The notes under the pieces: model-generated | What the model was told of the DNA's origin: nothing | The model's input: only the letters and a program-made list of their open reading frames with translations | The model's database searches: none | Made by a program: the position numbers and the translations under genes | Part shown: one piece after another, positions 1 through 64,000 of the stretch | Layout: each line of letters starts with the position of its first letter | Numbering within the stretch: position 1 is the stretch's first letter | Source of the DNA: an uncultured Bacteroidales bacterium | GTDB lineage: Bacteria; Bacteroidota; Bacteroidia; Bacteroidales; UBA932 | DNA length: 64,000 nt | Assembly: GCA_900318015.1 (NCBI GenBank) | Contig: ONJB01000001.1 | Location: forward strand, 1-64,000 | Reading direction: 5' to 3'

Positions 1-1019
1 GAGAACAGGAAGTAATCGGCCTCTGGGCCGAGAGGGACGGCTGCTGGAGCGACACCCCCGAAGAAGACCAGACACGGAAGGGCTGCCTCCACCGGGCCGA
101 ATGCGACGGCTCGGAAGCCCGCATCTTCTACGACGGCGGGGCGACGGTCCACAAGACGATCGTCGCCGTCCGGTACAACTCGCTGGAACGGTTCCTCGAC
201 AGGGTGGCCATCCACAACGCCATCTTCCCGGAGGCCGCGATGACCATCGACGGCTTCGGCGTCCGCGACTACTCCAACGACCACACGGACTTCTGCGCCA
301 TCGTCAGCCAGCCCTTCATCGAAGGGACCGTCCCCACACAGGAACAGATAGACGAATCCATGCGGGAGCGAGGGCTCAGGGAGCCCTCCTACTCCGCAGG
401 TAGCGGGTTCTACCTCTACGAGACGCCCTCCAGCAGCGTGCTCGTCACCGACGTCCACGACAACAACTGCGTCCTCACCCCCAAGGGCAAGGTCGTGGTG
501 TTCGACTGCGAGGCTATGGTGAACGACGTCGGCGGCTTCGGGGGGAAATACGTCATCCCTCCGCTCCAGTACGACGACGCGTCAGTAAGGTCGATCAAGA
601 ACAAGATCGAGATGGTCACCCCGATCAGCGCGGACAAGGAGTTCGTCCTGGACTCCCTCTCCCCGGAAGGGCGGAAGGACCTCCTCCGGAGACTCTCTTC
701 GCCCGATGTCAAGGCCGTCCCCATCTCCGACGGGGAGCTGAAGGGACACCTTGTCCAGCAGGATCCCGACGACTCGGGAAAGTACATCCTCGCCCTGTCC
801 CCGCAGGTGCAGGCCTACCTGCTCGCCTTCGGACCCAAGCTCGACGACGGCCTCCCCGTCACGGAAAAGGAATGCGCACGCATCCTCGAGGGGAAGCCCT
901 TCGAGAGGGCCGGCGTCCACTACCGCTACGACCTCGACAAGGGCCGGGCGGAGCAGTTCGCGCCCTCTGCGCTCAGGCTCCGCAAAAACATCAAGACCTC
1001 GCAAACGATCAGCCTATAA
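1..1019 (+). CDS. Hypothetical protein, 5' end beyond window
   Basis: The reading frame is open from position 3 at the left edge, so this is the C-terminal 338 residues of a longer protein; a GTG near 204 is internal. It is soluble, acidic and mixed alpha/beta, with no signal peptide or membrane segment and no motif I recognise. The TAA is followed by about 300 nt of leader before the ssb-like gene. Being coding is well supported by GC-rich third positions like those of its neighbours; the function is unknown. Confidence 0.75.
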   Translation, partial: EQEVIGLWAERDGCWSDTPEEDQTRKGCLHRAECDGSEARIFYDGGATVHKTIVAVRYNSLERFLDRVAIHNAIFPEAAMTIDGFGVRDYSNDHTDFCAIVSQPFIEGTVPTQEQIDESMRERGLREPSYSAGSGFYLYETPSSSVLVTDVHDNNCVLTPKGKVVVFDCEAMVNDVGGFGGKYVIPPLQYDDASVRSIKNKIEMVTPISADKEFVLDSLSPEGRKDLLRRLSSPDVKAVPISDGELKGHLVQQDPDDSGKYILALSPQVQAYLLAFGPKLDDGLPVTEKECARILEGKPFERAGVHYRYDLDKGRAEQFAPSALRLRKNIKTSQTISL

Positions 1020-1130
1020 AAAAAAGACAACAGGATAACAACCACATAATAAACAAAAACCTGTCGGCAGACAAAATGAAAATCTCATCTTCCAAGGGAA
1101 AAAACAAGTCAACATCAATCTTTTTTCCCG

Positions 1131-1258
1131 CCTTTTAGCTAAAAGTTTTGACGTGACAAATCCTCACGGATTCTCACAAGTTCGCCCTACGGGTGTCTGG
1201 TCAAAACCTTTTGGCTTTAAGGCTCTCAGAAAGAAGGCCCCCTATGGGCCGTTCTTTC
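1131..1258 (+). promoter_or_regulatory. Structured leader element, copy A
   Basis: The outer stem joins 1137-1152 to 1200-1216 (core AAAAGTTTTGAC with GTCAAAACCTTTT, one bulge). Inside are a hairpin AATCC-TCAC-GGATT (1159-1172) and a second CGCCC-TAC-GGGTG (1183-1195), followed by TCTG. A separate hairpin follows: GAAAGAAGGCCC (1229-1240) with GGGCC and TTCTTTC (1246-1258). The ssb-like ATG is 64 nt on. The 1020-1322 gap holds no gene; apart from this element it is AT-rich with a weak -7-like TAACTTTT near 1300. Confidence 0.6.
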
Positions 1259-1322
1259 AAGAAATAGAGAATAATTCATTATTCATAATCACTTATCTAT
1301 TAACTTTTAATCCTTACTCATC

Positions 1323-1739
1323 ATGGCTAAAGCTAAGAATTACTCCAATTTCGTGGAAGTCGTCGGCAACGTCGCCGTCATCTACCAGAACCCCTCCGAG
1401 AAGAACTTCGGCGAGATGCGGTTCCGTCTCATCAACCATCGCTCCTTCGAAAAGAAAGACGGCACCAAGGGCACCGAGGACACCCCGGTCCCAGTCCTCG
1501 TCAAGAAAGGCCGCCGCTTCGCGAAGCAGGAGGCCATCAAGGTCGGCGCGTTCCTGCGCATCAAGGGTCACCTGGAGGACAACTCCTACAAGGACGAGGC
1601 CGGCGCCTGGCACGGCGGCCTGGAAGTCAACGCCGACAGCATCGAAGTGCTGAAGAAGCGCGAGGACGGCAAGGTCGAGAACGTCGAGACCGGCCAGGTC
1701 GAAGAGATCGAGAACACCGTCGATGTGAGCGAGCAGTAA
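1323..1739 (+). CDS. Single-stranded DNA-binding protein (OB fold), SSB-like 1
   Basis: A 138-residue protein likely to coat single-stranded DNA during replication or after conjugative entry. It reads as one OB-fold, residues about 8-110: an opening strand VEVVGNVAVI, a central basic stretch (VLVKKGRRFAKQEAIKVG), then LRIKGHLEDNSY and a closing LEVNADSIEVL strand. The acidic tail ends in VDVSEQ and lacks the DDDIPF-type tip through which cellular SSBs recruit partners. It heads a block behind leader copy A. The OB-fold call rests on pattern only and sequence divergence is high. Confidence 0.75.
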   Translation: MAKAKNYSNFVEVVGNVAVIYQNPSEKNFGEMRFRLINHRSFEKKDGTKGTEDTPVPVLVKKGRRFAKQEAIKVGAFLRIKGHLEDNSYKDEAGAWHGGLEVNADSIEVLKKREDGKVENVETGQVEEIENTVDVSEQ

Positions 1740-1833
1740 GGCTCCGTCCCAACACCAACCAGAACCACCGGGGGAGGGCAATCAAGCCCTCCCCCTTTCC
1801 GTTCAACCGAAACCCCAAAACACCATCACTGAC

Positions 1834-2262
1834 ATGAAGAGAATCACCCTCATCCTCCCGCTCGTCCTCCTGTCGCTGCTCGCGACCGCCAAGGACGCCG
1901 AGGTCCAGTACCTGGAGGGCCTGCCCCCGGGCACGGTCTTCACCCTTCCCGCCGACGCGGCCCAGGCCTTCGCCGGCGAAATCGCACTCCCCGTGGACAT
2001 GCCGATGGCGGAGACCGCCTCCGTCGTCTTCCTCCACGCTCCTCTCGCCGTCTCCGTCAAGGAAACCACGCACGTCACCGCCACCTTCAGCGAGAGCCTG
2101 GTCTTCCGATCGTGCGCAGCCGAAGAGAAGAATGCCACCGACAACCAGCTTCACCTCAACCGCCCTGCACAGACAGCCTACATGGAACGGCGAAGCGGTC
2201 CTACGCATGACTTCACGCAGTTTCCGGAGGACTACCGCAACTCGCGCTACAGGCGCGGCTGA
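1834..2262 (+). CDS. Hypothetical exported protein
   Basis: 142 residues beginning with a classic signal peptide: MKR, a hydrophobic core (ITLILPLVLLSLL), then an ATA-K cleavage site near residue 19. There is no lipobox, so a periplasmic or secreted protein is expected. The mature part is about 120 residues with no recognised domain and a polar, Arg-rich C-terminus. It sits between the SSB-like and RNase HI genes. Confidence 0.65.
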   Translation: MKRITLILPLVLLSLLATAKDAEVQYLEGLPPGTVFTLPADAAQAFAGEIALPVDMPMAETASVVFLHAPLAVSVKETTHVTATFSESLVFRSCAAEEKNATDNQLHLNRPAQTAYMERRSGPTHDFTQFPEDYRNSRYRRG

Positions 2263-2357
2263 ATGAGAACCTCGTGGGACGAGGGGCGTCCCCACCAATC
2301 AACCAGACAAAACGATAACGCGGGGCGGTCGCAAGGCCGCCCCAAACATTTTCAGCA

Positions 2358-3080
2358 ATGAGACACATCAACATCTACACGGACGGGGCCTGCAAGAACA
2401 ATCCCGGTCCCGGCGGCTACGGCTGGGTCATCGTCGAGAACGACAAGGTGGCCGAAGTGTCCAACGCCCCCGGCTTCAGGAAAACCACGAACAACCGGAT
2501 GGAGATCCGTGCCGTTTTCTTCGCTCTCTCGAGAATCCGCGAACTGGCCAAAGAAAGTAGAGATACCGACGTCAAGGTCACTGTCTACTCCGACTCCCAG
2601 CTCGTCGTAAACACGATCGAGAAAGGCTACGCCCGAAAGAAGAACAAGGACCTGTGGGACATGGTGGACAACGTCCTCCTCGCCCTAAAGGACATGAACG
2701 TATCCGTCTCCTTCAACTGGGTCAAGGGACACGCGGACAACCCGTATAACAACCTCGCGGATCAGCTCGCGGTCAAGGCTTCCCTCCGAGCGGACTCATG
2801 CGACACCGTTTACGAGGAGATCTGCCGCGAGGAAACGCGGCTCGCCCGTCCGGTCGCCGAGCACATCCCCGAACCCGAGATCGTGGACGTCCGTTTCTGC
2901 AACGTACGCGACAGGAAGAACCGCAGAATCGAGGTCCTCCTGACCAACGGGACGGTCGTCAACATCATTCCGACCTGCGCCGGCTTCGCCCAGACGGAAT
3001 GCACGGCGGACGAGTCCCGCATCACGGTCGACATCGCGTGGAAGTACGTCGGCTGGCTCAACGGCCGAGCCGACCTTTAG
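2358..3080 (+). CDS. rnhA: Ribonuclease HI with a C-terminal extension
   Basis: 240 residues. The first 150 are a canonical RNase HI, which cuts the RNA strand of RNA:DNA hybrids such as primers and R-loops. The carboxylates are all present: D9 (YTDGACKNNPGPGGYG), E49 (NNRMEI), D79 (YSDSQ) and D135 (NNLAD), with the flexible-loop histidine H125 in KGHADN. The usual family length is about 150, so roughly 80 extra residues (160-240) form an unrecognised, probably beta-rich domain (VEVLLTNGTVVNIIP-like strands). It is followed by a strong terminator-like hairpin. Confidence 0.93.
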   Translation: MRHINIYTDGACKNNPGPGGYGWVIVENDKVAEVSNAPGFRKTTNNRMEIRAVFFALSRIRELAKESRDTDVKVTVYSDSQLVVNTIEKGYARKKNKDLWDMVDNVLLALKDMNVSVSFNWVKGHADNPYNNLADQLAVKASLRADSCDTVYEEICREETRLARPVAEHIPEPEIVDVRFCNVRDRKNRRIEVLLTNGTVVNIIPTCAGFAQTECTADESRITVDIAWKYVGWLNGRADL

Positions 3081-3189
3081 ACGTCTCGGCGACCGCGGAC
3101 GCCTCCTTCGACTTGCTGCCGGTTCTCGGCGTGGTTTATCATCACAGGGGCCGCCGGACGCGGCCGACGCCCCTTTCAACGACAATCCA

Positions 3190-3221
3190 GGGCGGAACCC
3201 TCACGGGCTCCGCCCTTTTTT
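3190..3221 (+). terminator. Intrinsic terminator after the RNase HI gene
   Basis: GGGCGGAACCC (3190-3200) pairs with GGGCTCCGCCC (3205-3215) around a TCAC loop with one internal mismatch, and runs straight into six T residues (3216-3221). This is a textbook rho-independent form. The rest of the 3081-3497 gap holds leader copy B and no gene. Confidence 0.75.
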
Positions 3222-3342
3222 CATGTCCACGGCGGTCATCATCCCGCCCATGATCCGGCCCTCCTCCCCGCTTCCTCACCGGGCCGGACCCACCCTAACA
3301 GAAGAATACCAGAAACAAATCCAACCTTTCCCTCCGCTTTTT

Positions 3343-3463
3343 CCCCGCTCCTCGAAAAAACCTCGCAGAGGCGACGTTCCCTTACGGTCCGCCCTACGGG
3401 GGTTTTGTTCTGCGGCCGGGGAGAGGCGTCTCCCAGACCGGGAGGCGCATTGCTGCCTCCCGG
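3343..3463 (+). promoter_or_regulatory. Structured leader element, copy B
   Basis: The outer stem has two segments: CCCCG (3343-3347) with CGGGG (3417-3421), and CGCAGA (3364-3369) with TCTGCG (3409-3414). Inside are a CTCGAAA stretch and a CCGCCC-TAC-GGGGG hairpin (about 3389-3402), followed by TTCTG. The separate downstream hairpin is CCGGGAGGC (3438-3446) with GCCTCCCGG (3455-3463), nine perfect pairs. The ATG of the next gene is 34 nt further on. Confidence 0.55.
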
Positions 3464-3497
3464 AAAGAAGTAAAACCATATCAAAAACCATCCGAAA

Positions 3498-3665
3498 ATG
3501 GCCAAGAGAAAATATCACTACGAATGGGCCGCCTATACGGACAACCTCTGTTACGGCAGGGTCTTCCTCGCCAGGGGCAGGAACCGCGACATCGTGGCCT
3601 TCCAGGCTCACAACGCGAAGAAGGGATGTTTCGTCATCAACAGGGAACGCGTCTATGAAGACTGA
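3498..3665 (+). CDS. Small hypothetical protein (55 aa)
   Basis: Translates to a 55-residue, basic and aromatic-rich protein starting MAKRKYHYEWAAY and ending NRERVYED. The ATG follows an A-rich run, as at other starts here, and its end overlaps the next start by 11 nt, which supports translational coupling. No domain is recognised. Confidence 0.55.
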   Translation: MAKRKYHYEWAAYTDNLCYGRVFLARGRNRDIVAFQAHNAKKGCFVINRERVYED

Positions 3666-4476
3666 CACCGACTTCCGCACGGCCGTGACCACCGAGGCGG
3701 CCGAGACGCTCCGCCTGATGAACATCATCGCCTCGCTCGGGGGCGTCGCCCACATCGCCGACAAGTGCATCAAGGTCTCCGGCAAGACCGCTTCCGGAGA
3801 GACCCTCACGCTCCACGCGGAGGCCGTCAGCATCCTTCTCGGGGAGACTCCGACCGTACACCTCGAAAGAGGCTGGTCCTGCGGCTGGGACGAACTGTCG
3901 CAAGACGAGAAAGACGCCGTCGCCGAAGCGGTCGCCCGCCCCTGGCGGACCCCCGCCGGCATCGACACCGAAGACGAGGCCCTCCTCGCGGAGGCGTACC
4001 TCCACCGCCGTCGCAACATCCAGTTCATCTCCAGCAACGGCGACCTGGACGCGACGGACTTCGAGAGGATGCGAGCCACCCGCGCCCTCGTAGAGGCCGC
4101 ACGCTCCTTCCCCGACGGAACGCCGAAGCCCCTTCCCGGGGACACGGTCTACGGTTCCTATTACGAAGGCAGCCATCCGTTCGAGCACGGGATGCTCGAC
4201 ACCCCCTATCCCTGGCAGGAAGAGGAAGGGTTCCTCCTGCTCTGCGCTCAGCCCTACTCGCCCTTCACGTCGCCCTCCGAAAAGAAGAAGGAAGGCTACT
4301 GCCTCTCGACCTCCGGTGGACCGTTCTTCCGCATCAAGCCCGAACACCTCGAGTACGACGGCACGGAGCAGCGCATGTTCACCGTGTGGGGGCACAACGG
4401 AGCCTGCGCCAACGGGGCGCTGCGCTTCCCCGTGACCGTCAACCGCTGGCGGCTCAGCCCCGAGGCTGGAATCTGA
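3655..4476 (+). CDS. Hypothetical protein (273 aa)
   Basis: I chose the ATG at 3655 because it overlaps the preceding small gene by 11 nt; the open frame continues upstream to 3223, but that part is low-complexity and contains leader copy B. The protein is soluble. It has an N-terminal helical part, a LHRRRNIQFI segment near residue 118, and a C-terminal half rich in Pro, Tyr and Phe. No family is recognised. Confidence 0.65.
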   Translation: MKTDTDFRTAVTTEAAETLRLMNIIASLGGVAHIADKCIKVSGKTASGETLTLHAEAVSILLGETPTVHLERGWSCGWDELSQDEKDAVAEAVARPWRTPAGIDTEDEALLAEAYLHRRRNIQFISSNGDLDATDFERMRATRALVEAARSFPDGTPKPLPGDTVYGSYYEGSHPFEHGMLDTPYPWQEEEGFLLLCAQPYSPFTSPSEKKKEGYCLSTSGGPFFRIKPEHLEYDGTEQRMFTVWGHNGACANGALRFPVTVNRWRLSPEAGI

Positions 4477-4498
4477 TGAACCTTAGCATCGAACAAAG

Positions 4499-4927
4499 AT
4501 GAACAACAAGAGAAACACCATCCACACCATCGTCGCCTCGGCCTTTCTTAGCCCGGTGATGCGTTACATCAAGGGTGAGTTCATGGTCGCCGTGCGCGGC
4601 TACCTCCGTCCTGACGCAAAGGACGACGCCCTCTTCTCGAAGGCCGAAAACGCGGCCCGTGAGGCCATTGAAAGCGTCCTGATGGAGGAAGAGCCCTCCG
4701 CGCCGAGAAAACTCATCCAGAGCGCCCTTGAGGCCATCAGAGCGGCCAAATCCGGCGACTACTGGCCGTACCGAAGCCCGAACCCCTGCTCGACCGAAAT
4801 GGCGCTCAAGAACGCCATCGACCAGGCGGAAAGCCGCCTGGAAGCGGCGCTCGGCCTGCACGACACCCTCGACAGTGGCGACGGTCTCACCTCGCCGCCC
4901 AGCATCCACATCCAGCAGCTCAAGTAG
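4499..4927 (+). CDS. Hypothetical helical protein (142 aa)
   Basis: Predominantly alpha-helical by composition (AENAAREAIESVLMEEE; IDQAESRLEAALGL). There is no signal peptide or known motif. It lies two nt before the next ATG in a five-gene run ending at the DNA methyltransferase. Confidence 0.6.
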   Translation: MNNKRNTIHTIVASAFLSPVMRYIKGEFMVAVRGYLRPDAKDDALFSKAENAAREAIESVLMEEEPSAPRKLIQSALEAIRAAKSGDYWPYRSPNPCSTEMALKNAIDQAESRLEAALGLHDTLDSGDGLTSPPSIHIQQLK

Positions 4928-4929
4928 CC

Positions 4930-5190
4930 ATGTACAAAGTAATCGCTTCCGGCGTGTTCGAAGGGGAGCCCTTCTCCGCCGAGACGAAACCGAAAAAGAC
5001 CCGGGAGGCCGCACGACGGCTGATGAGAAAGCTGGTCCGCGAGACCGAAGAGGCCAACGACTACCAAAGTCCCGATAACTGCGGCGAGGACGACTTCGAG
5101 AAAAGCATCGCCGTCAGTCCCGACTGCCACAGATACGAGTTCAACGACATGTCGGACGACTACCTCCAGTGGGACGTCGTACCGGCGTAG
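4930..5190 (+). CDS. Hypothetical protein (86 aa)
   Basis: Opens with a beta strand (MYKVIASGVFEGEPF) followed by an arginine-rich helix (REAARRLMRKLVRE), suggesting a small alpha/beta fold. Its acidic C-terminus contains two cysteines (NCGED, PDCHR). No family is recognised. It starts two nt after the previous stop. Confidence 0.6.
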   Translation: MYKVIASGVFEGEPFSAETKPKKTREAARRLMRKLVRETEEANDYQSPDNCGEDDFEKSIAVSPDCHRYEFNDMSDDYLQWDVVPA

Positions 5191-5203
5191 AAACAGCAAG
5201 ACC

Positions 5204-5596
5204 ATGAAGACATACAAGGTACACGTCGTCTACGGCTCCAGGGAAGACATCCAGGCGCTCGCGGACATCCTCGCAAGGCACGAAATCGCCTTCTCCTTCT
5301 CGGGCGAATACGTCTACGGGAGCCATCCCTTCGACGCATTCATCAAGGAACACGTACCGCTGAAAATCGCCACCAGGCTCCGGCCCTGCATCGAACGCTG
5401 GGCGGAGAGCTGCGGGAACTACGAGGTCCTCGAGGACTCCGACACGGAATTCACGATCCGCAACACCGACGGCCTCGTCATCAAGGCCAGGACCGCCCCG
5501 CTCTATACGGAGAGGATGAGGGAGTTCCTGAAGAAGGCCCTGGAAGCCCTCGGGGTACACTACTACGAAAACGGCCGCGCCGGTCAGACAGAGTAA
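5204..5596 (+). CDS. Hypothetical protein (130 aa)
   Basis: N-terminal strand-helix pattern MKTYKVHVVYGSREDIQALADIL suggests a ferredoxin-like beta-alpha unit. The C-terminus is a long helix. No catalytic motif is visible. It is closely spaced with both neighbours. Confidence 0.6.
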   Translation: MKTYKVHVVYGSREDIQALADILARHEIAFSFSGEYVYGSHPFDAFIKEHVPLKIATRLRPCIERWAESCGNYEVLEDSDTEFTIRNTDGLVIKARTAPLYTERMREFLKKALEALGVHYYENGRAGQTE

Positions 5597-5599
5597 GCC

Positions 5600-5956
5600 A
5601 TGAGACAGAAATCCAAAAAAGATATCGAGGACATCGCCTTCCGGGCGCTCCGGGAGCACTCCGACAGGAGCCTTCTCAGCAACAAGTGCATCGACTGCTA
5701 CGTCCAGGGCTTCCAGAAGAGTCAGGACATGCAGCAGAAAGTCCTTGACAGCCTCCCCGGTCGCATCGACGACTGGATGGAATCCCTCAAGGACCGCATC
5801 AAGCACCTCGACGACTGCGCCGGCTACAGCGGCAGGGCGCCGAGCGAAGACGAAACGGCCGAGTCTCAAGTCCTCGGCGAAATCTTCCACGCCCTCTCGA
5901 CCATCAAAGAGGGCGACTCCTTCAAGAAATACATCGAAACCACCCAAAAGAAATAA
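5600..5956 (+). CDS. Hypothetical helical protein (118 aa)
   Basis: Almost wholly helical and charged, with a CIDCY motif near residue 30 and a possible coiled-coil (QQKVLDSLPGRIDDWMESL). It starts three nt after the previous stop and ends two nt before the methyltransferase ATG, so it is part of that transcription unit. Function unknown. Confidence 0.6.
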   Translation: MRQKSKKDIEDIAFRALREHSDRSLLSNKCIDCYVQGFQKSQDMQQKVLDSLPGRIDDWMESLKDRIKHLDDCAGYSGRAPSEDETAESQVLGEIFHALSTIKEGDSFKKYIETTQKK

Positions 5957-5958
5957 CA

Positions 5959-6867
5959 ATGCAAAGCATCGTTTCATATCCCGAGCGCGGACCTTATGGC
6001 CGCTCCGACTATCGCGGCAACTGCACCGGACTGCTCATCAAGGACCTCATCAAGCAGTACCATCTCAAAGGCCTTTCCGACTTCATGGTGGGCTCCGGCA
6101 CCACCGAGGACGTGGTCCGGGAGGCCGGTATCAGAGGAACCTTCGCAGACCTGAACCGGGGTTACGACATGCTGTCGATGGACATCCCGGAAAGGGCTGA
6201 AGCGGTCTATTTTCATCCACCATATGGGGGTATGATTACCTATTCCAATGTCATGTACTCGGCCTCCGATGTCGAAAAAAAGACGGGCCTGCCTGCTGAA
6301 ACCATCCTTGCCAACGACCTGAGCCGCTGCAAGGATTGGGACGATTTCATCAAGAAGCTCAACTACTGCGTGCTCAAACAGTTCAGCGCCCTCGAGAAAG
6401 GCGGCCGCATGTTCATGCTGGTTGGCGACTGGAAACAGAAAGGACGCCTGTATTCCATGGTCTGCGACATCCTCAAACCCGGCACGCTCGAACAAATCAT
6501 CATCAAAGCCCAGCACAACACCTGGTCCGGTCGCCAGTCCTACTCGGGCAACTTTGTGCCGGTTGTGCATGAGTATCTCCTGGTCTGTCGCAAAGATACG
6601 GACCTCATCGTCCCTGTCTCCTGGGGTGTGTCGAAGGAATACGACATGCGCTCCTTCGGCGACCAGAGCTGGCGCGACCTCGTCTACTCCGTCATCCAGG
6701 ACAACGGTGGCCGGATGTCCCTGCAGGAGCTGTACGACGCCCTGAAGGACTCCGCCAAGGCCAAGCGCAACGCCCACTGGCAGGAGAAGGTCCGCCAGAC
6801 GGTCCAGAACAACAAGAATTTTGTCCGCACGGAGCGGGGATGCTACGCCCTCGCCCCTGCTGCCTGA
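5959..6867 (+). CDS. DNA N4/N6 methyltransferase with C-terminal winged helix
   Basis: 302 residues. The SAM-binding motif is FMVGSGTTEDV (about 47-57) and the catalytic motif is FHPPYGGM (about 92-99), where the common D/N/S of DPPY is His. Both are typical of amino-methyltransferases acting on adenine or cytosine in DNA. Residues about 230-300 (YSVIQDNGGRMSLQELYDAL, then RGCYAL) look like a winged helix-turn-helix for DNA recognition. No restriction partner lies nearby, so it may be an orphan methylase protecting the element or regulating expression. It ends a compact operon. Confidence 0.82.
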   Translation: MQSIVSYPERGPYGRSDYRGNCTGLLIKDLIKQYHLKGLSDFMVGSGTTEDVVREAGIRGTFADLNRGYDMLSMDIPERAEAVYFHPPYGGMITYSNVMYSASDVEKKTGLPAETILANDLSRCKDWDDFIKKLNYCVLKQFSALEKGGRMFMLVGDWKQKGRLYSMVCDILKPGTLEQIIIKAQHNTWSGRQSYSGNFVPVVHEYLLVCRKDTDLIVPVSWGVSKEYDMRSFGDQSWRDLVYSVIQDNGGRMSLQELYDALKDSAKAKRNAHWQEKVRQTVQNNKNFVRTERGCYALAPAA

Positions 6868-6875
6868 CAACTTAC

Positions 6876-7000
6876 GGAAGGGGACTGGAGACAGGAACAT
6901 AGGAGATGCGTCAACGATGGGGACACCCAATGCGCAGTGCGCAATGCGCCGGGTGCGTCTCCGGCTCGGATTCGCCAGGCACACCGTCCCGTCCCCTTCC
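6876..7000 (+). promoter_or_regulatory. Long nested dyad before 7,020 (variant leader)
   Basis: GGAAGGGGAC (6876-6885) pairs perfectly with GTCCCCTTCC (6991-7000). Within it GGAGA (6902-6906) pairs with TCTCC (6958-6962), CACCC with GGGTG, and TGCGC-AGT-GCGCA forms the tip (6931-6943). It is one long nested arm rather than the outer-stem-plus-separate-hairpin plan of the other leaders, but it holds the same place, 19 nt before a gene block. Confidence 0.5.
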
Positions 7001-7019
7001 TTTCTCAAAAGCAACCGGC

Positions 7020-7829
7020 ATGAAAGAATTTGAAAACGTCATCCTCGACATCCTGAAGAGACTCGGCGTCGACGGATCCATCAACAGAAACAACCGCTGC
7101 GTCAATTCCGTGACGACGCTTCCGGCGACCGTCCACGGCACCACGCTCATCGTCAACGCCTGCGACTTCGGCGAGACCTGCCGAATCGACATCGACTTCC
7201 GCCTTCCGGAAGGCTCGGTCGAGGCACAGACGTTCATGGACCACTGCGCCGAAATCGAACACACCGCGAAGAACCATCACGGCGAATACGCCTACGGTCC
7301 GTCGTATCCCAACTGGGTGTCCGAACTCAAGGCCAAACAGACGTTCGCGTACTGCGGCGGCGACTGGCACGACTTCTTCTACGTGCGTTCAGAACGCTAC
7401 CCGACCCCCTGCCTGCAAGAGGCCGCGGACAACGCCGTTGGCCTGGCCCGGCAGTTCGCCGACCACCTCGCCGACCTCTCCACGATGCGGTACTGGAAGC
7501 CGGAAGACGAGGAGGTCGCCCAGAAAGCCAAGGAAATCATCGAGAACGCTGACCTGTACGAAAGCGACTTCGACAGGGAGGAACGTTCCCATTGGCTCGT
7601 AGACCGCAATTCCTTCATCAAGGGATGGTTCATGCCGTTCAACGACCGGGGGAGGGGGACGTTCGACACCGTCTGGCCGTCAAGCCTCGACTACGCCGCC
7701 AGGTCCATGGGCCTCCCGGGCAGCTTCGAATACGCCGTCAGCTGCCTCGTCCTGCAGAACCCGCAGTACATCGCCAAGGCCAGGAAGGCCTGCGTGATAA
7801 GAACGGAGACCCGAACCGTCCGCCTCTGA
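7020..7829 (+). CDS. Hypothetical protein (269 aa)
   Basis: The ATG at 7020 is preferred over an in-frame ATG at 6906, which would lie inside the dyad. The protein begins MKEFENVILDILKRLG and has many aromatic residues and His/Cys (CGGDWHDFFYV; DHCAEIEH), which might bind metal. The C-terminal third (SFEYAVSCLVLQNPQYIAKA) is helical. No family is recognised. Confidence 0.65.
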   Translation: MKEFENVILDILKRLGVDGSINRNNRCVNSVTTLPATVHGTTLIVNACDFGETCRIDIDFRLPEGSVEAQTFMDHCAEIEHTAKNHHGEYAYGPSYPNWVSELKAKQTFAYCGGDWHDFFYVRSERYPTPCLQEAADNAVGLARQFADHLADLSTMRYWKPEDEEVAQKAKEIIENADLYESDFDREERSHWLVDRNSFIKGWFMPFNDRGRGTFDTVWPSSLDYAARSMGLPGSFEYAVSCLVLQNPQYIAKARKACVIRTETRTVRL

Positions 7830-7848
7830 ACCGACAACACTATTCACC

Positions 7849-8181
7849 ATGGGAAAGAATGTAACCGTCACCGTCGTGGTCGACAAGAAATACCTGAAAG
7901 ACTACGGCGAGAAGAAATACTACGTATTCTACGAGAACTGGCCGCTGTTCCATTTCGTCAACCGCTTCAAGGGGAAGTGGCTGTTCTGGTACCGCAACGG
8001 CGGAGAGTTGAACAAGCCCTTCGCCAAGATAGACTCCGCGACCGTACCCAAGGAACAGATACGCAACCTCGCCCACGCCCTCGCCACCATCTTCCTGAGA
8101 GGGGAGACCATCGACGAGCTCGTCATCGAGGGCGCGAGGATAACCGTCAACAAAGATGCCGAAGACTATCCCGAACAGTGA
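7849..8181 (+). CDS. Hypothetical protein (110 aa)
   Basis: Rich in Lys and Tyr/Trp in the first half (YGEKKYYVFYENWPLFHFV; KGKWLFWYRNGG), with an amphipathic helix afterwards. The pattern suggests a small beta-rich fold. Its 3' end overlaps the next gene by 26 nt. Confidence 0.6.
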   Translation: MGKNVTVTVVVDKKYLKDYGEKKYYVFYENWPLFHFVNRFKGKWLFWYRNGGELNKPFAKIDSATVPKEQIRNLAHALATIFLRGETIDELVIEGARITVNKDAEDYPEQ

Positions 8182-8464
8182 ACCGGCGGCACCCTCCGGA
8201 GCGAGGGTGCTGTACAACACCTACCATTACGAGGACGGCCCAAAGAACAGGTACGGCAACATCCCCCAAACCCTTGTCAACCAGACACGCGAGAGGCGGT
8301 TCCCCTCCGCCGTGGAGGCCTCCCTGTTCCTCGACCGCCTCAAGGAGGACTTCTGCGACACCGACGGAGCCCGCGTGCTCTTCGCTCACGCGGAGCGTCT
8401 CGTCTCCACGCTCCTGGGACAGTCTTGGAAAAGATTCAGAACCATCGAAAACCTCAGTCTCTGA
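8156..8464 (+). CDS. Hypothetical protein (102 aa)
   Basis: Overlaps the previous gene by 26 nt in another frame, indicating coupled translation. It is polar, with a C-terminal helical half (RVLFAHAERLVSTLLGQSWKRF). Function unknown. Confidence 0.55.
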   Translation: MPKTIPNSEPAAPSGARVLYNTYHYEDGPKNRYGNIPQTLVNQTRERRFPSAVEASLFLDRLKEDFCDTDGARVLFAHAERLVSTLLGQSWKRFRTIENLSL

Positions 8465-8477
8465 CGTACCGCGACCT

Positions 8478-8598
8478 GGAAAGTCCGCCGGCACGCAAAG
8501 GCCGCCATGCGTCCTTGTAGTCCCGCCCCGAAAGGGCGGACTGCTTTGCCGTGCGTCTTTCCGTCCGGTCCTTCAGAAAGGGGCGACCGTCGCCCCTT
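8478..8598 (+). promoter_or_regulatory. Structured leader element, copy C
   Basis: The outer stem is GGAAAG (8478-8483) with CTTTCC (8557-8562), then GCACGCAAAG (8491-8500) with CTTTGCCGTGC (8544-8554). The inner hairpin AGTCCCGCCC-CGAAA-GGGCGGACT (8519-8542) is followed by TGCTTTG. The separate hairpin is AAGGGGCGA with TCGCCCCTT (8578-8598). The next gene starts 126 nt later, beyond the phased repeats. Confidence 0.6.
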
Positions 8599-8630
8599 CC
8601 TGAAAACAACAAGAATTGAAAATACGAATT

Positions 8631-8710
8631 ACAATGCACTGCATTACATTGCATAGCATTGCATAGCAACGCATGACGTTGCAATGCGTCGCATTACAGT
8701 GCATTGTCAT
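8631..8710 (+). repeat. Phased 10-bp repeats with internal dyad
   Basis: From 8641 to 8710 the sequence divides into seven consecutive 10-mers that all begin with GCA, such as GCATTACATT, GCATAGCATT and GCATAGCAAC. The period equals about one helical turn. The tract is also dyadic: AATGCACTG (8634-8642) mirrors CAGTGCATT (8696-8704), and GCAACG mirrors CGTTGC at the centre. It lies just before the ATG at 8725. It could be an operator array or a leader hairpin. Confidence 0.7.
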
Positions 8711-8724
8711 AGAAACTCAAGAGT

Positions 8725-9369
8725 ATGCAGACATTCATCTTCATCTTCGGAAACAACATCCAGGAGCGGCAGTTCAAGACCACCTACGAAGCGATGTGCG
8801 AGTACCTCGACGCCGACCACCAGTACGAGGACGTATTCTATGCCAAGAACGCCAAAGGAGAGGTGGTGAACCTCCTCGAGGCCGAGTCCCTCGTCAAGAG
8901 CATCCATCCCGTGAAGGAGTACCTCGAAATCGCCGCGCTCGCGGGCTTCGGGAAAGAGCAGATCCTCCAGGAGACGAAGGAGCTCTTCGGCGTGGCCAAC
9001 GACGCCCTGCCGGCCTCCTGGACGCAGTTCATGGAGGAGTTCATCGAAGGCTATCACGAGTACCTCGAGGAAAAGAGCTCGCGCTACGGGCTCGTCACCT
9101 GGCCCGAAAGCCAGGATTACGTCGGGCATCCCGACTGCATCCTCGTCATCCCGCCGCAGTATGACTCGAAGCTCTCCCTCGACAGCGCCTACCTCGTCCC
9201 CGAATCCGTCACGGGACCCCTCGACGCAGGAGAGGCCTACGTGCGCGTCCCGTTCCCCGACGCACAGAAGTGGGACAGAAAGGCAGCCCGCGGCTTCGCC
9301 GACATCCTGCACGGCTACGACTCCCGGGACGCGTACGTCCTCGAAAGAGTCATCCACTCTGAAAACTAA
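8725..9369 (+). CDS. Hypothetical protein (214 aa)
   Basis: Starts MQTFIFIFGNNIQERQF, then a helical middle region and a C-terminal beta/alpha part (HPDCILVIPPQYDSKL; AYVRVPFPDAQKW). No catalytic motif is recognised. It is the first gene after the phased repeats, so it is the most likely direct target of any regulation acting there. Confidence 0.65.
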   Translation: MQTFIFIFGNNIQERQFKTTYEAMCEYLDADHQYEDVFYAKNAKGEVVNLLEAESLVKSIHPVKEYLEIAALAGFGKEQILQETKELFGVANDALPASWTQFMEEFIEGYHEYLEEKSSRYGLVTWPESQDYVGHPDCILVIPPQYDSKLSLDSAYLVPESVTGPLDAGEAYVRVPFPDAQKWDRKAARGFADILHGYDSRDAYVLERVIHSEN

Positions 9370-9380
9370 CACCGTTCAAT

Positions 9381-10073
9381 ATGAAATGCAACAATTTCGA
9401 AGGAATCCTCAAGCAGCTTGAGGACATCCAGAAACAGGAGCTGACGACCGCGGTCCTCGCACACGGCGGTTCCTACCGCTTCAAGGAGGAAGACCGCGTC
9501 ACGATCACCTTCGACACGGCCGACGAGCTCGACGGCGCCGACGACGTGGAGGTCCACAAGGTCTTCGTCAACGAAAACGGCAAGCTCGTCATCTCCGGCA
9601 TCCCCCGCGACGAACTCGACGAGATCGAACTCGATCCGGAGGACGCGGCCCCCGGGAACCTGCACTACGTCACGCAGGCCATCCCGAAGACGGAGGAGGT
9701 CGACAGCGTCGCCACCCCCGTCACCCTCCTCGCCCTCGGCGGCGGAGACTCCGTGAAGGAGGCCCTCTCGGCAATCCGCAAGGCGGCCGCCGACCAGATC
9801 AAATCCGTCATGGACGAAGCCGGCCTCGAAGAGGTCTATGCCGTCGACATCGACAACGGCAACTCCCCGGTCGTACGTCCGGACGAATTCGACGACAACA
9901 ACACCCAGACGCTGGACAGGATCCGCCTGACTGACGACGGGCTCGTCTTCAGCGCGTCCGCCTGCTGCGACGAATGCGAATACTACGAGGAGAACATCCC
10001 GCTGGATGCGCTCGTGGAAATCGCGGACTGGCTCGTTGAAAACAAGGAGAACCTGTACGAACCCGAAGACTGA
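9381..10073 (+). CDS. Hypothetical acidic protein (230 aa)
   Basis: Strongly acidic throughout (DTADELDGADDVEVH; DELDEIELDPEDAA). A cysteine cluster lies near residue 204 (SACCDECEYYEEN) that could bind metal. The composition suggests a soluble DNA-mimic-like or regulatory protein, but that is speculation. It lies 11 nt after the previous gene. Confidence 0.62.
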   Translation: MKCNNFEGILKQLEDIQKQELTTAVLAHGGSYRFKEEDRVTITFDTADELDGADDVEVHKVFVNENGKLVISGIPRDELDEIELDPEDAAPGNLHYVTQAIPKTEEVDSVATPVTLLALGGGDSVKEALSAIRKAAADQIKSVMDEAGLEEVYAVDIDNGNSPVVRPDEFDDNNTQTLDRIRLTDDGLVFSASACCDECEYYEENIPLDALVEIADWLVENKENLYEPED

Positions 10074-10097
10074 CAACAAGAAAACAGAGACAACACC

Positions 10098-11273
10098 ATG
10101 TTAACTTTCACCCTTTTCAATTCCCTCAAGGGAATCGTCGATTCGATGCAACTCGAATCCGGAACCCGGATCGCGAAACTCGAGACGGACAAATACGTCC
10201 TCTCCGTCGACGTCGTGGGGGACGTCCGCGTCCTCTGGAACCCCGACCCGCGCAAGTCCTGGAAGGATGCGGGAACCGAGCTCTACAAGAGCCCCAGCCA
10301 GTTCCCCGACGAGCTGATGCGGCTCTTCGCCGAAGGCCGGGCCGACAGCCTGAAGAACCTCGAGATCGGCAACAACAACTGGTTCGAGGCGACACTCTCG
10401 GAGAAATCCACCGGAACAATCGTCCTCGAAGACGTCTGGGACATAGAGGACGAGACCCCCGGCGACATCCTCGATTCGATGTGCGACGTCATCGCCGAAT
10501 ACGAGAAGGAATTCGTATCCGAACCGGTCAAGGTCTTCCGCGTGACCGGCATCCATTACGAAACCGACGGGAACGACGTCACACTTCCCTCCGCCCTCAC
10601 GGTCGCCTGCGCCTTCGAGGACAAGGTCGCCGACGCCGTATCCGACCGCACCGGCTGGCTCGTGAAGTCCATCGACGGGATCGAGGAGGTCGGAGTCAAC
10701 CCGTACGACCGACTCCTTCAGCTGTTCCGCGCCGCTCCGTACACCATCGAGAGCGCCGTGGGAACGCCCGTCTCCCTTCACGGAAAGAACGACGTCGTCT
10801 TCATGGACATCGCGGTCGATCCCGAAGGGTATCCGTCCCTCGTCTACGCCTTCCCGGAGGAACCGGACGTCACGGAACAGACCGACCTCGGCAACGTCTC
10901 CGACGAGGACCTGGAGAAGATCCTGAAAGCCGTCGACGAGACCGTCGTGAAGCGCCTCTTCCTCTTCTACGGTTCGCTCTCGGTCATCCAGATCCTCGAA
11001 GACGACGGCATCGAAAGCCACGTCAACAAGATGATGAGCCAGTGGGACGCGTTCGAGACGGCCAAGAGACTCATCGCCGAGCACTTCGAGCGTGAAGGCG
11101 AGGAGCCCTGGGAATACGACCTCGACCTGGAGCTGGAGACCTACCGCGGGAAGGACGGGAAGAGCGTCGATCTCGACATCGAACATACCCTGGACAACTT
11201 CGAGGCTACCCATCACTTCGAGGACGAAGACGGCTCCGGCAACGCCCAGGGATACACCTCATTCACCCTCTGA
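10098..11273 (+). CDS. Hypothetical acidic protein (391 aa)
   Basis: One of the larger accessory proteins. It is acidic, with alternating beta-like (KYVLSVDVVGDVRVLW) and helical parts and a very acidic C-terminal third (EREGEEPWEYDLDLELE). There is no signal peptide, membrane segment or nucleotide-binding motif. It follows another acidic protein by 24 nt, so the two are probably co-expressed. Confidence 0.65.
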   Translation: MLTFTLFNSLKGIVDSMQLESGTRIAKLETDKYVLSVDVVGDVRVLWNPDPRKSWKDAGTELYKSPSQFPDELMRLFAEGRADSLKNLEIGNNNWFEATLSEKSTGTIVLEDVWDIEDETPGDILDSMCDVIAEYEKEFVSEPVKVFRVTGIHYETDGNDVTLPSALTVACAFEDKVADAVSDRTGWLVKSIDGIEEVGVNPYDRLLQLFRAAPYTIESAVGTPVSLHGKNDVVFMDIAVDPEGYPSLVYAFPEEPDVTEQTDLGNVSDEDLEKILKAVDETVVKRLFLFYGSLSVIQILEDDGIESHVNKMMSQWDAFETAKRLIAEHFEREGEEPWEYDLDLELETYRGKDGKSVDLDIEHTLDNFEATHHFEDEDGSGNAQGYTSFTL

Positions 11274-11284
11274 CCCGTCGTGCC

Positions 11285-11572
11285 ATGAACGAAAGAGAGT
11301 TCCAGATCGGAGACGTCATCTCCGTCAACACCCGTTTCGACTGCCACGACTTCAAGGTGACCAAGGTCACCCCGAAGACCGCCACGGCCGAGGAGATCCC
11401 AATCACGCTGGCGCCCGGGGTGCAGACAAAGCCCTTCCTCGAGCCGATCCGCATGCGCCGCACGTACCGGATCAACGACATCAAGGGCTGGAAGTTCTAC
11501 AAGGTTGACTTCATTCCCGCCGCAAGAGCCGCCCTCTACACCAAGATCAGCATCCGGCCCGCCGGAGAATGA
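11285..11572 (+). CDS. Hypothetical small basic protein (95 aa)
   Basis: Begins MNEREFQIGDVISVNTRFDCHDFKV, a strand-rich pattern resembling SH3-like barrels (inference). The C-terminal half is basic (RMRRTYRINDIKGWKF). No family is recognised. Confidence 0.58.
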   Translation: MNEREFQIGDVISVNTRFDCHDFKVTKVTPKTATAEEIPITLAPGVQTKPFLEPIRMRRTYRINDIKGWKFYKVDFIPAARAALYTKISIRPAGE

Positions 11573-11593
11573 ACCATCACCGTACAAAGAACC

Positions 11594-12007
11594 ATGAAAC
11601 ATAATTACCAAGTCACCCTCCGCGTCCACAACGGCTGGCTGTACAACGACCCCAAGGGATACATCACCAGAACCGTCATCATCAGGGCGCACAACAAGGA
11701 AGAGGCCTTCGCGGAAGCTCAGCGCATCGCAGAGGAAGACGACCAATTTGAAGTGACCGTCCTGAAGAAGGACGTCGTCCGCATCCACGAGAAGGCCGAA
11801 AAGAGCCCCTACGAGGTCACCCTGGAGTTCGTCTACCGCACCACCGTCACCGTCCGCACCACGTCCTGGGAGAACGCCGTGGACGCCGTGCGGGAGATGG
11901 ACCTCCGCCGGATCTTCGGCAGGACCCGACGAGTCCCGATCTTCGACCTCGAGGACGGCCAACCCATATCCGTCACCCTCCCGAACGGAAAAACCAAGTA
12001 CATCTAA
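11594..12007 (+). CDS. Hypothetical protein with internal duplication (137 aa)
   Basis: Two similar halves are visible: YQVTLRVH...TVIIRAHNKEEAFAEAQRI (residues 5-48) and YEVTLEFVYRTTVTVRTT then ENAVDAVREM (residues 73-105). Each is strand-strand-helix, consistent with a tandem ferredoxin-like fold. It lies directly before the sliding clamp gene, 14 nt apart. Confidence 0.62.
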   Translation: MKHNYQVTLRVHNGWLYNDPKGYITRTVIIRAHNKEEAFAEAQRIAEEDDQFEVTVLKKDVVRIHEKAEKSPYEVTLEFVYRTTVTVRTTSWENAVDAVREMDLRRIFGRTRRVPIFDLEDGQPISVTLPNGKTKYI

Positions 12008-12021
12008 ACAGAAGCCATACC

Positions 12022-13161
12022 ATGAAAATCACACTCAAGACCAAGCCTCTGCTCACCCTCGTGCAGGCGCTCATCAAGGTCATCCCCGCGCGTTCCGCGC
12101 AGCCCATCCTGGAGAATTTCCTCGTCTCCGCCACCTCCGGCGGCGTCTCCATCACCGCCTCCGACCTTGAGACGACCATGACCGCCATCCTTCCCAAGGG
12201 CGGCGACGAACCCGCCTCCGTCGAGGAGGAGGGGACCATCGCCATCCCCGCACGCTTCCTGCTGGACATCATCAAGCAGGTGGAGGACGACACGGTGACC
12301 CTCACGGCGAACGACCGCAGCGCCAGCATCGCCTGGAAGACCGGACGCAGCTCGATCCCCGTCTTCGACCCCGACGACTTCCCGGCCACGTCCGGGGAGA
12401 TCACGGACGCCAAGACGTTCGACATCCCGGAGCAGGAGCTCCTCGACGCGCTCAACGCGACGCTGTACGCCGTCGGCGAGGACGAGATCCGTCCGGTGAT
12501 GTGCGGCATCTTCTTCGACGCCACGCCCAACGGGCTGTGCCTCGTGTCCAGCGACTCGCACCGGCTCGCGATCCGCACCATCCCGTCTGTGACCGTGCCA
12601 GAGGCGGCGTCGTTCGTCCTCCACAAACGGAACGCCACGCTGCTCAAGGGACTCCTCGGCGGGGAAGGAGACGTGAAGGTGTCCTTCAACCAGGACGCCG
12701 CGACCTTCCTCGCCGACGGCATCACGCTGAGGGCCCGGACCGTCGTGGGCAAATACCCCCGCTGGCGCGACGTCATGCCGAAAGGCTACCAGAACGTCCT
12801 GACCGCTGACCCGAAGGCGCTCGCCTCCGTGGTCAAGCGGGTGAGCGTCTGCGCGAGCAAGGTGTCCAACCAAATCAAGGTCGTCCTCAACGCCGACGCG
12901 CTCGGCGGTTCGATGGAGATCTCCGCACAGGACCTCGGCTACAGCACCTCGGCCGTGGAGAAGACACCGGCGGACTACCAGGGCGTGAACCTCACCATTG
13001 GATTCAAGGCCCCGTTCATGCTGGAACTCCTCGGCTCGTTCAGCTGCGACAACGTCAAGATCTCGTTCCTCGACGGAAAGCGCGCCGTCCTCGTCGAACC
13101 CGAGCAGCTTCCCGAAGGCAGCTACACCAGCTGCGTTCTGATGCCAGTGGCGACATCATAA
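12022..13161 (+). CDS. dnaN: DNA polymerase III sliding clamp (beta subunit)
   Basis: 379 residues against the usual 365-380 for DnaN, so full length. The protein forms a ring on DNA that tethers polymerase and other partners. Family hallmarks are visible: N-terminal SAQPILENFLV; the domain 2 region MCGIFFDATPNGLCLVSSDSHRLA (about 158-181); FLADGITLRARTVVGKYPRWRDVMP; and the C-terminal end SCVLMPVATS, equivalent to the LLMPMR-type tail near the partner pocket. No polymerase is encoded in the window, so it may redirect the host polymerase or other clamp-binding proteins to the element. Confidence 0.93.
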   Translation: MKITLKTKPLLTLVQALIKVIPARSAQPILENFLVSATSGGVSITASDLETTMTAILPKGGDEPASVEEEGTIAIPARFLLDIIKQVEDDTVTLTANDRSASIAWKTGRSSIPVFDPDDFPATSGEITDAKTFDIPEQELLDALNATLYAVGEDEIRPVMCGIFFDATPNGLCLVSSDSHRLAIRTIPSVTVPEAASFVLHKRNATLLKGLLGGEGDVKVSFNQDAATFLADGITLRARTVVGKYPRWRDVMPKGYQNVLTADPKALASVVKRVSVCASKVSNQIKVVLNADALGGSMEISAQDLGYSTSAVEKTPADYQGVNLTIGFKAPFMLELLGSFSCDNVKISFLDGKRAVLVEPEQLPEGSYTSCVLMPVATS

Positions 13162-13194
13162 CGCATCTCCAACCCCTTTCTCCATGCAGATCGC

Positions 13195-13305
13195 GCCGAC
13201 ACGCATCGCCGAAGGCGAAGACCCCGCCCCGAAAGGGCGCGGTGCTTTGTCGGCACGGTCCGCTGTGTGGAAGGCAGAGGAGGTGGACACCGTCCCCCTC
13301 CACAG
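13195..13305 (+). promoter_or_regulatory. Structured leader element, copy D
   Basis: The outer stem is GCCGAC (13195-13200) with GTCGGC (13249-13254). Inside are CGCC-GAA-GGCG (13207-13217) and CCGCCCCGAAAGGGCGCGG (13224-13242), then TGCTTTG, the same closing heptamer as copies C and G. The downstream hairpin joins CTGTGTGGA (13263-13271) to TCCACAG (13299-13305). The ATG is 27 nt further on. Confidence 0.6.
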
Positions 13306-13332
13306 AAAGAAAATCCATAAACCACACCTGAC

Positions 13333-13518
13333 ATGAAAAAGAAAAAGAACGACGGCAGCGCCGTCCACGAGATCCTCAAGGAGGGCGGCCTCAAGATCGA
13401 GGGCTGGGAACCCGCCAACTGCGGATGCGGCATCGAATTCACGATGCCCGTCATCGTCGACATCGAGACGAACGAAAGACTCGACATCGAACGCTTCCAG
13501 CGTTCCGCCGTCCTGTAA
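13333..13518 (+). CDS. Small hypothetical protein (61 aa)
   Basis: Starts with a lysine run (MKKKKNDG) and carries a CGCG cysteine pair in the middle, followed by a strand (FTMPVIVDIE). A leader element immediately upstream and a tight downstream gene support real expression. No family is recognised. Confidence 0.55.
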   Translation: MKKKKNDGSAVHEILKEGGLKIEGWEPANCGCGIEFTMPVIVDIETNERLDIERFQRSAVL

Positions 13519-13537
13519 CCAGCAAAAAGCACAAGCC

Positions 13538-14161
13538 ATGGGTTACAGAAGCCACTTCTACATCTCCCTCGCCGGCGGCGACCCGTCGATCTACGAAGAC
13601 GTCTTCGGCGAAATCGGCAAGGAATCCGGATACAAGCTGGAAGACTTCGGCGGCGGCCAGGCCGCAGTCAACGACGCGAACTGGGGCAACATGCAGAAAG
13701 ACCTCACGGCCGTCGCAAAACGGCACCCCGAACTCGTCATCGAAGTGAACGTCGAGGGTGAAGACCGCGACGACAACTGGAAACGCCGGTTCAAGGGCAC
13801 CGAGACGGAATGCGTCTCCATGACGTACGGCTGGCCTCCCTTCAAGCGCATCCTGCTGCCGTTCAAGGAAGAACAGACGGAGACGCCTCCGAAGAAGACC
13901 TACGTCGCTTCGCTCATCGAAGTCACCGACGACGGAATGGTCTTCGCCACCCTCCATGCCGACGAGGACCCCCGCAAGGTGGCCGACGGCATCGTGTCCG
14001 ACCTCGAGACCGAGCAGTCGGAAAGGTCCCTCGACATCCTCTACGACCCGGACGACATCTTCGTCACCGTCATCAACGGGACGGTCCACTCCGGACCGGA
14101 AATCATCGAGACCAAGCAGTCCGCCAGGTTCCACCTCGCGACGGACGTGCAGACACGCTGA
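13538..14161 (+). CDS. Hypothetical protein (207 aa)
   Basis: Opens with MGYRSHFYISLAGGD, an opening of the kind seen in small phage and plasmid proteins with ferredoxin-like folds (recalled resemblance, not verified). The centre carries VIEVNVEGEDRDDNWKRRF and the C-terminal half is beta-rich. No catalytic residues are apparent. Confidence 0.62.
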   Translation: MGYRSHFYISLAGGDPSIYEDVFGEIGKESGYKLEDFGGGQAAVNDANWGNMQKDLTAVAKRHPELVIEVNVEGEDRDDNWKRRFKGTETECVSMTYGWPPFKRILLPFKEEQTETPPKKTYVASLIEVTDDGMVFATLHADEDPRKVADGIVSDLETEQSERSLDILYDPDDIFVTVINGTVHSGPEIIETKQSARFHLATDVQTR

Positions 14162-14172
14162 CACCTACGGAC

Positions 14173-14463
14173 ATGAGAACGCTCGAATACCACTCCGACC
14201 AGGGCTGCCGCAAAGGCTGCCACCCGGTCAGCCTCGTCTACAAGCACCGGGGCAAGGATGCCCGATACCACTACTTCTCCATAGACGAGCCCGGCGCCTG
14301 GTACGACGACGCGTGGAACTGTCACGTGGACGGATGCGACCATCCCTGCTCCTCGCGCGAAGAGGCGATCAGGACCGGCGCCGACATCCTCTACGACTCC
14401 CGTTTCGACGGCTCTCCGGCCATCGTCGTCATCTTCGCCAACCGGCCGCTGCAGGCGGCCTGA
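14173..14463 (+). CDS. Hypothetical Cys/His-rich protein (96 aa)
   Basis: The ATG at 14173 lies 11 nt after the preceding stop. The protein has five Cys and several His (CRKGCHPV; WNCHVDGCDHPC), spaced in a way that could hold one zinc ion. The end is hydrophobic (AIVVIFANRPLQAA). Confidence 0.58.
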   Translation: MRTLEYHSDQGCRKGCHPVSLVYKHRGKDARYHYFSIDEPGAWYDDAWNCHVDGCDHPCSSREEAIRTGADILYDSRFDGSPAIVVIFANRPLQAA

Positions 14464-14477
14464 AAACACAATTCACC

Positions 14478-15122
14478 ATGGAAATCCTCATCATCAACAC
14501 CGACGCGCTCAGCGCCTGGAACGCCGACCACGGCACGGAGCTCGACCACGCGGACCTCACGGACGAGCAGTTCCGCGAAGCGTGCGAGAACTACGACGGC
14601 TGGATCCTCGACTCTCTCGAGGAGCTCGTCGCCGAGATGAACTCCGACGGCCAGTACGCCCCCACGCCCTCCTGCCACTACATCCGTGTGGTCAAGGAGA
14701 AGGACGACGGCGCGCAGATCCCCGCCTGGGTCGGCAAGGCCGACCTTGCGGCGTCCGGATTCGACACCACGGACGTCGACGACAACATGCTGGAGAGAAT
14801 CGCCGACCACATCTCGGACGACCTCCACGAACAGCTCTACACCGAGTCCCTCATCCAGGCCGCCGACCGCGAAGGCCTTCCCCGCAAGGCCGACGTGGAC
14901 GCCGCCCGCAAGAAATGGGACGAATGTTCCCGGGACGCCACCTGGGATGCCTATGACAAGGTGGACGACCATACCCGGGAGTGCAACATCACCCTGGAGG
15001 CGGACGGCTACCTCTTCGAAGGGTACGGCTTCATCGTCGGAGACTCCGACAAGGAGATCCGCACCCTGGAATGCACCCTCCCCGACGGGAAGACCGTAAC
15101 CCTCATCAACGAAACGAAATGA
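14478..15122 (+). CDS. Hypothetical acidic protein (214 aa)
   Basis: Begins MEILIINTDALSAWNADHG and is acidic and largely helical. The pattern DLTDEQFREACENYDGWILDSLEELV near residues 25-50 looks like a small regulatory helical unit, but I cannot name a family. Its TGA overlaps the next ATG (ATGA). Confidence 0.63.
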   Translation: MEILIINTDALSAWNADHGTELDHADLTDEQFREACENYDGWILDSLEELVAEMNSDGQYAPTPSCHYIRVVKEKDDGAQIPAWVGKADLAASGFDTTDVDDNMLERIADHISDDLHEQLYTESLIQAADREGLPRKADVDAARKKWDECSRDATWDAYDKVDDHTRECNITLEADGYLFEGYGFIVGDSDKEIRTLECTLPDGKTVTLINETK

Positions 15123-15433
15123 GAAAACTCCCCCTCAAGCCGGAGTTCGCCCCCAAGGGGCCGACCCCGCCGACCTACGACAGTGAGAAGGAACGTCTCA
15201 TCGGAGACATCCGAGACTACATCGGCAAGGACGGGAACATCCCCGTCACCGAACACGGCAACCGCCCTTCCCTCAACGCCTCCGCGTTCGACTACGACGG
15301 CATGGTGCTCCGCCACCAAATCGGCAGGGAGCACCGCAAGCGCATCGAGTACTCCGAAATGGAAGAGTCGATGCTGAAGGACGTCATCATCGAGATCTTC
15401 CGCTACGGCAACTTCTGCCGCCTCTACGCCTAA
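15119..15433 (+). CDS. Hypothetical protein (104 aa)
   Basis: Translationally coupled through ATGA to the previous gene. It is basic at the N-terminus (MRKLPLKPEF) and helical afterwards (MEESMLKDVIIEIFRYGNFC). No motif is recognised. Confidence 0.58.
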   Translation: MRKLPLKPEFAPKGPTPPTYDSEKERLIGDIRDYIGKDGNIPVTEHGNRPSLNASAFDYDGMVLRHQIGREHRKRIEYSEMEESMLKDVIIEIFRYGNFCRLYA

Positions 15434-15445
15434 CGAACACGAGCC

Positions 15446-16120
15446 ATGCCCAACTGGTGCGTACAGAACTGGATCCTGAAGGGTCCGAAGGATGACGTGC
15501 AGCGATTCTGCGACACCGTCAACACTTGCCTCACCCAGCCCGATGTCTTGCCGAACGACTTCGGCAAGTACTGGCTCGGCAACCTCTGCGTGGCCTTCGG
15601 CTACGAATACTCCGAATCGACCTACGGCCTCCGGGGGAACTTCGACCCCAACGGTGACCAGATCGCCACCCTCTGCTGTCCCGTCCCGGACGAGACGCCC
15701 GTCGCGCCGACACCCGTCGACGACGACACCGCCGAGATCCGCTTCTCCGTCACCCACGCCCACGGCCGCTCCGACTGGTTCGAGAAGATGGTCGACGAGA
15801 AATTCCCCGACCTCAAGGTCGCCTGGAAGGCGACGGACGAGTTCGGCAATTTCCACACCTGCCGCAACGGCGAGGCCTTCGGCCTCAAGCGCTTCGAGGC
15901 GGAGACCTGGGGCGACAACGGCGAGGACAGGGACTTCGACAACGCATTCGACGCGGCAGCCTACCTCAACGAGTTCACCTCGAAGACCGACGCCGACTTC
16001 GACAAGTTCACGCCCGAAGAGGTGGAGCTGCAGGACCAGTCCTTCTGGAACAAGCTCAACGACTGGAACGAGCGCCACGACGACGACTATATCGGGTTCT
16101 GCAAATGGGAGGCCGCCTGA
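15446..16120 (+). CDS. Api92/DUF1281-like protein
   Basis: 224 residues opening with MPNWCVQNWILKG, the diagnostic start of the Api92-like (DUF1281, YubB-type) family found on phages and conjugative plasmids, which has a ferredoxin-like fold and no settled function. The second half has the expected WGDNGEDRDF and a terminal cluster of aromatic residues (YIGFCKW). It fits the mobile-element setting. Confidence 0.7.
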   Translation: MPNWCVQNWILKGPKDDVQRFCDTVNTCLTQPDVLPNDFGKYWLGNLCVAFGYEYSESTYGLRGNFDPNGDQIATLCCPVPDETPVAPTPVDDDTAEIRFSVTHAHGRSDWFEKMVDEKFPDLKVAWKATDEFGNFHTCRNGEAFGLKRFEAETWGDNGEDRDFDNAFDAAAYLNEFTSKTDADFDKFTPEEVELQDQSFWNKLNDWNERHDDDYIGFCKWEAA

Positions 16121-16131
16121 CGGACGCCGTG

Positions 16132-16392
16132 ATGATGCACTACTACGCCTGCACCTTCTCGGTGTACCGCCTGGGCAACCGCAACAGCCGACCCCACACC
16201 GTGCTACGCTACGTCTCCGCCAAAAACGCTCAGGACGCCTACAGGCGGGCGCAAGAAATCTGCGCCACGCGCGCCCTCCGTGAAGCCTTCGCCTCCGACG
16301 AGGTGGTCTGCCGCCACAGGGACGTCCGTCCTCTCCTTGCGGACGAAGCAAGGAAGGACATCGCAAACAACCCCTCCCTCGTCATTCCGTAA
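16132..16392 (+). CDS. Hypothetical protein (86 aa)
   Basis: An ATG at 16105 would overlap the preceding gene; I prefer the ATG pair at 16132/16135, giving MMHYYACTFSVYRLG. A central helix (NAQDAYRRAQEICATRALREAF) dominates. The start is uncertain and the function unknown. Confidence 0.52.
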   Translation: MMHYYACTFSVYRLGNRNSRPHTVLRYVSAKNAQDAYRRAQEICATRALREAFASDEVVCRHRDVRPLLADEARKDIANNPSLVIP

Positions 16393-16438
16393 GGGGAGGG
16401 GATACTCCATCTACCATCAACAACCCTTTCCCCGCTCC

Positions 16439-16543
16439 CGCACGGAGCCTCGAAACGCGTTCCCCCGGCCAGGTCCCCTGACCGGGCGCTTATTCTGTGT
16501 TCCGTGCGATGGGGCCCTCGAAGCCGGGGGAACGGGTCCCCCG
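16439..16543 (+). promoter_or_regulatory. Structured leader element, copy E
   Basis: The outer stem is CGCACGGA (16439-16446) with TCCGTGCG (16501-16508), eight perfect pairs. It contains the sequence CGGAGCCTCGAAACG shared with copy H. The inner hairpin is CCCGG-C-CAGG-TCC-CCTG-A-CCGGG (16464-16486), followed by TTCTG. The separate hairpin CGGGGGA-ACGGG-TCCCCCG occupies 16525-16543; the ATG is 25 nt on. Confidence 0.65.
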
Positions 16544-16568
16544 ACTCGAACAAATAAAAGCATTCACA

Positions 16569-17432
16569 ATGATCACCTATTGCATCCAATGCTCCGGCTA
16601 CGACATCCTCTCCGAGACGCTCGAACACAACATGGGCGGCTTCGACGAGACCTACTGCAGCGCCTCGCGCGCTCGCGAGACCATAGAGAGCATGCTCCAG
16701 TACATGCCCAACTCGCTCGAATACGACATCCGATTCGCCAACAACACGGTGCTCGTGCTGTCCGTGCTCCAGCGCAATAACGAAGGATATTGGAATCCCT
16801 GCGACAAGAACGTCTACGTCGCCGCCTGCGACATGAAGTACGCCAAGGCCCTCAAGCCGTTCCTGAAAGGAAAGACCATCGTCCCCGTACAAAAGAAAGG
16901 CGAGGACCTGACCACTGAGACCGTCCTTCCCCTGTCCATCGAACTGGCGAAGGAAATCCAATGCGGAAAGAAGGAGGGCTACATCACGAAGAAACGCGGC
17001 ACCGAACGCTGGCAGCTCATGCAGGTCGCCGGGACGGAGGACTACATCCTCCGGAACACCGAAGGCTGCAACGAGTACATCCCGCTGAAGGACCTCAACG
17101 TCCCCGGCGTGTTCGTCATCCACCTCGTCACGCGGATCCCCGGCATCCCGGAAAACCTCGCCGGCAAGACCCCGTTCACCTACCAGGGCATCCGTTTCAT
17201 CCCTGCGGGACAGTTCAAGGACTTCGGCATCGACACGACGGAAAAAAAGTTCTGGAGGGCGTTCGCCGACCACACCGAGCTGGACCCGAACAGACCTGTC
17301 CTTCCCTGCTGGGACTACGACAGCTTCTACAGGGCCGTACCGAAGGAAGACAGGGACAACGACGTCTTCTGGGCCGTCGAGAAGGGCATCTACGTCTGTC
17401 CCGCGAACCAGCCGTTCAAGTTCAAGCCATGA
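16569..17432 (+). CDS. Hypothetical protein (287 aa)
   Basis: The ATG at 16569 follows leader copy E and an A-rich tract; an upstream in-frame ATG at 16497 falls inside the element. The N-terminal region (MITYCIQCSGYDILSETLEHNMGGFDETYC) has several Cys, and the middle is a strand-rich domain. No known family is recognised. Its TGA overlaps the next ATG. Confidence 0.65.
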   Translation: MITYCIQCSGYDILSETLEHNMGGFDETYCSASRARETIESMLQYMPNSLEYDIRFANNTVLVLSVLQRNNEGYWNPCDKNVYVAACDMKYAKALKPFLKGKTIVPVQKKGEDLTTETVLPLSIELAKEIQCGKKEGYITKKRGTERWQLMQVAGTEDYILRNTEGCNEYIPLKDLNVPGVFVIHLVTRIPGIPENLAGKTPFTYQGIRFIPAGQFKDFGIDTTEKKFWRAFADHTELDPNRPVLPCWDYDSFYRAVPKEDRDNDVFWAVEKGIYVCPANQPFKFKP

Positions 17433-17596
17433 GACAGATGTACCTTGCCTCCATCCTCCTGGAAAACGAAGAGACCACCGAGGAGACCTTCGAGGAGCCC
17501 TCGGTCACCAGCGAAGACGAGGCCCTGGCCCGCGCCTGGGAGCTCTTTCCTGATGCCGTGGACATCTTCGTCGAGACGATGGACTGCACCTGTTGA
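17429..17596 (+). CDS. Small acidic hypothetical protein (55 aa)
   Basis: Translationally coupled through ATGA. It is very acidic (ENEETTEETFEEPSVTSEDE) and ends VETMDCTC. The gap after it (17597-17851) contains a hairpin (17606-17622), a TAACTTTG promoter-like box and leader copy F. Confidence 0.55.
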   Translation: MRQMYLASILLENEETTEETFEEPSVTSEDEALARAWELFPDAVDIFVETMDCTC

Positions 17597-17668
17597 GGAA
17601 CGGACGGCCGCAGAAGCCGTTCAACGGGCGGAAACGAATAATTTCAAGGAACATAAAGAGAAATTCAG

Positions 17669-17676
17669 TAACTTTG
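17669..17676 (+). promoter_or_regulatory. Bacteroidota -7 box before leader F
   Basis: TAACTTTG fits the Bacteroidota -7 consensus TAnnTTTG. Only a degenerate TTTC lies near the -33 position. A start about 8-12 nt downstream would place leader copy F at the very 5' end of the transcript. Confidence 0.45.
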
Positions 17677-17693
17677 GTTCCGTCAGTCCCGTA

Positions 17694-17811
17694 GAAAACG
17701 CCTCCGCCATGCAAAACCCTCCGGGTTTCCGGCTCGCCCCAAACGGGCTCGTGCTCAGGCGGAGCGCGTTTTCGACCAGGATGTCAGGGAGGCGGGCCCG
17801 TACCCGCTCCC
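17694..17811 (+). promoter_or_regulatory. Structured leader element, copy F
   Basis: The outer stem is the longest of the set: GAAAACGCCTCCGCC (17694-17708) with GGCGGAGCGCGTTTTC (17758-17773), 15 pairs and one bulged C. Inside are AAACCC-TCC-GGGTTT (17714-17728) and GCCC-CAAAC-GGGC (17736-17748). The separate hairpin GGGAG-G-CGGG / CCCG-CTCCC spans 17787-17811; the ATG of the second SSB gene is 40 nt on. Confidence 0.68.
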
Positions 17812-17851
17812 AAGCACATCCAACAAGCAACGACCAACACCTGAAAAAGAG

Positions 17852-18232
17852 ATGCCAGCATTCAATTTCAACAAGGCCGTCATCGGCGGGAACGTCGGCG
17901 CCGAGCCGACGATCACCTACGACGACAAAGCCAACATCAAACGGTTCCGATTCAACGTCTGCGTCAACATGATCTACCGCGACCGCTACGGGGAAATCCG
18001 CAACGAGCCGAACTGGTTCACGGTCACCGGAAGCGGCCGGCTCGCCGAATTCGTGGAGCGCAACTGCCACAAGAGCTGTCCCGTCCTCGTCGAAGGCCGT
18101 CTCCGGAACATCAAGTTGAAAGGCGCGGACGGAACCGAGCATTTCGTAACCCAGATATGGGCGGAGAACATCCAATTTCCCGCCTCGTCCAAGAACCAAG
18201 ACATCGAAAACCATGAACTTCTACCAGAATGA
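17852..18232 (+). CDS. Single-stranded DNA-binding protein, SSB-like 2
   Basis: 126 residues, residues 1-110 an OB-fold of the SSB type: FNKAVIGGNVGAEPTITY, then FRFNVCVN, WFTVTGSGRLAEFV and PVLVEGRLRNIKLK, in the order of bacterial SSB strands. The tail is short (NQDIENHELLPE) and lacks the DDDIPF tip, so recruitment of host partners may be absent. It heads a block that includes a macro-like protein, and its end overlaps that next gene by 20 nt. Confidence 0.85.
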   Translation: MPAFNFNKAVIGGNVGAEPTITYDDKANIKRFRFNVCVNMIYRDRYGEIRNEPNWFTVTGSGRLAEFVERNCHKSCPVLVEGRLRNIKLKGADGTEHFVTQIWAENIQFPASSKNQDIENHELLPE

Positions 18233-18644
18233 CATCCACCCGGACCCCCAAACCGTCTTCGTGTTCGGGAGCAATCCGGAAGGCCGGCACGGCGCCGGCG
18301 CCGCCAAGGTCGCAAGGCTCCGCTTCGGGGCCATCTACGGACAGGGGGAAGGCCTCCAGGGCCGCTCCTACGCCATCCCGACCAAGGACCTCAGGGTGAC
18401 CGCCGACAGGGGCTTCCGCTCCATCCCGCCGGAGGCCATCACCCGTTCCATCCGACGGATGTACGACTGCGCGCGGCAACACCCGGACAAGCAGTTCAAG
18501 GTCGCCTACCGCAACACCTACGAACGGTCCCTCAACGGCTACACCGGCATCGAGATGATCCGGATGTTCCTCGACGCGGGACCCGTCCCCGAGAACGTCT
18601 GGTTCTCCGAGGAGTGGAGGCAGACCGGTATGTTCAACGGCTGA
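18213..18644 (+). CDS. Phage macro-like protein (A1S_2505-type)
   Basis: 143 residues beginning VFVFGSNPEGRHGAGAA followed by GAIYGQGEGLQGRSYAIPTKD, the signature of the A1S_2505-like phage non-structural family, which resembles macro domains that bind ADP-ribose-type ligands. The family is common in phages and large plasmids; its substrate is not settled. Overlap with the SSB gene by 20 nt indicates co-expression. A role in countering ADP-ribose-based defences is possible but is inference. Confidence 0.78.
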   Translation: MNFYQNDIHPDPQTVFVFGSNPEGRHGAGAAKVARLRFGAIYGQGEGLQGRSYAIPTKDLRVTADRGFRSIPPEAITRSIRRMYDCARQHPDKQFKVAYRNTYERSLNGYTGIEMIRMFLDAGPVPENVWFSEEWRQTGMFNG

Positions 18645-18663
18645 CATCCTGGAGGGAACAACG

Positions 18664-18921
18664 ATGATACGCATCTACAAGACCTCGGACACGACATTCG
18701 TCCTGTCTGAAAAGAAGTTCAAGGACTCCGTCCCCGCCATCGCGTCCTCGGATTCCGTAGACGAGGCCTTCGACCTCATCATGGACGAGCACTACATCCC
18801 CTCGAAAGGGGTGACCGTCCGGTTCGACAGAGACCTCGAAGACACGGTCTACGAGTCGAACATCCCCGACGTCGGCGAGAAATCCTTCATCGACGTGAAG
18901 AGATACCTGCATCAACAATAA
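18664..18921 (+). CDS. Hypothetical protein (85 aa)
   Basis: Mixed alpha/beta, opening MIRIYKTSDTTFVLSEKKF. It contains repeated short acidic segments and a C-terminal helix (SFIDVKRYLHQQ). Closely spaced with neighbours; function unknown. Confidence 0.58.
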   Translation: MIRIYKTSDTTFVLSEKKFKDSVPAIASSDSVDEAFDLIMDEHYIPSKGVTVRFDRDLEDTVYESNIPDVGEKSFIDVKRYLHQQ

Positions 18922-18933
18922 ACCACAAATCAA

Positions 18934-19446
18934 ATGGAAAACAAGGAAATACTCATCAACGGTCTCATCCAAAGCGCTTGCAAGCTCACCGAAGACTGCA
19001 AAACCGCGGAAGACATCCGCCAGCGGCTGAGGGGCCTGCTCGTCTCTGAATACAAGTGCGACCCCGACATCAAACCGGAACAGGCCGTAAGACTCGCCGA
19101 CGCCCTCAGCGACGTGATCATCCGAAAGAGAGGCCGGCATGCCGACGAGACCCCGACGATGAAGATCTACATCGCCCGCGATGCCGCGACCTTCGAAGAC
19201 GAGGACCAGGAAAAATTCGTCGGAAGACATCCTGAAAAAGAGACAGAATTCGGCAGGCTCCGCCTCTTCTACGAAAAACCGGAGATCAACAACCGGACGG
19301 GTGTATGGGAAGGCGCCCGGACCGCCTGTGAAATCAAGACATACATGTTCCCTGAAATCCACTGCAAAGAGTGCATGGAGTTCACCGGCCCGGCCAACAT
19401 TCCGGAACACCTCCATTATCCCGGCGCCCTGCACAAAATCCAATAA
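18934..19446 (+). CDS. Hypothetical protein (170 aa)
   Basis: The N-terminal half is helical with an opening like small DNA-associated plasmid proteins (MENKEILINGLIQSACKL). The C-terminal half has cysteines (HCKECMEF) that may bind metal. No family is recognised. Confidence 0.6.
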   Translation: MENKEILINGLIQSACKLTEDCKTAEDIRQRLRGLLVSEYKCDPDIKPEQAVRLADALSDVIIRKRGRHADETPTMKIYIARDAATFEDEDQEKFVGRHPEKETEFGRLRLFYEKPEINNRTGVWEGARTACEIKTYMFPEIHCKECMEFTGPANIPEHLHYPGALHKIQ

Positions 19447-19478
19447 ACTGCTCCACCGAAACAAATACTGACGAAACC

Positions 19479-19901
19479 ATGTACAACCAGAAACTCCAGA
19501 ACCTCATCCCACGCCTCGAGGCGTGGCTTGACAAAACGCTGCCCGAACCCGCCCAGCAGGCAGCCTTCCGGAAGACGGACGCCCAGAACTACATCGACGG
19601 CAAGAACAAGTTCTACATGGCCGTCCTCGAGACGAACGTCGTCTACGCTTACCTGCGCACGCCCGATGCCAAGGGACTCACCCCGGAGCAGATCCAGAAC
19701 TTCAGCCAGTGGGACTTCATCGACCGTGAACTCCCGAAGACCGACAGGGTGAAGGAAATGCTCGCGGAAGTGGTCCAGCTCGAGGAACTCGGCATCCCCG
19801 GCGGAGACAACGAACGAATGAACCGCTGTTACTACAAGCTGGGCGAAGACCTCCTCGTCGCCGCCATCGAAGCATACCTCAACAAGATTGAAAAGCGATG
19901 A
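19479..19901 (+). CDS. Hypothetical helical protein (140 aa)
   Basis: The ATG at 19479 follows an A-rich stretch. The protein is mostly helical and polar (MYNQKLQNLIPRLEAWLDKTL). Its end overlaps the next start as ATGA. Function unknown. Confidence 0.6.
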   Translation: MYNQKLQNLIPRLEAWLDKTLPEPAQQAAFRKTDAQNYIDGKNKFYMAVLETNVVYAYLRTPDAKGLTPEQIQNFSQWDFIDRELPKTDRVKEMLAEVVQLEELGIPGGDNERMNRCYYKLGEDLLVAAIEAYLNKIEKR

Positions 19902-20176
19902 AAGAGCTGCTCGCCAGCCTTCAGGCCCTGCAGGCGCAGGCACTCGACAACGACGTCTACTCGTTCGAGATAGACGTACACAGGCGGTATGACAAGGGCT
20001 CCCGCAGAATCGAGACGTACATCACCGCCACCGTCTTCCTGAAGGAACCGAAACCCGACAAGAAAGGCCAAGCCGGCAACTTCCTCTATGCTTCCTTCAA
20101 CGAGATGCAGAAGAAAGAGACCCGGGAAGGAATCCTCGAACATATCCGCAACCACATCTGCCCTGAAAAAGACTGA
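19898..20176 (+). CDS. Hypothetical protein (92 aa)
   Basis: Coupled to the previous gene. A short N-terminal helix is followed by strands (DVYSFEIDVHRRYDKGSRRIE, ETYITATVFLKE), and a C-terminal helix. No recognised motif. Confidence 0.57.
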   Translation: MKELLASLQALQAQALDNDVYSFEIDVHRRYDKGSRRIETYITATVFLKEPKPDKKGQAGNFLYASFNEMQKKETREGILEHIRNHICPEKD

Positions 20177-20192
20177 AAAAGCCCCGCACGCT

Positions 20193-20465
20193 ATGCTCAT
20201 CACATTCTTCAGCCTCGTCTCCACCTACGGGGCGGACACCAACGGCCATGACCGCATCGACCCGAAGGCCGTCGTCCAGAATTTCAACAAGGCGGCCGAC
20301 GCCGTGGACACCTACCTTATCCACAAAAAACAGGACGCGGCCGTCCCAACCTGGAGCATGTCCGAGTCCACCACCGACGACGGCCTTCCCCAGTACACCT
20401 GCAGGACGCCAACCGGCGAACTGGTGGTGTCCCGCCGCATCGAGAAAACAACGCTCGTATTCTAA
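20193..20465 (+). CDS. Hypothetical protein (90 aa)
   Basis: Starts MLITFFSLVSTYGADTNG. The hydrophobic start is short and not a convincing signal peptide. The protein is otherwise polar and strand-rich at its end (GELVVSRRIEKTTLVF). Confidence 0.55.
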   Translation: MLITFFSLVSTYGADTNGHDRIDPKAVVQNFNKAADAVDTYLIHKKQDAAVPTWSMSESTTDDGLPQYTCRTPTGELVVSRRIEKTTLVF

Positions 20466-20481
20466 ACAAAGTCAGCCGGAA

Positions 20482-20649
20482 ATGAAAACCGCCATCATCC
20501 TCCTCGTCGCCGCCGTCCTTTTCGCGATGCTCCTCCGCCCCTTCCTCAGAAGGGTGGGGAAGAAGCGCGACCAGTTCGAGGCGGTCTTCCAGGACGAACT
20601 CGTCCGCCGCTTCAAGTCCTCAAGGGACGAAGAGAAGTCAGACCAATGA
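20482..20649 (+). CDS. Small single-pass membrane protein (55 aa)
   Basis: One membrane segment at about residues 4-20 (AIILLVAAVLFAMLLRPFL), then a basic and charged cytoplasmic tail. It overlaps the next gene by ATGA. Small inner-membrane proteins of this kind are frequent on mobile elements; no function can be assigned. Confidence 0.58.
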   Translation: MKTAIILLVAAVLFAMLLRPFLRRVGKKRDQFEAVFQDELVRRFKSSRDEEKSDQ

Positions 20650-21050
20650 ACCGGAAAACCATGGACAAGATCATCACCACCGACACGAGTCCCTGGACGA
20701 GCACCGAACGTCCGCTACACATCATGGGGCCGAACAACAGAACCCTCTGCGGCAAGTCGCCCAAGAGGCTGCGCGAACTCGGCCCCACCGACTGGGACCG
20801 CCTCCACGAAAGCAAGCCCTGGGGACGCTACTGCGAATGCTGCCGGCAGCGTGCGGTCCTCCAACTCCGCCCCAAGGCGGTGTTCTGGTACCTCGACCCG
20901 TTCAACGGCGGCCACAAGGAGTTCCCGTCACTCAGGGCCGCAGAAAAGGCCGCGGCAAAGGAGCACGGCTCCGTAACGATCCACCAGCTCGGCCCCGCCG
21001 AGACCAACGAGATCGTGAAGTTCGTCCGCGGACTCGACCCGCTTCCGTAA
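20646..21050 (+). CDS. Hypothetical Cys-rich protein (134 aa)
   Basis: A cysteine group (RTLCGKSP ... RYCECCRQR) between residues 33 and 67 suggests a zinc site. A helix-strand C-terminus (SLRAAEKAAAKEHGSVTIHQL) resembles single-domain adaptor proteins. No named family. It is the last gene before a new promoter. Confidence 0.6.
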   Translation: MNRKTMDKIITTDTSPWTSTERPLHIMGPNNRTLCGKSPKRLRELGPTDWDRLHESKPWGRYCECCRQRAVLQLRPKAVFWYLDPFNGGHKEFPSLRAAEKAAAKEHGSVTIHQLGPAETNEIVKFVRGLDPLP

Positions 21051-21062
21051 GACAAAAAAGGC

Positions 21063-21070
21063 TATATTTG
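21063..21070 (+). promoter_or_regulatory. Bacteroidota -7 promoter box
   Basis: TATATTTG matches TAnnTTTG exactly and sits 32 nt before the ATG of the XRE-like regulator. The -33 region has only a weak TTCC match. The local base composition is markedly more AT-rich than the surrounding operon, consistent with an independent promoter. Confidence 0.65.
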
Positions 21071-21102
21071 CAAACCAAATTCATAGAAGCAACAAATCCG
21101 CC

Positions 21103-21525
21103 ATGAAGAATAAAGCAGCCATTCCCGAAGTCACAAAAGCAATCGAAGAATACTTTGAGAATGCCAGAATGAATCAGATTTCGGTCGCGAAAGCATTAGA
21201 GGTTTCTCCGCAAGCCGTATCACAACAACTCAAGCTCCCGTTCGGGAGAAGGGCGGCCAACAAATGGGCGGAAAAATTCGGGTTCAATGCTGAGTTCCTA
21301 ATGACGGGAAAAGGAGAACTAAAAACCGAGACGCAAAATCCACAAAGAGAAGAAACAACCCCTCCTTCCCAAAATAAACAGGGACATGACAGTATCGACA
21401 ACGAAAACAACTGGAAAGCCCTATACGAGTCAGTACATAGACAGAACGACCTCCTGCACCAACTGATCGACGAACTCAAGAAAGAAAACGCCCAGATCCG
21501 TCAGATGCTCAACGGAAATCGCTGA
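21103..21525 (+). CDS. HTH (XRE-like) transcriptional regulator with coiled-coil tail
   Basis: 140 residues. A helix-turn-helix lies at about residues 25-48 (ISVAKALEVSPQAVSQQL), typical of Cro/C1-type or phage-repressor-like proteins. The C-terminus, about residues 110-138, is a heptad-like helix (LLHQLIDELKKENAQIRQML) suitable for dimerisation. It has its own promoter and lower GC than its neighbours, suggesting separate control and perhaps separate origin. It may control the accessory operon; targets are unknown. Confidence 0.78.
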   Translation: MKNKAAIPEVTKAIEEYFENARMNQISVAKALEVSPQAVSQQLKLPFGRRAANKWAEKFGFNAEFLMTGKGELKTETQNPQREETTPPSQNKQGHDSIDNENNWKALYESVHRQNDLLHQLIDELKKENAQIRQMLNGNR

Positions 21526-21556
21526 CATCAACCCATCCCCAACCATCCCGCCCGCT

Positions 21557-21683
21557 GGGAAACCCTCCCGGCACACAATGCCTCCGGCATCAAGCTCGCC
21601 CCCCCCCCGCAAGGAGGGGGCTCATGCTTTGCCGGCAGGATTTCCCCGTCTCCATCAAGAAGAGGGCGCAACGCACCCTCTTC
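21557..21683 (+). promoter_or_regulatory. Structured leader element, copy G
   Basis: The outer stem 21557-21573 with 21630-21646 has 6+3+6 pairs separated by two single mismatches (GGGAAA/TTTCCC, CCT/AGG, CCGGCA/TGCCGG). Inside are ATGCC-TCC-GGCAT (21578-21590) and a C-run/G-run hairpin (about 21598-21622), then TGCTTTG. The separate hairpin GAAGAGGG...CCCTCTTC occupies 21659-21683; the ATG is 33 nt downstream. Confidence 0.7.
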
Positions 21684-21716
21684 CGAAATGAACAAGAACA
21701 TCAAACAGCATCACCA

Positions 21717-22115
21717 ATGAACAAGCTCAACACGATCGTCGGCGAGGTCACCTCCGCGACGGAGCGCATGAAGACAGCCCTCGCCTACGCCGAAGGGGCC
21801 GACGAGAGCCTCCGCTGGCGCAGAAGCACCCACCGCCTCGGCCAAAACCCCGAGGAGACGGCCAAGCATACCGCATTCTCCCTCAGGAAGAGCCTGAAGG
21901 CCCTGCACGAATCCGGAAAGATGATCGAGGCGGTCCTCGCGAAGCTGGAGCCCGACAAATTCGGCGAGGAGGCCCTGACCGACAAGACCTGGGAGGCCAT
22001 CCACCTCCTCGAGTCCGCGACGGCGAAAGACGACCTCGCCAACCTCACGCCCGAGGCGCTCCGCACGCTGCTCGGGTCCGTCTACGACATCCTGGTGGAA
22101 AGCACCAAGCGCTAA
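21717..22115 (+). CDS. Hypothetical helical protein (132 aa)
   Basis: Nearly all helical (VGEVTSATERMKTALAYAEGAD; SLRKSLKALHESGKMIEAVL), with no motif. It starts after leader copy G. It may be a small structural or regulatory protein; function unknown. Confidence 0.6.
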   Translation: MNKLNTIVGEVTSATERMKTALAYAEGADESLRWRRSTHRLGQNPEETAKHTAFSLRKSLKALHESGKMIEAVLAKLEPDKFGEEALTDKTWEAIHLLESATAKDDLANLTPEALRTLLGSVYDILVESTKR

Positions 22116-22137
22116 ATACCCACAAACCGTCACAACC

Positions 22138-22275
22138 ATGTTGACCTCCATCCTCGCCGCTTTCTTCGCCTACGTGGCCTACGGCCTCGTCTCCGGCTGC
22201 ATACGCGACACCGGAAGCCGGGAAACAGAAAACACTCTGCGACCCATAACACATGAAAATTTGCAACGGCATTGA
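22138..22275 (+). CDS. Small putative lipoprotein (45 aa)
   Basis: Starts MLTSILAAFFAYVAYGLVSGC: a hydrophobic segment ending in L-V-S-G-C, which fits a lipobox, leaving a mature peptide of about 25 residues. The ORF is short and its stop lies inside a long dyad, so it could also be a leader peptide. Start spacing and GC-rich codons favour a real gene, at moderate confidence. Confidence 0.4.
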   Translation: MLTSILAAFFAYVAYGLVSGCIRDTGSRETENTLRPITHENLQRH

Positions 22276-22309
22276 CGATTTTTCACGATAATCGTCAACG
22301 GTGTCGCAA
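22261..22309 (+). promoter_or_regulatory. Long imperfect hairpin before the PRTase gene
   Basis: TTGACGAT (22273-22280) pairs with ATCGTCAA, and the arm extends outward to TTGC (22261) with GCAA (22306-22309), interrupted by mismatches. Nine A residues follow, and the next ATG is 28 nt on. It occupies the same place as the structured leaders but is a single arm. On the - strand it would be preceded by a T run. Confidence 0.5.
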
Positions 22310-22337
22310 AAAAAAACTAAGATTTCCCCATCCAGCC

Positions 22338-22865
22338 ATGACAAGCATCAACGTCCTCGGCGCCCTGCCCTACGAAGAGGTCAGGGGAGACTGCCAGGCC
22401 CTGAAGATGGGCCTCACCTGCCACAACCCCATGACGGTCCGCTGCGCACGGCGGATCGCCGAACGAGTGAAGTTCCGCAGATGCTTCCTCGTACCCGTCC
22501 CCTCGCACCACGGCCCCGCCGTCGACACGCTGCAGCTCGCGATGGCCGTCGCCGAGGAGCTCAACAGACACGACGACGGACTGGCGTTCGTCTGCGACAT
22601 CCTCGAGAGCGACCCCCATCCCTCGCTCTGCGAAGTCAAGAGAAGCGGGGGAGACCCCGACGCCGTCGCTTTCAAGGTGCGCCTAAAAGCGATGCCGGCC
22701 GCCCGTTTCCTCCGCGAACGCCCGCACCTGCCGGTCTACCTCGTCGACAACGTGGTGGACACCGGCCACACTGCCCGCGCCTGCCTGGAGGCCCTCCCCT
22801 CCGCCAGCGGAGTAATCGCCGTCGGGGACACGGGAGTCCACAGAGACAACAGTCAAGAGAAATGA
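22338..22865 (+). CDS. Phosphoribosyltransferase-like protein
   Basis: 175 residues. The PRPP-binding motif is clear near residues 140-155: VYLVDNVVDTGHTARA, the hydrophobic-strand/DNVVxTG form of type I phosphoribosyltransferases. CFLVPVPSHHGPAVDTL resembles the PVPSH loop of ComF/amidophosphoribosyl-like proteins. It may salvage bases or act in nucleotide modification; the substrate cannot be read from sequence. Ends in ATGA overlap with the next gene. Confidence 0.72.
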   Translation: MTSINVLGALPYEEVRGDCQALKMGLTCHNPMTVRCARRIAERVKFRRCFLVPVPSHHGPAVDTLQLAMAVAEELNRHDDGLAFVCDILESDPHPSLCEVKRSGGDPDAVAFKVRLKAMPAARFLRERPHLPVYLVDNVVDTGHTARACLEALPSASGVIAVGDTGVHRDNSQEK

Positions 22866-23290
22866 TGAGACACATAACACGAGACGAGACGCTGCTCCTC
22901 CGGGAAGGCATCGTCTCCTCGCTCACACAGAACGGAACACTCGACGAGATCGAGGCCGGCGGCCTGACCTTCGTCCTCGACGGAAAGGTGAGAAGCAGCT
23001 ACGCGAAAGCCTCCACGGGCGTGGAGCTGCTCGGGATGAAAGAGACGTACAACGTCACCGCCATCACCGTCGAGAACCTCAGGATCTCCGGAACATACGA
23101 CGCCTCCGGCGACGAAGTGGCCACGGACCTCGACCCGAAGGAGCTGCTCGTCCGGTACCGAGACGACTGCTTCACCGTCGAGGTGAATCCCGAAACGACG
23201 TCCCGGAAGACGGGACGGGAAAGCAGAAAGAGAAAACACCTCCCCTTCCAGGGGAAGAGACACACACGGAGGTCCGCCTCCGTCAGATAA
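22862..23290 (+). CDS. Hypothetical protein (142 aa)
   Basis: Starts MMRHITRDETLLLREGIVSSL, coupled to the PRTase gene. A middle beta-rich part (FVLDGKVRSSY; VTAITVENLRISG) is followed by an Arg/Lys-rich tail (SRKTGRESRKRKHL) that could bind nucleic acid. No named family. Confidence 0.6.
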   Translation: MMRHITRDETLLLREGIVSSLTQNGTLDEIEAGGLTFVLDGKVRSSYAKASTGVELLGMKETYNVTAITVENLRISGTYDASGDEVATDLDPKELLVRYRDDCFTVEVNPETTSRKTGRESRKRKHLPFQGKRHTRRSASVR

Positions 23291-23303
23291 AGACAAGAAA
23301 GCG

Positions 23304-23483
23304 ATGAAAAAGTACACCGCCCCCGCAGTCATCACGGTGCTGACCGCCGTCAAGCGTCCGAAGACCGTCACCTTCGTTTTCCGCGAGCCGGAGGTCCACC
23401 ACCTGGTCACCCCGAGCCGCAAGCAGGAGCTCGCGGATCAGTTCCACTTCAAGCGGAAAGGTTTCCGCAAAAGCGTACGCTGA
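23304..23483 (+). CDS. Small basic hypothetical protein (59 aa)
   Basis: Reads MKKYTAPAVITVLTAVKR and ends FKRKGFRKSVR; 59 residues, strongly basic at the C-terminus. It lies 13 nt after one gene and 1 nt before the next, filling the spacing expected of the operon. Nucleic-acid binding is plausible from charge alone. Confidence 0.52.
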   Translation: MKKYTAPAVITVLTAVKRPKTVTFVFREPEVHHLVTPSRKQELADQFHFKRKGFRKSVR

Positions 23484-23484
23484 C

Positions 23485-24027
23485 ATGGAAAACGCCTACG
23501 AAATCATGAAGACCGCCTACGAGGAGGTTTGGAAGCGCAAGCGCGCCGAGGCCGACACCGAACTGATGGAGGCCATCAAGAAGGCCGTGAAGGCCTACCA
23601 CGGGCGGCATGTCATGCTCGACTACATCATCGAGGACATCTACGCCGTCTGGAGCAAGGACGGCTTCAGGTACAAGGTCGAGGACCTCGTCCTCATCCAC
23701 GGCCGACTGTACACGTGGCTCGACGTGGAGGGGAAACCCAGACGAGTCCGGACGGACGAGCTGTCCTTCGAGTCGCTCCCCATCCTCGCCAAGGCGGTCC
23801 TCGCGGCGACCAGGGTCTCCGACCACTGGCTGCCGGTGTTCGAGATCCTCACTTCGCGTCCCCTGGACGACGGGAAGGGCGGCAGGCTCCGCCTGCGGCG
23901 CTTCATCAGCCGGCGGTGGAACCACGAGAGCGCCCCCGACTCGTTCGTGTTCGAGACGGCCGGGCGGTCCCGCATCGTCCTCACCAAGTCCGAAACGAGA
24001 CTCCTTTACAGACTGAACAGACCCTGA
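23485..24027 (+). CDS. Hypothetical protein (180 aa)
   Basis: Helical N-terminus rich in Lys/Glu (YEEVWKRKRAEADTELMEAIKKAV), then strands carrying many Arg/Lys (GRLYTWLDVEGKPRRVRTDEL). No catalytic motif. It begins 1 nt after the preceding stop. Confidence 0.62.
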   Translation: MENAYEIMKTAYEEVWKRKRAEADTELMEAIKKAVKAYHGRHVMLDYIIEDIYAVWSKDGFRYKVEDLVLIHGRLYTWLDVEGKPRRVRTDELSFESLPILAKAVLAATRVSDHWLPVFEILTSRPLDDGKGGRLRLRRFISRRWNHESAPDSFVFETAGRSRIVLTKSETRLLYRLNRP

Positions 24028-24063
24028 CAGCCCGGCCGCTAAGGGCAGAAAGACAAACGCATC

Positions 24064-24918
24064 ATGTGCTACTCCATCCTCTACAAGAAACTCTTCGTAC
24101 GTCTTCCCGACGACACCTTCATCCTCTTCGTCCAGTCCGGCGACAGCAACGTATGGACCACCAACACCCTCACGGGACGAGACGAGAGATCCCGCTCCTG
24201 GAGCGCCCTCTTCCTCGGCAACGTCTACAAGCCGTCCTACTCGCGGGACGAGATCGCGGCCTGGCTCGACAAGCAGCGGGCCGACGCCGTCGCCTCCGCC
24301 GCCGAAGCGTTCAAGGTACGGGAGGACCCCTACCGCAAAGCCACGCCGGAGGCGGACGTCAACGCCCGCTTCGGCTTCTACTCTGCCATCGCCGTCTACG
24401 GCAAGTCCTGCAGCACGACCTCCTGGGCGACGTTCCGCCGCTTCTTCGAGGACGGCCTCAAGAACGCCATGCCGGCGGACGAGTTCCTCGCGAACGTCTC
24501 CGGCATCCGGCTCGAGTATTACGAGAAGACCGAGTCTGGCGACGACACGCACTTTGCGAGAAGCGAACCCTACCGGTCCGTCGACGAGCTGCTGAAGGCC
24601 GTATCGGAGTACAGGGCGAACCGCGGAGGCATGCCCTGGCTCGCCCCGTCCAGCCCCTACGCCACGGGAGCCGTCGCCGATGCCGTCGCGTCGGTGACGA
24701 CGAAGGGGTGGACCGTCAGGCTTCAGTCGTTTCCGGCCTTCCGCCCGTCCGAACGGTCCTACATAGAGTCCCTCATCCCGTTCCGCACCACGGAAGAGAA
24801 AGGCCGCGCGGCACGCTTCAAGCGCGAGTTCGTCATGAAGACGAACTGCCGCTACCTTCTCTCCCTCCTCAACCCCGGACACCAGTACGACACCATCTCC
24901 TGCGAGCTCGCCGGATAA
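24064..24918 (+). CDS. Hypothetical protein (284 aa)
   Basis: Soluble and mixed alpha/beta. The N-terminus is strand-rich (MCYSILYKKLFVRLPDDTFILFV), with a helical centre (EIAAWLDKQRADAVASAAEAF) and a basic C-terminal third. No signal peptide or known domain. It lies 13 nt before the DUF4942-type methyltransferase gene, so a joint role is possible. Confidence 0.63.
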   Translation: MCYSILYKKLFVRLPDDTFILFVQSGDSNVWTTNTLTGRDERSRSWSALFLGNVYKPSYSRDEIAAWLDKQRADAVASAAEAFKVREDPYRKATPEADVNARFGFYSAIAVYGKSCSTTSWATFRRFFEDGLKNAMPADEFLANVSGIRLEYYEKTESGDDTHFARSEPYRSVDELLKAVSEYRANRGGMPWLAPSSPYATGAVADAVASVTTKGWTVRLQSFPAFRPSERSYIESLIPFRTTEEKGRAARFKREFVMKTNCRYLLSLLNPGHQYDTISCELAG

Positions 24919-24931
24919 AAGCCACCATGCG

Positions 24932-26509
24932 ATGAACCTCTTCGATCCAGAATTCTATCCTACCCCTCCGGAGGTCATAGAGAAGATGCTCCTTCCCTAC
25001 GCGGACCGCCTCCACAAGATGACCGTCCTGGAACCCTCGGCAGGCAACGGGGCCATCCTCGACCACCTCTGCAAAAGAGGAGTCCGCGTCCAGTACACGA
25101 CCAAGCGGGGAGAGACTTACTCCGACGAGGCGAAGGCGAAGCCCGAACGGCTGTACTGCCTCGAGAAGAACCCCGAACTGCGGCTCATCCTCCAGCAGAA
25201 GGGCTACCGCGTCCTGGGGGACGACTTCCTCGCATTCCAACCCGAACACCGCTTCGACCTCGTCGCGATGAACCCGCCCTTCTCGGACGGCGACAGGCAC
25301 CTCCTCCACGCCTGGGATATCCTCGACGGGGGCGACATCGTCTGCCTGCTGAACGCGGAGACCGTCAGAAACCCCTTCTCGGCCTCCCGCAAGCGGCTCG
25401 CCGCCCTCATCGCGGAGCACGGCACCGCCAAACCGATCGGACAGGCCTTCCTCCACGCAGACAACCCCACGGACGTGGAGGTCGTCATCGTCCGCCTCCA
25501 CAAGGAGCCGAAGGAGGACCCGTTCCGTATCGACGCAGACGGCCTGTCCTCAGAGAAGGCCCCGGACTTCGCCGAGATGGCCGCCTCGGGCGACCTCCCG
25601 ACCCAGGGCTCGCGCCTCGACGCCTACATCCGCTGCTGGGACCTGACGAAGGCCTCCGCCGTGGAGCTCATCAAGGCGTTCTCCCGCTTCCTGTTCTACG
25701 CGAAGGCGTTCATCAACGCCAACCAGGATACGGGCAACAGCCGCGCCGACAACGTGGCAGAAGCCCTACTCAAGGACCTCGGCGACATGCGCTACGGGTC
25801 CGAGGGAATGGCCGACGTCTACAACCGCTTCATCGACCGCGCCAAATCCAACGCCTGGGGCAGGATCTTCGACGAGATCGGCCTCGGCAAGTACATGACC
25901 TCCGGCCTCCAGCGGAAGCTCGACGAGTTCCGCACGGCCCAGGGAGCGGCCTCCATCACCAAGGAGAACATCTTCGCCCTCTTCCGGTTCATCATGGCCA
26001 ACATCTCCACGATCATGGACCAGAGCGTCGTCGAGGTCTACGACATGTTCACCCGCTATTTCGACGGAAACACCTCCCACGAGGAGGGCTGGAAGACCAA
26101 CAAGCGGTTCAAGTGCAACCGCAAGGTCATCCTGCCCAACGTCGCCGACGCGGGCTTCAAGCCGGAGGTCTACGGCTATAGAGAATACTTCACCACGCGA
26201 TACGTCAGCAGTTTGACGGACATCGACAAGGCGATGTGCTGGCTCGCCGGAAGGGACTACGACGCCATGGACAGCCGCTACTACGACATCTGCTCGCACA
26301 ACCGCTCCTGCGACCCCGAGAAGGCGACCATCGAGACGGCCATCCAGTGCATCCCCGTCGGAGACCAAGACTGGCACGAGTCGGCCTTCTTCCGCGTCAA
26401 GGCGTTTAAGAAAGGCACCATCCATCTCGAGTTCAAGGACGAGGCCCTCTGGACGAAGTTCAACCTCACGGTCAACCAGGGCAAGAACCAGATCGGAACG
26501 GGGGAATGA
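24932..26509 (+). CDS. DNA adenine methyltransferase with DUF4942-like C-terminal part
   Basis: 525 residues. The N-terminal 180 form a class I SAM methyltransferase: the start FYPTPPEVIEKML is typical of plasmid and phage N6-adenine enzymes, motif I is LEPSAGNGAILDHL (about 33-46) and motif IV is LVAMNPPFSDGDRH (about 109-122). Residues about 230-520 resemble the DUF4942 region found fused to such methylases in Bacteroidota elements. No restriction enzyme is nearby. Expected role: methylating the element's own DNA against host restriction, or control of expression. Confidence 0.85.
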   Translation: MNLFDPEFYPTPPEVIEKMLLPYADRLHKMTVLEPSAGNGAILDHLCKRGVRVQYTTKRGETYSDEAKAKPERLYCLEKNPELRLILQQKGYRVLGDDFLAFQPEHRFDLVAMNPPFSDGDRHLLHAWDILDGGDIVCLLNAETVRNPFSASRKRLAALIAEHGTAKPIGQAFLHADNPTDVEVVIVRLHKEPKEDPFRIDADGLSSEKAPDFAEMAASGDLPTQGSRLDAYIRCWDLTKASAVELIKAFSRFLFYAKAFINANQDTGNSRADNVAEALLKDLGDMRYGSEGMADVYNRFIDRAKSNAWGRIFDEIGLGKYMTSGLQRKLDEFRTAQGAASITKENIFALFRFIMANISTIMDQSVVEVYDMFTRYFDGNTSHEEGWKTNKRFKCNRKVILPNVADAGFKPEVYGYREYFTTRYVSSLTDIDKAMCWLAGRDYDAMDSRYYDICSHNRSCDPEKATIETAIQCIPVGDQDWHESAFFRVKAFKKGTIHLEFKDEALWTKFNLTVNQGKNQIGTGE

Positions 26510-26541
26510 CCAGCACCCATCACCAACCATACCATCCCGCT

Positions 26542-26670
26542 GTCCGGAGCCTCGAAACGAACCGCTCCGCGGCGGCGGCCCAAGGCCCGCCCGACCCCTC
26601 ATCCACGAGGGGCCGGGTTCTTTTTCTGCGTCCCGGACTATCCTTCCGGCAGAAAGGCCGCTGGCCTTTC
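26542..26670 (+). promoter_or_regulatory. Structured leader element, copy H
   Basis: The outer stem is GTCCGG (26542-26547) with CCGGAC (26633-26638), containing the CGGAGCCTCGAAACG sequence shared with copy E. The inner hairpin is CCCG-A-CCCCT with AGGGG-C-CGGG (26590-26617), followed by TTCTTTTTCTG. The separate hairpin GAAAGGCC-GCT-GGCCTTTC (26652-26670) is perfect; the radC-like ATG is 27 nt on. Confidence 0.65.
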
Positions 26671-26697
26671 AAGGAAACCGAATAAAACCATACACCA

Positions 26698-27156
26698 ATG
26701 GCCATCTACGAATACACCCTCAAAGGACGCAAGCTCAACGACTCGGCCAGTCCCGAGCTCGACAGGCCCGAAGACGTCGCCGACTACCTGCTCGCCAACT
26801 GCTACGACCCCGACGAGATGTGGCGGGAGAAGGCGTTCGCCGTCTACCTCAACAGCGAGAACAAGATCCTCGGCCACTTCCTCATCTCCGCAGGCGGCAC
26901 CAACTCGACGGACTTCGACGTGAAGCTCGTCGCCAAGCCCGCCCTGGAGCTCATGGCCTCTGCGGTCATCATCTCGCACAACCACCCCTCGGGCAATCCG
27001 CTGCCCGGCAAAGCCGACTTCGACTCAACGCAGAAAGTGAAGAAAGCCCTCGCCCTGTTCGACGTCAAGATGCTGGACCACATCATCATCGGAGACGGCA
27101 AAGCGTACTCCTTCGACATGGAAAAAACCTTCACCCTAGAAACAACCCAGCCATGA
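26698..27156 (+). CDS. radC: RadC-like JAB-domain protein
   Basis: 152 residues. The JAB/MPN metal motif is present: the catalytic Glu region, then ISHNHPSGNPLPGKAD near residues 93-108 (H-x-H-P-S-G-N...D). RadC-like proteins of this length are common on mobile elements and genomic islands; their substrate is not established, and a role in DNA repair or anti-restriction has been proposed. Its end overlaps the next start as ATGA. Confidence 0.88.
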   Translation: MAIYEYTLKGRKLNDSASPELDRPEDVADYLLANCYDPDEMWREKAFAVYLNSENKILGHFLISAGGTNSTDFDVKLVAKPALELMASAVIISHNHPSGNPLPGKADFDSTQKVKKALALFDVKMLDHIIIGDGKAYSFDMEKTFTLETTQP

Positions 27157-27608
27157 AACGGTATCAGAACATCGACATCTACTGCGCGCCTGCGCTCAAC
27201 TTCCTCCTCGGCCTCTCGGGCACGCGGGAGAACTACGGACACGACGACAGCCTTCCCTTCCAGGCGGACATCATGGTCCTCGACCTCGGGGCGGGAGACA
27301 AGGAATTCCGAAAGATCGGCGTCGTCTCGAACGGCGGGTTCGGCGGACCGTGCGAGGTCCACTGCTTCCTGGATCCTCCGGCCGGCATCAAGGCCGACAC
27401 CCTCTGCAAGAACCATCAGATGATGCACTGCGGACAGGCCATAGGCCCCTACAACCTCGGCGACGCCTGCGAGACGATGGCGGGCCTTTTCATCGACGCC
27501 CAGAATGCCTATCCCGAGAGAGTGAAGCGACAGAACCTCCTGTTCCGCATCGACGACGACCCCGTCAACCTGAAGAACAAGCCCAAGGTACCGCTGTACT
27601 GGGCATAA
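27153..27608 (+). CDS. Hypothetical protein (151 aa)
   Basis: Translationally coupled to the radC-like gene. It contains a Gly-rich strand pattern (MVLDLGAGDKEFRKIGVVSNGGFGG) that is not a clear SAM motif, and several Cys/His (CEVHC; CKNHQMMHC) that might bind metal. No family is recognised. Confidence 0.6.
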   Translation: MKRYQNIDIYCAPALNFLLGLSGTRENYGHDDSLPFQADIMVLDLGAGDKEFRKIGVVSNGGFGGPCEVHCFLDPPAGIKADTLCKNHQMMHCGQAIGPYNLGDACETMAGLFIDAQNAYPERVKRQNLLFRIDDDPVNLKNKPKVPLYWA

Positions 27609-27621
27609 CACCAAACACACC

Positions 27622-28038
27622 ATGAAAATCGACTGGAAAATAACCCACATCGACTGCACCACGGTCTCGCATCTGATGTTCAGCAACCTCGGGAGGCTGA
27701 CCGGCAACATCCGGCGATGCGGCAAGGCCGTGTTCGGCATCTCGCGGCACTCGAAGACCTCCCTGGACATCGACGTGTCCTCCGGAGACCCCTCATGCTC
27801 CGACGCCTTCGCCGTAGCCCACGTTCCCAAGGGGACGGAAGACCTCTCCTTCGTGACCACCACCAGCTACAGCTTCCTCGACGGCACCCGACACGTGAGG
27901 TGCCACTTCCGCCTGTCCAAGCAGCAGGGCCTCCCGGAACTGAAACGCTACCTCGCCGCCGTCCTTGAGGAGATGCTCCCGGGGATGGAGAGCGTAGAGG
28001 CGGAACTCGTCATCAACCGGATCCCCGAACTCTCCTAA
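27622..28038 (+). CDS. Hypothetical protein (138 aa)
   Basis: Beta-rich, opening MKIDWKITHIDCTTVSHLMFSN, with a C-terminal helix (LPELKRYLAAVLEEMLPGMESV). Unrecognised. Three nt precede the next gene. Confidence 0.58.
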   Translation: MKIDWKITHIDCTTVSHLMFSNLGRLTGNIRRCGKAVFGISRHSKTSLDIDVSSGDPSCSDAFAVAHVPKGTEDLSFVTTTSYSFLDGTRHVRCHFRLSKQQGLPELKRYLAAVLEEMLPGMESVEAELVINRIPELS

Positions 28039-28041
28039 GCC

Positions 28042-28629
28042 ATGAACGACACCCGTAAACCCGCACCGATCGGCCGGGACGTCAAGAAGGTCATCGCCTT
28101 CCGCTTCGGCATGTACCGCTACCAGGCCGAACACTTCGACCACAACGAGAAACGCGATACCCCGCCCGAACCGGACCTCATCGTCATCGCAGACGACCCG
28201 ATGAAACGGGGGACGAAGATCTACCGGTTCATCGACTTTCCGGAATACAACCGCCAGGTCGCCGTAGAGATCCGCTTCGACGAGTTCCTCACCGAAGAAG
28301 GCATCAAGAAAGGGATCCTCGACGAAACGCTCCGCTTCCAGGTATGGGACCCGGAAGAATACGGCAAGCATTTCCTGAGTTCCAGATACGACCTTCCGCC
28401 CCTGAAGAGGGAGCACGTCGACCACGGCTACCCGGAATGCGAGTACCCGTATGACAGATGCCCGTCCTGCGGCGGCGAGCTCGACGACAGCGTCCTCGAG
28501 TCCGAGGACGCCGAGGACGTCTTCAACGCCGTCAGCGGCTCCGGCCCGGACGGCGACTGGTCCAGCTGGGAAGAGATACACCGGTGCCCCCACTGCGAGA
28601 AACGCTTCTTCATAGAAGAATCGACCTGA
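28042..28629 (+). CDS. Zinc-ribbon hypothetical protein (195 aa)
   Basis: The C-terminal 60 residues carry two CxxC knuckles, CPSCGG (about 140) and CPHCEK (about 182), which together would hold one zinc as a ribbon. The N-terminal part is mixed alpha/beta. Zinc ribbons often bind nucleic acids or partner proteins. It lies just upstream of the PP-loop gene. Confidence 0.65.
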   Translation: MNDTRKPAPIGRDVKKVIAFRFGMYRYQAEHFDHNEKRDTPPEPDLIVIADDPMKRGTKIYRFIDFPEYNRQVAVEIRFDEFLTEEGIKKGILDETLRFQVWDPEEYGKHFLSSRYDLPPLKREHVDHGYPECEYPYDRCPSCGGELDDSVLESEDAEDVFNAVSGSGPDGDWSSWEEIHRCPHCEKRFFIEEST

Positions 28630-28661
28630 CCGCGAGCGGTCGGCAAAACACATCAGACGAA

Positions 28662-29642
28662 ATGGACTTCAACCTCCACGACTACGACAGATACGTCGTC
28701 AGCTTCTCGGGCGGCAAGGACTCGACCGCCTGCCTCCTGTATCTCCTCGACAACGGCGTTCCGAAAGAGAGGATCGAGCTCTGGCACCAGGAGATCGACG
28801 GGAGGGGTTCGTCCCTCTTCGACTGGGAAGTAACCCCGGACTACTGCCGCAAGCTCGGCCTGGCCTTCGGGGTCCCCGTCCTCTTCCAGTGGAAGGAGGG
28901 CGGGTTCCTGAGGGAGATGCTCCGGGACAACAGCCTGACGGCCCCGGTCTCCTTCGAGATGCCGGACGGCACCGTCGGCCGCAGCGGCGGCACCGGAGGG
29001 AAGCCCTCCACGCGGAGGCGATTCCCACAACCATCCCCCGACCTGCGGGTCCGCTGGTGCAGCGCCTACCTGAAGATAGACGTCTGCGCCGCCGCGCTCA
29101 GGCACGACCCGCGTTTCCGGAACTCCAGGACGCTCGTCCTGTCAGGCGAACGCGGCGAGGAGAGCCCGCAGCGGGCTCGCTACGCGATCCTGGAGCCCGA
29201 CAAGGCCGACCTCCGCAACGGAAGGAAGGAGTTCCGCCTCATCGACCGGTTCCGGCCCATCCGCGACTGGAAGGAACAGCAGGTCTGGGACATCCTGGAG
29301 AAACACAGGGTCCGTCCGCATCCGTGCTACTCGATGGGCTTCGGCCGGTGCTCCTGCAAGTTCTGCGTCTTCGGCAACCGTGACCAGTTCGCCAGCGCCG
29401 CCTGCGTCAGCCGCCAAAAGGCCGAACGGCTGGTCGCCTTCGAGAAGGAGTTCGCATACACGATGAACCGCACCACCGACCTGGCCACCCTCATCTCAAA
29501 GGGCAGCCCCTACAGGGCCATCACCGACGAGCTCGCCAGGCTGGCCACCGGATACGAGTACGACAGGGCCGTCCTCGTCCCGGAGGACGAGACGTGGCAG
29601 CTCCCCGCCGGGGCGTTCCGGAAATGCGGCGGACCATCCTGA
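28662..29642 (+). CDS. PAPS-reductase-family PP-loop ATPase
   Basis: 326 residues. The PP-loop SFSGGKDST (residues 14-22) binds ATP pyrophosphate as in PAPS reductases, DndC and tRNA thiolases. Cysteines cluster at RWCSAYLK (about 130) and GRCSCKFCVFGNRD (about 228-241), suitable for an Fe-S cluster. LSGERGEESPQRA and WDILEKHRVRPHPCYSMG fit the phage/plasmid phosphoadenosine-phosphosulfate-reductase-like family. It could supply sulfur or adenylate chemistry for DNA or RNA modification; no dnd partners are nearby. Confidence 0.82.
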   Translation: MDFNLHDYDRYVVSFSGGKDSTACLLYLLDNGVPKERIELWHQEIDGRGSSLFDWEVTPDYCRKLGLAFGVPVLFQWKEGGFLREMLRDNSLTAPVSFEMPDGTVGRSGGTGGKPSTRRRFPQPSPDLRVRWCSAYLKIDVCAAALRHDPRFRNSRTLVLSGERGEESPQRARYAILEPDKADLRNGRKEFRLIDRFRPIRDWKEQQVWDILEKHRVRPHPCYSMGFGRCSCKFCVFGNRDQFASAACVSRQKAERLVAFEKEFAYTMNRTTDLATLISKGSPYRAITDELARLATGYEYDRAVLVPEDETWQLPAGAFRKCGGPS

Positions 29643-29649
29643 TACCCCA

Positions 29650-29991
29650 ATGACAAAATCCAAGGAAATGAGCAAAAAAAGACTTATCAAAGAAATCGAC
29701 ATCACGATCCGCCGGGACGGCCGCGATACCGTCCACACCCTCCTGTTCGACGACGGGGACAACGACCTCACCGAAGACGAGATGCGGGACTTCGGCTTCT
29801 GCGGCGACATCATCCTCGAAAACGACGACGGAACGGAGACGGAGCTCTCCCTCATCGCCGGCAACCCCGAATACGAACACGGCGACACCGTCGTGGACGG
29901 CATAGCCTTCAACCTGTATCCGATGTGCCAGTACGAAAAGACCGTGGACTTCGCGAAGGTCGTCGGCATCAAGCCCGTCTACGAAGACTGA
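29650..29991 (+). CDS. Hypothetical acidic protein (113 aa)
   Basis: N-terminal Lys-rich stretch (MTKSKEMSKKRLIKEID), then an acidic beta-rich part (LLFDDGDNDLTEDEM; IILENDDGTETEL). It is the last gene before an independent promoter. Function unknown. Confidence 0.58.
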   Translation: MTKSKEMSKKRLIKEIDITIRRDGRDTVHTLLFDDGDNDLTEDEMRDFGFCGDIILENDDGTETELSLIAGNPEYEHGDTVVDGIAFNLYPMCQYEKTVDFAKVVGIKPVYED

Positions 29992-30027
29992 ACCGGGCCG
30001 GACTGCACATGCAACAGACAATTTCAC

Positions 30028-30035
30028 TATATTTG
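30028..30035 (+). promoter_or_regulatory. Bacteroidota -7 promoter box
   Basis: TATATTTG, an exact TAnnTTTG match, lies 16 nt before the lipoprotein ATG in a locally AT-rich spacer (29992-30051). No clear TTTG is found 19 nt upstream. With the terminator at 30638 it would define a single-gene unit. Confidence 0.62.
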
Positions 30036-30051
30036 CATAAACAACGTAATC

Positions 30052-30615
30052 ATGAAGAAACTCGCACTCATCCTCGGAACCGCCATCCTCGCCGTCTCCT
30101 GCGCCACGGCCATCCCCATCACCGACGCCAACCGCGAAGTGAACAACTTCTCCTTCTCCGACGGCACCGTCACCTGGCAGAACGTCTACCAGTTCGAGAC
30201 CCGGGACGCTGAAGCCGTCCGCGACTGGTTCGACAAGAGCTTCAACATCACCCGGGAATCCGGAAACACGATCATCGGCGAGACCAGCGAGAACGCGCTG
30301 CCCATCGCCGAGTCCGGGCTCAGCCGGATGTCCGTCATCATGCTGCTGACGCATCCCTGCACCGTGTACTTCAGCACGGACTTCAAGGAAGATCGCTTCC
30401 GCGTCACGGTAAACCGCATCATCTGGCACCCCAACGTGGCGGTAACCACCTACGGCATCACCCAGGGCGTCGGCGCCATGGACCTCAACGAGATTGCCCT
30501 GAAAGGAAACGGGATGAGCTCGGTGTTCTACAGCACCACCTCCGCCCAGCTCAACCAGATGCTCACCTACATGTTCACGCCCAAGCTGAAACGCTCCGGC
30601 GACGACAACTGGTAG
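30052..30615 (+). CDS. Putative lipoprotein (DUF4468-like)
   Basis: 187 residues. The signal peptide ends in a lipobox L-A-V-S-C (Cys17), so it is a lipoprotein, likely in the outer or inner membrane. The mature part resembles DUF4468-type Bacteroidota proteins (strand YFSTDFKEDRFRVTVNRI; GITQGVGAMDL), a tentative match. Flanked by its own promoter and a strong terminator, it is a monocistron and might act in surface exclusion or envelope function; this is inference. Confidence 0.75.
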   Translation: MKKLALILGTAILAVSCATAIPITDANREVNNFSFSDGTVTWQNVYQFETRDAEAVRDWFDKSFNITRESGNTIIGETSENALPIAESGLSRMSVIMLLTHPCTVYFSTDFKEDRFRVTVNRIIWHPNVAVTTYGITQGVGAMDLNEIALKGNGMSSVFYSTTSAQLNQMLTYMFTPKLKRSGDDNW

Positions 30616-30637
30616 CCCGACCGCACAAGAACGCTCC

Positions 30638-30672
30638 AAGACCGCAGGCCTCGACCTGCGGTCTTTCTTTTT
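30638..30672 (+). terminator. Intrinsic terminator after the lipoprotein gene
   Basis: AAGACCGCAGG (30638-30648) pairs perfectly with CCTGCGGTCTT (30655-30665) around CCTCGA, followed by TCTTTTT. Eleven G/C-rich pairs plus a T run make this the clearest rho-independent terminator in the window. Confidence 0.88.
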
Positions 30673-30706
30673 ACCCCGAAAGGATCATCCGAACAAGGAA
30701 ACCATC

Positions 30707-31063
30707 ATGTACAAGGAAATCCATCCCCTCTACCGCGACAACACCAAGGAAATGAGCTCGATCAGAAACGGAGACGAGCGCCCCGTCGCGGACTTCTACA
30801 TCGAAAAGCCGCCCATCCTGCTGGACATCCACATCATACGCATGATGCGCGAGGAATGCGTCCCCGACGGGTCGGCGAAACTCTACAGGATATCCGTCTC
30901 CAAGGACAGCTACGACGACATCGTCATCCGGGAGGAGGAAGCCCTCCAGATCAGGTCCATCCTCCTGAAGCACGGCTCCGGAAACCCCCTGGTGAACGCG
31001 ATCGAGGCCCTGACGTCCGCCATCCGCGACCTGTGGAACCTGCTCAGGGCCCGCATGCGCTAA
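30707..31063 (+). CDS. Hypothetical protein (118 aa)
   Basis: Mixed N-terminus (MYKEIHPLYRDNTKEM), then a long C-terminal helix (NPLVNAIEALTSAIRDLWNLL). The first gene after the terminator; the upstream A-rich spacer contains no clear promoter. Function unknown. Confidence 0.57.
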   Translation: MYKEIHPLYRDNTKEMSSIRNGDERPVADFYIEKPPILLDIHIIRMMREECVPDGSAKLYRISVSKDSYDDIVIREEEALQIRSILLKHGSGNPLVNAIEALTSAIRDLWNLLRARMR

Positions 31064-31076
31064 GACCACGACCGGC

Positions 31077-31325
31077 ATGACTTTCACCCCGACACTCTTC
31101 CCTCCGACCCTCGACACGAAGGTCGCTGAGACGGACATGAAGACGGGCTTCGACACCCGGCCGCTTCTCAACCACCTCGGCAACGACGCCACCTGGCGGG
31201 ACGTCCTCATAAAAGAACGCCACGAGATCGAGGCGCTTCCGGGCTACGGCCCGAAGACCGCCGACACCATCTACCGGTTCATCAACGAGAACATACCCCA
31301 CACCTTCATGGACCTTATGGACTAA
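31077..31325 (+). CDS. Helix-hairpin-helix protein (82 aa)
   Basis: The segment IEALPGYGPKTADTIYRFI (about residues 51-69) matches the helix-hairpin-helix DNA-binding motif (hydrophobic-P-G-x-G-x-K-T-A-x-x-I). HhH motifs bind the DNA backbone without sequence specificity and are frequent in repair and replication proteins. The rest is short and unrecognised, so it may be an accessory subunit. Confidence 0.62.
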   Translation: MTFTPTLFPPTLDTKVAETDMKTGFDTRPLLNHLGNDATWRDVLIKERHEIEALPGYGPKTADTIYRFINENIPHTFMDLMD

Positions 31326-31344
31326 CCCCAAACAACCTACAACC

Positions 31345-31872
31345 ATGGTACCCATCATCACCGACCGCAAGACCGCCGCCGAGAGTGGCATGCTCACCGA
31401 CGGCCGCTACTTCATCCACGCCCAGAGCGGCACCCCGCTCTACCTCCCCATCTGGTACGGCCACCGGCTGGACCTGAAGAACATGCTCGTCACCGAGAGC
31501 CAGGACGAGATCCCGCTCCGCCCGGAATTCCCGGACGTCAACCAGCTCGTCAAGGAAGGCTACCTCCTCGAAGCGACAATCTACCGCTACCACGACATCG
31601 ACCCCGATGCGTTCCGGGACCGCGACCACTGCCCCCCGCTCACCGGCAAGTGGATCCGCAAGTTCATTCAGGAGTTCAAGGAACACGGTTTCAACGTGAC
31701 ACGGGAGGCGATCATCCATAACTTCTCCTGCTGGATGGGCGACCTGAAGAGCGGCTACCGCGACGAGAAGAACGGCTACCACCTCTTCACCCCGTGCGGC
31801 TGCAACCCGCTGAGCTTCCGCGTCTCCTCCCTCGAGCCCGAGCTCGACTGGCAGATCACCTACGAGTACTGA
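31345..31872 (+). CDS. Hypothetical protein (175 aa)
   Basis: A mix of strand and helix with His and Cys distributed through it (IHAQSG; DRDHCPPL; HNFSCWMGD; FTPCGCNPLSF). No recognised domain. It ends before an AT-richer spacer holding a possible promoter. Confidence 0.6.
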   Translation: MVPIITDRKTAAESGMLTDGRYFIHAQSGTPLYLPIWYGHRLDLKNMLVTESQDEIPLRPEFPDVNQLVKEGYLLEATIYRYHDIDPDAFRDRDHCPPLTGKWIRKFIQEFKEHGFNVTREAIIHNFSCWMGDLKSGYRDEKNGYHLFTPCGCNPLSFRVSSLEPELDWQITYEY

Positions 31873-31917
31873 AGAAGGAAATCAAGGGAAAAGCGTAGAT
31901 AATCAAGAAAATTTCAC

Positions 31918-31925
31918 GACATTTG
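31918..31925 (+). promoter_or_regulatory. Possible Bacteroidota -7 box
   Basis: GACATTTG differs from TAnnTTTG at one position and is 11 nt from the next ATG in a locally AT-rich spacer (31873-31936). No -33 box is evident, so the call is tentative. Confidence 0.35.
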
Positions 31926-31936
31926 CGCAACCACAG

Positions 31937-32257
31937 ATGAAACAGAAATACCACTTCTTCAAGGCCACGCAGATGCCCGGCGGAAAGTCGCTCCTCTCCC
32001 TTCCCGGGCAGAAACTCGGCGGATACGACATCACCCCCGGCATCCTGGTGAAGGACATGCGAGGCTCCACGGCCGTCTCCTCCGCCAGGAGGAAAGCCGT
32101 CCCCGGCGAAGTCTTCTTCACCACGACGCTCCGGCGCAACGGCCTCTCGCTCGTGGCGAGGGACATGGTCAGCCTCGACAAGAACAGGGACGTCCTCCTG
32201 TCCGACGCCCGCGACGCCTACGACCAACTGGCATCATCAACCATCCCTCCCGCATAG
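31937..32257 (+). CDS. Hypothetical basic protein (106 aa)
   Basis: Basic, Lys/Arg and Gly-rich N-terminal half (MKQKYHFFKATQMPGGKSLL), with a strand-rich middle (GEVFFTTTLRRNGLSLVARDMV). Its stop codon lies at the base of leader copy J. Confidence 0.57.
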   Translation: MKQKYHFFKATQMPGGKSLLSLPGQKLGGYDITPGILVKDMRGSTAVSSARRKAVPGEVFFTTTLRRNGLSLVARDMVSLDKNRDVLLSDARDAYDQLASSTIPPA

Positions 32258-32358
32258 ACGGGCTTCCGGAACGGACAAATCGGAGATTTGCGCTCCGCTC
32301 TCCGTTGCGGAACCCCGTCTTGCACGTCCGGCACAAGGCCGCCACTGGCGGCGGCCTT
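32257..32358 (+). promoter_or_regulatory. Structured leader element, copy J
   Basis: The outer stem 32257-32274 with 32302-32319 has 6+5+5 pairs with two single mismatches (GACGGG/CCCGTC, TTCCG/CGGAA, AACGG/CCGTT), the same layout as copy G with unrelated sequence. Inside is CAAATC-GGA-GATTTG (32276-32290); the second inner hairpin is absent. The separate hairpin AAGGCCGCC/GGCGGCCTT spans 32335-32358, and the ATG is 10 nt away. Confidence 0.68.
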
Positions 32359-32368
32359 GACAACAGAA

Positions 32369-33304
32369 ATGAAAAAAGCAGCCATCATCTACCACAAATC
32401 CGACTTCGACGGCATCGCCTCATACGCTATCGCGCGCAAGGCGCTGGAGAACAGATACGACATCACACCCTACCCGTACGCGTACGGATGCAAGAACGGC
32501 GCACCGGGAATGGACGAACTGGAGCAGTTCGACCTTGTCGTCATCGTGGACGTCTGCCTCCCCGCCGAGACGATGCGGCAGCTCTACGCCCTCCGCCGCA
32601 TGCGTCCGGAGGCCTTCGACTGCCTGTGGATCGACCACCACGAGAGCAGCATCTCGCTCTCCGTGCAGGAGGGCTTCTCCCTCCTCCACGGCTACCGCCA
32701 GCCCGAGGGCAAGGGCGCCTGCGAGCTCGCCTGGGAGTACTTCCGCGGCTACGGGTCCGCGAAGACGCCGAAAGCCGTCCAGTACCTGTCGGCCTACGAC
32801 GTTCACGACAAGGGGCGCTTCGACTGGAAAGGGGAGGTCATGCCGTTCCAGTGGGGGATGCGCGAGAGATACGACCTCGACGCGGCAGCCTTCGTCCGCG
32901 ACTACGAGCCTCTGATGAACGACAAGGCCCTTTTCGACTCCGTCCTGGAGGACGGCAGGCGCATCCTCCGATACGAGATCGGGGCGGGCAGCAGGGGAGT
33001 GGAGCAGAACGGCTTCGAGGTGACCATCGCCGGAGGCACGCGAGGCCTATGCTGCCTGACGAGCCGCTTCGGCTCGCTGGCCTTCGAGAGCCGCATGGAG
33101 AGGGAGGGCCAGGAGGTCGCCGTCTGTGTCAACCGCATCTCCGCCGACGCCTACCGCGTGGCGATGTACGCCCCGGGGGAATGCGGCCTCAACCTCGGCA
33201 GGTACATGGCCGAGAACTACGGCGGAGGAGGACACCCCGGCGCCGCCGGCGGGACGCTCACCTTCGAGCAGTTCAAGACGCTCCTTGTGGAATGCAAAAT
33301 CTGA
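32369..33304 (+). CDS. DHH-family phosphoesterase (DHH-DHHA1)
   Basis: 311 residues. Motif I is HKSDFDGIAS (D12, D14), motif II VIVDVCLP, the DHH triad WIDHHES is at D89-H90-H91, and the C-terminal DHHA1 signature is GGGGHPGAAGG (about 288-298). Such enzymes hydrolyse phosphodiesters in short RNA, cyclic dinucleotides or DNA. The length suits NrnA-type nano-RNases or c-di-AMP phosphodiesterases rather than RecJ. On a mobile element, degrading a cyclic-nucleotide defence signal is an interesting but unproven option. Confidence 0.87.
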   Translation: MKKAAIIYHKSDFDGIASYAIARKALENRYDITPYPYAYGCKNGAPGMDELEQFDLVVIVDVCLPAETMRQLYALRRMRPEAFDCLWIDHHESSISLSVQEGFSLLHGYRQPEGKGACELAWEYFRGYGSAKTPKAVQYLSAYDVHDKGRFDWKGEVMPFQWGMRERYDLDAAAFVRDYEPLMNDKALFDSVLEDGRRILRYEIGAGSRGVEQNGFEVTIAGGTRGLCCLTSRFGSLAFESRMEREGQEVAVCVNRISADAYRVAMYAPGECGLNLGRYMAENYGGGGHPGAAGGTLTFEQFKTLLVECKI

Positions 33305-33310
33305 ACAGCC

Positions 33311-33553
33311 ATGAGACAATCCATCGACACGCCCGCCGGGACCGTCACCCCCGGCACCCGCATCCTCATCGTACGGATGCAGGCGGAAACCGCCCCGTCC
33401 CGGGCCTTCCCCGACGGCGTAGACCACCAGGCCCGCGCCCTCGACGGACGGGAGGGCACCGTCAAGAGCATCGACGACGCCGGCCAGCTCCACGGAGACT
33501 GGGGCGGCCTCGCCGTCCAACCCGAGAACGACATCATCAGAATCATCAAATAG
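33311..33553 (+). CDS. DUF4314-like protein (80 aa)
   Basis: Pattern GTRILIVRMQ...DGREGTVKSIDDAGQLHGDWGGLAVQ...DIIRII matches the short SH3-like DUF4314 family of phages and plasmids (strand order G-x-R-h, G-T-V, W-G-G, D-x-I). Function of the family is unknown. Confidence 0.68.
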   Translation: MRQSIDTPAGTVTPGTRILIVRMQAETAPSRAFPDGVDHQARALDGREGTVKSIDDAGQLHGDWGGLAVQPENDIIRIIK

Positions 33554-33561
33554 AACCAGAC

Positions 33562-33711
33562 ATGGAACAAGTGAAGATCACCATCCTCTGCGACAAGGGT
33601 CACGTGGCCGACTCGCTCCGCGAGCTCGCGAACGCCGTCGATGAGAACGAGAACGAACCGACCCACTACGAGACCGAACACGTCGACGCCGAGTTCGACT
33701 GGGAACTCTAA
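33562..33711 (+). CDS. Small acidic hypothetical protein (49 aa)
   Basis: 49 residues reading MEQVKITILCDKGHVADSL...FDWEL. It lies 8 nt after one gene and 11 nt before the next, with GC-rich codons. Acidic, strand-helix; function unknown. Confidence 0.52.
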   Translation: MEQVKITILCDKGHVADSLRELANAVDENENEPTHYETEHVDAEFDWEL

Positions 33712-33722
33712 CCCGAGAGACC

Positions 33723-34466
33723 ATGGAAAAGACTCTCGCATCCCTTTCCGCCGCCTACAACAAGGCGAGCGAGGAATACACCAAGGCGCTCCTCGAAAGA
33801 ATCAAGGAGCTGCTCGCATCCATCAACCCGTCGGACCCCGCCCACACCGTCGACATCAAGGACCTCCTGGAAGAGAACAGGGTCAAGTGGGTGGGCAAGT
33901 GCTGGACGCCCGGGGAATCGGCGGAGAACTACATCCTCTTCTCCTTCGGAACCGAGGCCGGCTGCAACAGGCCGTTCGCGTCCAAGGGCGACCTCACCGC
34001 CACTGGATACGGCGTCACGGACCCCGATGACGAGTGGACCTTCGACGAGGAGAACTTCTCCATCGCCGAACTCAAAGCCATCCTTGAAACGCTCTCCGAA
34101 GTGAAGAACGCCCTGGACGAGGGCGACTTCGCCATCGACGGCTCATCCGTCAGGGAGGCGCTCTACGAGCACATCGGCTACTACAACGACACGGAGGACC
34201 TCCTCCTGCTGGCCAGGATGGACGACGCTGCCGTCGTGAAGATGATGCTCGACGGGGAAGGCGCCTTCCACACCACGCCGGGAGAGACGCTCAACCTGGA
34301 CGAGGTAGAGAGCACCTGCGACAGGAAGGCCGCAAGGACCGGCGACTACCTCGTCGTGAACGGCGCGAAGGACGTGGACGACCCCGAGGAGGCATTCGCC
34401 GAACCCGACCCCGACTGCGGGGTGTTCGTGGACATCTACAAGCTCGTCACCATCAAGGAATCCTAA
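33723..34466 (+). CDS. Hypothetical acidic protein (247 aa)
   Basis: Helical N-terminus (LERIKELLASI), a strand-rich centre and an acidic end. The order helix / YILFSFGTEAGC / helix recalls the 9,381-10,073 product, but the similarity is too weak to claim homology. No catalytic motif. Confidence 0.62.
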   Translation: MEKTLASLSAAYNKASEEYTKALLERIKELLASINPSDPAHTVDIKDLLEENRVKWVGKCWTPGESAENYILFSFGTEAGCNRPFASKGDLTATGYGVTDPDDEWTFDEENFSIAELKAILETLSEVKNALDEGDFAIDGSSVREALYEHIGYYNDTEDLLLLARMDDAAVVKMMLDGEGAFHTTPGETLNLDEVESTCDRKAARTGDYLVVNGAKDVDDPEEAFAEPDPDCGVFVDIYKLVTIKES

Positions 34467-34477
34467 TCCCGCACGCC

Positions 34478-34726
34478 ATGATAGACCTCAACCTCATGCA
34501 GTACCTGATCTGCATCCTCGGCGCCCTCATCGCCATATTCGTCTGCCTCGTCGCCATCCGATACGAGCTACGCTCCATCTGGCAGAACGGCATCCAGACC
34601 TCCAGCGAGACGATCGTGTCCGAAGCCGACATCAAGAAGATCGCCCGCCTGGTCATCCAGGAGATCAAGAACAGCGGCTTCATCATCCAGGAAACCAACA
34701 ACAGAACGGAAAATGACACTCATTGA
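34478..34726 (+). CDS. Small membrane protein with helical tail (82 aa)
   Basis: One membrane segment at about residues 7-27 (MQYLICILGALIAIFVCLVAI) followed by a charged helical tail. Overlaps the next gene by 14 nt. The shape suits a membrane anchor or phage-holin-like spacer protein, but it has no distinguishing feature. Confidence 0.6.
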   Translation: MIDLNLMQYLICILGALIAIFVCLVAIRYELRSIWQNGIQTSSETIVSEADIKKIARLVIQEIKNSGFIIQETNNRTENDTH

Positions 34727-35636
34727 ATTCCTGTCCCTCGGCATCAAGCAGGGACAGAAGGTGACGCTCCACCTGAAGGACAGCAACAAGGCCGGCACGG
34801 TTACCGTGCGGGCCTTCTTTTTCGGCTTCCGCTTCGAAGCCTACAGCTCCGTCGCGTACAAGCCCGAGCAGATCATCCCCGTCTTCAACAAGGTGGCGAA
34901 GAACGGGAAGATGCTCAGGGCCCACATCGACCAGTCCACCTGGCCCGAGTACATCGAATACATCGAAACGGACGACAACGCCCAGACCCTGGACAGCGAC
35001 ACCGCCTGCTCCCTCCTCAACGCGACGGAAAATCTCGAACAGGCCGCAAAGCGGCAGGTCCGCGACATCCTCAAGGAGATGAACACCCTCTTCCCCGGGA
35101 AGCGGATCCTGCTCGGACCCGACACCTACGAGGTCGATGTCGACTACTACCTCAAGTACGGTTCCGACTCCGGCTACGTGGATTCCGCCGGATGGGATGA
35201 CGACGCACCCGTCTACGGCCTGTCGCTCTCCTGCGAGCACGTTGACAGAGCCACCGCCGGCTCCTTCCGCGTCCAGTGGCAGGACATGCTCCATTCTGTC
35301 CTCCAGGCGATCGAGTACCCCGTCATCGACGTCTACGACAAGAAGGAGAACTTCGTCGACACGGACACGGCGACCTGGAAGGACATCCCGCTCCCCGACC
35401 CGAAGGCGTGCCCGGTCCTCGACGCCTGCGGCTGCCTCCACGCCCTCCGTGCGAACCTCTGGTTCGAGAGCCTCGACGTTGAGGACAAGAAACGCGAGTT
35501 CGACAACATCTACAGGCAATACCTCAACAAGCCGGCAGGCAGCGGCCCCGACGGGTTCGTGGCGTACCTCGACTCGTTCTGGTGCAACCTGAAACCCAAG
35601 GCGAAGACGCTGTTCCTCCCCGACAAGAAAAGCTGA
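34713..35636 (+). CDS. Hypothetical protein (307 aa)
   Basis: Soluble and acidic. The N-terminal ~75 residues are strand-rich and the remainder is mixed. Cys-rich segment ACPVLDACGCLHALR near residue 230. No family recognised. Starts inside the previous gene (14 nt overlap). Confidence 0.62.
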   Translation: MTLIEFLSLGIKQGQKVTLHLKDSNKAGTVTVRAFFFGFRFEAYSSVAYKPEQIIPVFNKVAKNGKMLRAHIDQSTWPEYIEYIETDDNAQTLDSDTACSLLNATENLEQAAKRQVRDILKEMNTLFPGKRILLGPDTYEVDVDYYLKYGSDSGYVDSAGWDDDAPVYGLSLSCEHVDRATAGSFRVQWQDMLHSVLQAIEYPVIDVYDKKENFVDTDTATWKDIPLPDPKACPVLDACGCLHALRANLWFESLDVEDKKREFDNIYRQYLNKPAGSGPDGFVAYLDSFWCNLKPKAKTLFLPDKKS

Positions 35637-35642
35637 CGCAAC

Positions 35643-36104
35643 ATGAACAAAGAAAAAACCGACAAGGACCTGTCCCTCGCCCAGATCCGCCGGCACACCC
35701 GGAACCAGCGCGAGTTCGAGAACCGTTGCAGGGACCAGTTCCTGCGCAACGCAAAAGATTACATCAAGGCCCATCCCGACCTGAAGGACGGCCGCATCCA
35801 CTTCGACCCCCTCGACTCGTTCACGGGCACCTGGGAAAGATACGGATGCCACGAAGGCGTGGTCGTCGCCGTCAGCCTCGGCAAGGATGGTGACGTGCTT
35901 TTCGACCTCGACCTCGACTACGAGGTGAAGAAGGACCAGCCGCTCGTCTTCGAGAAGGGCTGGGGCGTGTACATCACGGACTGGACCTACGCCCTCCTCT
36001 TCCTGCTCCAGGCGTTCAAGGACCCCTACGAACCGGAAGACGAGGAAGAAGACGAAGACGAGGGTAAGGGCGAAGAGGAAGGAACGGGAAACGGGGAGGA
36101 ATAG
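35643..36104 (+). CDS. Hypothetical protein with acidic tail (153 aa)
   Basis: The N-terminal third is basic (ARG/LYS-rich; QIRRHTRNQREFENRC), followed by a beta-rich part and a tail of about 25 residues almost wholly Glu/Asp. Such tails are often used for protein contacts or DNA mimicry. No family is recognised. Confidence 0.6.
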   Translation: MNKEKTDKDLSLAQIRRHTRNQREFENRCRDQFLRNAKDYIKAHPDLKDGRIHFDPLDSFTGTWERYGCHEGVVVAVSLGKDGDVLFDLDLDYEVKKDQPLVFEKGWGVYITDWTYALLFLLQAFKDPYEPEDEEEDEDEGKGEEEGTGNGEE

Positions 36105-36107
36105 GCC

Positions 36108-36548
36108 ATGGTCAAGAAACTCTCCGAGATGTCCGCACGGGAGGTCAGGGACCTCCTTGCGGAAAAATACGCCTGGGACCTCGAGGCGCTGGCCAGAGAC
36201 CACCGCATCGGCCTCCAAGAGGCTGCCGCGCTGCTCCGGAACGGGGGAGGGGAGCTGGAGAAGACGCCGGACACCCCCACCGTCGCGTCCTACGACGTCC
36301 TCTTCGTCCCGTTGGTGAACGTCAAGGTGGCCGTCGCCAATCCCGAAAACCCGACCGAGACGGAAATTGAATCCATCATCGACGCGGCGGTCGAGGAAGT
36401 GGCGAAGCAGTTCTACGAGAAGGTCAGCACCGAGAACCTCCAGTTCGTCCGGCTCTACCAGAAGGACGCCACGAAACCCGATGCCCCCGAGTACAACCTG
36501 TACGTCGAAGGCGCGCCGCTGGTCGTCGACCCCCGTTTCTCCGAATGA
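36108..36548 (+). CDS. Hypothetical protein (146 aa)
   Basis: N-terminal helices (MVKKLSEMSAREVRDLLAEKYAW) could be a small DNA-binding unit. The C-terminal half is beta-alpha. It starts 3 nt after the acidic-tail gene. No known family. Confidence 0.6.
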   Translation: MVKKLSEMSAREVRDLLAEKYAWDLEALARDHRIGLQEAAALLRNGGGELEKTPDTPTVASYDVLFVPLVNVKVAVANPENPTETEIESIIDAAVEEVAKQFYEKVSTENLQFVRLYQKDATKPDAPEYNLYVEGAPLVVDPRFSE

Positions 36549-36566
36549 CCTCGGCATCACCGAAGT

Positions 36567-36598
36567 AAGAAAGCATAAAAGCAAGAAAGCATAAAAGC
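36567..36598 (+). repeat. Tandem 16-bp direct repeat before an ATG
   Basis: AAGAAAGCATAAAAGC occurs twice in a row without mismatch (36567-36582 and 36583-36598), ending directly at the ATG at 36599. The tract is A-rich, so it may enhance translation initiation in an organism lacking strong Shine-Dalgarno sites, or have arisen by slippage. Confidence 0.85.
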
Positions 36599-37096
36599 AT
36601 GAACTCAAGAAAGAAAGAACTGGGCACGATCGCCCTTCCGACGGGCCGAGCCTTCGTCACCGACCCCGGCTACCCGCCCGATGCGCAACACGCACACACG
36701 CTCTCCGTCCTCCCGGGCAACTACAACTGCAAGGTGACCATCCTGGAGAGCCGCCGCCACGGCGCCCGCCCCTTCGTCCTGGAAGCGGTCCACGAGAGCA
36801 GGAAACTGCCGTACTACTCCGAGGAGGCCCCGTTCAAGGTCTTCGTCGACAGCGGCCAGGCCTCGATCATCGAGGAGGAAAGCTACCGCAAGCTCCACGC
36901 CTCGGAAAAGAGCGAGGACGCCTTCTACCGCAAGCTCTGGCCCCTGACGTCAATCACGGGCAAGAAAGGCGGAGCCGGCCTCCTCGGTCGCTACGGCGTC
37001 GCCTGCGCCTCCGGATTTGGAGACGGGGCATACCGGTGCATCCTCGCCCGGAACAAGAACAGGGACATCGTCGCCATCAAGGTCGTCTTCACCTGA
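36599..37096 (+). CDS. DUF4241-like protein (165 aa)
   Basis: Fits the DUF4241 layout: an N-terminal GTIALPTGRAFVTDPGY, a middle PFKVFVDSGQASII, and a C-terminal CASGFGDGAYRCILARNKNRDI. Proteins of this family are common in Bacteroidota and phage/plasmid contexts; no activity is established. Its ATG is set by the tandem repeat just upstream. Confidence 0.68.
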   Translation: MNSRKKELGTIALPTGRAFVTDPGYPPDAQHAHTLSVLPGNYNCKVTILESRRHGARPFVLEAVHESRKLPYYSEEAPFKVFVDSGQASIIEEESYRKLHASEKSEDAFYRKLWPLTSITGKKGGAGLLGRYGVACASGFGDGAYRCILARNKNRDIVAIKVVFT

Positions 37097-37149
37097 CGAC
37101 CCCGCTACGGCGGCGGGCTCACCCGCCAAACACACACCACACCAATCCG

Positions 37150-37476
37150 ATGAAAAAGACTTTCTCCCGGTGGCTCGAAGAAGCCGTCGCGGCCGCCATT
37201 GCGGCCATCAACAGCTACCAGGGTCCCGGCCGCGTCAGGCTCGCCACCGGCGAGCACGCCATCGACAACGACGACGCCTGGATCATCCTCAGGGACGTCC
37301 CCGAAGAGTCCCCCCTGTGCCGGGACAAACGCGAGCAGCGCCTCCGCGAGAAGGAGGGCGACGCCCACAAGATCGAATGGGAAGACTACAGCATCCGCGA
37401 GAGGTGGTCCGCCGAAACCGTATGCCGGTACGCCGACCAACTTCTCGCAAAGGCCGGATCCACCCGCAAATACTGA
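37150..37476 (+). CDS. Hypothetical protein (108 aa)
   Basis: N-terminal helix (MKKTFSRWLEEAVAAAIAAINSY), followed by a polar and basic region. No signal peptide. Unrecognised. Confidence 0.57.
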   Translation: MKKTFSRWLEEAVAAAIAAINSYQGPGRVRLATGEHAIDNDDAWIILRDVPEESPLCRDKREQRLREKEGDAHKIEWEDYSIRERWSAETVCRYADQLLAKAGSTRKY

Positions 37477-37482
37477 CGCACC

Positions 37483-37878
37483 ATGGGACAGACATACTCG
37501 GTCATCCTTAAAATGAAGGTCACCGACGAGGCGGGGGCGATAAAGGCCCTCCACGACAAGATCGCCGACGGCGAAAAGGACCGCACCGACTACAACGTCG
37601 AACACTTCCGCCAGATAGGCGTGGACACCGACACCCTCGAAGGACTCGTACGCCTGTTCATCGGCGGATGGGAGGGGAAGGTGGACACATCCAGAAAGGG
37701 ACGCTTCGTCCGGTACGACTCGGGGTTCGACTCCTGCTACGGCTGGGAAGGCGTGATGATGGAGATGTTCGACGTCCTCGCCCCCTTCCTCGCCGACAAC
37801 TCGTACATCACCATCTATCCCGACAGCGGAGTGGACCATGCGAAGGTGGTCGGCGGAAAAGCCGTCTGGACCAGCTGA
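37483..37878 (+). CDS. Hypothetical protein (131 aa)
   Basis: Strand-helix start (TYSVILKMKVTDEAGAIKALHDK) and a Gly/Phe/Tyr-rich second half (IGGWEGKVDTSRKGRFVRY). The last gene of the + strand accessory region, followed by a repeat-rich non-coding tract and a terminator-like hairpin. Confidence 0.6.
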   Translation: MGQTYSVILKMKVTDEAGAIKALHDKIADGEKDRTDYNVEHFRQIGVDTDTLEGLVRLFIGGWEGKVDTSRKGRFVRYDSGFDSCYGWEGVMMEMFDVLAPFLADNSYITIYPDSGVDHAKVVGGKAVWTS

Positions 37879-37889
37879 GGCTTACCCAA

Positions 37890-38009
37890 ATACCTAACTA
37901 CATATCTACATATCTACATATAAATATGGAAATTCAGCCATATATCACAGATGTGATATGTAGAACACATGTAACAGATGCCATACTTATGACAGATGCC
38001 ATACATGTG
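37890..38009 (+). repeat. Iteron-like repeat tract in a non-coding region
   Basis: AT-rich 8-mers related to TACATATC recur three times at about 37,900-37,923. ATATCAC-AGAT-GTGATAT forms a perfect palindrome (37942-37959). ACAGATGCCATAC occurs twice, 18 nt apart (37974-37986, 37992-38004), with a third partial ACAGATG at 37947. CACATGT (37967-37973) and ACATGTG (38003-38009) frame the repeats. The 37,879-38,146 gap is non-coding. A replication-origin, partition or operator site is possible. Confidence 0.6.
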
Positions 38010-38022
38010 ACAACCGCAACCT

Positions 38023-38060
38023 GAAAGTCCCCGACGACCTTACGGCCGCCGGGGACTTTC
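38023..38060 (+). terminator. Bidirectional terminator-like hairpin
   Basis: GAAAGTCCCCG (38023-38033) pairs perfectly with CGGGGACTTTC (38050-38060). It lies between the convergent ends of the + strand operon and the - strand RHH gene. No long T run follows on the + strand, so termination efficiency is uncertain. Confidence 0.6.
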
Positions 38061-38146
38061 GTCGTGCCGGCATGGAACCATCTCCCACCCTCCCGCTCAC
38101 GCACAAGCCCACGCCACCCCAAAAATAACCATCAGACAAACATCCT

Positions 38147-38536
38147 CTACTTGGAGACAGGCAGCGACTTCATACAATCGGCAAAGACGGACTCGACATA
38201 GCTGGAAACCGCCTCCCTGACAACCTCCGAGATGCTGCGCTTCTGAACGAGGGCGACAAGCTTAACCTGCTGGACCACGGTATCCGGAAACATGGCGGTC
38301 AGACGAACGCCATTCCGCTCGGCAGACGCCTCTGGCCTGCCAGATTCCGTCTTCTTCCGGGACTTCCTCGAAGGACGCCCGACACCCTCCCTGGTGACAG
38401 ACTTATCCACAGGGCTCTGCGACGGAGAATTTTCTTCTCCTTCCTCGGGCCCGGTTGCGTCGTTTCCACCATTGAGCACCTTTTCATACTCGCTCCAGGA
38501 GTCTCCCTGATCTTCCATATCAAACTGCTTTGCCAT
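38147..38536 (-). CDS. Ribbon-helix-helix DNA-binding protein
   Basis: 129 residues. The N-terminal 75 are polar and disordered (Glu, Ser, Arg, Lys-rich). The C-terminal 45 fit an RHH fold: strand GVRLTAMF, helix DTVVQQVKLVALVQK, then RSISEVVREAVSSYVE. RHH proteins act as dimers on short palindromes, in partition, relaxosome or copy control. Its promoter is a strong Bacteroidota type, and the palindromes at 38,870 and 38,909 are candidate binding sites. Confidence 0.78.
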   Translation of the reverse strand: MAKQFDMEDQGDSWSEYEKVLNGGNDATGPEEGEENSPSQSPVDKSVTREGVGRPSRKSRKKTESGRPEASAERNGVRLTAMFPDTVVQQVKLVALVQKRSISEVVREAVSSYVESVFADCMKSLPVSK

Positions 38537-38550
38537 ATCTTTCTTTTTTG

Positions 38551-38582
38551 CAAAAGTAGGAAATCCGCTTTAATTTACAAAA
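38551..38582 (-). promoter_or_regulatory. Bacteroidota promoter of the RHH gene
   Basis: Read on the - strand: TTTTG (38582-38578), a 19-nt spacer, then TACTTTTG (38558-38551). This is the exact TTTG-N19-TAnnTTTG consensus and sits 15 nt before the ATG at 38536. It is the best promoter in the window. Confidence 0.8.
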
Positions 38583-38820
38583 TTATAATTTTATAAATTT
38601 ATCAAACGCACTTTTTATAAAGTTAGCGTTTTACAACTTTACAATTTTACAACTTTATAACCTTATAAATTGTGAACATGTGCGTTTTATAACATTATAA
38701 TCTGATAACATTAGCATCGTATCATGTAAAATCGTTGCCTTAATCAATTGAATAACGCTGAAAATTTCTGACTACGGAAAGAAATTATCTTGATTTTTTG
38801 AATCCTTTTTGTTTAATTTG
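38560..38820. other. AT-rich non-coding tract
   Basis: About 260 nt of AT-rich DNA in a GC-rich element, with recurring TTTATAA/TTTACAA/TTATAAA words. It separates the divergent RHH and mobilisation genes. Easy melting suits an origin of replication, oriT or a promoter region. On the + strand, TCTTG then TTAATTTG about 20 nt later forms a promoter-like pair ending near 38,820. Confidence 0.7.
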
Positions 38821-38869
38821 CGCCATGAAGACGAATGTCAAATGGTCAAATTTAACCAAGGCAAGGTGT

Positions 38870-39038
38870 GTAAGTGTCGGACACTTACTCCCGGACGCCA
38901 TGCTACGTGCAAGTGTCATACACTTTTGCACGTCCGGGCCCTTGCTTTTCCGGATGATTTTTTCAACCAAAAAATCCCCGAAAAAGATACGCTCGGCCAA
39001 ATTGACCGAGCGAGTTCCGCACCTCCGCAGTCGGTGCG
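38870..39038. other. Candidate oriT / operator region with repeated palindromes
   Basis: GTAAGTGTC-G-GACACTTAC (38870-38888) is a perfect 19-bp palindrome. AAGTGTC-AT-ACACTT (within 38909-38929) repeats its core, 39 nt on, enclosed by CCCGGAC (38890-38896) with GTCCGGG (38932-38938). Two more hairpins follow: CGCTCGG/CCGAGCG (38990-39012) and CGCACC/GGTGCG (39018-39038). Position just upstream of the relaxosome genes is where oriT is expected. Short ORFs at 38,798-39,075 here look spurious. Confidence 0.55.
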
Positions 39039-39089
39039 TCCCGGCAGGGGCCTGAATAAAACAACCTTCATGTGACAAAAAAAAGAACG

Positions 39090-39668
39090 ATGAAACCATC
39101 AAAAAGCGAGCAGAAAGAGATACGGAAACAATATATGAAAACCGTAAACAAGAACAGGGCGATCATCCGTATGAGTCCGGAGGAGAAGACTCTCCTCCAG
39201 GAAGAAATGCGTCAGAACGGCTGGGACAACCTGAGCGGTTTCATCAAGTACAAGCTGTTCGGCCTGGACCCTGACCGGAAGATAGAGTCGCTCATCAAGT
39301 CGGGCAACCCCGACTCGATAGCCCTCCTCCTTCGGAACCAGCTGATGGACCTCACCAGCCAGTACATCTACATCCGATACCGGTATGACCGGGACATGAA
39401 CCAGCTATACAGAGAAGAAGGCGTAAACCTGAAAGAATGGACCAAGGCGACAAACAAATGGCATTCCGCCCTGGTCAAGGCCACCAACGAGTCCTTCGCC
39501 CTCTTGCGGAAGGTGGCCGTCCAGCTCGGTCTGAACGACTTCCTCGTGGCCGAGTCCGACGACATGAGCATCGACCTCGACAACGCGACAAAGGAGGAGC
39601 TCGACGCCCTGGCCGCCCAGATACACAAAGAAAACACGGCCCTCGGCCGACCCGACACATTCGATTGA
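39090..39668 (+). CDS. Mobilisation accessory (relaxosome) protein, MobA/MbpA-like
   Basis: 192 residues. A GTG at 39072 would also open the frame; the ATG at 39090 after an A-run is preferred. The N-terminal part fits the RHH-like region of relaxosome accessory proteins (NRAIIRMSPEEKTLLQEEMRQNGW, LSGFIKYKLFG). A long helical region follows. Position between a candidate oriT and the SSB/relaxase genes supports a nicking-accessory role. The exact family is inferred. Confidence 0.65.
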   Translation: MKPSKSEQKEIRKQYMKTVNKNRAIIRMSPEEKTLLQEEMRQNGWDNLSGFIKYKLFGLDPDRKIESLIKSGNPDSIALLLRNQLMDLTSQYIYIRYRYDRDMNQLYREEGVNLKEWTKATNKWHSALVKATNESFALLRKVAVQLGLNDFLVAESDDMSIDLDNATKEELDALAAQIHKENTALGRPDTFD

Positions 39669-39672
39669 CGAT

Positions 39673-39990
39673 ATGGAACAGGCGACGATATCCGGAACTC
39701 TGCTCACCGACGTGGAGACCTGCGTGGACGTGAAGGGACGAAACTACTCCCGCTTCACGGTCACGTGCGGCAGCAAAAGTGTGAACGGACGCACTAAATA
39801 CACGCACTACCAGTGCACCAGCTATCTTTCCGGCTATGAAAAGCTGAAGAAAGGGGACCAGGTCTTCGTCACCGGCAATCTGTCGGTGACGGAGTACCGC
39901 GACAATTCCGGAACAATGAAGACGAGGCTGAACATCCTCGTCTACCAGATGTCCGGCGGATACAGAGCCGAAGAGAAGATGAACAGATAA
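39673..39990 (+). CDS. SSB-like protein 3
   Basis: 105 residues with an OB-fold pattern: TISGTLLTDVETCVDV, SRFTVTCGSKS, HYQCTSYLSGYEKLKKGDQVFVTGNLSV and closing NILVYQM. It ends EEKMNR, without an acidic tip. Located inside the mobilisation operon, it may coat or deliver transferred single-stranded DNA. Confidence 0.75.
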   Translation: MEQATISGTLLTDVETCVDVKGRNYSRFTVTCGSKSVNGRTKYTHYQCTSYLSGYEKLKKGDQVFVTGNLSVTEYRDNSGTMKTRLNILVYQMSGGYRAEEKMNR

Positions 39991-40001
39991 AAGGCGAAAC
40001 C

Positions 40002-41327
40002 ATGAAAATCGAACTGATACTGCAATACTACGCCTTCATCAGCCTGCTGACGCTGCCGCTCAACGCGCTCGTCTTCCTGTACATATACAAGAAGACCGAC
40101 TACCTCGACAGGTTCAACGACTGGCTGGACCGCACCCTCAAGCTCGGCGAACCGATCAAGAAGCCGCAGGCACCAGTCCCGGAGAAGCAGGAAGAGAAGG
40201 AACACGAAACGTTCGCCTCGCGGGAGGAGTACGAACGGAAGGGGACGTCGTACGTTCGCATCCAGGTCGGCGACATCTACTACTGCAGGCTGACGTCCAG
40301 GCAGACGGACAGCCGCCTTTACCAGCTCGACTGGTTCTCGACAAACGAGTTCGTCGGGCAGATCGACGAGAACGCGATTTTCTCGGCCTTCCACGCCGGC
40401 AAGGCCACGGTCGGATACTTCGAGCGCGGCAACAGCCTGAACGCCGGAAACCCCATGTATGAAATCGAGGTCCTCCCTTCCGGAGACGCCTGGTTCGCGG
40501 ACGAGTTCATCCCCGCCATCCTGGAGCGCAAGAAGAAGGATACCGTCCTCGCATCGCTGGTCGACAGGCGCATCCTCTCGGAAAACCCCGCCGCAAGGAC
40601 ACTGACTTACCAGGGCAGGGGAGAATACGAGAAACTGTCCATACAGTTCAACATCTTCGGCGAGCTCGACAAGGTACTGTACGAACTGCCGTACGTCAGC
40701 GCCCTGTCCGACGCGGACATCGCCGAGAAGATGGAAGAACGCTTCGACGAAGCGAAACTTAAAGGGCCAGGAATCCGGATATGGTACTCGCTCGAATCCA
40801 ACCCGAACAAGGAGGACGTGAAACTCTACGCCTTCCTACGATTTACGGCCGATGGCCGCCGCCTGTTCGGCATCTCGCAGTTCTGGAGACAGAACGGAGA
40901 GATAGACGAGTTCCTCCTCAACATACAGATGGCCGAGAAATACTTCGCCGACCTCATGCCGGGCGTAGCCCCCGTGGAGGCCGAGGTGGACTACGAGGAG
41001 GAGGAGGAAGAACCCGAGAAGCCGGCTCCGTCCCTACCGAAACAGGAAAGCGGCGAAGAACTGCCAGGCCGGAGCAACCCCGAGCCCGCCGAGAACGGAG
41101 AACCAAAGGAAACGGCGGCAGGCCAGGAGGCGGATGACGAAGGCGGGGAGGAACCCGATACGCCGCAGGAGAGCATAACCGACCCGTCGGAGATGCCGGA
41201 GATCATCGTCCCTTCAGAAGACGAGGAAGGCGAAGGGGGAGAAGAGGAGAGAACGCCGGATGTCCTCGATTTCGAGGACGACGAGACGTCAAAGGCTCTC
41301 GACGAGATACAGGACTTCAACGATTGA
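40002..41327 (+). CDS. Membrane-anchored protein with acidic tail (441 aa)
   Basis: One N-terminal membrane segment (about residues 7-29, YAFISLLTLPLNALVFLYIY). A soluble domain follows, then about 115 residues rich in Glu, Asp and Pro to the end (EEEEEEPEKPAPS...). The form suits a conjugation scaffold that joins the coupling protein to the inner membrane. No family is recognised. Lies directly upstream of the exonuclease-like and relaxase genes. Confidence 0.65.
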   Translation: MKIELILQYYAFISLLTLPLNALVFLYIYKKTDYLDRFNDWLDRTLKLGEPIKKPQAPVPEKQEEKEHETFASREEYERKGTSYVRIQVGDIYYCRLTSRQTDSRLYQLDWFSTNEFVGQIDENAIFSAFHAGKATVGYFERGNSLNAGNPMYEIEVLPSGDAWFADEFIPAILERKKKDTVLASLVDRRILSENPAARTLTYQGRGEYEKLSIQFNIFGELDKVLYELPYVSALSDADIAEKMEERFDEAKLKGPGIRIWYSLESNPNKEDVKLYAFLRFTADGRRLFGISQFWRQNGEIDEFLLNIQMAEKYFADLMPGVAPVEAEVDYEEEEEEPEKPAPSLPKQESGEELPGRSNPEPAENGEPKETAAGQEADDEGGEEPDTPQESITDPSEMPEIIVPSEDEEGEGGEEERTPDVLDFEDDETSKALDEIQDFND

Positions 41328-41343
41328 CAAAACCACCGAAGAT

Positions 41344-41970
41344 ATGAACAAAATCCTTTTCATCGACAGTGTTACCACCGGCATGAGCCCCGAGAGGTGT
41401 GCCATCTACAGGATCGGCGGCATCTTCGCCGTGGACGGGGTGGAGGTGAAGCGGTTTGAGATCCGCATGCGCCATTTCCCCGGCGCCGACATAGCCGGCC
41501 GTTCGCTGGACATCTGCGAGGAGTCCAGGGCCACCCTCGCCCGCTATCCCAGCCAGGAGGAGGGGTTCCGCGACTTCATCGCCCTCCTCGACGAGCAGGT
41601 GGACCGGAGCAACCCCAGGGACAAGATGTACATCTCCGGGTTCAACTCCAGCCGTTTCGAATACACCTTCATCATGGAGTGGTTCCACCGTTGCGACAAC
41701 AGGCACTTTCGCGACTACTTCTACGTACAGACGTACGACTTGATGACACTGACCTGCCTCTACGCTATGGAGAAGCGGCCCTTCCTCCCGGATTTCAAGC
41801 TGGAGACGGCGGCCCGTATCCTCGGCGTCAGCTGTCCGGTCGAGGACCGTTACGACTGCATCTCCAACGCCCGAACCTGCATGGACATGTTCCGTGTGCT
41901 CGCCCTGCGCTGGGGCGTGGCCGAGCTCCCTTCAAGTCCCGTGACCGACAACGTCTTCAAAAACTTCTGA
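41344..41970 (+). CDS. DnaQ-fold exonuclease-like protein with altered active site
   Basis: 208 residues of the DnaQ/RNase H-like fold: opening ILFIDSVTTGMSP where an active enzyme has D-x-E (FIDTETTG), ISGFNSSRFEYTFI as motif II, and CISNARTCMDMF as motif III. The first Glu is Val (residue 10) and the motif III Asp is replaced, so catalysis is probably lost. In this operon it may act as a binding or structural part of the relaxosome. The fold call is good; the loss of activity is inferred. Confidence 0.72.
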   Translation: MNKILFIDSVTTGMSPERCAIYRIGGIFAVDGVEVKRFEIRMRHFPGADIAGRSLDICEESRATLARYPSQEEGFRDFIALLDEQVDRSNPRDKMYISGFNSSRFEYTFIMEWFHRCDNRHFRDYFYVQTYDLMTLTCLYAMEKRPFLPDFKLETAARILGVSCPVEDRYDCISNARTCMDMFRVLALRWGVAELPSSPVTDNVFKNF

Positions 41971-41974
41971 GGCC

Positions 41975-43492
41975 ATGATCGGAAAGATACAGCCAGCCAA
42001 CCCGAACGTCATGACCGCCGTCGACTACAACGAGAAGAAGATGGACGGCGCCGCCGGCATCCGCGACCACGAGACGCCGGAGGAGCTCGCGGGCATCGAG
42101 GACGGTCACGTCCTTGCGACCAGAAACGTCCCGGAAGGAGGGACGCTCCTCGGCGAGTTTGAGCGGCTGAAGATCCTGAACCTAAAGAAGGCGATGCACG
42201 GCAAGGTCAAGAACCAGGCCTTCCACATGTCAGTCAACCCGTCGGAAACCGACAGGGAACTGACGGAGGAGGAGGCCGTACGGCTCATCGACGAGCTGAT
42301 GGAGGGCCTCGGCTACAAGGACCAGCCGTACCGGATCTACAAGCACACGGACATCGAACGGCTGCACTACCACGTCGTGTCCAGCCGCTGCGGTCAGGAC
42401 GGAAAGAAGATCAACGACTCCTTCGAGCGGCTCGTCCTGCGACAGAACCTCAAGCGCCTGGCCCCCAAGTACGGCTTCACAGTCGTGCTCAACGAAGAGG
42501 AGAAAGAGGAGGAGAGGAAAGCGCTGAGAAAGAAAGGAATCGAACCGCCTTCCGAACCGGAGGTCGTCATAACCAAGCCGAAGGAGCCGGAGAAGAAAAC
42601 GACCGAAAAGAAACCCGCCGACGCCGACAAGGAGAAGAAGGTCGTCCCTCCATTCAAGAGGGACTCTGCGACGCCCCTCACCCGGCAGATCACCGACGCC
42701 TTCGAGGATGCGATCACCTGGCATTTCTCTACCTTCGAGCAGATCCAGGGACTCATGCTCAGGCGGTACAACATCCTCCTGGAGATCGAACGTGCCGGAG
42801 ACGACGAAAGAATCGTGGCCCGGGGGACTTCCCCCGACGGCACCCCGGTCACAAACGCACTCATGGAAGACGAGCTCGGCGTGGAAATGCTCCGGAGAAT
42901 CCGGGAACGGTGCGAGGAGGCGAACATGTCCGCAAGGAAGGAGCAGAGGAAACGCCTTGAGACGCTCGCCGCCGCCGCTGCGGCAAAGGCGCAGTCCTAC
43001 GAGGAGTTTCGCTCCATCATGGCGAAGAAAGGCACCTTCGTCGTCCTTTCCTGGACACGGACCGGCGAGCCCTTCGGAGTGACCTACCTGGACCGGGCCA
43101 CCCGCTGCGCGTGGAAGGGAAGCGAGACAGGCACGGACTTCAAGTGGCTGAAGACCGTCGTAGAGAAAAAAGGCTGGACGCTCTCCCGCGACCGGCAGCA
43201 GGCCACCGTCGAGAAACGCAACCGCATGCCGTCCCGCAAGCGCACCTTCACGGCCGTGACCGAGGTGCCCGCCGTGGCCGGTGACTCCCAACAGAAGCAG
43301 CGCACCACGAAGACCTCGCCGTCTGTCCTCAAGGCGCTGGCAAAACTCGGACGCGGCGGCGCACATCACCAGCAGCGAGGCTCGAGCAGCCTCGGCAGGA
43401 AGAAGGACATCTGGGAGGAAGCCCTCGAGGCGGCCGAACGCGACGAACGCGAGCGCAGGCAGTCGGGCCAGGACGGAAGCCAGAGCCTCTAA
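41975..43492 (+). CDS. MOBP-type relaxase
   Basis: 505 residues. The nuclease part covers about 1-165: a Tyr near residue 18 (TAVDYNEKKMDGAAG) is the candidate for strand attack, and the three-His motif III is YKHTDIERLHYHVVSSR (H...H-x-H). QAFHMSVNPSETD fits motif II. The C-terminal 300 residues are basic, helical and Lys/Glu-rich, as in transferred relaxases. It nicks oriT and carries the strand through the channel. Its neighbour is the coupling ATPase. Confidence 0.88.
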   Translation: MIGKIQPANPNVMTAVDYNEKKMDGAAGIRDHETPEELAGIEDGHVLATRNVPEGGTLLGEFERLKILNLKKAMHGKVKNQAFHMSVNPSETDRELTEEEAVRLIDELMEGLGYKDQPYRIYKHTDIERLHYHVVSSRCGQDGKKINDSFERLVLRQNLKRLAPKYGFTVVLNEEEKEEERKALRKKGIEPPSEPEVVITKPKEPEKKTTEKKPADADKEKKVVPPFKRDSATPLTRQITDAFEDAITWHFSTFEQIQGLMLRRYNILLEIERAGDDERIVARGTSPDGTPVTNALMEDELGVEMLRRIRERCEEANMSARKEQRKRLETLAAAAAAKAQSYEEFRSIMAKKGTFVVLSWTRTGEPFGVTYLDRATRCAWKGSETGTDFKWLKTVVEKKGWTLSRDRQQATVEKRNRMPSRKRTFTAVTEVPAVAGDSQQKQRTTKTSPSVLKALAKLGRGGAHHQQRGSSSLGRKKDIWEEALEAAERDERERRQSGQDGSQSL

Positions 43493-43525
43493 ACGACATA
43501 CAACCGAAGAGAAAAACCAAGAGAT

Positions 43526-45658
43526 ATGGCAAGAGACGAGAAAAAAGAAGGCTTTTCGACCGTGATGACCGCGGCCTCGATCCTCGTGACCGCGCTGAGC
43601 GTGTACTGGCAGCTAGCCCCTTCGCTCGCGAGGGCGGGATACGACTTCTCGAGATTCAACAAGGCGCTCCTCATCTTCCGCACCCTGATCGAGAACTCTT
43701 ACGTGCTGCGGTTCTACGCGCTCCTTTTCGTGCTGGCATCCGCGATGATGAAGACCAGCAAGAAGGCGGACATCCCCCTGTCCAAAGGCCTGGCCTGGTC
43801 GGCCGCAGGAACGGCCGTGTTCCTCCTTCCTACGCAGGGCTTCCCGCCGCTGTATTTCTTCACCTGTTTCCTCGGCCTTACGATATGCACCTACGGATAT
43901 ACCCTTATTTTCCGTAGACTTAAGGGAGGTAAGGCCCCGGAAGAGGATTCATTTTTACAAAATGACGCCCTTATCGAGACTGAATATTCCATCAATATTC
44001 CGTATCATTACACTTACCAAAAACGGCTCCACAACGCTTGGATAGACTTGGTAGCGCCGTTCAGGGGGTCCATCGTACTTGGAGTTCCGGGGTCGGGCAA
44101 GAGCTACGCAATTTACAATAAGTGTATTGAGGATATGGTACGGAAAGGGTACACCCTCTTCCTTTATGACTATAAATTTCCAGATTTGACGGAGGAGCTC
44201 CTGACGGAGATCCACTACCAGCGGAACCACGAGGGGCTGTGGAAGGACGACGCCGTGAAACCGAAGCTGTACATCCTCAACTTCGACGACCCGCGCAAGT
44301 CCAACCGATGCAATCCAATCCATCACAGCTACATCACCGACCCCGCCGACACGACGGAAATCGCCGACCTCCTTTTCAAGAACATCAACAAGGGAACGAG
44401 CAAGGGCGGGTTCGACTTCTTCAACGAATCCGCAAAGGTGTACCTCGACGGCCTCACCTGGTTCCTTGCGAACTACGACCCTGACGCGGACTACGGCGGC
44501 GAGGACGGCTATACCGTGACCGGCTCGCGCTCCAACTTCGAGAAGAAGGGGTGCTACTGCACCTTCCCGCACATCATCGAACTGATGGCCTACAACTACA
44601 AGAAGGTCTTCCAGATCCTCCAGTACACGCACGGCCTGGAGGCGAAGATATCCCCGTTCGCGAGCGCCCTCGAAGGCGGCGCGATGGAGCAGCTACAGGG
44701 CCAGATCGCCTCCGCACAGATCCCCCTCGGCAAGTTCGTCTCCCCGGCACTGTACTGGATCATGACGGGCGACGACTTCACCCTGGACATTAACAACCCC
44801 GAGGAGCCCAAGATCGTGTGCATGGGCAACAACCCCGACCGCCAGAGCATCTACGGCTCCGCCATCGCCCTGTACACCTCGAGAATGTTCAAGCTCATCA
44901 ACCACAAGCACCGCCGCCACAGCGGGGTGCTCTTCGACGAGCTCCCGACGGTGTTCATCAAGGGGCTGGACAACCTCATCGCGACCGCCCGGTCGAACAA
45001 GGTGGCCATCATCCTCGGCGCCCAGGACAGAAGCCAGCTGTACCGCGACTACGGCAACGACGAGGCGAAGGTCATCTTCAACACCGTCGGCAACATCCTC
45101 TCGGGCCAAGTCAACGAAGACACAGCCGAGAGCCTGTCGAAGATGTTCGGCAAGGAGTTCCGCGAGCAGCAGTCCAAGTCCATAAGCGACGACTCCGACT
45201 CCACGTCCATCTCCTTCCAGCTCCAGGAGATCCTCCCGGCCTCGAAGATCAGCACCCTCACCCAGGGCACCTTCTTCGGCCGTGTGGCGGACAACTTCGA
45301 CACCCCCATCGAGCGGAAGCTCTTCTGCGGGGCGATCGAGGTGGACAACGACCGCCAGAAGCGCAAGCGCAAGGAGTGGCAGAGGGTGCCGTTCATGACG
45401 GACTTCTTCGGCGGACAGATCCCGACCCTCACTCCGGAGGACAAGGACCGCCTGTCCAAACTCTACCCGAAGCTCAAGGACAACGACGACAAGCTGCTGG
45501 AGAAATACATGGACGAAATCGTCAACGCCACCATCATGCGCAACTTCGAGAAGGTGAAGGCCGACGTGGCCTTCCTCGTCGAGAAGGAGTACGAGAGGAC
45601 GAAGGAGTTCGCCGAGCGGGACAAGGAGCGTCGCAAGCAGGAAGAAGGGGAAGAATAG
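43526..45658 (+). CDS. Type IV coupling protein (VirD4/TraG-like, MobC-type)
   Basis: 710 residues. Three N-terminal membrane segments lie within residues 10-130, Walker A is LGVPGSGKS (about 183-191) and Walker B is SGVLFDELPTVF (about 466). TARSNKVAIILGAQDRSQL and GQVNEDTAESLSKMFG fit VirD4-like ATPases of Bacteroidales elements. It feeds the relaxase-DNA complex to the secretion channel at the inner membrane. About 300 nt around Walker A (43,910-44,220) have visibly more AT-rich codons than the rest. Confidence 0.9.
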   Translation: MARDEKKEGFSTVMTAASILVTALSVYWQLAPSLARAGYDFSRFNKALLIFRTLIENSYVLRFYALLFVLASAMMKTSKKADIPLSKGLAWSAAGTAVFLLPTQGFPPLYFFTCFLGLTICTYGYTLIFRRLKGGKAPEEDSFLQNDALIETEYSINIPYHYTYQKRLHNAWIDLVAPFRGSIVLGVPGSGKSYAIYNKCIEDMVRKGYTLFLYDYKFPDLTEELLTEIHYQRNHEGLWKDDAVKPKLYILNFDDPRKSNRCNPIHHSYITDPADTTEIADLLFKNINKGTSKGGFDFFNESAKVYLDGLTWFLANYDPDADYGGEDGYTVTGSRSNFEKKGCYCTFPHIIELMAYNYKKVFQILQYTHGLEAKISPFASALEGGAMEQLQGQIASAQIPLGKFVSPALYWIMTGDDFTLDINNPEEPKIVCMGNNPDRQSIYGSAIALYTSRMFKLINHKHRRHSGVLFDELPTVFIKGLDNLIATARSNKVAIILGAQDRSQLYRDYGNDEAKVIFNTVGNILSGQVNEDTAESLSKMFGKEFREQQSKSISDDSDSTSISFQLQEILPASKISTLTQGTFFGRVADNFDTPIERKLFCGAIEVDNDRQKRKRKEWQRVPFMTDFFGGQIPTLTPEDKDRLSKLYPKLKDNDDKLLEKYMDEIVNATIMRNFEKVKADVAFLVEKEYERTKEFAERDKERRKQEEGEE

Positions 45659-45672
45659 ACGATGAAACTTAA

Positions 45673-46113
45673 ATGAACGACGAAATGGACAAGAAAACGA
45701 TGAAGACACTGCTCGCCGCCGTGGCCGAGATGGAAGCCCTGGAAGAGGGCTCCGGCTACGACGCGGCAAAGGAGCGCTGGCTCGCCGCGCTCGCACAGGT
45801 CCCCGAAGGATACTACGACAGCTGCTTCTTCTCCTACGAGACTGCGGGGCGGCTATACATCTACCGCAACCCCCGGCTTGTCAGGGGCAACGACGGATGC
45901 CGCGTCGTCTGGACGATGACGACCGAACGGGGAACCATCCTGAAAACGGATTTTCCGGGCCTCTCGCTGCTCTTCGAGAAGACGATGGCCCGCAACATCA
46001 CCGGCGAGGCCGAAGCGTCCCTGTCGCGCCGGAAAAAGGCCCTGCTGGCCGAAAGGAGGAGAGCCCGCCTACTCGAAGCCGTCCGCAGGGGAGATGAAAC
46101 CGTCAACGCCTGA
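45673..46113 (+). CDS. Hypothetical protein (146 aa)
   Basis: Helical N-terminus (KTLLAAVAEMEALEEGSGY), a strand-rich middle and a basic helical C-terminus (SRRKKALLAERRRARLLEAVRR). Part of the transfer operon, 14 nt after the coupling protein gene. Function unknown. Confidence 0.62.
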   Translation: MNDEMDKKTMKTLLAAVAEMEALEEGSGYDAAKERWLAALAQVPEGYYDSCFFSYETAGRLYIYRNPRLVRGNDGCRVVWTMTTERGTILKTDFPGLSLLFEKTMARNITGEAEASLSRRKKALLAERRRARLLEAVRRGDETVNA

Positions 46114-46117
46114 TGCC

Positions 46118-46378
46118 ATGACCGACGCGGAAGCAAAGGCGAGCATCATTGCGCACGCCAGGAACATCGACGGCATCGTCGCCGCCCTCGAACGTGTCGA
46201 GAAGGACATGAAGGAGCTGGGGACCATCTACGAGGGCCTCGTCTCCATGTACACGGACACGGCCGACCAGATCGAGCGGCTCGCGGCGCAGATTGAGAGA
46301 AAAGACATCGCGGAGAAGGTGCTGGCGGTCACCGGAACGATGAAAAGAAGAAAGTCAACCGAAGAAACAAAGAACTGA
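46118..46378 (+). CDS. Coiled-coil hypothetical protein (86 aa)
   Basis: The ATG at 46118 is preferred to one at 46094 that overlaps the previous gene. Helical with heptad-like spacing (IVAALERVEKDMKELGTIYEGL; IERLAAQIERKDI). It may be a small oligomeric accessory factor. One nt separates it from the topoisomerase gene. Confidence 0.58.
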   Translation: MTDAEAKASIIAHARNIDGIVAALERVEKDMKELGTIYEGLVSMYTDTADQIERLAAQIERKDIAEKVLAVTGTMKRRKSTEETKN

Positions 46379-46379
46379 C

Positions 46380-48770
46380 ATGGGTAAATTCATAGTCATA
46401 CTGGCCGAGAAGCCGGCAGTGGCCCGCAGCATAGCGAACATCGTCGGAGCGGGCGAACGCCACATAGACAAGAACGGACGAAGCGGCTACCTCGAAGGCA
46501 ACGGCTACCGGGTGACCTGGGCCTTCGGACACGTCATACGCCTGAAGAGACCCGAGGACGTCGGCTTCAAGGGGGACGTCCTCCCCATCATGCCGGAGAG
46601 CTGGGAGACGGAGATCGTCAGCTCGGGAAATGCCGAGAAGGACGCAATCCTCGCCAGGCAGGTGGAGAACTATGCGAAGCTCTTCAAGGAGGCCTCCTAC
46701 CTGATTGAGGCGACGGACTCCGCCCGCGAGGGGGAGCTGATCTTCCGGTACGTCTACGAATATCTCGGTATCGGCGTCCCCTTCCGCCGGCTCTGGATAT
46801 CGTCCCTCACTGACGAGGCCATCACCAAGGGCATGGACGACCTCCGTCCCGGAGAGGAGCTCGACCTCCTGTCCGACGCCGCCCACGCACGCAGCGAAGC
46901 CGACTGGCTCGTCGGATACAACGCCTCCCGGGCCCTCCGCGTGAGCACGGGCATGAAGGGAAGCCCTTCGATGGGACGGGTACAGACGCCGGTGCTCTGC
47001 ATGATATGCGAGCGGTACGACAAGAACAAGAACTTCGTCCCGACGCCCTTCTGGCAGGTTCAGGCTCTCGTCCACAAGGACATGGACAACTTCGCCGTTC
47101 TGTCCGCTCTGAAATACACGACGGAGGCCGCCGCGAAGGAGGCGGCGGATCGGGCTGCGGCCACCCGGAGGATGCGCGTCACGAAGGTGGAGAAGAAGCA
47201 GGTGGTCACCAAGCCGCCGCTCCTGTTCGACCTCACGAGCCTCCAGCGGGCGGCGAACGGCCGCCTGGGCCTATCCGCCTCCGAGACGCTCGACATTGCA
47301 CAGAAGCTCTATGAGAGCAAGTACCTGACCTATCCCCGAACGGGTTCGCGCTACATCTCCGAGGATGTCTTCAGGACCATCCCTTCGCTGCTGAAGAAAA
47401 TCCAGGGCTACGACCGATTCTCCGCAGCCGCGGCCGACCTCGAAGGGAAGAAGCTCTGCCGCAAGAGCGTCGACGACACGAAGATCGCCGACCACCATGC
47501 GCTTCTCCCCACGCCCGTCATCCCGACGGGACTGACCGGCAACCACCTGAAGATATGGGAGATGGTCTGCGCCCGGACGCTGGAGGCCTTCGGCGAGGAC
47601 TCCCTATCCGACAGGACGACCGCGGAGTTCGACTGCAACGGCACCGCTTTCAAGGCCACGGGGTCCGTACTGAAAAAGGCCGGCTGGAAATCCGTCCTCG
47701 GGGCGCAGGCGGCCGACGAGGACAAGAGAGAAGGCAAGGACGACGACGAGCCCCAGACCCGTCTTCCCGAACTCGTCGAAGGCGAAGTCCTCCCCGCGAC
47801 GAAGATCGAGACGGTCAAAAAGACCGACAAGCCCCTTCCCCTGTACACCGACGGAACCCTCCTCGCGGAGATGGAGACCTGCGGCAAGCACATCGAAGAC
47901 GAGGAGCTGCGCGAATCCTTGAAGGAAGTCGGGCTCGGCACGCCAGCGACCAGGGCGGCCACCATCGAACGCGAAATAGCCGTCGGCTACGTCGAACGGA
48001 AGGACAAGAAGCTCATCCCCACGGAAAGGGGGCTGGGCCTCTGGAAGATGGTCCGCCACATGAAGATATCCGACGTCAGGACCTCCGCCGAATGGGAGCG
48101 CGACCTGGGGAAGGTCGAGAAGGGCCTCATACCCAAGGCGCAGTTCGACGAGGGGATCAGGAAGTTCACCCTCGAGGTCATCGAAGACATCCGAGAACAC
48201 AGCGTGCCCATGAGTGGACTGAGCGCCACGTCGGAGCCGTCGCGCACTTGCCCCCTGTGCGGCAGACCGATGAAGAACATGAAGTTCAGCATCCTGTGCG
48301 ATGACAAGGACGGCGGCTGCGGCCTGCACATCCCGAGGGAGATCTGCGGGAAGAAACTCCCGGCCTCCGCCCTGGAGGCCCTGGCCTCCGGCAAGCGCAC
48401 GGCGGTCATCAAGGGATTCAAGAGCAAGGCCGGAAAGGAGTTCCAGGCGCAGCTCGAGATCGACCGCGGGAGCTGCAAGGTGACCTGGGTGACCGAGAAG
48501 CGTCCGGAGATGACGGGCCGCACCTGTCCGCATTGCGGGGAGACGCTCCAGGACACCCCGTGGAGGCTCACCTGCGGATGCGGCTTCAACCTGTACAAGA
48601 GCACCGGCGGCGTGAACCTCACCCCGGAGCAGGTGGACACCCTCCTGAAGGGCGGCACCCTCTCCCTCAAGGGCCTGAAGTCCAAGGAGGGCAAGAAATA
48701 CGACGCCAGGGTGAGCGCCAACGCCGAGACCGGCAAGTTCGAGTACCAATTCGACAAGAAGAAACGATGA
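46380..48770 (+). CDS. topB: Type IA DNA topoisomerase III
   Basis: 796 residues. The Toprim domain opens FIVILAEKPAVARSIANIV and carries ATDSAREGELIFR, a plasmid/ICE-type form of the D-x-D motif. The catalytic Tyr is Tyr318 in YLTYPRTGSRYI. The C-terminal 190 residues have zinc-ribbon knuckles (CPLCGRPM; CPHCGETL) and two Toprim-C-repeat-like units (about 690 and 770). It unknots or decatenates DNA, likely during conjugative replication. Ends in ATGA overlap with the next gene. Confidence 0.93.
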   Translation: MGKFIVILAEKPAVARSIANIVGAGERHIDKNGRSGYLEGNGYRVTWAFGHVIRLKRPEDVGFKGDVLPIMPESWETEIVSSGNAEKDAILARQVENYAKLFKEASYLIEATDSAREGELIFRYVYEYLGIGVPFRRLWISSLTDEAITKGMDDLRPGEELDLLSDAAHARSEADWLVGYNASRALRVSTGMKGSPSMGRVQTPVLCMICERYDKNKNFVPTPFWQVQALVHKDMDNFAVLSALKYTTEAAAKEAADRAAATRRMRVTKVEKKQVVTKPPLLFDLTSLQRAANGRLGLSASETLDIAQKLYESKYLTYPRTGSRYISEDVFRTIPSLLKKIQGYDRFSAAAADLEGKKLCRKSVDDTKIADHHALLPTPVIPTGLTGNHLKIWEMVCARTLEAFGEDSLSDRTTAEFDCNGTAFKATGSVLKKAGWKSVLGAQAADEDKREGKDDDEPQTRLPELVEGEVLPATKIETVKKTDKPLPLYTDGTLLAEMETCGKHIEDEELRESLKEVGLGTPATRAATIEREIAVGYVERKDKKLIPTERGLGLWKMVRHMKISDVRTSAEWERDLGKVEKGLIPKAQFDEGIRKFTLEVIEDIREHSVPMSGLSATSEPSRTCPLCGRPMKNMKFSILCDDKDGGCGLHIPREICGKKLPASALEALASGKRTAVIKGFKSKAGKEFQAQLEIDRGSCKVTWVTEKRPEMTGRTCPHCGETLQDTPWRLTCGCGFNLYKSTGGVNLTPEQVDTLLKGGTLSLKGLKSKEGKKYDARVSANAETGKFEYQFDKKKR

Positions 48771-49282
48771 CAACGACCAAGACCAAACGGCACGCCTACG
48801 CCAAGAGCTGGCCGAGGAAGAACCTCGGCGAGCTTCTGAACTTCCTCGACCGGATGCACCCGGACGGGCTCACGCTCGAAGAGCTGAGCCGTCACATGGG
48901 CATGACGCCGGGCGCGGTGTCCAACCTGTTCATGCGCGACGACATGAAGCTGTCGAAGGCGGAGACCATCGTGCGGTCCTACGGATACGAACTCAAGCTC
49001 TTCTTCCCCGTCAGGACCTTCGCCGAAGGCATAGAGCCGCCCAAGCACGGCAAGACCTTCGACGGCGCGGGAAACCTCAAAGGGCTAGCCCAGTACATCT
49101 ACGACAGCAACTGGACCATCAACTACGTAGCCACGGAGATGGGGATGTACAACAAGATGCTCACCTCCGCGATCAAGAGGGGCGACATCTTCCTCAGCAA
49201 GCTGTACACGGTCACCAACGCCCTCGGCATATACTTCATCTGGCGCTACGAGAAAAGCGAAGACAACGACAAGACACAATAA
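48767..49282 (+). CDS. Tandem helix-turn-helix protein
   Basis: 171 residues with two similar halves. The first (about 30-85) reads LTLEELSRHMGMTPGAVSNLF; the second (about 105-165) reads LKGLAQYIYDSNWTINYVATEMGMYNKMLTSA. Both end in an aromatic-hydrophobic strand (ELKLFFPV; GIYFIWRYE). A two-headed DNA-binding regulator is likely. It is coupled to topB by ATGA. Confidence 0.65.
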   Translation: MTTTKTKRHAYAKSWPRKNLGELLNFLDRMHPDGLTLEELSRHMGMTPGAVSNLFMRDDMKLSKAETIVRSYGYELKLFFPVRTFAEGIEPPKHGKTFDGAGNLKGLAQYIYDSNWTINYVATEMGMYNKMLTSAIKRGDIFLSKLYTVTNALGIYFIWRYEKSEDNDKTQ

Positions 49283-49295
49283 AACGACCAAAGAG

Positions 49296-49892
49296 ATGAA
49301 CTTCCTCGGGAAAAAGAAACAAAGGACTCCGAAACAGATCAAGATCCGTTTCTGGATAGCCACCGGCCTGGTGGCGCTGATGGCCTTCGTCTGCATCCTG
49401 CCGCACGGCGGACGCAAGCGGGGAGCCAACGACAAAGAAGACGTAGTTAAGACGATGGACGCCCAGCTGCAATCCTTCATCGGATCCGACGGCCGTTTCC
49501 CTTCAGGAACGGCGCTGGAGGGCGTCGAGGCGCCACAGCTCGTCGACGAACCCGGCGAGAGCCGGATGCTCCTGGAAGAGACGGCCAGGCAACTAGAGAT
49601 GTACAAGACGATGGAGAAGGAGGGGGTGCGATTCCCCGAAGGGACGCTCGCCCGGCTCCGCAGCAGGACCGACAGCCTGAAGGCGGCCGCCGACGTAGAC
49701 GGCTACGTGCAGTACCACGTCCGCCGCATAAAGGCGGTGCTGCCGGACGGCAGGGAGATGACCGGCTTCCAGAAGATGAAGAGGGACCTTTCCTCGTCGA
49801 CCATCACGAACCTCGTAGAGAAACCCTCCTCAGACGAAGCAGCGGAGAAAGAACTGCAAGAAATACTGACCAACCAATCCCAGAACCAATGA
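49296..49892 (+). CDS. Membrane-anchored helical protein (198 aa)
   Basis: A membrane segment at about residues 19-38 (FWIATGLVALMAFVCILP), then a long helical and charged region. The protein is probably bound to the inner membrane with the tail in one compartment. Ends in ATGA overlap with the ParA-like gene, indicating joint expression. No family is recognised. Confidence 0.65.
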   Translation: MNFLGKKKQRTPKQIKIRFWIATGLVALMAFVCILPHGGRKRGANDKEDVVKTMDAQLQSFIGSDGRFPSGTALEGVEAPQLVDEPGESRMLLEETARQLEMYKTMEKEGVRFPEGTLARLRSRTDSLKAAADVDGYVQYHVRRIKAVLPDGREMTGFQKMKRDLSSSTITNLVEKPSSDEAAEKELQEILTNQSQNQ

Positions 49893-50764
49893 TAATCCTT
49901 ACTTTTTTCAGTGAGAAGGGCGGTGTCGGAAAATCCTCCTTCACCATCCTGTTCGCCTCGTGGCTCCAGAAGAACTTCGGGGTGAAGGTCGGCGTGGCCG
50001 ACTTCAACGAACGCATCGCGGCCTACCGCCGCGAGGAGATCTCCCGCCGGGAGAAGCTGCGCAAGGACAACCCGGACATCCCTCCGTTCGACCAGGAGAA
50101 CGCCTGGCCGATAGTGACAGTCCGCCCCGGAGACATCATGGCCCTCAAGAAGGCGGGCAACCAGAAGCCCAACGCGTCCTGGCTGCAGAAGCAGATCCGC
50201 CCGGGCGGCCCGCTCGCGGACAGGGACATCGTCCTGTGCGACTTCCCGGGAAGCCTCAGCGGGATGGAGTTCCTCGACGTGGCGGGGCTGAAGATGCTCA
50301 ACCTCATCGTCATCCCGACCGAGATGGACGCCATGACGGAGAAGTCCACCCGGAAACTCCACAAGATTCTCGGCGACAACTACAAGCATTGCGTCTTCCT
50401 CAACAAGGCGAACATGAACCTCGCCCAGCTGAAGACGAAGTCGCGCGAATACGTGAAGCTAATGACGGAGGCGGGCTATCCGATGCTCCCGGACATCATC
50501 TCGGCCACCGACCGCATGGGCACGATCGACAAGGTGGACAACATCCGCAGCACGTTCGCCTACCCGTCGTTCGAGAACGACAAGGACGGACACCCGAAGG
50601 ACCTCGGCCTTGGAAACCTATTCATCGACGTCATGCGCCTGCTCACCCAGACGCAGGACCTGCCAGGCACGAGGAAGACGGACCTCTCCTTCGTCGCCGG
50701 CCTGACGAAGACCCCCGACGACAGACAGTCGCCGGATTCGGCCTTCCCTGAATTCACGGACTGA
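49889..50764 (+). CDS. ParA/TraA-like ATPase
   Basis: 291 residues. The deviant Walker A motif SEKGGVGKSS (residues 8-17) opens the protein; ADRDIVLCDFPGSLSGM is the Walker B region, and LNLIVIPTEMDAMTEKS follows as in Mrp/MinD/ParA ATPases. In Bacteroidales conjugative elements a ParA-like protein, TraA, belongs to the transfer operon, and position next to relaxase and coupling protein supports that role here. A partition role with the RHH protein is also possible. Confidence 0.85.
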   Translation: MIILTFFSEKGGVGKSSFTILFASWLQKNFGVKVGVADFNERIAAYRREEISRREKLRKDNPDIPPFDQENAWPIVTVRPGDIMALKKAGNQKPNASWLQKQIRPGGPLADRDIVLCDFPGSLSGMEFLDVAGLKMLNLIVIPTEMDAMTEKSTRKLHKILGDNYKHCVFLNKANMNLAQLKTKSREYVKLMTEAGYPMLPDIISATDRMGTIDKVDNIRSTFAYPSFENDKDGHPKDLGLGNLFIDVMRLLTQTQDLPGTRKTDLSFVAGLTKTPDDRQSPDSAFPEFTD

Positions 50765-50774
50765 CCATTACGCC

Positions 50775-51626
50775 ATGCCAAGCCCGGAACTGACAATCGC
50801 AACGCTGCTTTTCCTCGGGACGGTCTTCGCCGCCTACCTGGCGTGGTACCTGTTCCGGGGAAGGCACCTGCGCCGCCGCCGCGCACTGGAGGCTGCCGCC
50901 GAAGCGAACACCAGAAAGTCGGACAAGGTGCTGCGCAAGGCCTCCGGAGAGAAAGTGAGCAAGGTCGGCAAGGACTCCTACTGTTACCCGAAAATCAACG
51001 ACGTGATGGGATACGAATTCGTGAACGTCGTGAGCGTCCCAGAGGAGCTGACCTTGCCGAAACAACACCAACCCGTCCAGGAGGAACCCGAAAATCCGGC
51101 GGATACATGCCAGCAGAGCTGGGGACGTTCTTCCGGGACGGGCTTCGTCACGGAGAGCAACACGGCCGTCAGTACCAGCGGATCCGCCAGGCGGCAGACC
51201 GACAACCCCACAGAGGACGACACCTATCCCGAACAGCGGAAGCAGCAAGTCCAGACGGGTGAAGGGGAAACCCCGCAGGACGAGGAGGTCAGCAGGCTCG
51301 ACATCTCAACGTCCGAGCTCCAGGAAATCAGGAACCTCGGTGGCCAGGAATGGCCGGACGGCGGAGACGAGGACAACGTCAACATTCCCCAGGCCCTCCT
51401 CGCCTCCATGCAGGACAATCCCGACGTGGACGTCCAGTACCCCGAAACGGACGAGGAAATCGACGAGGACGAGCGCCTGAGAAGGGAACAGGACGCTTAC
51501 CAGCGACAACTCGAGGAGGCCCCGGACGTGCTCATGAACAACTACGTAAACTACGATGACAATGACGACCAGGAGTCCATAGCGGATAGGATGGACGGCA
51601 AAGCCACCGGCGGAAACAACAGCTGA
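50775..51626 (+). CDS. Membrane protein with long acidic, polar tail (283 aa)
   Basis: N-terminal membrane segment (about residues 5-25, LTIATLLFLGTVFAAYLAW), then a basic stretch and about 200 residues rich in Asp, Glu, Gln, Ser and Pro with no globular pattern. It probably displays a disordered tail from the inner membrane. Eleven nt after the ParA-like gene; may be a partner or scaffold. Confidence 0.62.
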   Translation: MPSPELTIATLLFLGTVFAAYLAWYLFRGRHLRRRRALEAAAEANTRKSDKVLRKASGEKVSKVGKDSYCYPKINDVMGYEFVNVVSVPEELTLPKQHQPVQEEPENPADTCQQSWGRSSGTGFVTESNTAVSTSGSARRQTDNPTEDDTYPEQRKQQVQTGEGETPQDEEVSRLDISTSELQEIRNLGGQEWPDGGDEDNVNIPQALLASMQDNPDVDVQYPETDEEIDEDERLRREQDAYQRQLEEAPDVLMNNYVNYDDNDDQESIADRMDGKATGGNNS

Positions 51627-51630
51627 ACGC

Positions 51631-52155
51631 ATGAAGAAACGTATCGAACTGCTCGAGGGTGAGAGGATAATCATCGACGAGCCCATACATTGGAAAAACT
51701 ACCTTTCGTCACTCCTGACAATGGCGCTGGGTGTGTTCCTCATCCTCGTTCGCCTGGACAACAAGGATGCAAGCATCCTCAACTGGATCATGCACAGGCG
51801 GGTACTCACTCCGGGACAGATGAGATATGTCGTCACGGCGGAGATCGTGATGCTCGGGCTACTTATCGCCGGCGCCTTCGTCCGGACCGTGGACATCTCC
51901 TACATCCACTACTACGTTACGAACAAGCGTATCATCGCCACCTCCGGAGTCATCAACCGCCAGTTCTCGGAGATGCTCCTGAACAAATGCGAGATGATCT
52001 ACCTCAACCAGAACGCCTACGAACGGATGTACTCCTGCGGGGACATCCTCTGCGTGACGGCCGGGTCCTCTCTCTTCCTGGACGACGTGAAAGATGCAGT
52101 AGCCTTCAAGCAGCGGCTTATGCAGCTCCTGTCGGAGCGGGAGGTGTCGAGATGA
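51631..52155 (+). CDS. Membrane PH-like domain protein (174 aa)
   Basis: Two membrane segments at about residues 24-43 (NYLSSLLTMALGVFLILV) and 69-88 (TAEIVMLGLLIAGAFV). A following YYVTNKRIIATSGVINRQFSEML fits the bacterial PH domain (bPH2, YdbS/YdbT-like), which starts with strands after such segments. Such proteins are common but poorly characterised membrane factors. Coupled by ATGA to the next gene. Confidence 0.7.
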   Translation: MKKRIELLEGERIIIDEPIHWKNYLSSLLTMALGVFLILVRLDNKDASILNWIMHRRVLTPGQMRYVVTAEIVMLGLLIAGAFVRTVDISYIHYYVTNKRIIATSGVINRQFSEMLLNKCEMIYLNQNAYERMYSCGDILCVTAGSSLFLDDVKDAVAFKQRLMQLLSEREVSR

Positions 52156-52982
52156 ACGCACAGCAGCCTCAGATGAACACAGACCGCCGCCTGGGACTCC
52201 TGATCCTCGGGGGCGACACCCTCCTGCACGCCATCGACCCGCAGGGCATCGCCTCCGGGGCGAGGGCGGCGAAACTGCGCATCGAGAGGACCGAAGAGGG
52301 GGACCGACTGCGCTGGTCACTCGACGCCGTCTTCCCGAACGGGGACGGCTTCCGGGCCGTCGGGGAATCGTCCGACAGCGACACGTCTATCAGACAAGTG
52401 CTCGTCCTGTCAGACGGAACCTGGACAAAGGCCTCGGGAAAGGCCGGAAAAACGCTCCTGGAGACGTTCGGCCCCCTGGACGGCCTCCCGGTCCACCTGA
52501 AGCGCAACCTTTCTCCTACGGCCCCACAGGAGGCCGCAAACGGGGAATCCGAAAAGGCTTCCTGGACGGCGTTGCCGAAGACCTATTTTGAAGTCGCACT
52601 CGACGCCCTCTGCTTCAAGACCGAAGGCGGGGACGCGTCGGAGAGAAGGGCGCGGTTCCGCAAGCTGAAGGCGTCGTTCAACAGACGCCACGAGGAGGCC
52701 GCCACGTCGGTTGACCTGACGGCGACCTGCGAGATGAGCGACGGAAGGATAAGCCTCGGCGCGAAAGCCGACGTGTACGGCCTGTCCAGAAAGAGATGCA
52801 CGATGCAGAAGGACCTCGGCCTGAAACACAGGGTGGAGGCCGAATGCACCGCCGAGAGGAAAGGGGCTCCGATCCCCTCCGTAAGGGCGGCCTTCGATCT
52901 CTACGAGACCATCCCCACCCTGTACAGCGAGCAGCTGATCAACAGAAACGGCAGAGGCCCGAGACTTCCGGGAATGAAATAG
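52152..52982 (+). CDS. Hypothetical protein (276 aa)
   Basis: The ATG at 52152 overlaps the previous TGA. The protein is soluble and beta-rich in the first third (DRRLGLLILGGDTLLH; RLRWSLDAVFPNG), basic in the second. It ends NGRGPRLPGMK. The last gene of the + strand transfer run, followed by a convergent terminator-like hairpin. Function unknown. Confidence 0.62.
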   Translation: MNAQQPQMNTDRRLGLLILGGDTLLHAIDPQGIASGARAAKLRIERTEEGDRLRWSLDAVFPNGDGFRAVGESSDSDTSIRQVLVLSDGTWTKASGKAGKTLLETFGPLDGLPVHLKRNLSPTAPQEAANGESEKASWTALPKTYFEVALDALCFKTEGGDASERRARFRKLKASFNRRHEEAATSVDLTATCEMSDGRISLGAKADVYGLSRKRCTMQKDLGLKHRVEAECTAERKGAPIPSVRAAFDLYETIPTLYSEQLINRNGRGPRLPGMK

Positions 52983-52990
52983 AGAATTAT

Positions 52991-53020
52991 GAAAGGAGGG
53001 CCCCGACGGAGCCCTCCTTC
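52991..53020. terminator. Convergent terminator-like hairpin
   Basis: AAGGAGGGC (52993-53001) pairs with GCCCTCCTT (53011-53019) around CCCGACGGA, followed by CAATGTTTTT on the + strand. It separates the + strand transfer operon from the - strand polyvalent cluster and could stop transcription from both sides. Confidence 0.7.
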
Positions 53021-53039
53021 AATGTTTTTACGAAAGCGT

Positions 53040-54914
53040 TCAGCCGAGCGACGGCCCTTTCTTGATTTCCTTCTTCGGAGCGACTTTTTGAGCCGGGGCA
53101 TTGCCGAGCATCGACTTCTCAATCATCTTGCCCGCAGCTATCTGGTCCTTAAACCGTTCACGGAACACCATAACCTTCCGCGAGGAGTCAGCGTCGCCCT
53201 CGCCGTACATCCGCTTTGCGGCGGACATGAAGTCCGTCACGAGGTCTTCACGGTCGGAGGGCTTGACTCCGGCTTCGCGAAGGAAGCGTCCGAGCTTGTC
53301 CGGAGCGTTCTCCTGCAGGTCCAACGCCGCCCTGGCCATGTCCCTGGCCAGGAGCACAGAAGGGCTCGACTCGCTCCGTCGGGCCGACTCGAACTCTCCG
53401 CCGGCCTTTCCGTTCACCCAGTTGCCGAGATCGTCCAACGCATAGACGACGCCCCTCTTGCCGGCCTTTTCCAGAAGTCTCCCGGCATAGACATCATCCA
53501 TCGCGGACTCGAGCGATTCGCGAACCCTCGTGACATGAATCCCGTCCAGGCCCGTCTTCCGGACGACGGAAAGAGCGTCGGACATAGACTCTATGCTGAA
53601 CGGCTTCCGCATTCCGTACATCCTTTCGGCAATCTCCTTCTCCCTGGGAGGACGGTTGCCGAGGTCGTCCGACAGCTCAGACAGGATACGGATCCCCTCG
53701 ACGATGGACTGGTGACGCGAAACCCTCTCGCGCATGTCCGCATCGAACTTGTCGACGACTTCCCGCTGGATGTCAGCGACCGACTCGCCGTTGGCGACGC
53801 CACCTCTGACAATGTTGCCTATCATGGCGGCACGCTGTCCATCCACGCCAGATATGGCAGAAGAGACGTCCTTCCAGTCTCTGCTGTCCATCGTGACTCC
53901 ATAGCGCTGTGCATCCGACCTGGCCTCCTTCAGAATCTCGTCCACGCTCCAGCCGTCGCGTCGCGCGAGATCCGCGAACACGCAGAGCGCACCCGCCTTG
54001 TTCTCGGGCTCGTCGGGATTGAGCCCCGTCCTGTGCTCGTAAACGACCTTGGAGAAAGCAAGAAGATCCTCCCGCTGGACGGCGGGGGACACCGCATTGG
54101 CCATCTCCTGACCCAGCTTCATCGAATGGTCGGCGAGCGCCTGCCTGTTGACCTCATACTGCGCCTGCAGGAGAGGGGAAGACTCCTCCCGTTCTCCCTT
54201 GAGGACGGACGACAGCAGCCGTTCATTTTCACAGGACACAGCGATGTAGGAGTTCAAGTCGGCCACGGGCTCGCGACCGGCCATGCGAACCTTTCTCGCT
54301 TCCTCCAAACCCTCGCTTCTTTCGTGAACGTACTCGTTGACCATCCTCACGTAGCCCAGGACCTCCTGACGCGTGAAAGCCGTGTTCTCGATGCAGCGGA
54401 CTTCATTGCACATCTTATCGACCTTCCTGTTCATCGACTCGAAGAAGGGATCGTCCGTGTAACGCGACTCCATCGCCCGGGAATAGGCGAGGCTCCGGTT
54501 CCTGGCATCCTGCTCCCGGTCATCGGAGTGAGAGTACTGGTGACGGAAACCGTAGCCGGGCTTGAACTCGAAATGCTCTGTATGGAAGGAACGACCCGAT
54601 TCTGTGGAAGCGGAATACTGTCCCGTAAGGACACCCTCGTAACTGACGAACACCTCGGTCTTCGCCCGCTTGTCCGCTATGCCCGCAGGTCCGGCCCTGA
54701 ATGCAGAGAGATCAGGCCACGCCCCCTCGAACGCCTTCCCGCACAGCGTGCGGGCGCTGTCCATGCCACCCGGCCAGGGATCCCTCGGGGGACGGGCGAA
54801 AAGGCCCGCGAGTCCGGAGGGCCGCTTCCATTCCTTCATCTGAGCATCGTATGCGGCCTTCTCGCGCACGAGCTGATATAAGGCCGCAAAAGCTTCTTTC
54901 GGCAATTTGTTCAT
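53040..54914 (-). CDS. Large helical protein of the polyvalent cluster (624 aa)
   Basis: Soluble and mainly helical, with charged segments throughout (KVRMAGREPVADLN; EREESSPLLQAQYEVNR) and no membrane segment. The C-terminus ends KKGPSLG, matching the terminal motif of two other proteins in this cluster. Position and composition fit a protein carried into the recipient with DNA, which is inference. No enzymatic motif was found. Confidence 0.72.
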   Translation of the reverse strand: MNKLPKEAFAALYQLVREKAAYDAQMKEWKRPSGLAGLFARPPRDPWPGGMDSARTLCGKAFEGAWPDLSAFRAGPAGIADKRAKTEVFVSYEGVLTGQYSASTESGRSFHTEHFEFKPGYGFRHQYSHSDDREQDARNRSLAYSRAMESRYTDDPFFESMNRKVDKMCNEVRCIENTAFTRQEVLGYVRMVNEYVHERSEGLEEARKVRMAGREPVADLNSYIAVSCENERLLSSVLKGEREESSPLLQAQYEVNRQALADHSMKLGQEMANAVSPAVQREDLLAFSKVVYEHRTGLNPDEPENKAGALCVFADLARRDGWSVDEILKEARSDAQRYGVTMDSRDWKDVSSAISGVDGQRAAMIGNIVRGGVANGESVADIQREVVDKFDADMRERVSRHQSIVEGIRILSELSDDLGNRPPREKEIAERMYGMRKPFSIESMSDALSVVRKTGLDGIHVTRVRESLESAMDDVYAGRLLEKAGKRGVVYALDDLGNWVNGKAGGEFESARRSESSPSVLLARDMARAALDLQENAPDKLGRFLREAGVKPSDREDLVTDFMSAAKRMYGEGDADSSRKVMVFRERFKDQIAAGKMIEKSMLGNAPAQKVAPKKEIKKGPSLG

Positions 54915-54947
54915 ATACGATTCGATTTATTCGTCCAACATCATCAA

Positions 54948-55871
54948 CTACAGTTTCACCTGCCTGACGGCCCTGTCCCTGAATTTCGGCACGAGGGCCT
55001 CGACCTTCGCACGGTCGAGGCCATACTCCTTGCAACGGTTCACCGCCCACGACGGGACGGACTTCTCGCGATACGCCGCATAGGCGGGGTTCTGGAAGGC
55101 CCACATCGCCGTCGCGGCAACATCCTCCGCACGCACCTCGCCCCTTGCCGCTCCGAGCGACGCGAGACGCCAGTCGAGACGGCCGGCGAGACGGTTCCAG
55201 TCGCTGAACGTCGTCTCAAGCGACCGCATGGCCATAGCCACATTCGCCTGTGCCTGCATTCCGGGAGCTCCGTTACGCTCGCCGATGCCTGCCATGAAAT
55301 GCGTTCGTATCGAAGAGGCGAGCGACTCCTTCATCTCGAACAGATCCTTCGCGTTGAACCCACGCGTCGCAGCATAGAAGGTGGCCCTGTCCACGGAGTC
55401 CTCGTCGAGTGCCAGCCCCCTGAAAAGGGCATCCTGCAGGTCCTCGCGAGGCATATATCCGTCACGAATGGAATTCATGCGTTCGTCGACCTTCTTACGG
55501 ACCCCGTCCCAACCCATCTCGAGGACGTTGAGGAAACTGTAGGAGTTATACCTGTCCCTCTTAAAGTCCGGATTGTCCAGGACCTTGCAGACCTCCGGAT
55601 CGGAGGACCCCATCGAGTCGCCGGTCACCTTCACCAGGCCACCCGACTTACCTGGGGCCGAAGCCCATCTCAGCGAGATGACGGGGACGCCCCTGAAGAA
55701 TTCAAAATTGGTGCTCATCCGCGACTCGTCGTCATACTCGAGCTCGATCCTGTTCTGCTCCGGGGTGCCGACCGCCGCCACGAGGAAATGCTCGGAGAGC
55801 ATCTCCTCGCGGACGGAAGACCACCATCTGTCAAGCTCCGCCTCCCTGGCGGGATTGAATCTTACTGCCAT
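54948..55871 (-). CDS. Hypothetical protein of the polyvalent cluster (307 aa)
   Basis: Polar and helical, opening MAVRFNPAREAELDRWWSSV. It lacks the shared KGPS-type tail and ends RQVKL, still basic. A 26-nt gap separates it from the large upstream gene, so the two are likely co-transcribed. No domain is recognised. Confidence 0.68.
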   Translation of the reverse strand: MAVRFNPAREAELDRWWSSVREEMLSEHFLVAAVGTPEQNRIELEYDDESRMSTNFEFFRGVPVISLRWASAPGKSGGLVKVTGDSMGSSDPEVCKVLDNPDFKRDRYNSYSFLNVLEMGWDGVRKKVDERMNSIRDGYMPREDLQDALFRGLALDEDSVDRATFYAATRGFNAKDLFEMKESLASSIRTHFMAGIGERNGAPGMQAQANVAMAMRSLETTFSDWNRLAGRLDWRLASLGAARGEVRAEDVAATAMWAFQNPAYAAYREKSVPSWAVNRCKEYGLDRAKVEALVPKFRDRAVRQVKL

Positions 55872-55897
55872 ATCATCTTCTCTTCAAGCGTTGCACA

Positions 55898-58800
55898 TCA
55901 AAGGGTCTGCCCGGGCCTGCGGCCGAGCTTCTCCTTCCTCTTCGGGGCCTGGGCCTGACCGACCTTCGCGGAGAGGGAGGCGTAGTCCTTCCTCGCGAAC
56001 CGCGCCTTGAAGGCCGCCTCGTCCTTGCGGACGTCCTTGTTGTCGGTTCCACGGAAGGCCCAGTCCTTCGTCGTATGGACGGTGGTGGGGATACCGAGGA
56101 CCACGCCTGCCACCGCCCCGGCCTCGTCGATGCCTGTTTGCCCTCCGGAACGGATGGACTGGATGTCCATACCCTTCTGCCGGAGGCTGTCCAGGACCCT
56201 CGTCACGAACTCGTCGGCCTGATCCTGCGTGACACCCTTGGAGCCGAGCGTATAGATGCCGTTTCCGGCGATATTCAAGCCGCAAGGCTCTCCCTTGAGG
56301 TATTCGTCCGGAAGGGACTCGGCAATGCCCCTGGCGGCCGTTTCCACGGCCTTGCGGGACAAGTCCACACCCCCTTCGGGGAGGACCGGTATGTCAGTCT
56401 GCACAATGGAGTCGCCGGCGGCCTTCGCCGTTGCCCTCTCGCCGTAGGTGGAGAAGTCCACCGCGAATGCGAAGGTGAAAGTCACGTCCGGAGCGTTCGC
56501 GTTCTCGGCGGTGCGCTGCTGATACCCACCGGAAGAGACGGAATACTCGATCGGACCCGCCTTCGCCTGGTCGACGAGCCCGTCAGAAGGATAGAACTCC
56601 AAGGATGCCGACACCTCATCCAGCATCACCTTCTTCTGCCCGTCCGTGAAGCCGTCGTAGACGGCGTACACGGCTTTCAGGTCGCCATCCTTCCTGGACT
56701 TCTCGACCGCATCGCGCATCATCTCGAGCTCCTCCCTGCTGAAAGCACCGACTGGAGCGTCCTCGCGATAGAAATACGAGAAAGCGCGGCGCGCATCTTC
56801 GGCGGATAGAGCCACGAACCAGTACTCCTCGGGAGTCTCGGCGCCGGTGCCGAGCCTGGAGGCGCCCTTCTCGGCGGGAGCCGTCTCCGGCCGCTGCAGC
56901 TCTACCACCTTCGAGTCCGCCTCCCTGACGGTGCGTCCCGAAGGACCCTTGGCAAGGACGGTCCCTTCCAGCACCAGATGCTTCATCGCCTCGGCGGTGG
57001 CCATCATGTCGAGCACCTTCGCAGAAGGAACGACACGCTCGTCCATGGAGGCATACTTGCGCCCTACCATCGACATCACGATATCCTTCGCGAGACCGAG
57101 GTTGCGGACAGTGGTCCAGGGAGACATGGGAGCGCCGTCATAGGAGTAACGGATCTGCGCATAGCCGGCGAAGCCGTCTTTCGCGTCCGTGCGTCCATAG
57201 TAGACGCCGCCGTTCTTCTCGCCGCTGACGTTGCGGTCCTCGACGGCACCCTCCCTGTTCACGCGCCCCACGGCGTTATAGACCGTCGCGGTGCGGCCGA
57301 TATCGTGTTCGCTGCGAGCGAAATCCTCGCTGTTGGAGTCCAGGAGGTTAACGAAGCCGTCCATGGGCAGGTCCTTCGCCTCCGCCTCCCGCTCCTGAAC
57401 CAGCCGCATCTCCACCGAGACGGCCTTCGCCCTGGTGACGTACTCGAGCAGGACATCCTTGAACTCGTCCACGCGTTCCGGCGCGTTGGTGCGGATGACG
57501 AAACGGCGCTCGTCGTTCTTCTCGTATGAGAGGTACTTGTTAATCTCCGCAACGGAACGGCCCTTGTTACTCTGGGAGTCGGTGAGATAGAAATAATCCC
57601 CGTCCAGACGGAACATCATCTCGTGCAGCGGCGCGAGGCCCTTCATCAGGGCGTCGAAGTCGAACTCGCCGAAGGCGGGCACGAGGTCGTTCGGGCGGAG
57701 ATACACATCACCCGCCTTCTTCATCTGTCCGGAGGCGGAGCTACGGACGTCGAGCGCCTCGGCGGTGTCAAGCACCTCCAAGACGCGCAGTTTGCCATCC
57801 AGGACGGAACGACCCTTGTCGGCGCCGATGAAAGCATCGATCTTCTGCTCCGCGACCTTCCGGAACTCCTCCGGCACGCCCGGGCCGAGGTCGATGCGTC
57901 CGTCCTTGTCCAAAGGGAAACGCATGGGAACGCCCAGGGCGAGGGCCGTGGCGTTCGCAATCCTCAGGGAGAGGTTGAGGTCCGCAAGGAAACGGCCCTC
58001 CGCAGACACGTAATGCTTGCCTTCCTTCTCGGCTCGCTCACGCGCACCCTCCGGGTCGTCCGGACGGTAATAGACCATGGGAAGCGGCACGAGCGTCAGG
58101 GGGTAATCCCTACCCCTCTCCAAGAGGGAAATGTACCGCTCGGTGATATCGAGGTTGAGCGGAGCCCTGTGAGGATTGTCCGTCCAGCCGTCCTTCTTGT
58201 TCCAAGCCTTGTCCATGAAGACCTGGCCGAGAGAATAGTAGTCCTCCCCGTTGGAGCGAACCCGTCCGGGAAGGTAGAGAGTCATGTCGTGGCGGATCGC
58301 CTGCACGCGGGCCTGGCTGTCGGCGAGAACGAGAGAGCGCGCATAGTTGGCCGCATCGTTGTCGAGACGGTAGGAGCAGGGCATTCCCTCCTTGTTGAAG
58401 AGCTCGTAGCCGCGGTTGTTGAACCGAACAGGGATGCCGAAGGCGCAGGGGAACTTCTCCCCAGTCTTCGGATCGACCCTCATGCAGCCCGTCAGGTTGG
58501 TGCTGTCCGGCCTCGGACTGGTCCTGTACCGTCCGGTCACCGCCGCGAGGTCGGAAGGGAAGAGGAAGACGCAGTTGTTCTCGACCTTCCCGCCCTCTCC
58601 GTCGTCGACGCGCTGCGCGACGGCCTTCGCACGGACAAGCCTGTCCTGGCCGCCCATGTCGTCCCACATGTCGAAACTGACCTTACCGTCCGTCAGGGCG
58701 AGCTGGTCGGGGGTATGCGTACCGATGAACCACACGGCACCCTCCGCCCCCTCGGGGCCGGCGGGAAGACCGCCCTTGACCTTCTGACCCTCGGCGGAGC

Positions 58801-61273
58801 GGCCGTCCACGACGCGCTGCTTGCGGGAGGCCTCCTCGAGGACCTTCATCCGCTCCTGCTCCTCCTGCTGGCGCCTGGCCTCGCGAAGCTCGCGCATCCT
58901 CGCACCCTCCACAGCGAGCACCATGCCGAAACGGTTCAACCCCTTGCCGTCCATATCGGTGAACAACGTCATGTCGCCCGAGGCGACCGGCATCACCACA
59001 TCCCTGCCGTCCAAGGCGAGGAGACGGTCGGCGAACCCCTCGTTCGCCTCCGCCATCAGACGGACGCTACGACGAAGACAGCGCTCCTGCACGTCACCCG
59101 GCACATCCTCTCCGCCGGTCAGGCGCGACACGGCCTCGCCCATCCTTCCCACATAACCCTCGGCCTCGTAGATGGACGAAAGCGTATCAGCATCAGTGCG
59201 GCCAAGCTCCTGAGCCAGAAGCGCGGCATAGACCGAATAGGCACTGGAATACGAATGTCCCGCAACCGACACGCCGGCAGGAAACAACTCACTGACAAGC
59301 GGGACGGCCACATTGTTTTCGGAATCGACATAAGACAGGTTGTTCGAGGCGGCGATATCCCATTCCTCCCTCCGCTCGATCCCTTCGCCCCAGAGGGCCT
59401 CACCTCCGACGGCCACCTCGCCGGTAATCGCCGAAAGCGAAAGGAGGGAGGCGGACCGCAAGGACTCCAGCTGCTCCTGCTCGGAGCGAACCTCGCGCAC
59501 ATGGACAACCGGAAGCCCGGCCTCCATCGCATACGAACCGAGGGCGAGCACGTTGCGGTTGTTCGTGTCTCCCTCTGCGGAAAGGCAGACCGCCGCCCCC
59601 GCCCTGAGGCCGTCCTTCTGGGAGAAGGTCACTTCGGACCCCGCGTCGTTCTGGTCAAGCAGGAACCGGACCTCTGGACTCCTGCCGACGAGGACGGGGG
59701 AGAGCTCCGCGAAATGCTCAAGGAGCACGGCGGAAAGGGACGAATCCTCCGCACGGGGCTTCCCCGCATCCTTCTGAAGCGGCTCCGCCCGATGATGCGT
59801 AAAGTCCCAGCCGGCGACCTCGCCACCCTTCTCGCGGACATAACGCTCGACCATCCGAGGGGTACCGACGCCGACGGAGGCGCCCATCGTGGAGCTGGAT
59901 CCTGAAACGAGCCTGACGTTCACGCCCTCGGGAACGCCGGAGAGCACCTCGTCCATCCTCGTACGGAAAGCCTGGTAGTCGCGCTCGACCTCCGCTTCCG
60001 CCTTCATGGGCACCTTGTAGGCCTTGCGTGAAGTGACCACCCGCTGCCCGTCGGAATACTTCACCTCCTTCACGAGGTCGGAGTAACCCTTCCCTCCGGG
60101 CTCCCGGCCGCCGATGGTGTCGGACCCGATCACGAGGACGGTAACGTCGCCGGCCTTCGACGGGTCCACTACCAGCCGCTGGGGCTCGTTCTTCTCGCCC
60201 TCCTGCAGGGCCGACACGACATAGCTCTTCGACTGGGCGAACAGCATGACGGGATTCTCGATATAATAGCGCAGCACGTCGGCGGGAGAAGGGGCGACGG
60301 CCGCGTCATAGACGCTGCGGCCAAGGGAGTCGTCAGCCACCAGGTGCGACGCACCCACCACCTGCAGGTCGCGGAGCGAGGAGTCGGTGGCGATGCGCTC
60401 GCGCATCCAGCGAAACTGCGAATCGTAGTCCCGGGCCATGTTCTCCTTCTGCCGCTCGGTCAGGTTGCGGTTCAGGGCGCCCCTCTCGTCGAATGAGCGG
60501 ATGAGGGCCTTCCAGTCCAGGTCGCCCCGTATCGCCCGCTCATAGAGCATCGACGCCTCGGCGGCGGTATCCACCACCAGCGGGGACGGCCATCCCGTAC
60601 CGAAGGGACAGTCGAAACGTTGGAAGGAGACCTCGGGAGCGGCGGCCCTGCCGGCGTGGCCGGTCGTACCGTCGAGCGCCGTATCGAAGCGCCGCCCCTT
60701 CGGGCGGTAGACATCCGTGTGGATGAACTCCTCGCCGGCACGTTCGCGGACTTCTATGTCGGATTCGTAGGATCCGGGACGGGTGAAGTCCGTCACGACC
60801 ATCGAGGGGTCGGGCGCATGGACCTGGTCGAAGACGTTCGACCGAAGGTACTCGCGATAGGCGTCCCTCACCTCGGTGAGGAACTCGCCGAAACGGTTGT
60901 CGCCAACCACCTCGTCGCCCTCGCGGCGCTGGAGCACCCGGACGCCGAACGAACCGGCGGAGGTGTCCCGTGCGGCGTGGGCGCCGGCCCAATAGACGTC
61001 GCCGTTACCCTCCATCCCTCCAGAAAGGCCAAGGAGCCTGGCCCCGAGGCCGGGGTCGTCGCGAAGCATGCCGACGGCCCTATCCAGGTCGAACTCCACG
61101 CGGTCCTCGGGGCCGAACGTGGAGGCCATCACCTTCTCCCCGTCAGGGGAGCCGGAACCGGACTGGATCCTGGAAAGGGTGTCGGACCTGGCGTCCGTAT
61201 CCACGAACCCCAGACGCAGCAGGGCATTGTCCTCAAGGACGTAATCCCTTGCAGTAAGATATCTCTTAGGCAT
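55898..61273 (-). CDS. Giant polyvalent protein with SLOG-like regions (1,791 aa)
   Basis: Two nucleotide-binding-like regions stand out. The first (about residues 370-600) has VTVLVIGSDTIGG, LVSGSSSTMGASVGVG and VLALGSYAMEAGLPVVHV, the layout of YspA/DprA-type SLOG folds with degenerate residues. The second (about 1650-1750) reads CGLNIAGNGIYTLG, SIRSGGQTGIDEAG and a W-A-F-R-G-T segment, a clear SLOG-like unit. The middle is alpha/beta with no named domain. SLOG domains bind or process nucleotides in defence or signalling systems. The protein ends KLGRRPGQTL. Size and multidomain build fit polyvalent proteins delivered by phages and conjugative elements. Confidence 0.78.
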   Translation of the reverse strand: MPKRYLTARDYVLEDNALLRLGFVDTDARSDTLSRIQSGSGSPDGEKVMASTFGPEDRVEFDLDRAVGMLRDDPGLGARLLGLSGGMEGNGDVYWAGAHAARDTSAGSFGVRVLQRREGDEVVGDNRFGEFLTEVRDAYREYLRSNVFDQVHAPDPSMVVTDFTRPGSYESDIEVRERAGEEFIHTDVYRPKGRRFDTALDGTTGHAGRAAAPEVSFQRFDCPFGTGWPSPLVVDTAAEASMLYERAIRGDLDWKALIRSFDERGALNRNLTERQKENMARDYDSQFRWMRERIATDSSLRDLQVVGASHLVADDSLGRSVYDAAVAPSPADVLRYYIENPVMLFAQSKSYVVSALQEGEKNEPQRLVVDPSKAGDVTVLVIGSDTIGGREPGGKGYSDLVKEVKYSDGQRVVTSRKAYKVPMKAEAEVERDYQAFRTRMDEVLSGVPEGVNVRLVSGSSSTMGASVGVGTPRMVERYVREKGGEVAGWDFTHHRAEPLQKDAGKPRAEDSSLSAVLLEHFAELSPVLVGRSPEVRFLLDQNDAGSEVTFSQKDGLRAGAAVCLSAEGDTNNRNVLALGSYAMEAGLPVVHVREVRSEQEQLESLRSASLLSLSAITGEVAVGGEALWGEGIERREEWDIAASNNLSYVDSENNVAVPLVSELFPAGVSVAGHSYSSAYSVYAALLAQELGRTDADTLSSIYEAEGYVGRMGEAVSRLTGGEDVPGDVQERCLRRSVRLMAEANEGFADRLLALDGRDVVMPVASGDMTLFTDMDGKGLNRFGMVLAVEGARMRELREARRQQEEQERMKVLEEASRKQRVVDGRSAEGQKVKGGLPAGPEGAEGAVWFIGTHTPDQLALTDGKVSFDMWDDMGGQDRLVRAKAVAQRVDDGEGGKVENNCVFLFPSDLAAVTGRYRTSPRPDSTNLTGCMRVDPKTGEKFPCAFGIPVRFNNRGYELFNKEGMPCSYRLDNDAANYARSLVLADSQARVQAIRHDMTLYLPGRVRSNGEDYYSLGQVFMDKAWNKKDGWTDNPHRAPLNLDITERYISLLERGRDYPLTLVPLPMVYYRPDDPEGARERAEKEGKHYVSAEGRFLADLNLSLRIANATALALGVPMRFPLDKDGRIDLGPGVPEEFRKVAEQKIDAFIGADKGRSVLDGKLRVLEVLDTAEALDVRSSASGQMKKAGDVYLRPNDLVPAFGEFDFDALMKGLAPLHEMMFRLDGDYFYLTDSQSNKGRSVAEINKYLSYEKNDERRFVIRTNAPERVDEFKDVLLEYVTRAKAVSVEMRLVQEREAEAKDLPMDGFVNLLDSNSEDFARSEHDIGRTATVYNAVGRVNREGAVEDRNVSGEKNGGVYYGRTDAKDGFAGYAQIRYSYDGAPMSPWTTVRNLGLAKDIVMSMVGRKYASMDERVVPSAKVLDMMATAEAMKHLVLEGTVLAKGPSGRTVREADSKVVELQRPETAPAEKGASRLGTGAETPEEYWFVALSAEDARRAFSYFYREDAPVGAFSREELEMMRDAVEKSRKDGDLKAVYAVYDGFTDGQKKVMLDEVSASLEFYPSDGLVDQAKAGPIEYSVSSGGYQQRTAENANAPDVTFTFAFAVDFSTYGERATAKAAGDSIVQTDIPVLPEGGVDLSRKAVETAARGIAESLPDEYLKGEPCGLNIAGNGIYTLGSKGVTQDQADEFVTRVLDSLRQKGMDIQSIRSGGQTGIDEAGAVAGVVLGIPTTVHTTKDWAFRGTDNKDVRKDEAAFKARFARKDYASLSAKVGQAQAPKRKEKLGRRPGQTL

Positions 61274-61307
61274 AGCTTTTCATTGAATTATCAGTCACAC
61301 ATCGCCG

Positions 61308-62453
61308 TCAACCGATAGACGGCCCCTTGGGCTTGCGCTCCACATTCCTGGACTTCGCAACGCTGCGTCCCGTCTCCAGGGCGGCCATCTTCGACAGCAC
61401 GCCCTTCAGGATGACATCCGTAGCCTGACGCACCTTCGAGACGCTGTTGTCGGAGAGCTCCGACAGCGGGAAGTTAAGCTCCGGCTTCCGGGGGGAATCG
61501 CCCACGAAACGCCCCGACACCATCGTCCGTCCGTCCGGGGTGTCGAACACCGCAGTGGCCATGAACGGAGAGAAAACGCCGCGTTCCGGCACGGGCGCAT
61601 AGATCACCGTGTCGTCAGGCAGGCCGATGACCGCCCCCTCGTGAAGGAGGGAATCCTCCCGCGTGAGCGAGACGCTCTCGCGCATGGCCTTCTCGTTGTC
61701 CATCCAGAGGATAAGCCTCTCGGCCATCGTCTGATTGAGGTCGCGGACCGGCGTAGTGCGTCCGTCATAGGTCAAGTAATAGCTGTGCTCTCCCACGGAA
61801 CGGGCGAGGTCGTCCCTGTCCCTCATCACGGACGCGCGGTCTCCGTCGGGGTTCATCGAGAAGGAGTCCAGGGACACCTCCTGATACCAGCCGTCCCTCC
61901 GGACCTCGCTCCCGTACCGGGAGATAAGCGCGTCGGCCTTGATGCAGGCCGCCTCGGCGGCCGACAGGGGCTTCGGGTCCATGCGGGCGAGTTCCTCGCC
62001 ACGCCACATCGCATCCGTGACGGCACGGTCGCAGCGGCGGACCGAACCGTCGTCGAACCGAAACCACAGGCCCCTCTCCTGACGGTTGTAAGCCGCAGAG
62101 AAGGCTTCGCGGATACCGGTCCCGTCGGAAAGGCGGACGCCCTGCGTCCAGCCTTCGATCATGCGTCCCACGAAATCCGAGGTACGCATCTCCTCAGGCG
62201 CGAAATCGACAGTATGGTACTCGACCCTCTTCTTGAATAGACCCATCTCGGGACGGGAGATCCCGTCCAGGTGGGCCGCCACGTCCGAGGGCTCGAACCG
62301 GTCGCCCCCGAGTATGATCTCGAAAGCGACATCCCGCGCAAGGCGGTCAACATCGTTCATTTTCATATAATTGCTCCTCTGATATACCGGAAGGTTCTCG
62401 AACGCCTCCTCATAGGCGTCCAGGACCTCGTCCAGCCGTCTGTCTCCATCCAT
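61308..62453 (-). CDS. Polyvalent-cluster protein with KGPSIG C-terminus (381 aa)
   Basis: The ATG at 62453 is preferred to a TTG at 62468. Mixed helix and strand, with FDDGSVRRCDRAVTDAMW in the middle and SYYLTYDGRTTPVRDL in the second half. The C-terminus ends KPKGPSIG, closely like the 53,040-54,914 product. Its start is 11 nt after the upstream stop. Function unknown. Confidence 0.7.
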   Translation of the reverse strand: MDGDRRLDEVLDAYEEAFENLPVYQRSNYMKMNDVDRLARDVAFEIILGGDRFEPSDVAAHLDGISRPEMGLFKKRVEYHTVDFAPEEMRTSDFVGRMIEGWTQGVRLSDGTGIREAFSAAYNRQERGLWFRFDDGSVRRCDRAVTDAMWRGEELARMDPKPLSAAEAACIKADALISRYGSEVRRDGWYQEVSLDSFSMNPDGDRASVMRDRDDLARSVGEHSYYLTYDGRTTPVRDLNQTMAERLILWMDNEKAMRESVSLTREDSLLHEGAVIGLPDDTVIYAPVPERGVFSPFMATAVFDTPDGRTMVSGRFVGDSPRKPELNFPLSELSDNSVSKVRQATDVILKGVLSKMAALETGRSVAKSRNVERKPKGPSIG

Positions 62454-62464
62454 ACCCACCTCCG

Positions 62465-62836
62465 TCAAAGCGCCGGCGAGGCCTTCGCCACCTTCGCAAC
62501 GGCCTTCAGGCGGGATTCGACATTGACGATGTTGCGCTCGCGCTCCCTGCGAAGGGAGGCATAACGGGTGACCGCCGCATCCACGGCCGCAAGCGTATCC
62601 AGGGGCAAGCCGGACAGCAGCCGCTCCCCGTTCTGGGAGGCGATCGGCTTGCCGGCCTTGGAGGACACCTCGTAGACGAGGTCGCAGCGCTCGGTATCGT
62701 ACGATACGGACGAGACAAACACCTCATGACCGCCCATCATAACCCTGGGCCGGTCCTCACCCTCAAAATGCAAAGCCCCCTTCCTGACACGGGAGGCGAT
62801 GCCCTTCAAATACTTCTCTCTGTTCGTGACTGCCAT
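62465..62836 (-). CDS. Hypothetical small protein of the polyvalent cluster (123 aa)
   Basis: The ATG at 62836 (MAVTNREKYLKGIASRVRKG) is chosen because the frame further upstream is low-complexity and would overlap the adjacent gene. Basic N-terminus, then alpha/beta. Ends KVAKASPAL, without the shared motif. Probably co-transcribed with its neighbours. Confidence 0.65.
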   Translation of the reverse strand: MAVTNREKYLKGIASRVRKGALHFEGEDRPRVMMGGHEVFVSSVSYDTERCDLVYEVSSKAGKPIASQNGERLLSGLPLDTLAAVDAAVTRYASLRRERERNIVNVESRLKAVAKVAKASPAL

Positions 62837-62882
62837 AGCATATATTGTTTTTTTACGTTCATTCAAACCAAAGCGGCGGACC

Positions 62883-64000
62883 TCAGCCAATCTTCGGACC
62901 GGTGCTACGCTTCTTCTCGGGCTTGGGCCCCTTCGCTTGAGCCTGCTGCATCTGCTGCCCGAGGGTGGGGGAGAGCTTCGGCTTCTGCCCCGCAATAAAG
63001 TCACGCACGGGATCCTCGAAGACGGATTTCCCGCCGTGCGAGTAACTCCGGAAGAAATCCGGATGGACCTGCATGAGCAGGTCCTTCATCTCCGCCTTGG
63101 AGATCTCCCCGCGACGCGAGAAGTCACGGATCTCCTTGTCGGTCATCTTTCGCGTCTCCACCTTCTGTACATCACCCACGCACGAGGTGATGCGCATCTC
63201 CGCCTTCTTGGCGTCGATGGTGATGTTGACGGACTGGATGAGCGCCGCGTCGCGGATCCAGTCGGCGGCCGCCTTGCGGTCCAGGGCGGGCAGGCGTTCG
63301 TCGCCCAGCCGCTCGGCGAGGTCGTTCACGGGAACGCCGTTCACCCTCACCTTGTCGAACGCGACGGAGTCCCTGAGCCTCACCTCGGCATACCCCCTGC
63401 GGCTCACCGCATCCATCAGAAGGGACGCCTCCAGCGTCTCCTTCGTGACGCCCATGGACTCGCAGCGGGCCGCGAACGCGGGAGAGGCGTCACCCTGGAC
63501 GGCGAGCAGCGAACGCACCTCGTCGTCCATGTCGAGCTCGATGACGAAACATCCGTCCTTCGCCGGAGCCTCGCTGTCCAGCACGAGATACGAACCCTTC
63601 GGGATACCGTCCTGGTTGAGCACCTCGGCCATGGAGTCCACGTCCTCGCAGACGAGATACGCATGCAGGGACGAGATGGCCGGATCGTCCTGCGAATACA
63701 GGCGGAGGCTCGAACCGTCATCCATCCGCACATACCTGCCCACATTCTCGGGCGTGCCGTCCGACATGCGAACCCTCTCGGTATCCGAAAGGGTGACGCG
63801 GGAAGCGTCGTCCGCGACGAAACGGTCCCTCGCGCACTCGATGATATCCTCGTCAATGCGAACATTGCCAGGCACCTCGACCTGTCCCGCATAGCGGGAG
63901 ACCTCCTCCTCCGTCACCACCCACTCGCCCGGACGCAGAAGGCCGGGGGAGAAAGGCCCGCCGTTGGAGGAGACCCGGCGCACCCCGTCCACGGTGTCCG
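62883..64000 (-). CDS. Polyvalent-cluster protein with GPKIG C-terminus, 5' end beyond window
   Basis: The frame is open to the right edge; a GTG at 63992 is probably internal, so at least 371 residues are missing an unknown N-terminal part. The visible region has alpha/beta repeats and a Lys/Gln-rich tail (QQMQQAQAKGPKPEKKRS) ending TGPKIG. This is the third protein with the shared C-terminal motif. Confidence 0.72.
   Translation of the reverse strand, partial: DTVDGVRRVSSNGGPFSPGLLRPGEWVVTEEEVSRYAGQVEVPGNVRIDEDIIECARDRFVADDASRVTLSDTERVRMSDGTPENVGRYVRMDDGSSLRLYSQDDPAISSLHAYLVCEDVDSMAEVLNQDGIPKGSYLVLDSEAPAKDGCFVIELDMDDEVRSLLAVQGDASPAFAARCESMGVTKETLEASLLMDAVSRRGYAEVRLRDSVAFDKVRVNGVPVNDLAERLGDERLPALDRKAAADWIRDAALIQSVNITIDAKKAEMRITSCVGDVQKVETRKMTDKEIRDFSRRGEISKAEMKDLLMQVHPDFFRSYSHGGKSVFEDPVRDFIAGQKPKLSPTLGQQMQQAQAKGPKPEKKRSTGPKIG

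Follow-up and report, generated by a model that had tools for sequence, protein, structure and literature searches.

The window analysed here, a stretch of 64,000 nucleotides, belongs to a contig that represents a circular plasmid of about 170 kb, for which the genes cited are our own calls from codon usage and not an annotation. The window contains nine copies of a structured intergenic element, each made of a domain 1 (a long stem enclosing inner hairpins) and a separate second hairpin, with boundaries drawn by hand in this analysis. Domain 1 is placed on the minus strand, meaning the strand proposed to fold as single-stranded DNA, and the second hairpin is given without a strand. Copy 1 (domain 1 at 1131..1222, second hairpin at 1223..1266) stands before the ATG at 1323 of an SSB-like gene that scores below the Pfam cut-off. 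Copy 2 (3340..3421 and 3422..3464), of the CTCGAAA/TTCTGCG type, stands before the ATG at 3498, and copy 3 (8478..8562 and 8563..8604), of the TGCTTTG type, before the ATG at 8725, which lies past an extra palindrome at about 8629-8711. The gene of the DNA polymerase III beta clamp (12022..13161, plus strand) belongs to the block flanked by copies 3 and 4. Copy 4 (13190..13254 and 13255..13308; TGCTTTG type) leads to the ATG at 13333, copy 5 (16434..16508 and 16509..16552; CTCGAAA/TTCTGTG type) to the ATG at 16569, and copy 6 (17690..17773 and 17774..17818) to an SSB gene that begins at 17852. Copy 7 (21553..21646 and 21647..21681; TGCTTTG type) precedes the ATG at 21717; the block that separates it from copy 8 holds a DUF4942 gene with a weak N6-methylase match (24932..26509, plus strand). 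Copy 8 (26538..26638 and 26639..26668; CTCGAAA/TTCTGCG type) is followed by a RadC-like gene from 26698, and copy 9 (32256..32320 and 32321..32358), whose domain 1 overlaps the preceding stop codon, by a DHH-domain gene from 32369. Further along lies a presumed oriT (37879..39089), an AT-rich intergenic region with inverted repeats at 38861-38970, upstream of a mob block on the plus strand (39090..45658) that presumably forms the lagging side and comprises a gene in the place of mobA without a Pfam match, a relaxase (41975-43492, plus strand, PF03432) and a coupling protein (43526-45658, plus strand).

Six further copies, all on the plus strand, were found beyond the window, bringing the total to 15, with a domain 1 of 65-110 nt. 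These six were chosen by eye from 17 plus-strand upstream regions that lie between 117 and 168 kb and have a gap of 100 nt or more, 55 upstream regions having been folded across the contig. In the arc that runs from 117 kb through 170 kb and 0 to 37.9 kb, 121 of 127 called genes point toward the presumed oriT; outside it, 23 of 62 genes are on the same strand. The arc carries genes for three SSB-like proteins (one below the Pfam cut-off), ArdC, a C5-methylase, RadC and DnaN.

The nine hairpin regions of the window, reported by the first-pass annotation as a family of structured leaders, are real. Indeed, they fold better than dinucleotide shuffles both as top-strand RNA (z of -7.39, -2.30, -6.77, -3.57 and -3.04 for copies 1-5, and of -4.87, -4.41, -3.28 and -5.92 for copies 6-9) and as bottom-strand DNA (z from -2.23 to -6.87 over the nine sites). 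With 230-nt upstream windows and G-U pairs disallowed, the z values are weak before the ATGs at 3498 (-0.65), 16569 (-1.12) and 26698 (-1.77). The plan that had been described (outer stem, inner hairpin or hairpins, gap, second hairpin, A-rich stretch, ATG) holds, with 10-56 nt between hairpin and ATG in eight of nine copies and about 120 nt in the copy at 8478, the one with the intervening palindrome. Our data also support the proposed selection for structure, the bias to the plus strand, the confinement to one region and the placement in front of gene blocks. In the eighth copy, listed earlier at 26542, the outer stem is found in the bottom-strand DNA fold and is absent from the top-strand RNA fold. 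The single mismatches reported for the copies at 21557 and 32257 are present, but they do not sit at strictly matching places (stem segments of 6/3/6 versus 7/5/6).

The statement that the family has no conserved primary sequence was too strong, as the sequence is partly conserved among copies: 9 of 15 copies have (T)CCCGC at the base of the stem, compared with a background of 4-8%, variants of CTCGAAA..GCTTATTCTGCG occur in six copies and TGCTTTG in four, and some copies are similar to one another by blastn. MAFFT alignments of the window copies were too poor in quality to support a covariance model. As for the view that no described RNA class has this layout, it agrees with Rfam, where nothing in the window reached gathering scores and none of three sub-threshold matches falls on a leader hairpin of the nine; the Frpo and ssi elements of F and ColIb-P9, promoters in single-stranded DNA (PMC9849209, PMC11541004), nevertheless provide a functional precedent.

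We compared the folding of the two strands as DNA. As a set, the 15 plasmid copies fold better on the template (bottom) strand after correction by shuffling (Stouffer -3.77, p 8e-5). Taken individually, 13 of 15 have a lower raw energy on this strand and 9 of 15 a corrected value that favours it; the corrected gain is absent in six, and the copies at 1131 and 17694 (copies 1 and 6) favour the top strand. The effect resides in domain 1 (p 9e-4) and not in hairpin 2 (p 0.12). The same bias was observed in 23 analogues that we selected by hand on other elements of Bacteroidota (Stouffer -4.03, p 3e-5; 21 of 23, with L057 and L058 favouring the top strand). These analogues represent 16 of 33 ardA loci plus seven from other loci; the ardA loci left out were near-identical ones, L059, which is without a clear leader, L055, L065, L066 and others. 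Non-leader windows are unbiased (n=150 and 158, mean dz 0.00 and -0.03), and none of 5000 resamplings reached either observed mean. The same test gave a dz of -2.89 for Frpo2 and of -2.39 for Frpo1 on F-plasmid stretches, while a tRNA control (n=18) responded weakly, with 12 sense, 5 antisense and one tie (Stouffer 0.53). Moreover, the 1x1 mismatches of the analogues, read on the top strand, comprise 16 A.C and no G.T, which correspond to G.T on the bottom strand (p 7e-4). In the plasmid copies, the A.C:G.T ratio of 11:2 is within the expectation from composition (p 0.16), and the excess of C- over G-mismatches (23:6) goes beyond it (p 0.005).

A search for promoters in the plasmid copies, starting 120 nt ahead of the stem and ending at the ATG, revealed a full canonical Bacteroidota promoter in none of 15 in either orientation. 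A lone -7 box occurs forward in a single copy (TAACTTTG, 25 nt upstream of the stem of copy 6) and reversed in two (85-102 nt before the stem). Neither a reversed canonical -7 box at the stem base nor a Frpo-type -35/-10 reconstituted within the stem, tested as a TTTG/TAnnTTTG pair in either orientation (0 of 15), was found in these copies, and the contig holds no instance of the analogue motif AAATCTYC..GTATTT with complementary arms. A scan with the sigma70 consensus at 10 of 12 positions also misses both known Frpo. By eye, a TTTG-like element is visible in the 5' arm of several plasmid copies. Because the 15 copies are without a full canonical promoter, their promoter function is something that we infer. 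In addition, 7 of 15 copies begin at most 33 nt past the preceding stop codon, which leaves little room for a promoter ahead of an RNA leader.

Many of the analogues do contain such boxes. In conjugative transposons and plasmids of Bacteroidota, we found leaders of this kind ahead of ardA and RadC/JAB genes, for which no literature report was located. Of 33 ardA loci across the phylum, 21 have a leader whose -7 box TAnnTTTG faces away from the gene and none has one whose box faces toward it; the 21 reversed boxes fall in about five sequence groups and are therefore not independent events. The base of the long hairpin holds the reversed box, and the complement of the box is on the side required by the Frpo geometry. 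Since the box is reversed in double-stranded DNA, folding of the template strand would be the one way to direct it at ardA, as in Frpo. Compensatory change affects 11 of 17 stem pairs among 11 ardA leaders. Closer to the host, in contig G080:C47 from a genome of the same family, a leader with reversed TTTG-N22-TACCTTTG precedes a gene for a VWA/CobT-domain protein, and an SSB gene is also preceded by a structured leader.

Genome G080 was reached, like G118, through relatives of the relaxase, present in 3 of 199 family genomes including the plasmid's own. Among 150 genomes, own included, relatives of the DUF4942 protein (2) and of RadC (21) did not advance the search for leaders. The VWA protein had no relatives in viral contigs and none among 295 genomes of the order except its own. 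Type-B motif patterns gave no match in the viral_contigs (0 and 0) or genome_contigs (0) sets. In 398 family genomes, the pattern matched the own plasmid four times forward and never in reverse, and ten others once each; a backwards control pattern gave single matches in 11 genomes, like the real pattern. One such leader was present in Tunicatimonas, and none was seen in 49 kb inspected on a Hymenobacter plasmid.

Several explanations can be weighed against these data. It is unlikely, in our estimation, that the elements are structured plus-strand RNA leaders or intercistronic RNA elements that regulate each gene block at the level of translation, processing or antitermination. Strong folds that head genes, a second hairpin 10-120 nt before the ATG and without strand preference, and the top-strand preference of two copies, including copy 6 with its forward -7 box, would all suit such a role. 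We do not favour it, however, because of the asymmetry toward single-stranded template DNA, opposite to the strand expected of domain 1 in an RNA, the scant upstream room in seven copies and the wrong-way -7 box of the analogues; A.C mismatches where G.U would be expected in analogues, the full forward promoter missing from all 15 copies and the lack of an Rfam match also argue against it. The idea that they are single-strand initiation sites, where a primase or primosome would start complementary-strand DNA synthesis, and not promoters, seems improbable to us: it would agree with template-strand structure within the presumed leading arc, and Frpo has been described, going by the title of Masai and Arai 1997, for both transcription and priming, but all fifteen copies directly precede a gene start and the analogues have promoter boxes within the stem. 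Least probable of all are ordinary double-stranded features (divergent or antisense promoters, protein-binding inverted repeats, terminators), since, although the reversed ardA-leader promoters would fire leftward as double-stranded DNA, the left-hand annotated gene of L012 is on the plus strand, so that no gene is served leftward there, the arms are long and imperfect with compensatory changes, and the nine window copies have no T-run after hairpin 2.

In our view, the elements are likely to be Frpo-like single-strand promoters in the leading region of a conjugative plasmid from Bacteroidota. The structures probably act as folded single-stranded DNA rather than as RNA leaders, and protective genes are probably switched on in the incoming single-stranded plasmid before second-strand synthesis. 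The bottom strand, as T-strand, would enter the recipient 5' end first from an oriT near 38-39 kb and proceed toward lower coordinates. Each single-stranded intergenic region would then fold into domain 1 and offer RNA polymerase a double-stranded stem to bind. In that stem, the gene-proximal arm would act as template and the complement of the 5' arm of the top strand as non-template strand, so that transcription would exit at the stem base and continue along the single-stranded template into the block behind it (genes for SSB, RadC, methylase, clamp and others). Second-strand synthesis would dissolve the hairpin and end transcription, and the second hairpin would then lie within the 5' UTR of the mRNA. 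In pMMCAT, leaders and mob genes are oppositely oriented, a misfit with this model if the relaxase-last convention holds there; that the relaxase side enters last is a convention (PMC11541004). In G118, the leader and the relaxase lie on the same side of the presumed oriT.

On our best reading, single-strand promoters of E. coli plasmids were known already and the Bacteroidota variant would be new; a literature search on single-strand promoters in Bacteroidota, mostly outside subscription journals, returned no report among the matches listed. We regard as evenly balanced a broader proposal, taken as a whole, in which a phylum-wide class of its own carries a housekeeping promoter that faces backwards as long as the DNA is double-stranded and points at the gene only once the transferred strand folds, the 15 diverged copies here form a single-strand regulon over about 90 kb, and the boxes of this regulon depart from the host consensus, perhaps requiring an activator or a different sigma factor. 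If true, leading regions would become readable in a dominant gut phylum, revealing the transferred strand and the genes that act first, and unknown genes preceded by such leaders would be candidates for anti-defence or establishment functions; the backwards promoter would be a searchable signature. In experiments with the F plasmid, conjugation into a defended recipient rose roughly 225-fold with an anti-CRISPR gene behind a leading-region Frpo (PMC11541004).

Compared with known systems, the elements resemble Rfam cis-regulatory RNAs in being structured sequences ahead of genes, but match none of them. With the ardA and RadC/JAB leaders they share a long imperfect hairpin with an inner hairpin, genes of leading type and the template-strand bias, whereas many of those leaders carry AAATCTYC..GTATTT and a reversed TAnnTTTG, which the window copies do not. 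They differ from Frpo in host phylum, in being shorter, in adding a separate second hairpin and in that promoter boxes are not recognised in them, and plus-strand blastn of the plasmid copies against Frpo or the analogues gave no match at E 0.01. Moreover, this plasmid has 15 mostly diverged copies, in contrast to the near-identical Frpo1 and Frpo2 (92% identical as published; 86.7% over 377 nt in the stretches compared here). A recombination risk has been noted in PMC9849209 for near-identical Frpo copies, to which fifteen mostly diverged copies would be one answer. Like Frpo and ssi, the elements are noncoding stem-loops ahead of ssb and other leading-region genes, their leading place depending here on the presumed oriT. 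As in F, the genes run toward oriT, here the presumed one, and the template strand folds beyond the expectation from shuffling in Frpo1, in Frpo2 and, as a set, in the plasmid copies.

The most likely reading of the nine structured intergenic regions (1131, 3343, 8478, 13195, 16439, 17694, 21557, 26542 and 32257) and of six further copies is that they are putative single-strand promoters of a leading region, the part of a conjugative plasmid that enters the recipient first, as set by a presumed oriT. The window covers bases 1-64000 of the 170,271-base contig C60, whose ends (1 and 170172-170271) overlap by 99 identical bases; this makes it very likely that C60, window included, is a circular plasmid with a length of about 170,172 bp. 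A relaxase is encoded at 41975-43492 on the + strand (PF03432, E 5.6e-21), a coupling protein and a topoisomerase are also encoded on this strand, and genes resembling a Bacteroidetes-type tra operon, recognised by eye rather than by family search, lie on the - strand at about 84-98 kb. The presumed oriT is an AT-rich intergenic stretch at 37.9-39.1 kb (37879-39089), directly ahead of the mob genes; it contains inverted repeats (AAGTGTCNNACACTT) as well as short repeats (ACATATCTAC), and a minus-strand ORF (38147-38536) lies inside it. In the arc from 117 kb across the coordinate origin as far as 37.9 kb, the + strand carries 121 of the 127 called genes, which head toward the presumed oriT; outside this arc it carries 23 of 62. 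Products of the arc include three SSB-like proteins (1323, below the Pfam cut-off, 17852 and 148348), RNase H, DNA polymerase III beta clamp, RadC, DUF4942, a C5-methylase and ArdC.

All nine regions of the first-pass annotation folded better than shuffles; the three ahead of the genes at 3498, 16569 and 26698 were weak when 230-nt upstream windows were folded. The six extra copies (about 126520, 141260, 143390, 147860, 161370 and 162200) were picked by eye from folds of the 230 nt ahead of 55 gene starts, each with an upstream gap of 100 nt or more, and the earlier claim of + strand copies in a single region extends to these, all of which are + and within the same arc. The claim that primary sequence is not conserved goes too far, since the copies have local sequence in common: the stem base carries (T)CCCGC in 9 of 15 copies (background 4-8%), six copies have variants of a CTCGAAA / GCTTATTCTGCG core, four have TGCTTTG, and some pairs are similar by blastn. 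Searches detected no sequence relatives of the window's copies, and Rfam gave no gathering-score match anywhere in the window. Between hairpin 2 of the third copy and its gene lies an additional long palindrome of TGCAATGCATTGC-like units (8629-8711), with sub-threshold microRNA matches only in Rfam.

Several observations point to the bottom strand, the template strand of the genes, as the one that folds. When each element was folded with DNA energies and compared with 80 shuffles, the gain of the bottom strand over the top strand exceeded composition in the 15 copies (Stouffer -3.77; individually negative in 9) and in 23 hand-picked leaders from other Bacteroidota elements (Stouffer -4.03; 21 of 23). 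Random non-leader windows had no strand bias (mean shuffle-corrected strand difference, dz, of 0.00, n=150, and -0.03, n=158), and resampling them gave 0 of 5000 draws as extreme for either set. In raw energy the bottom strand was more stable in 13 of 15 copies, a count that says little by itself because the same held in 103 of 150 background windows. The signal was present in domain 1, the long stem with its inner hairpins (p 9e-4), and not detected in hairpin 2 (p 0.12). F-plasmid stretches that contain Frpo2 and Frpo1, both established single-strand promoters, gave dz of -2.89 and -2.39. In a tRNA control the sense strand was weakly favoured (12 of 18, Stouffer 0.53). The 1x1 stem mismatches of the 15 copies, read on the top strand, were A.C 11, C.T 7, C.C 5, G.G 4, G.T 2 and A.A 1; the A.C excess over G.T was within composition expectation (p 0.16), and that of C-containing over G-containing mismatches (23:6) exceeded it (p 0.005). 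In the 23 analogues A.C outnumbered G.T by 16 to 0 (p 7e-4). Contrary to our reading, the top strand folds better in copies 1131 and 17694 and in two analogues (L057 and L058).

Other Bacteroidota have a related plan ahead of leading-type genes on their plasmids and conjugative transposons: in a Bacteroides ovatus record ahead of ardA and JAB/RadC, on plasmids of Alistipes indistinctus and Tunicatimonas, and in pMMCAT ahead of JAB and SSB genes. Rfam gave nine matches in six analogue loci (introns, tRNAs, rteR, SAM riboswitch), none on the leaders. An ArdA search yielded 32 loci, and boxes were counted over 33 loci in the 330 nt ahead of ardA. Many ardA leaders have AAATCTYC..GTATTT within the long stem; this core motif recurs in a Tunicatimonas plasmid leader (L030, 46970-47250) ahead of a DUF3560 gene, adjoined by DUF4942 and PRTRC-system genes. 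The Bacteroidota -7 box, with the consensus TAnnTTTG, was found reversed in 21 of 33 loci and forward in none, and nine loci hold a full reversed promoter, with an exact TTTG 20-21 nt from the reversed -7 box. This box, at the base of the 5' arm, is aimed away from ardA as long as the DNA is double-stranded. Folding of the bottom strand would make the complement of the 5' arm the non-template and the gene-proximal arm the template, so that the promoter would be aimed at ardA. The promoter complement was on the side needed by this geometry in 39 cases versus 12 on the other (score of at least 14; 683 -7 boxes in the loci examined, many being the ardA leaders themselves). In a set of eleven ardA leaders, some of them very similar, compensatory changes affected 11 of 17 stem pairs. 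Copy 17694 runs against our reading in having a forward -7 box 25 nt ahead of its stem.

Leaders of this kind are also found in the host's own family and genus. In the family (G080, contig C47), the leader of a gene for a VWA/CobT domain has a reversed TTTG-N22-TACCTTTG; this domain is also encoded in the operon downstream of copy 162200. An SSB gene of C47 has a structured leader too, and near these leaders is a SAM-I/IV riboswitch match above gathering score (C47 82488-82586; 12488-12586 of locus L032). In the same genus (G118), a leader with a reversed TACCTTTGC precedes parB. Two adjoining strong hairpins with a common GGTATCACCAGTGCCGCAC were noted in G425, a genome from the host's order (locus L096, 1876-1995 and 2221-2340). 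The orientation in pMMCAT (locus L036) does not fit: at 14927-20086 its mob genes are on the - strand and the adjoining structured leaders on the +, facing oppositely, which does not agree with a simple T-strand rule. Another strong hairpin occurs there in three similar copies of GGTTTACCCGTAATCATCCGC..GCGGCTGATTATGGGTAAACC type (27301, 30376 and 39466), possibly a second leader family.

Single-strand promoters are known in Proteobacteria. The word stem Bacteroid is absent from the main text of PMC11541004, and no report of them in Bacteroidota was among the papers that our literature searches listed. A simple sigma70 scan at 10 of 12 matches misses the boxes of both known Frpo (best 8 of 12), and lack of a consensus match is therefore weak evidence. 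By eye, several copies have a TTTG-like element in the 5' arm, in some cases with a TA or GCGGG element at a distance of 18-20 nt. Since the window's copies have neither sequence similarity to Frpo nor recognisable promoter boxes, we keep them apart from Frpo members, although in our reading they would work like Frpo. The arc of C60 has the same geometry as the F plasmid, in which the leading genes lie ahead of oriT and are aimed toward it.
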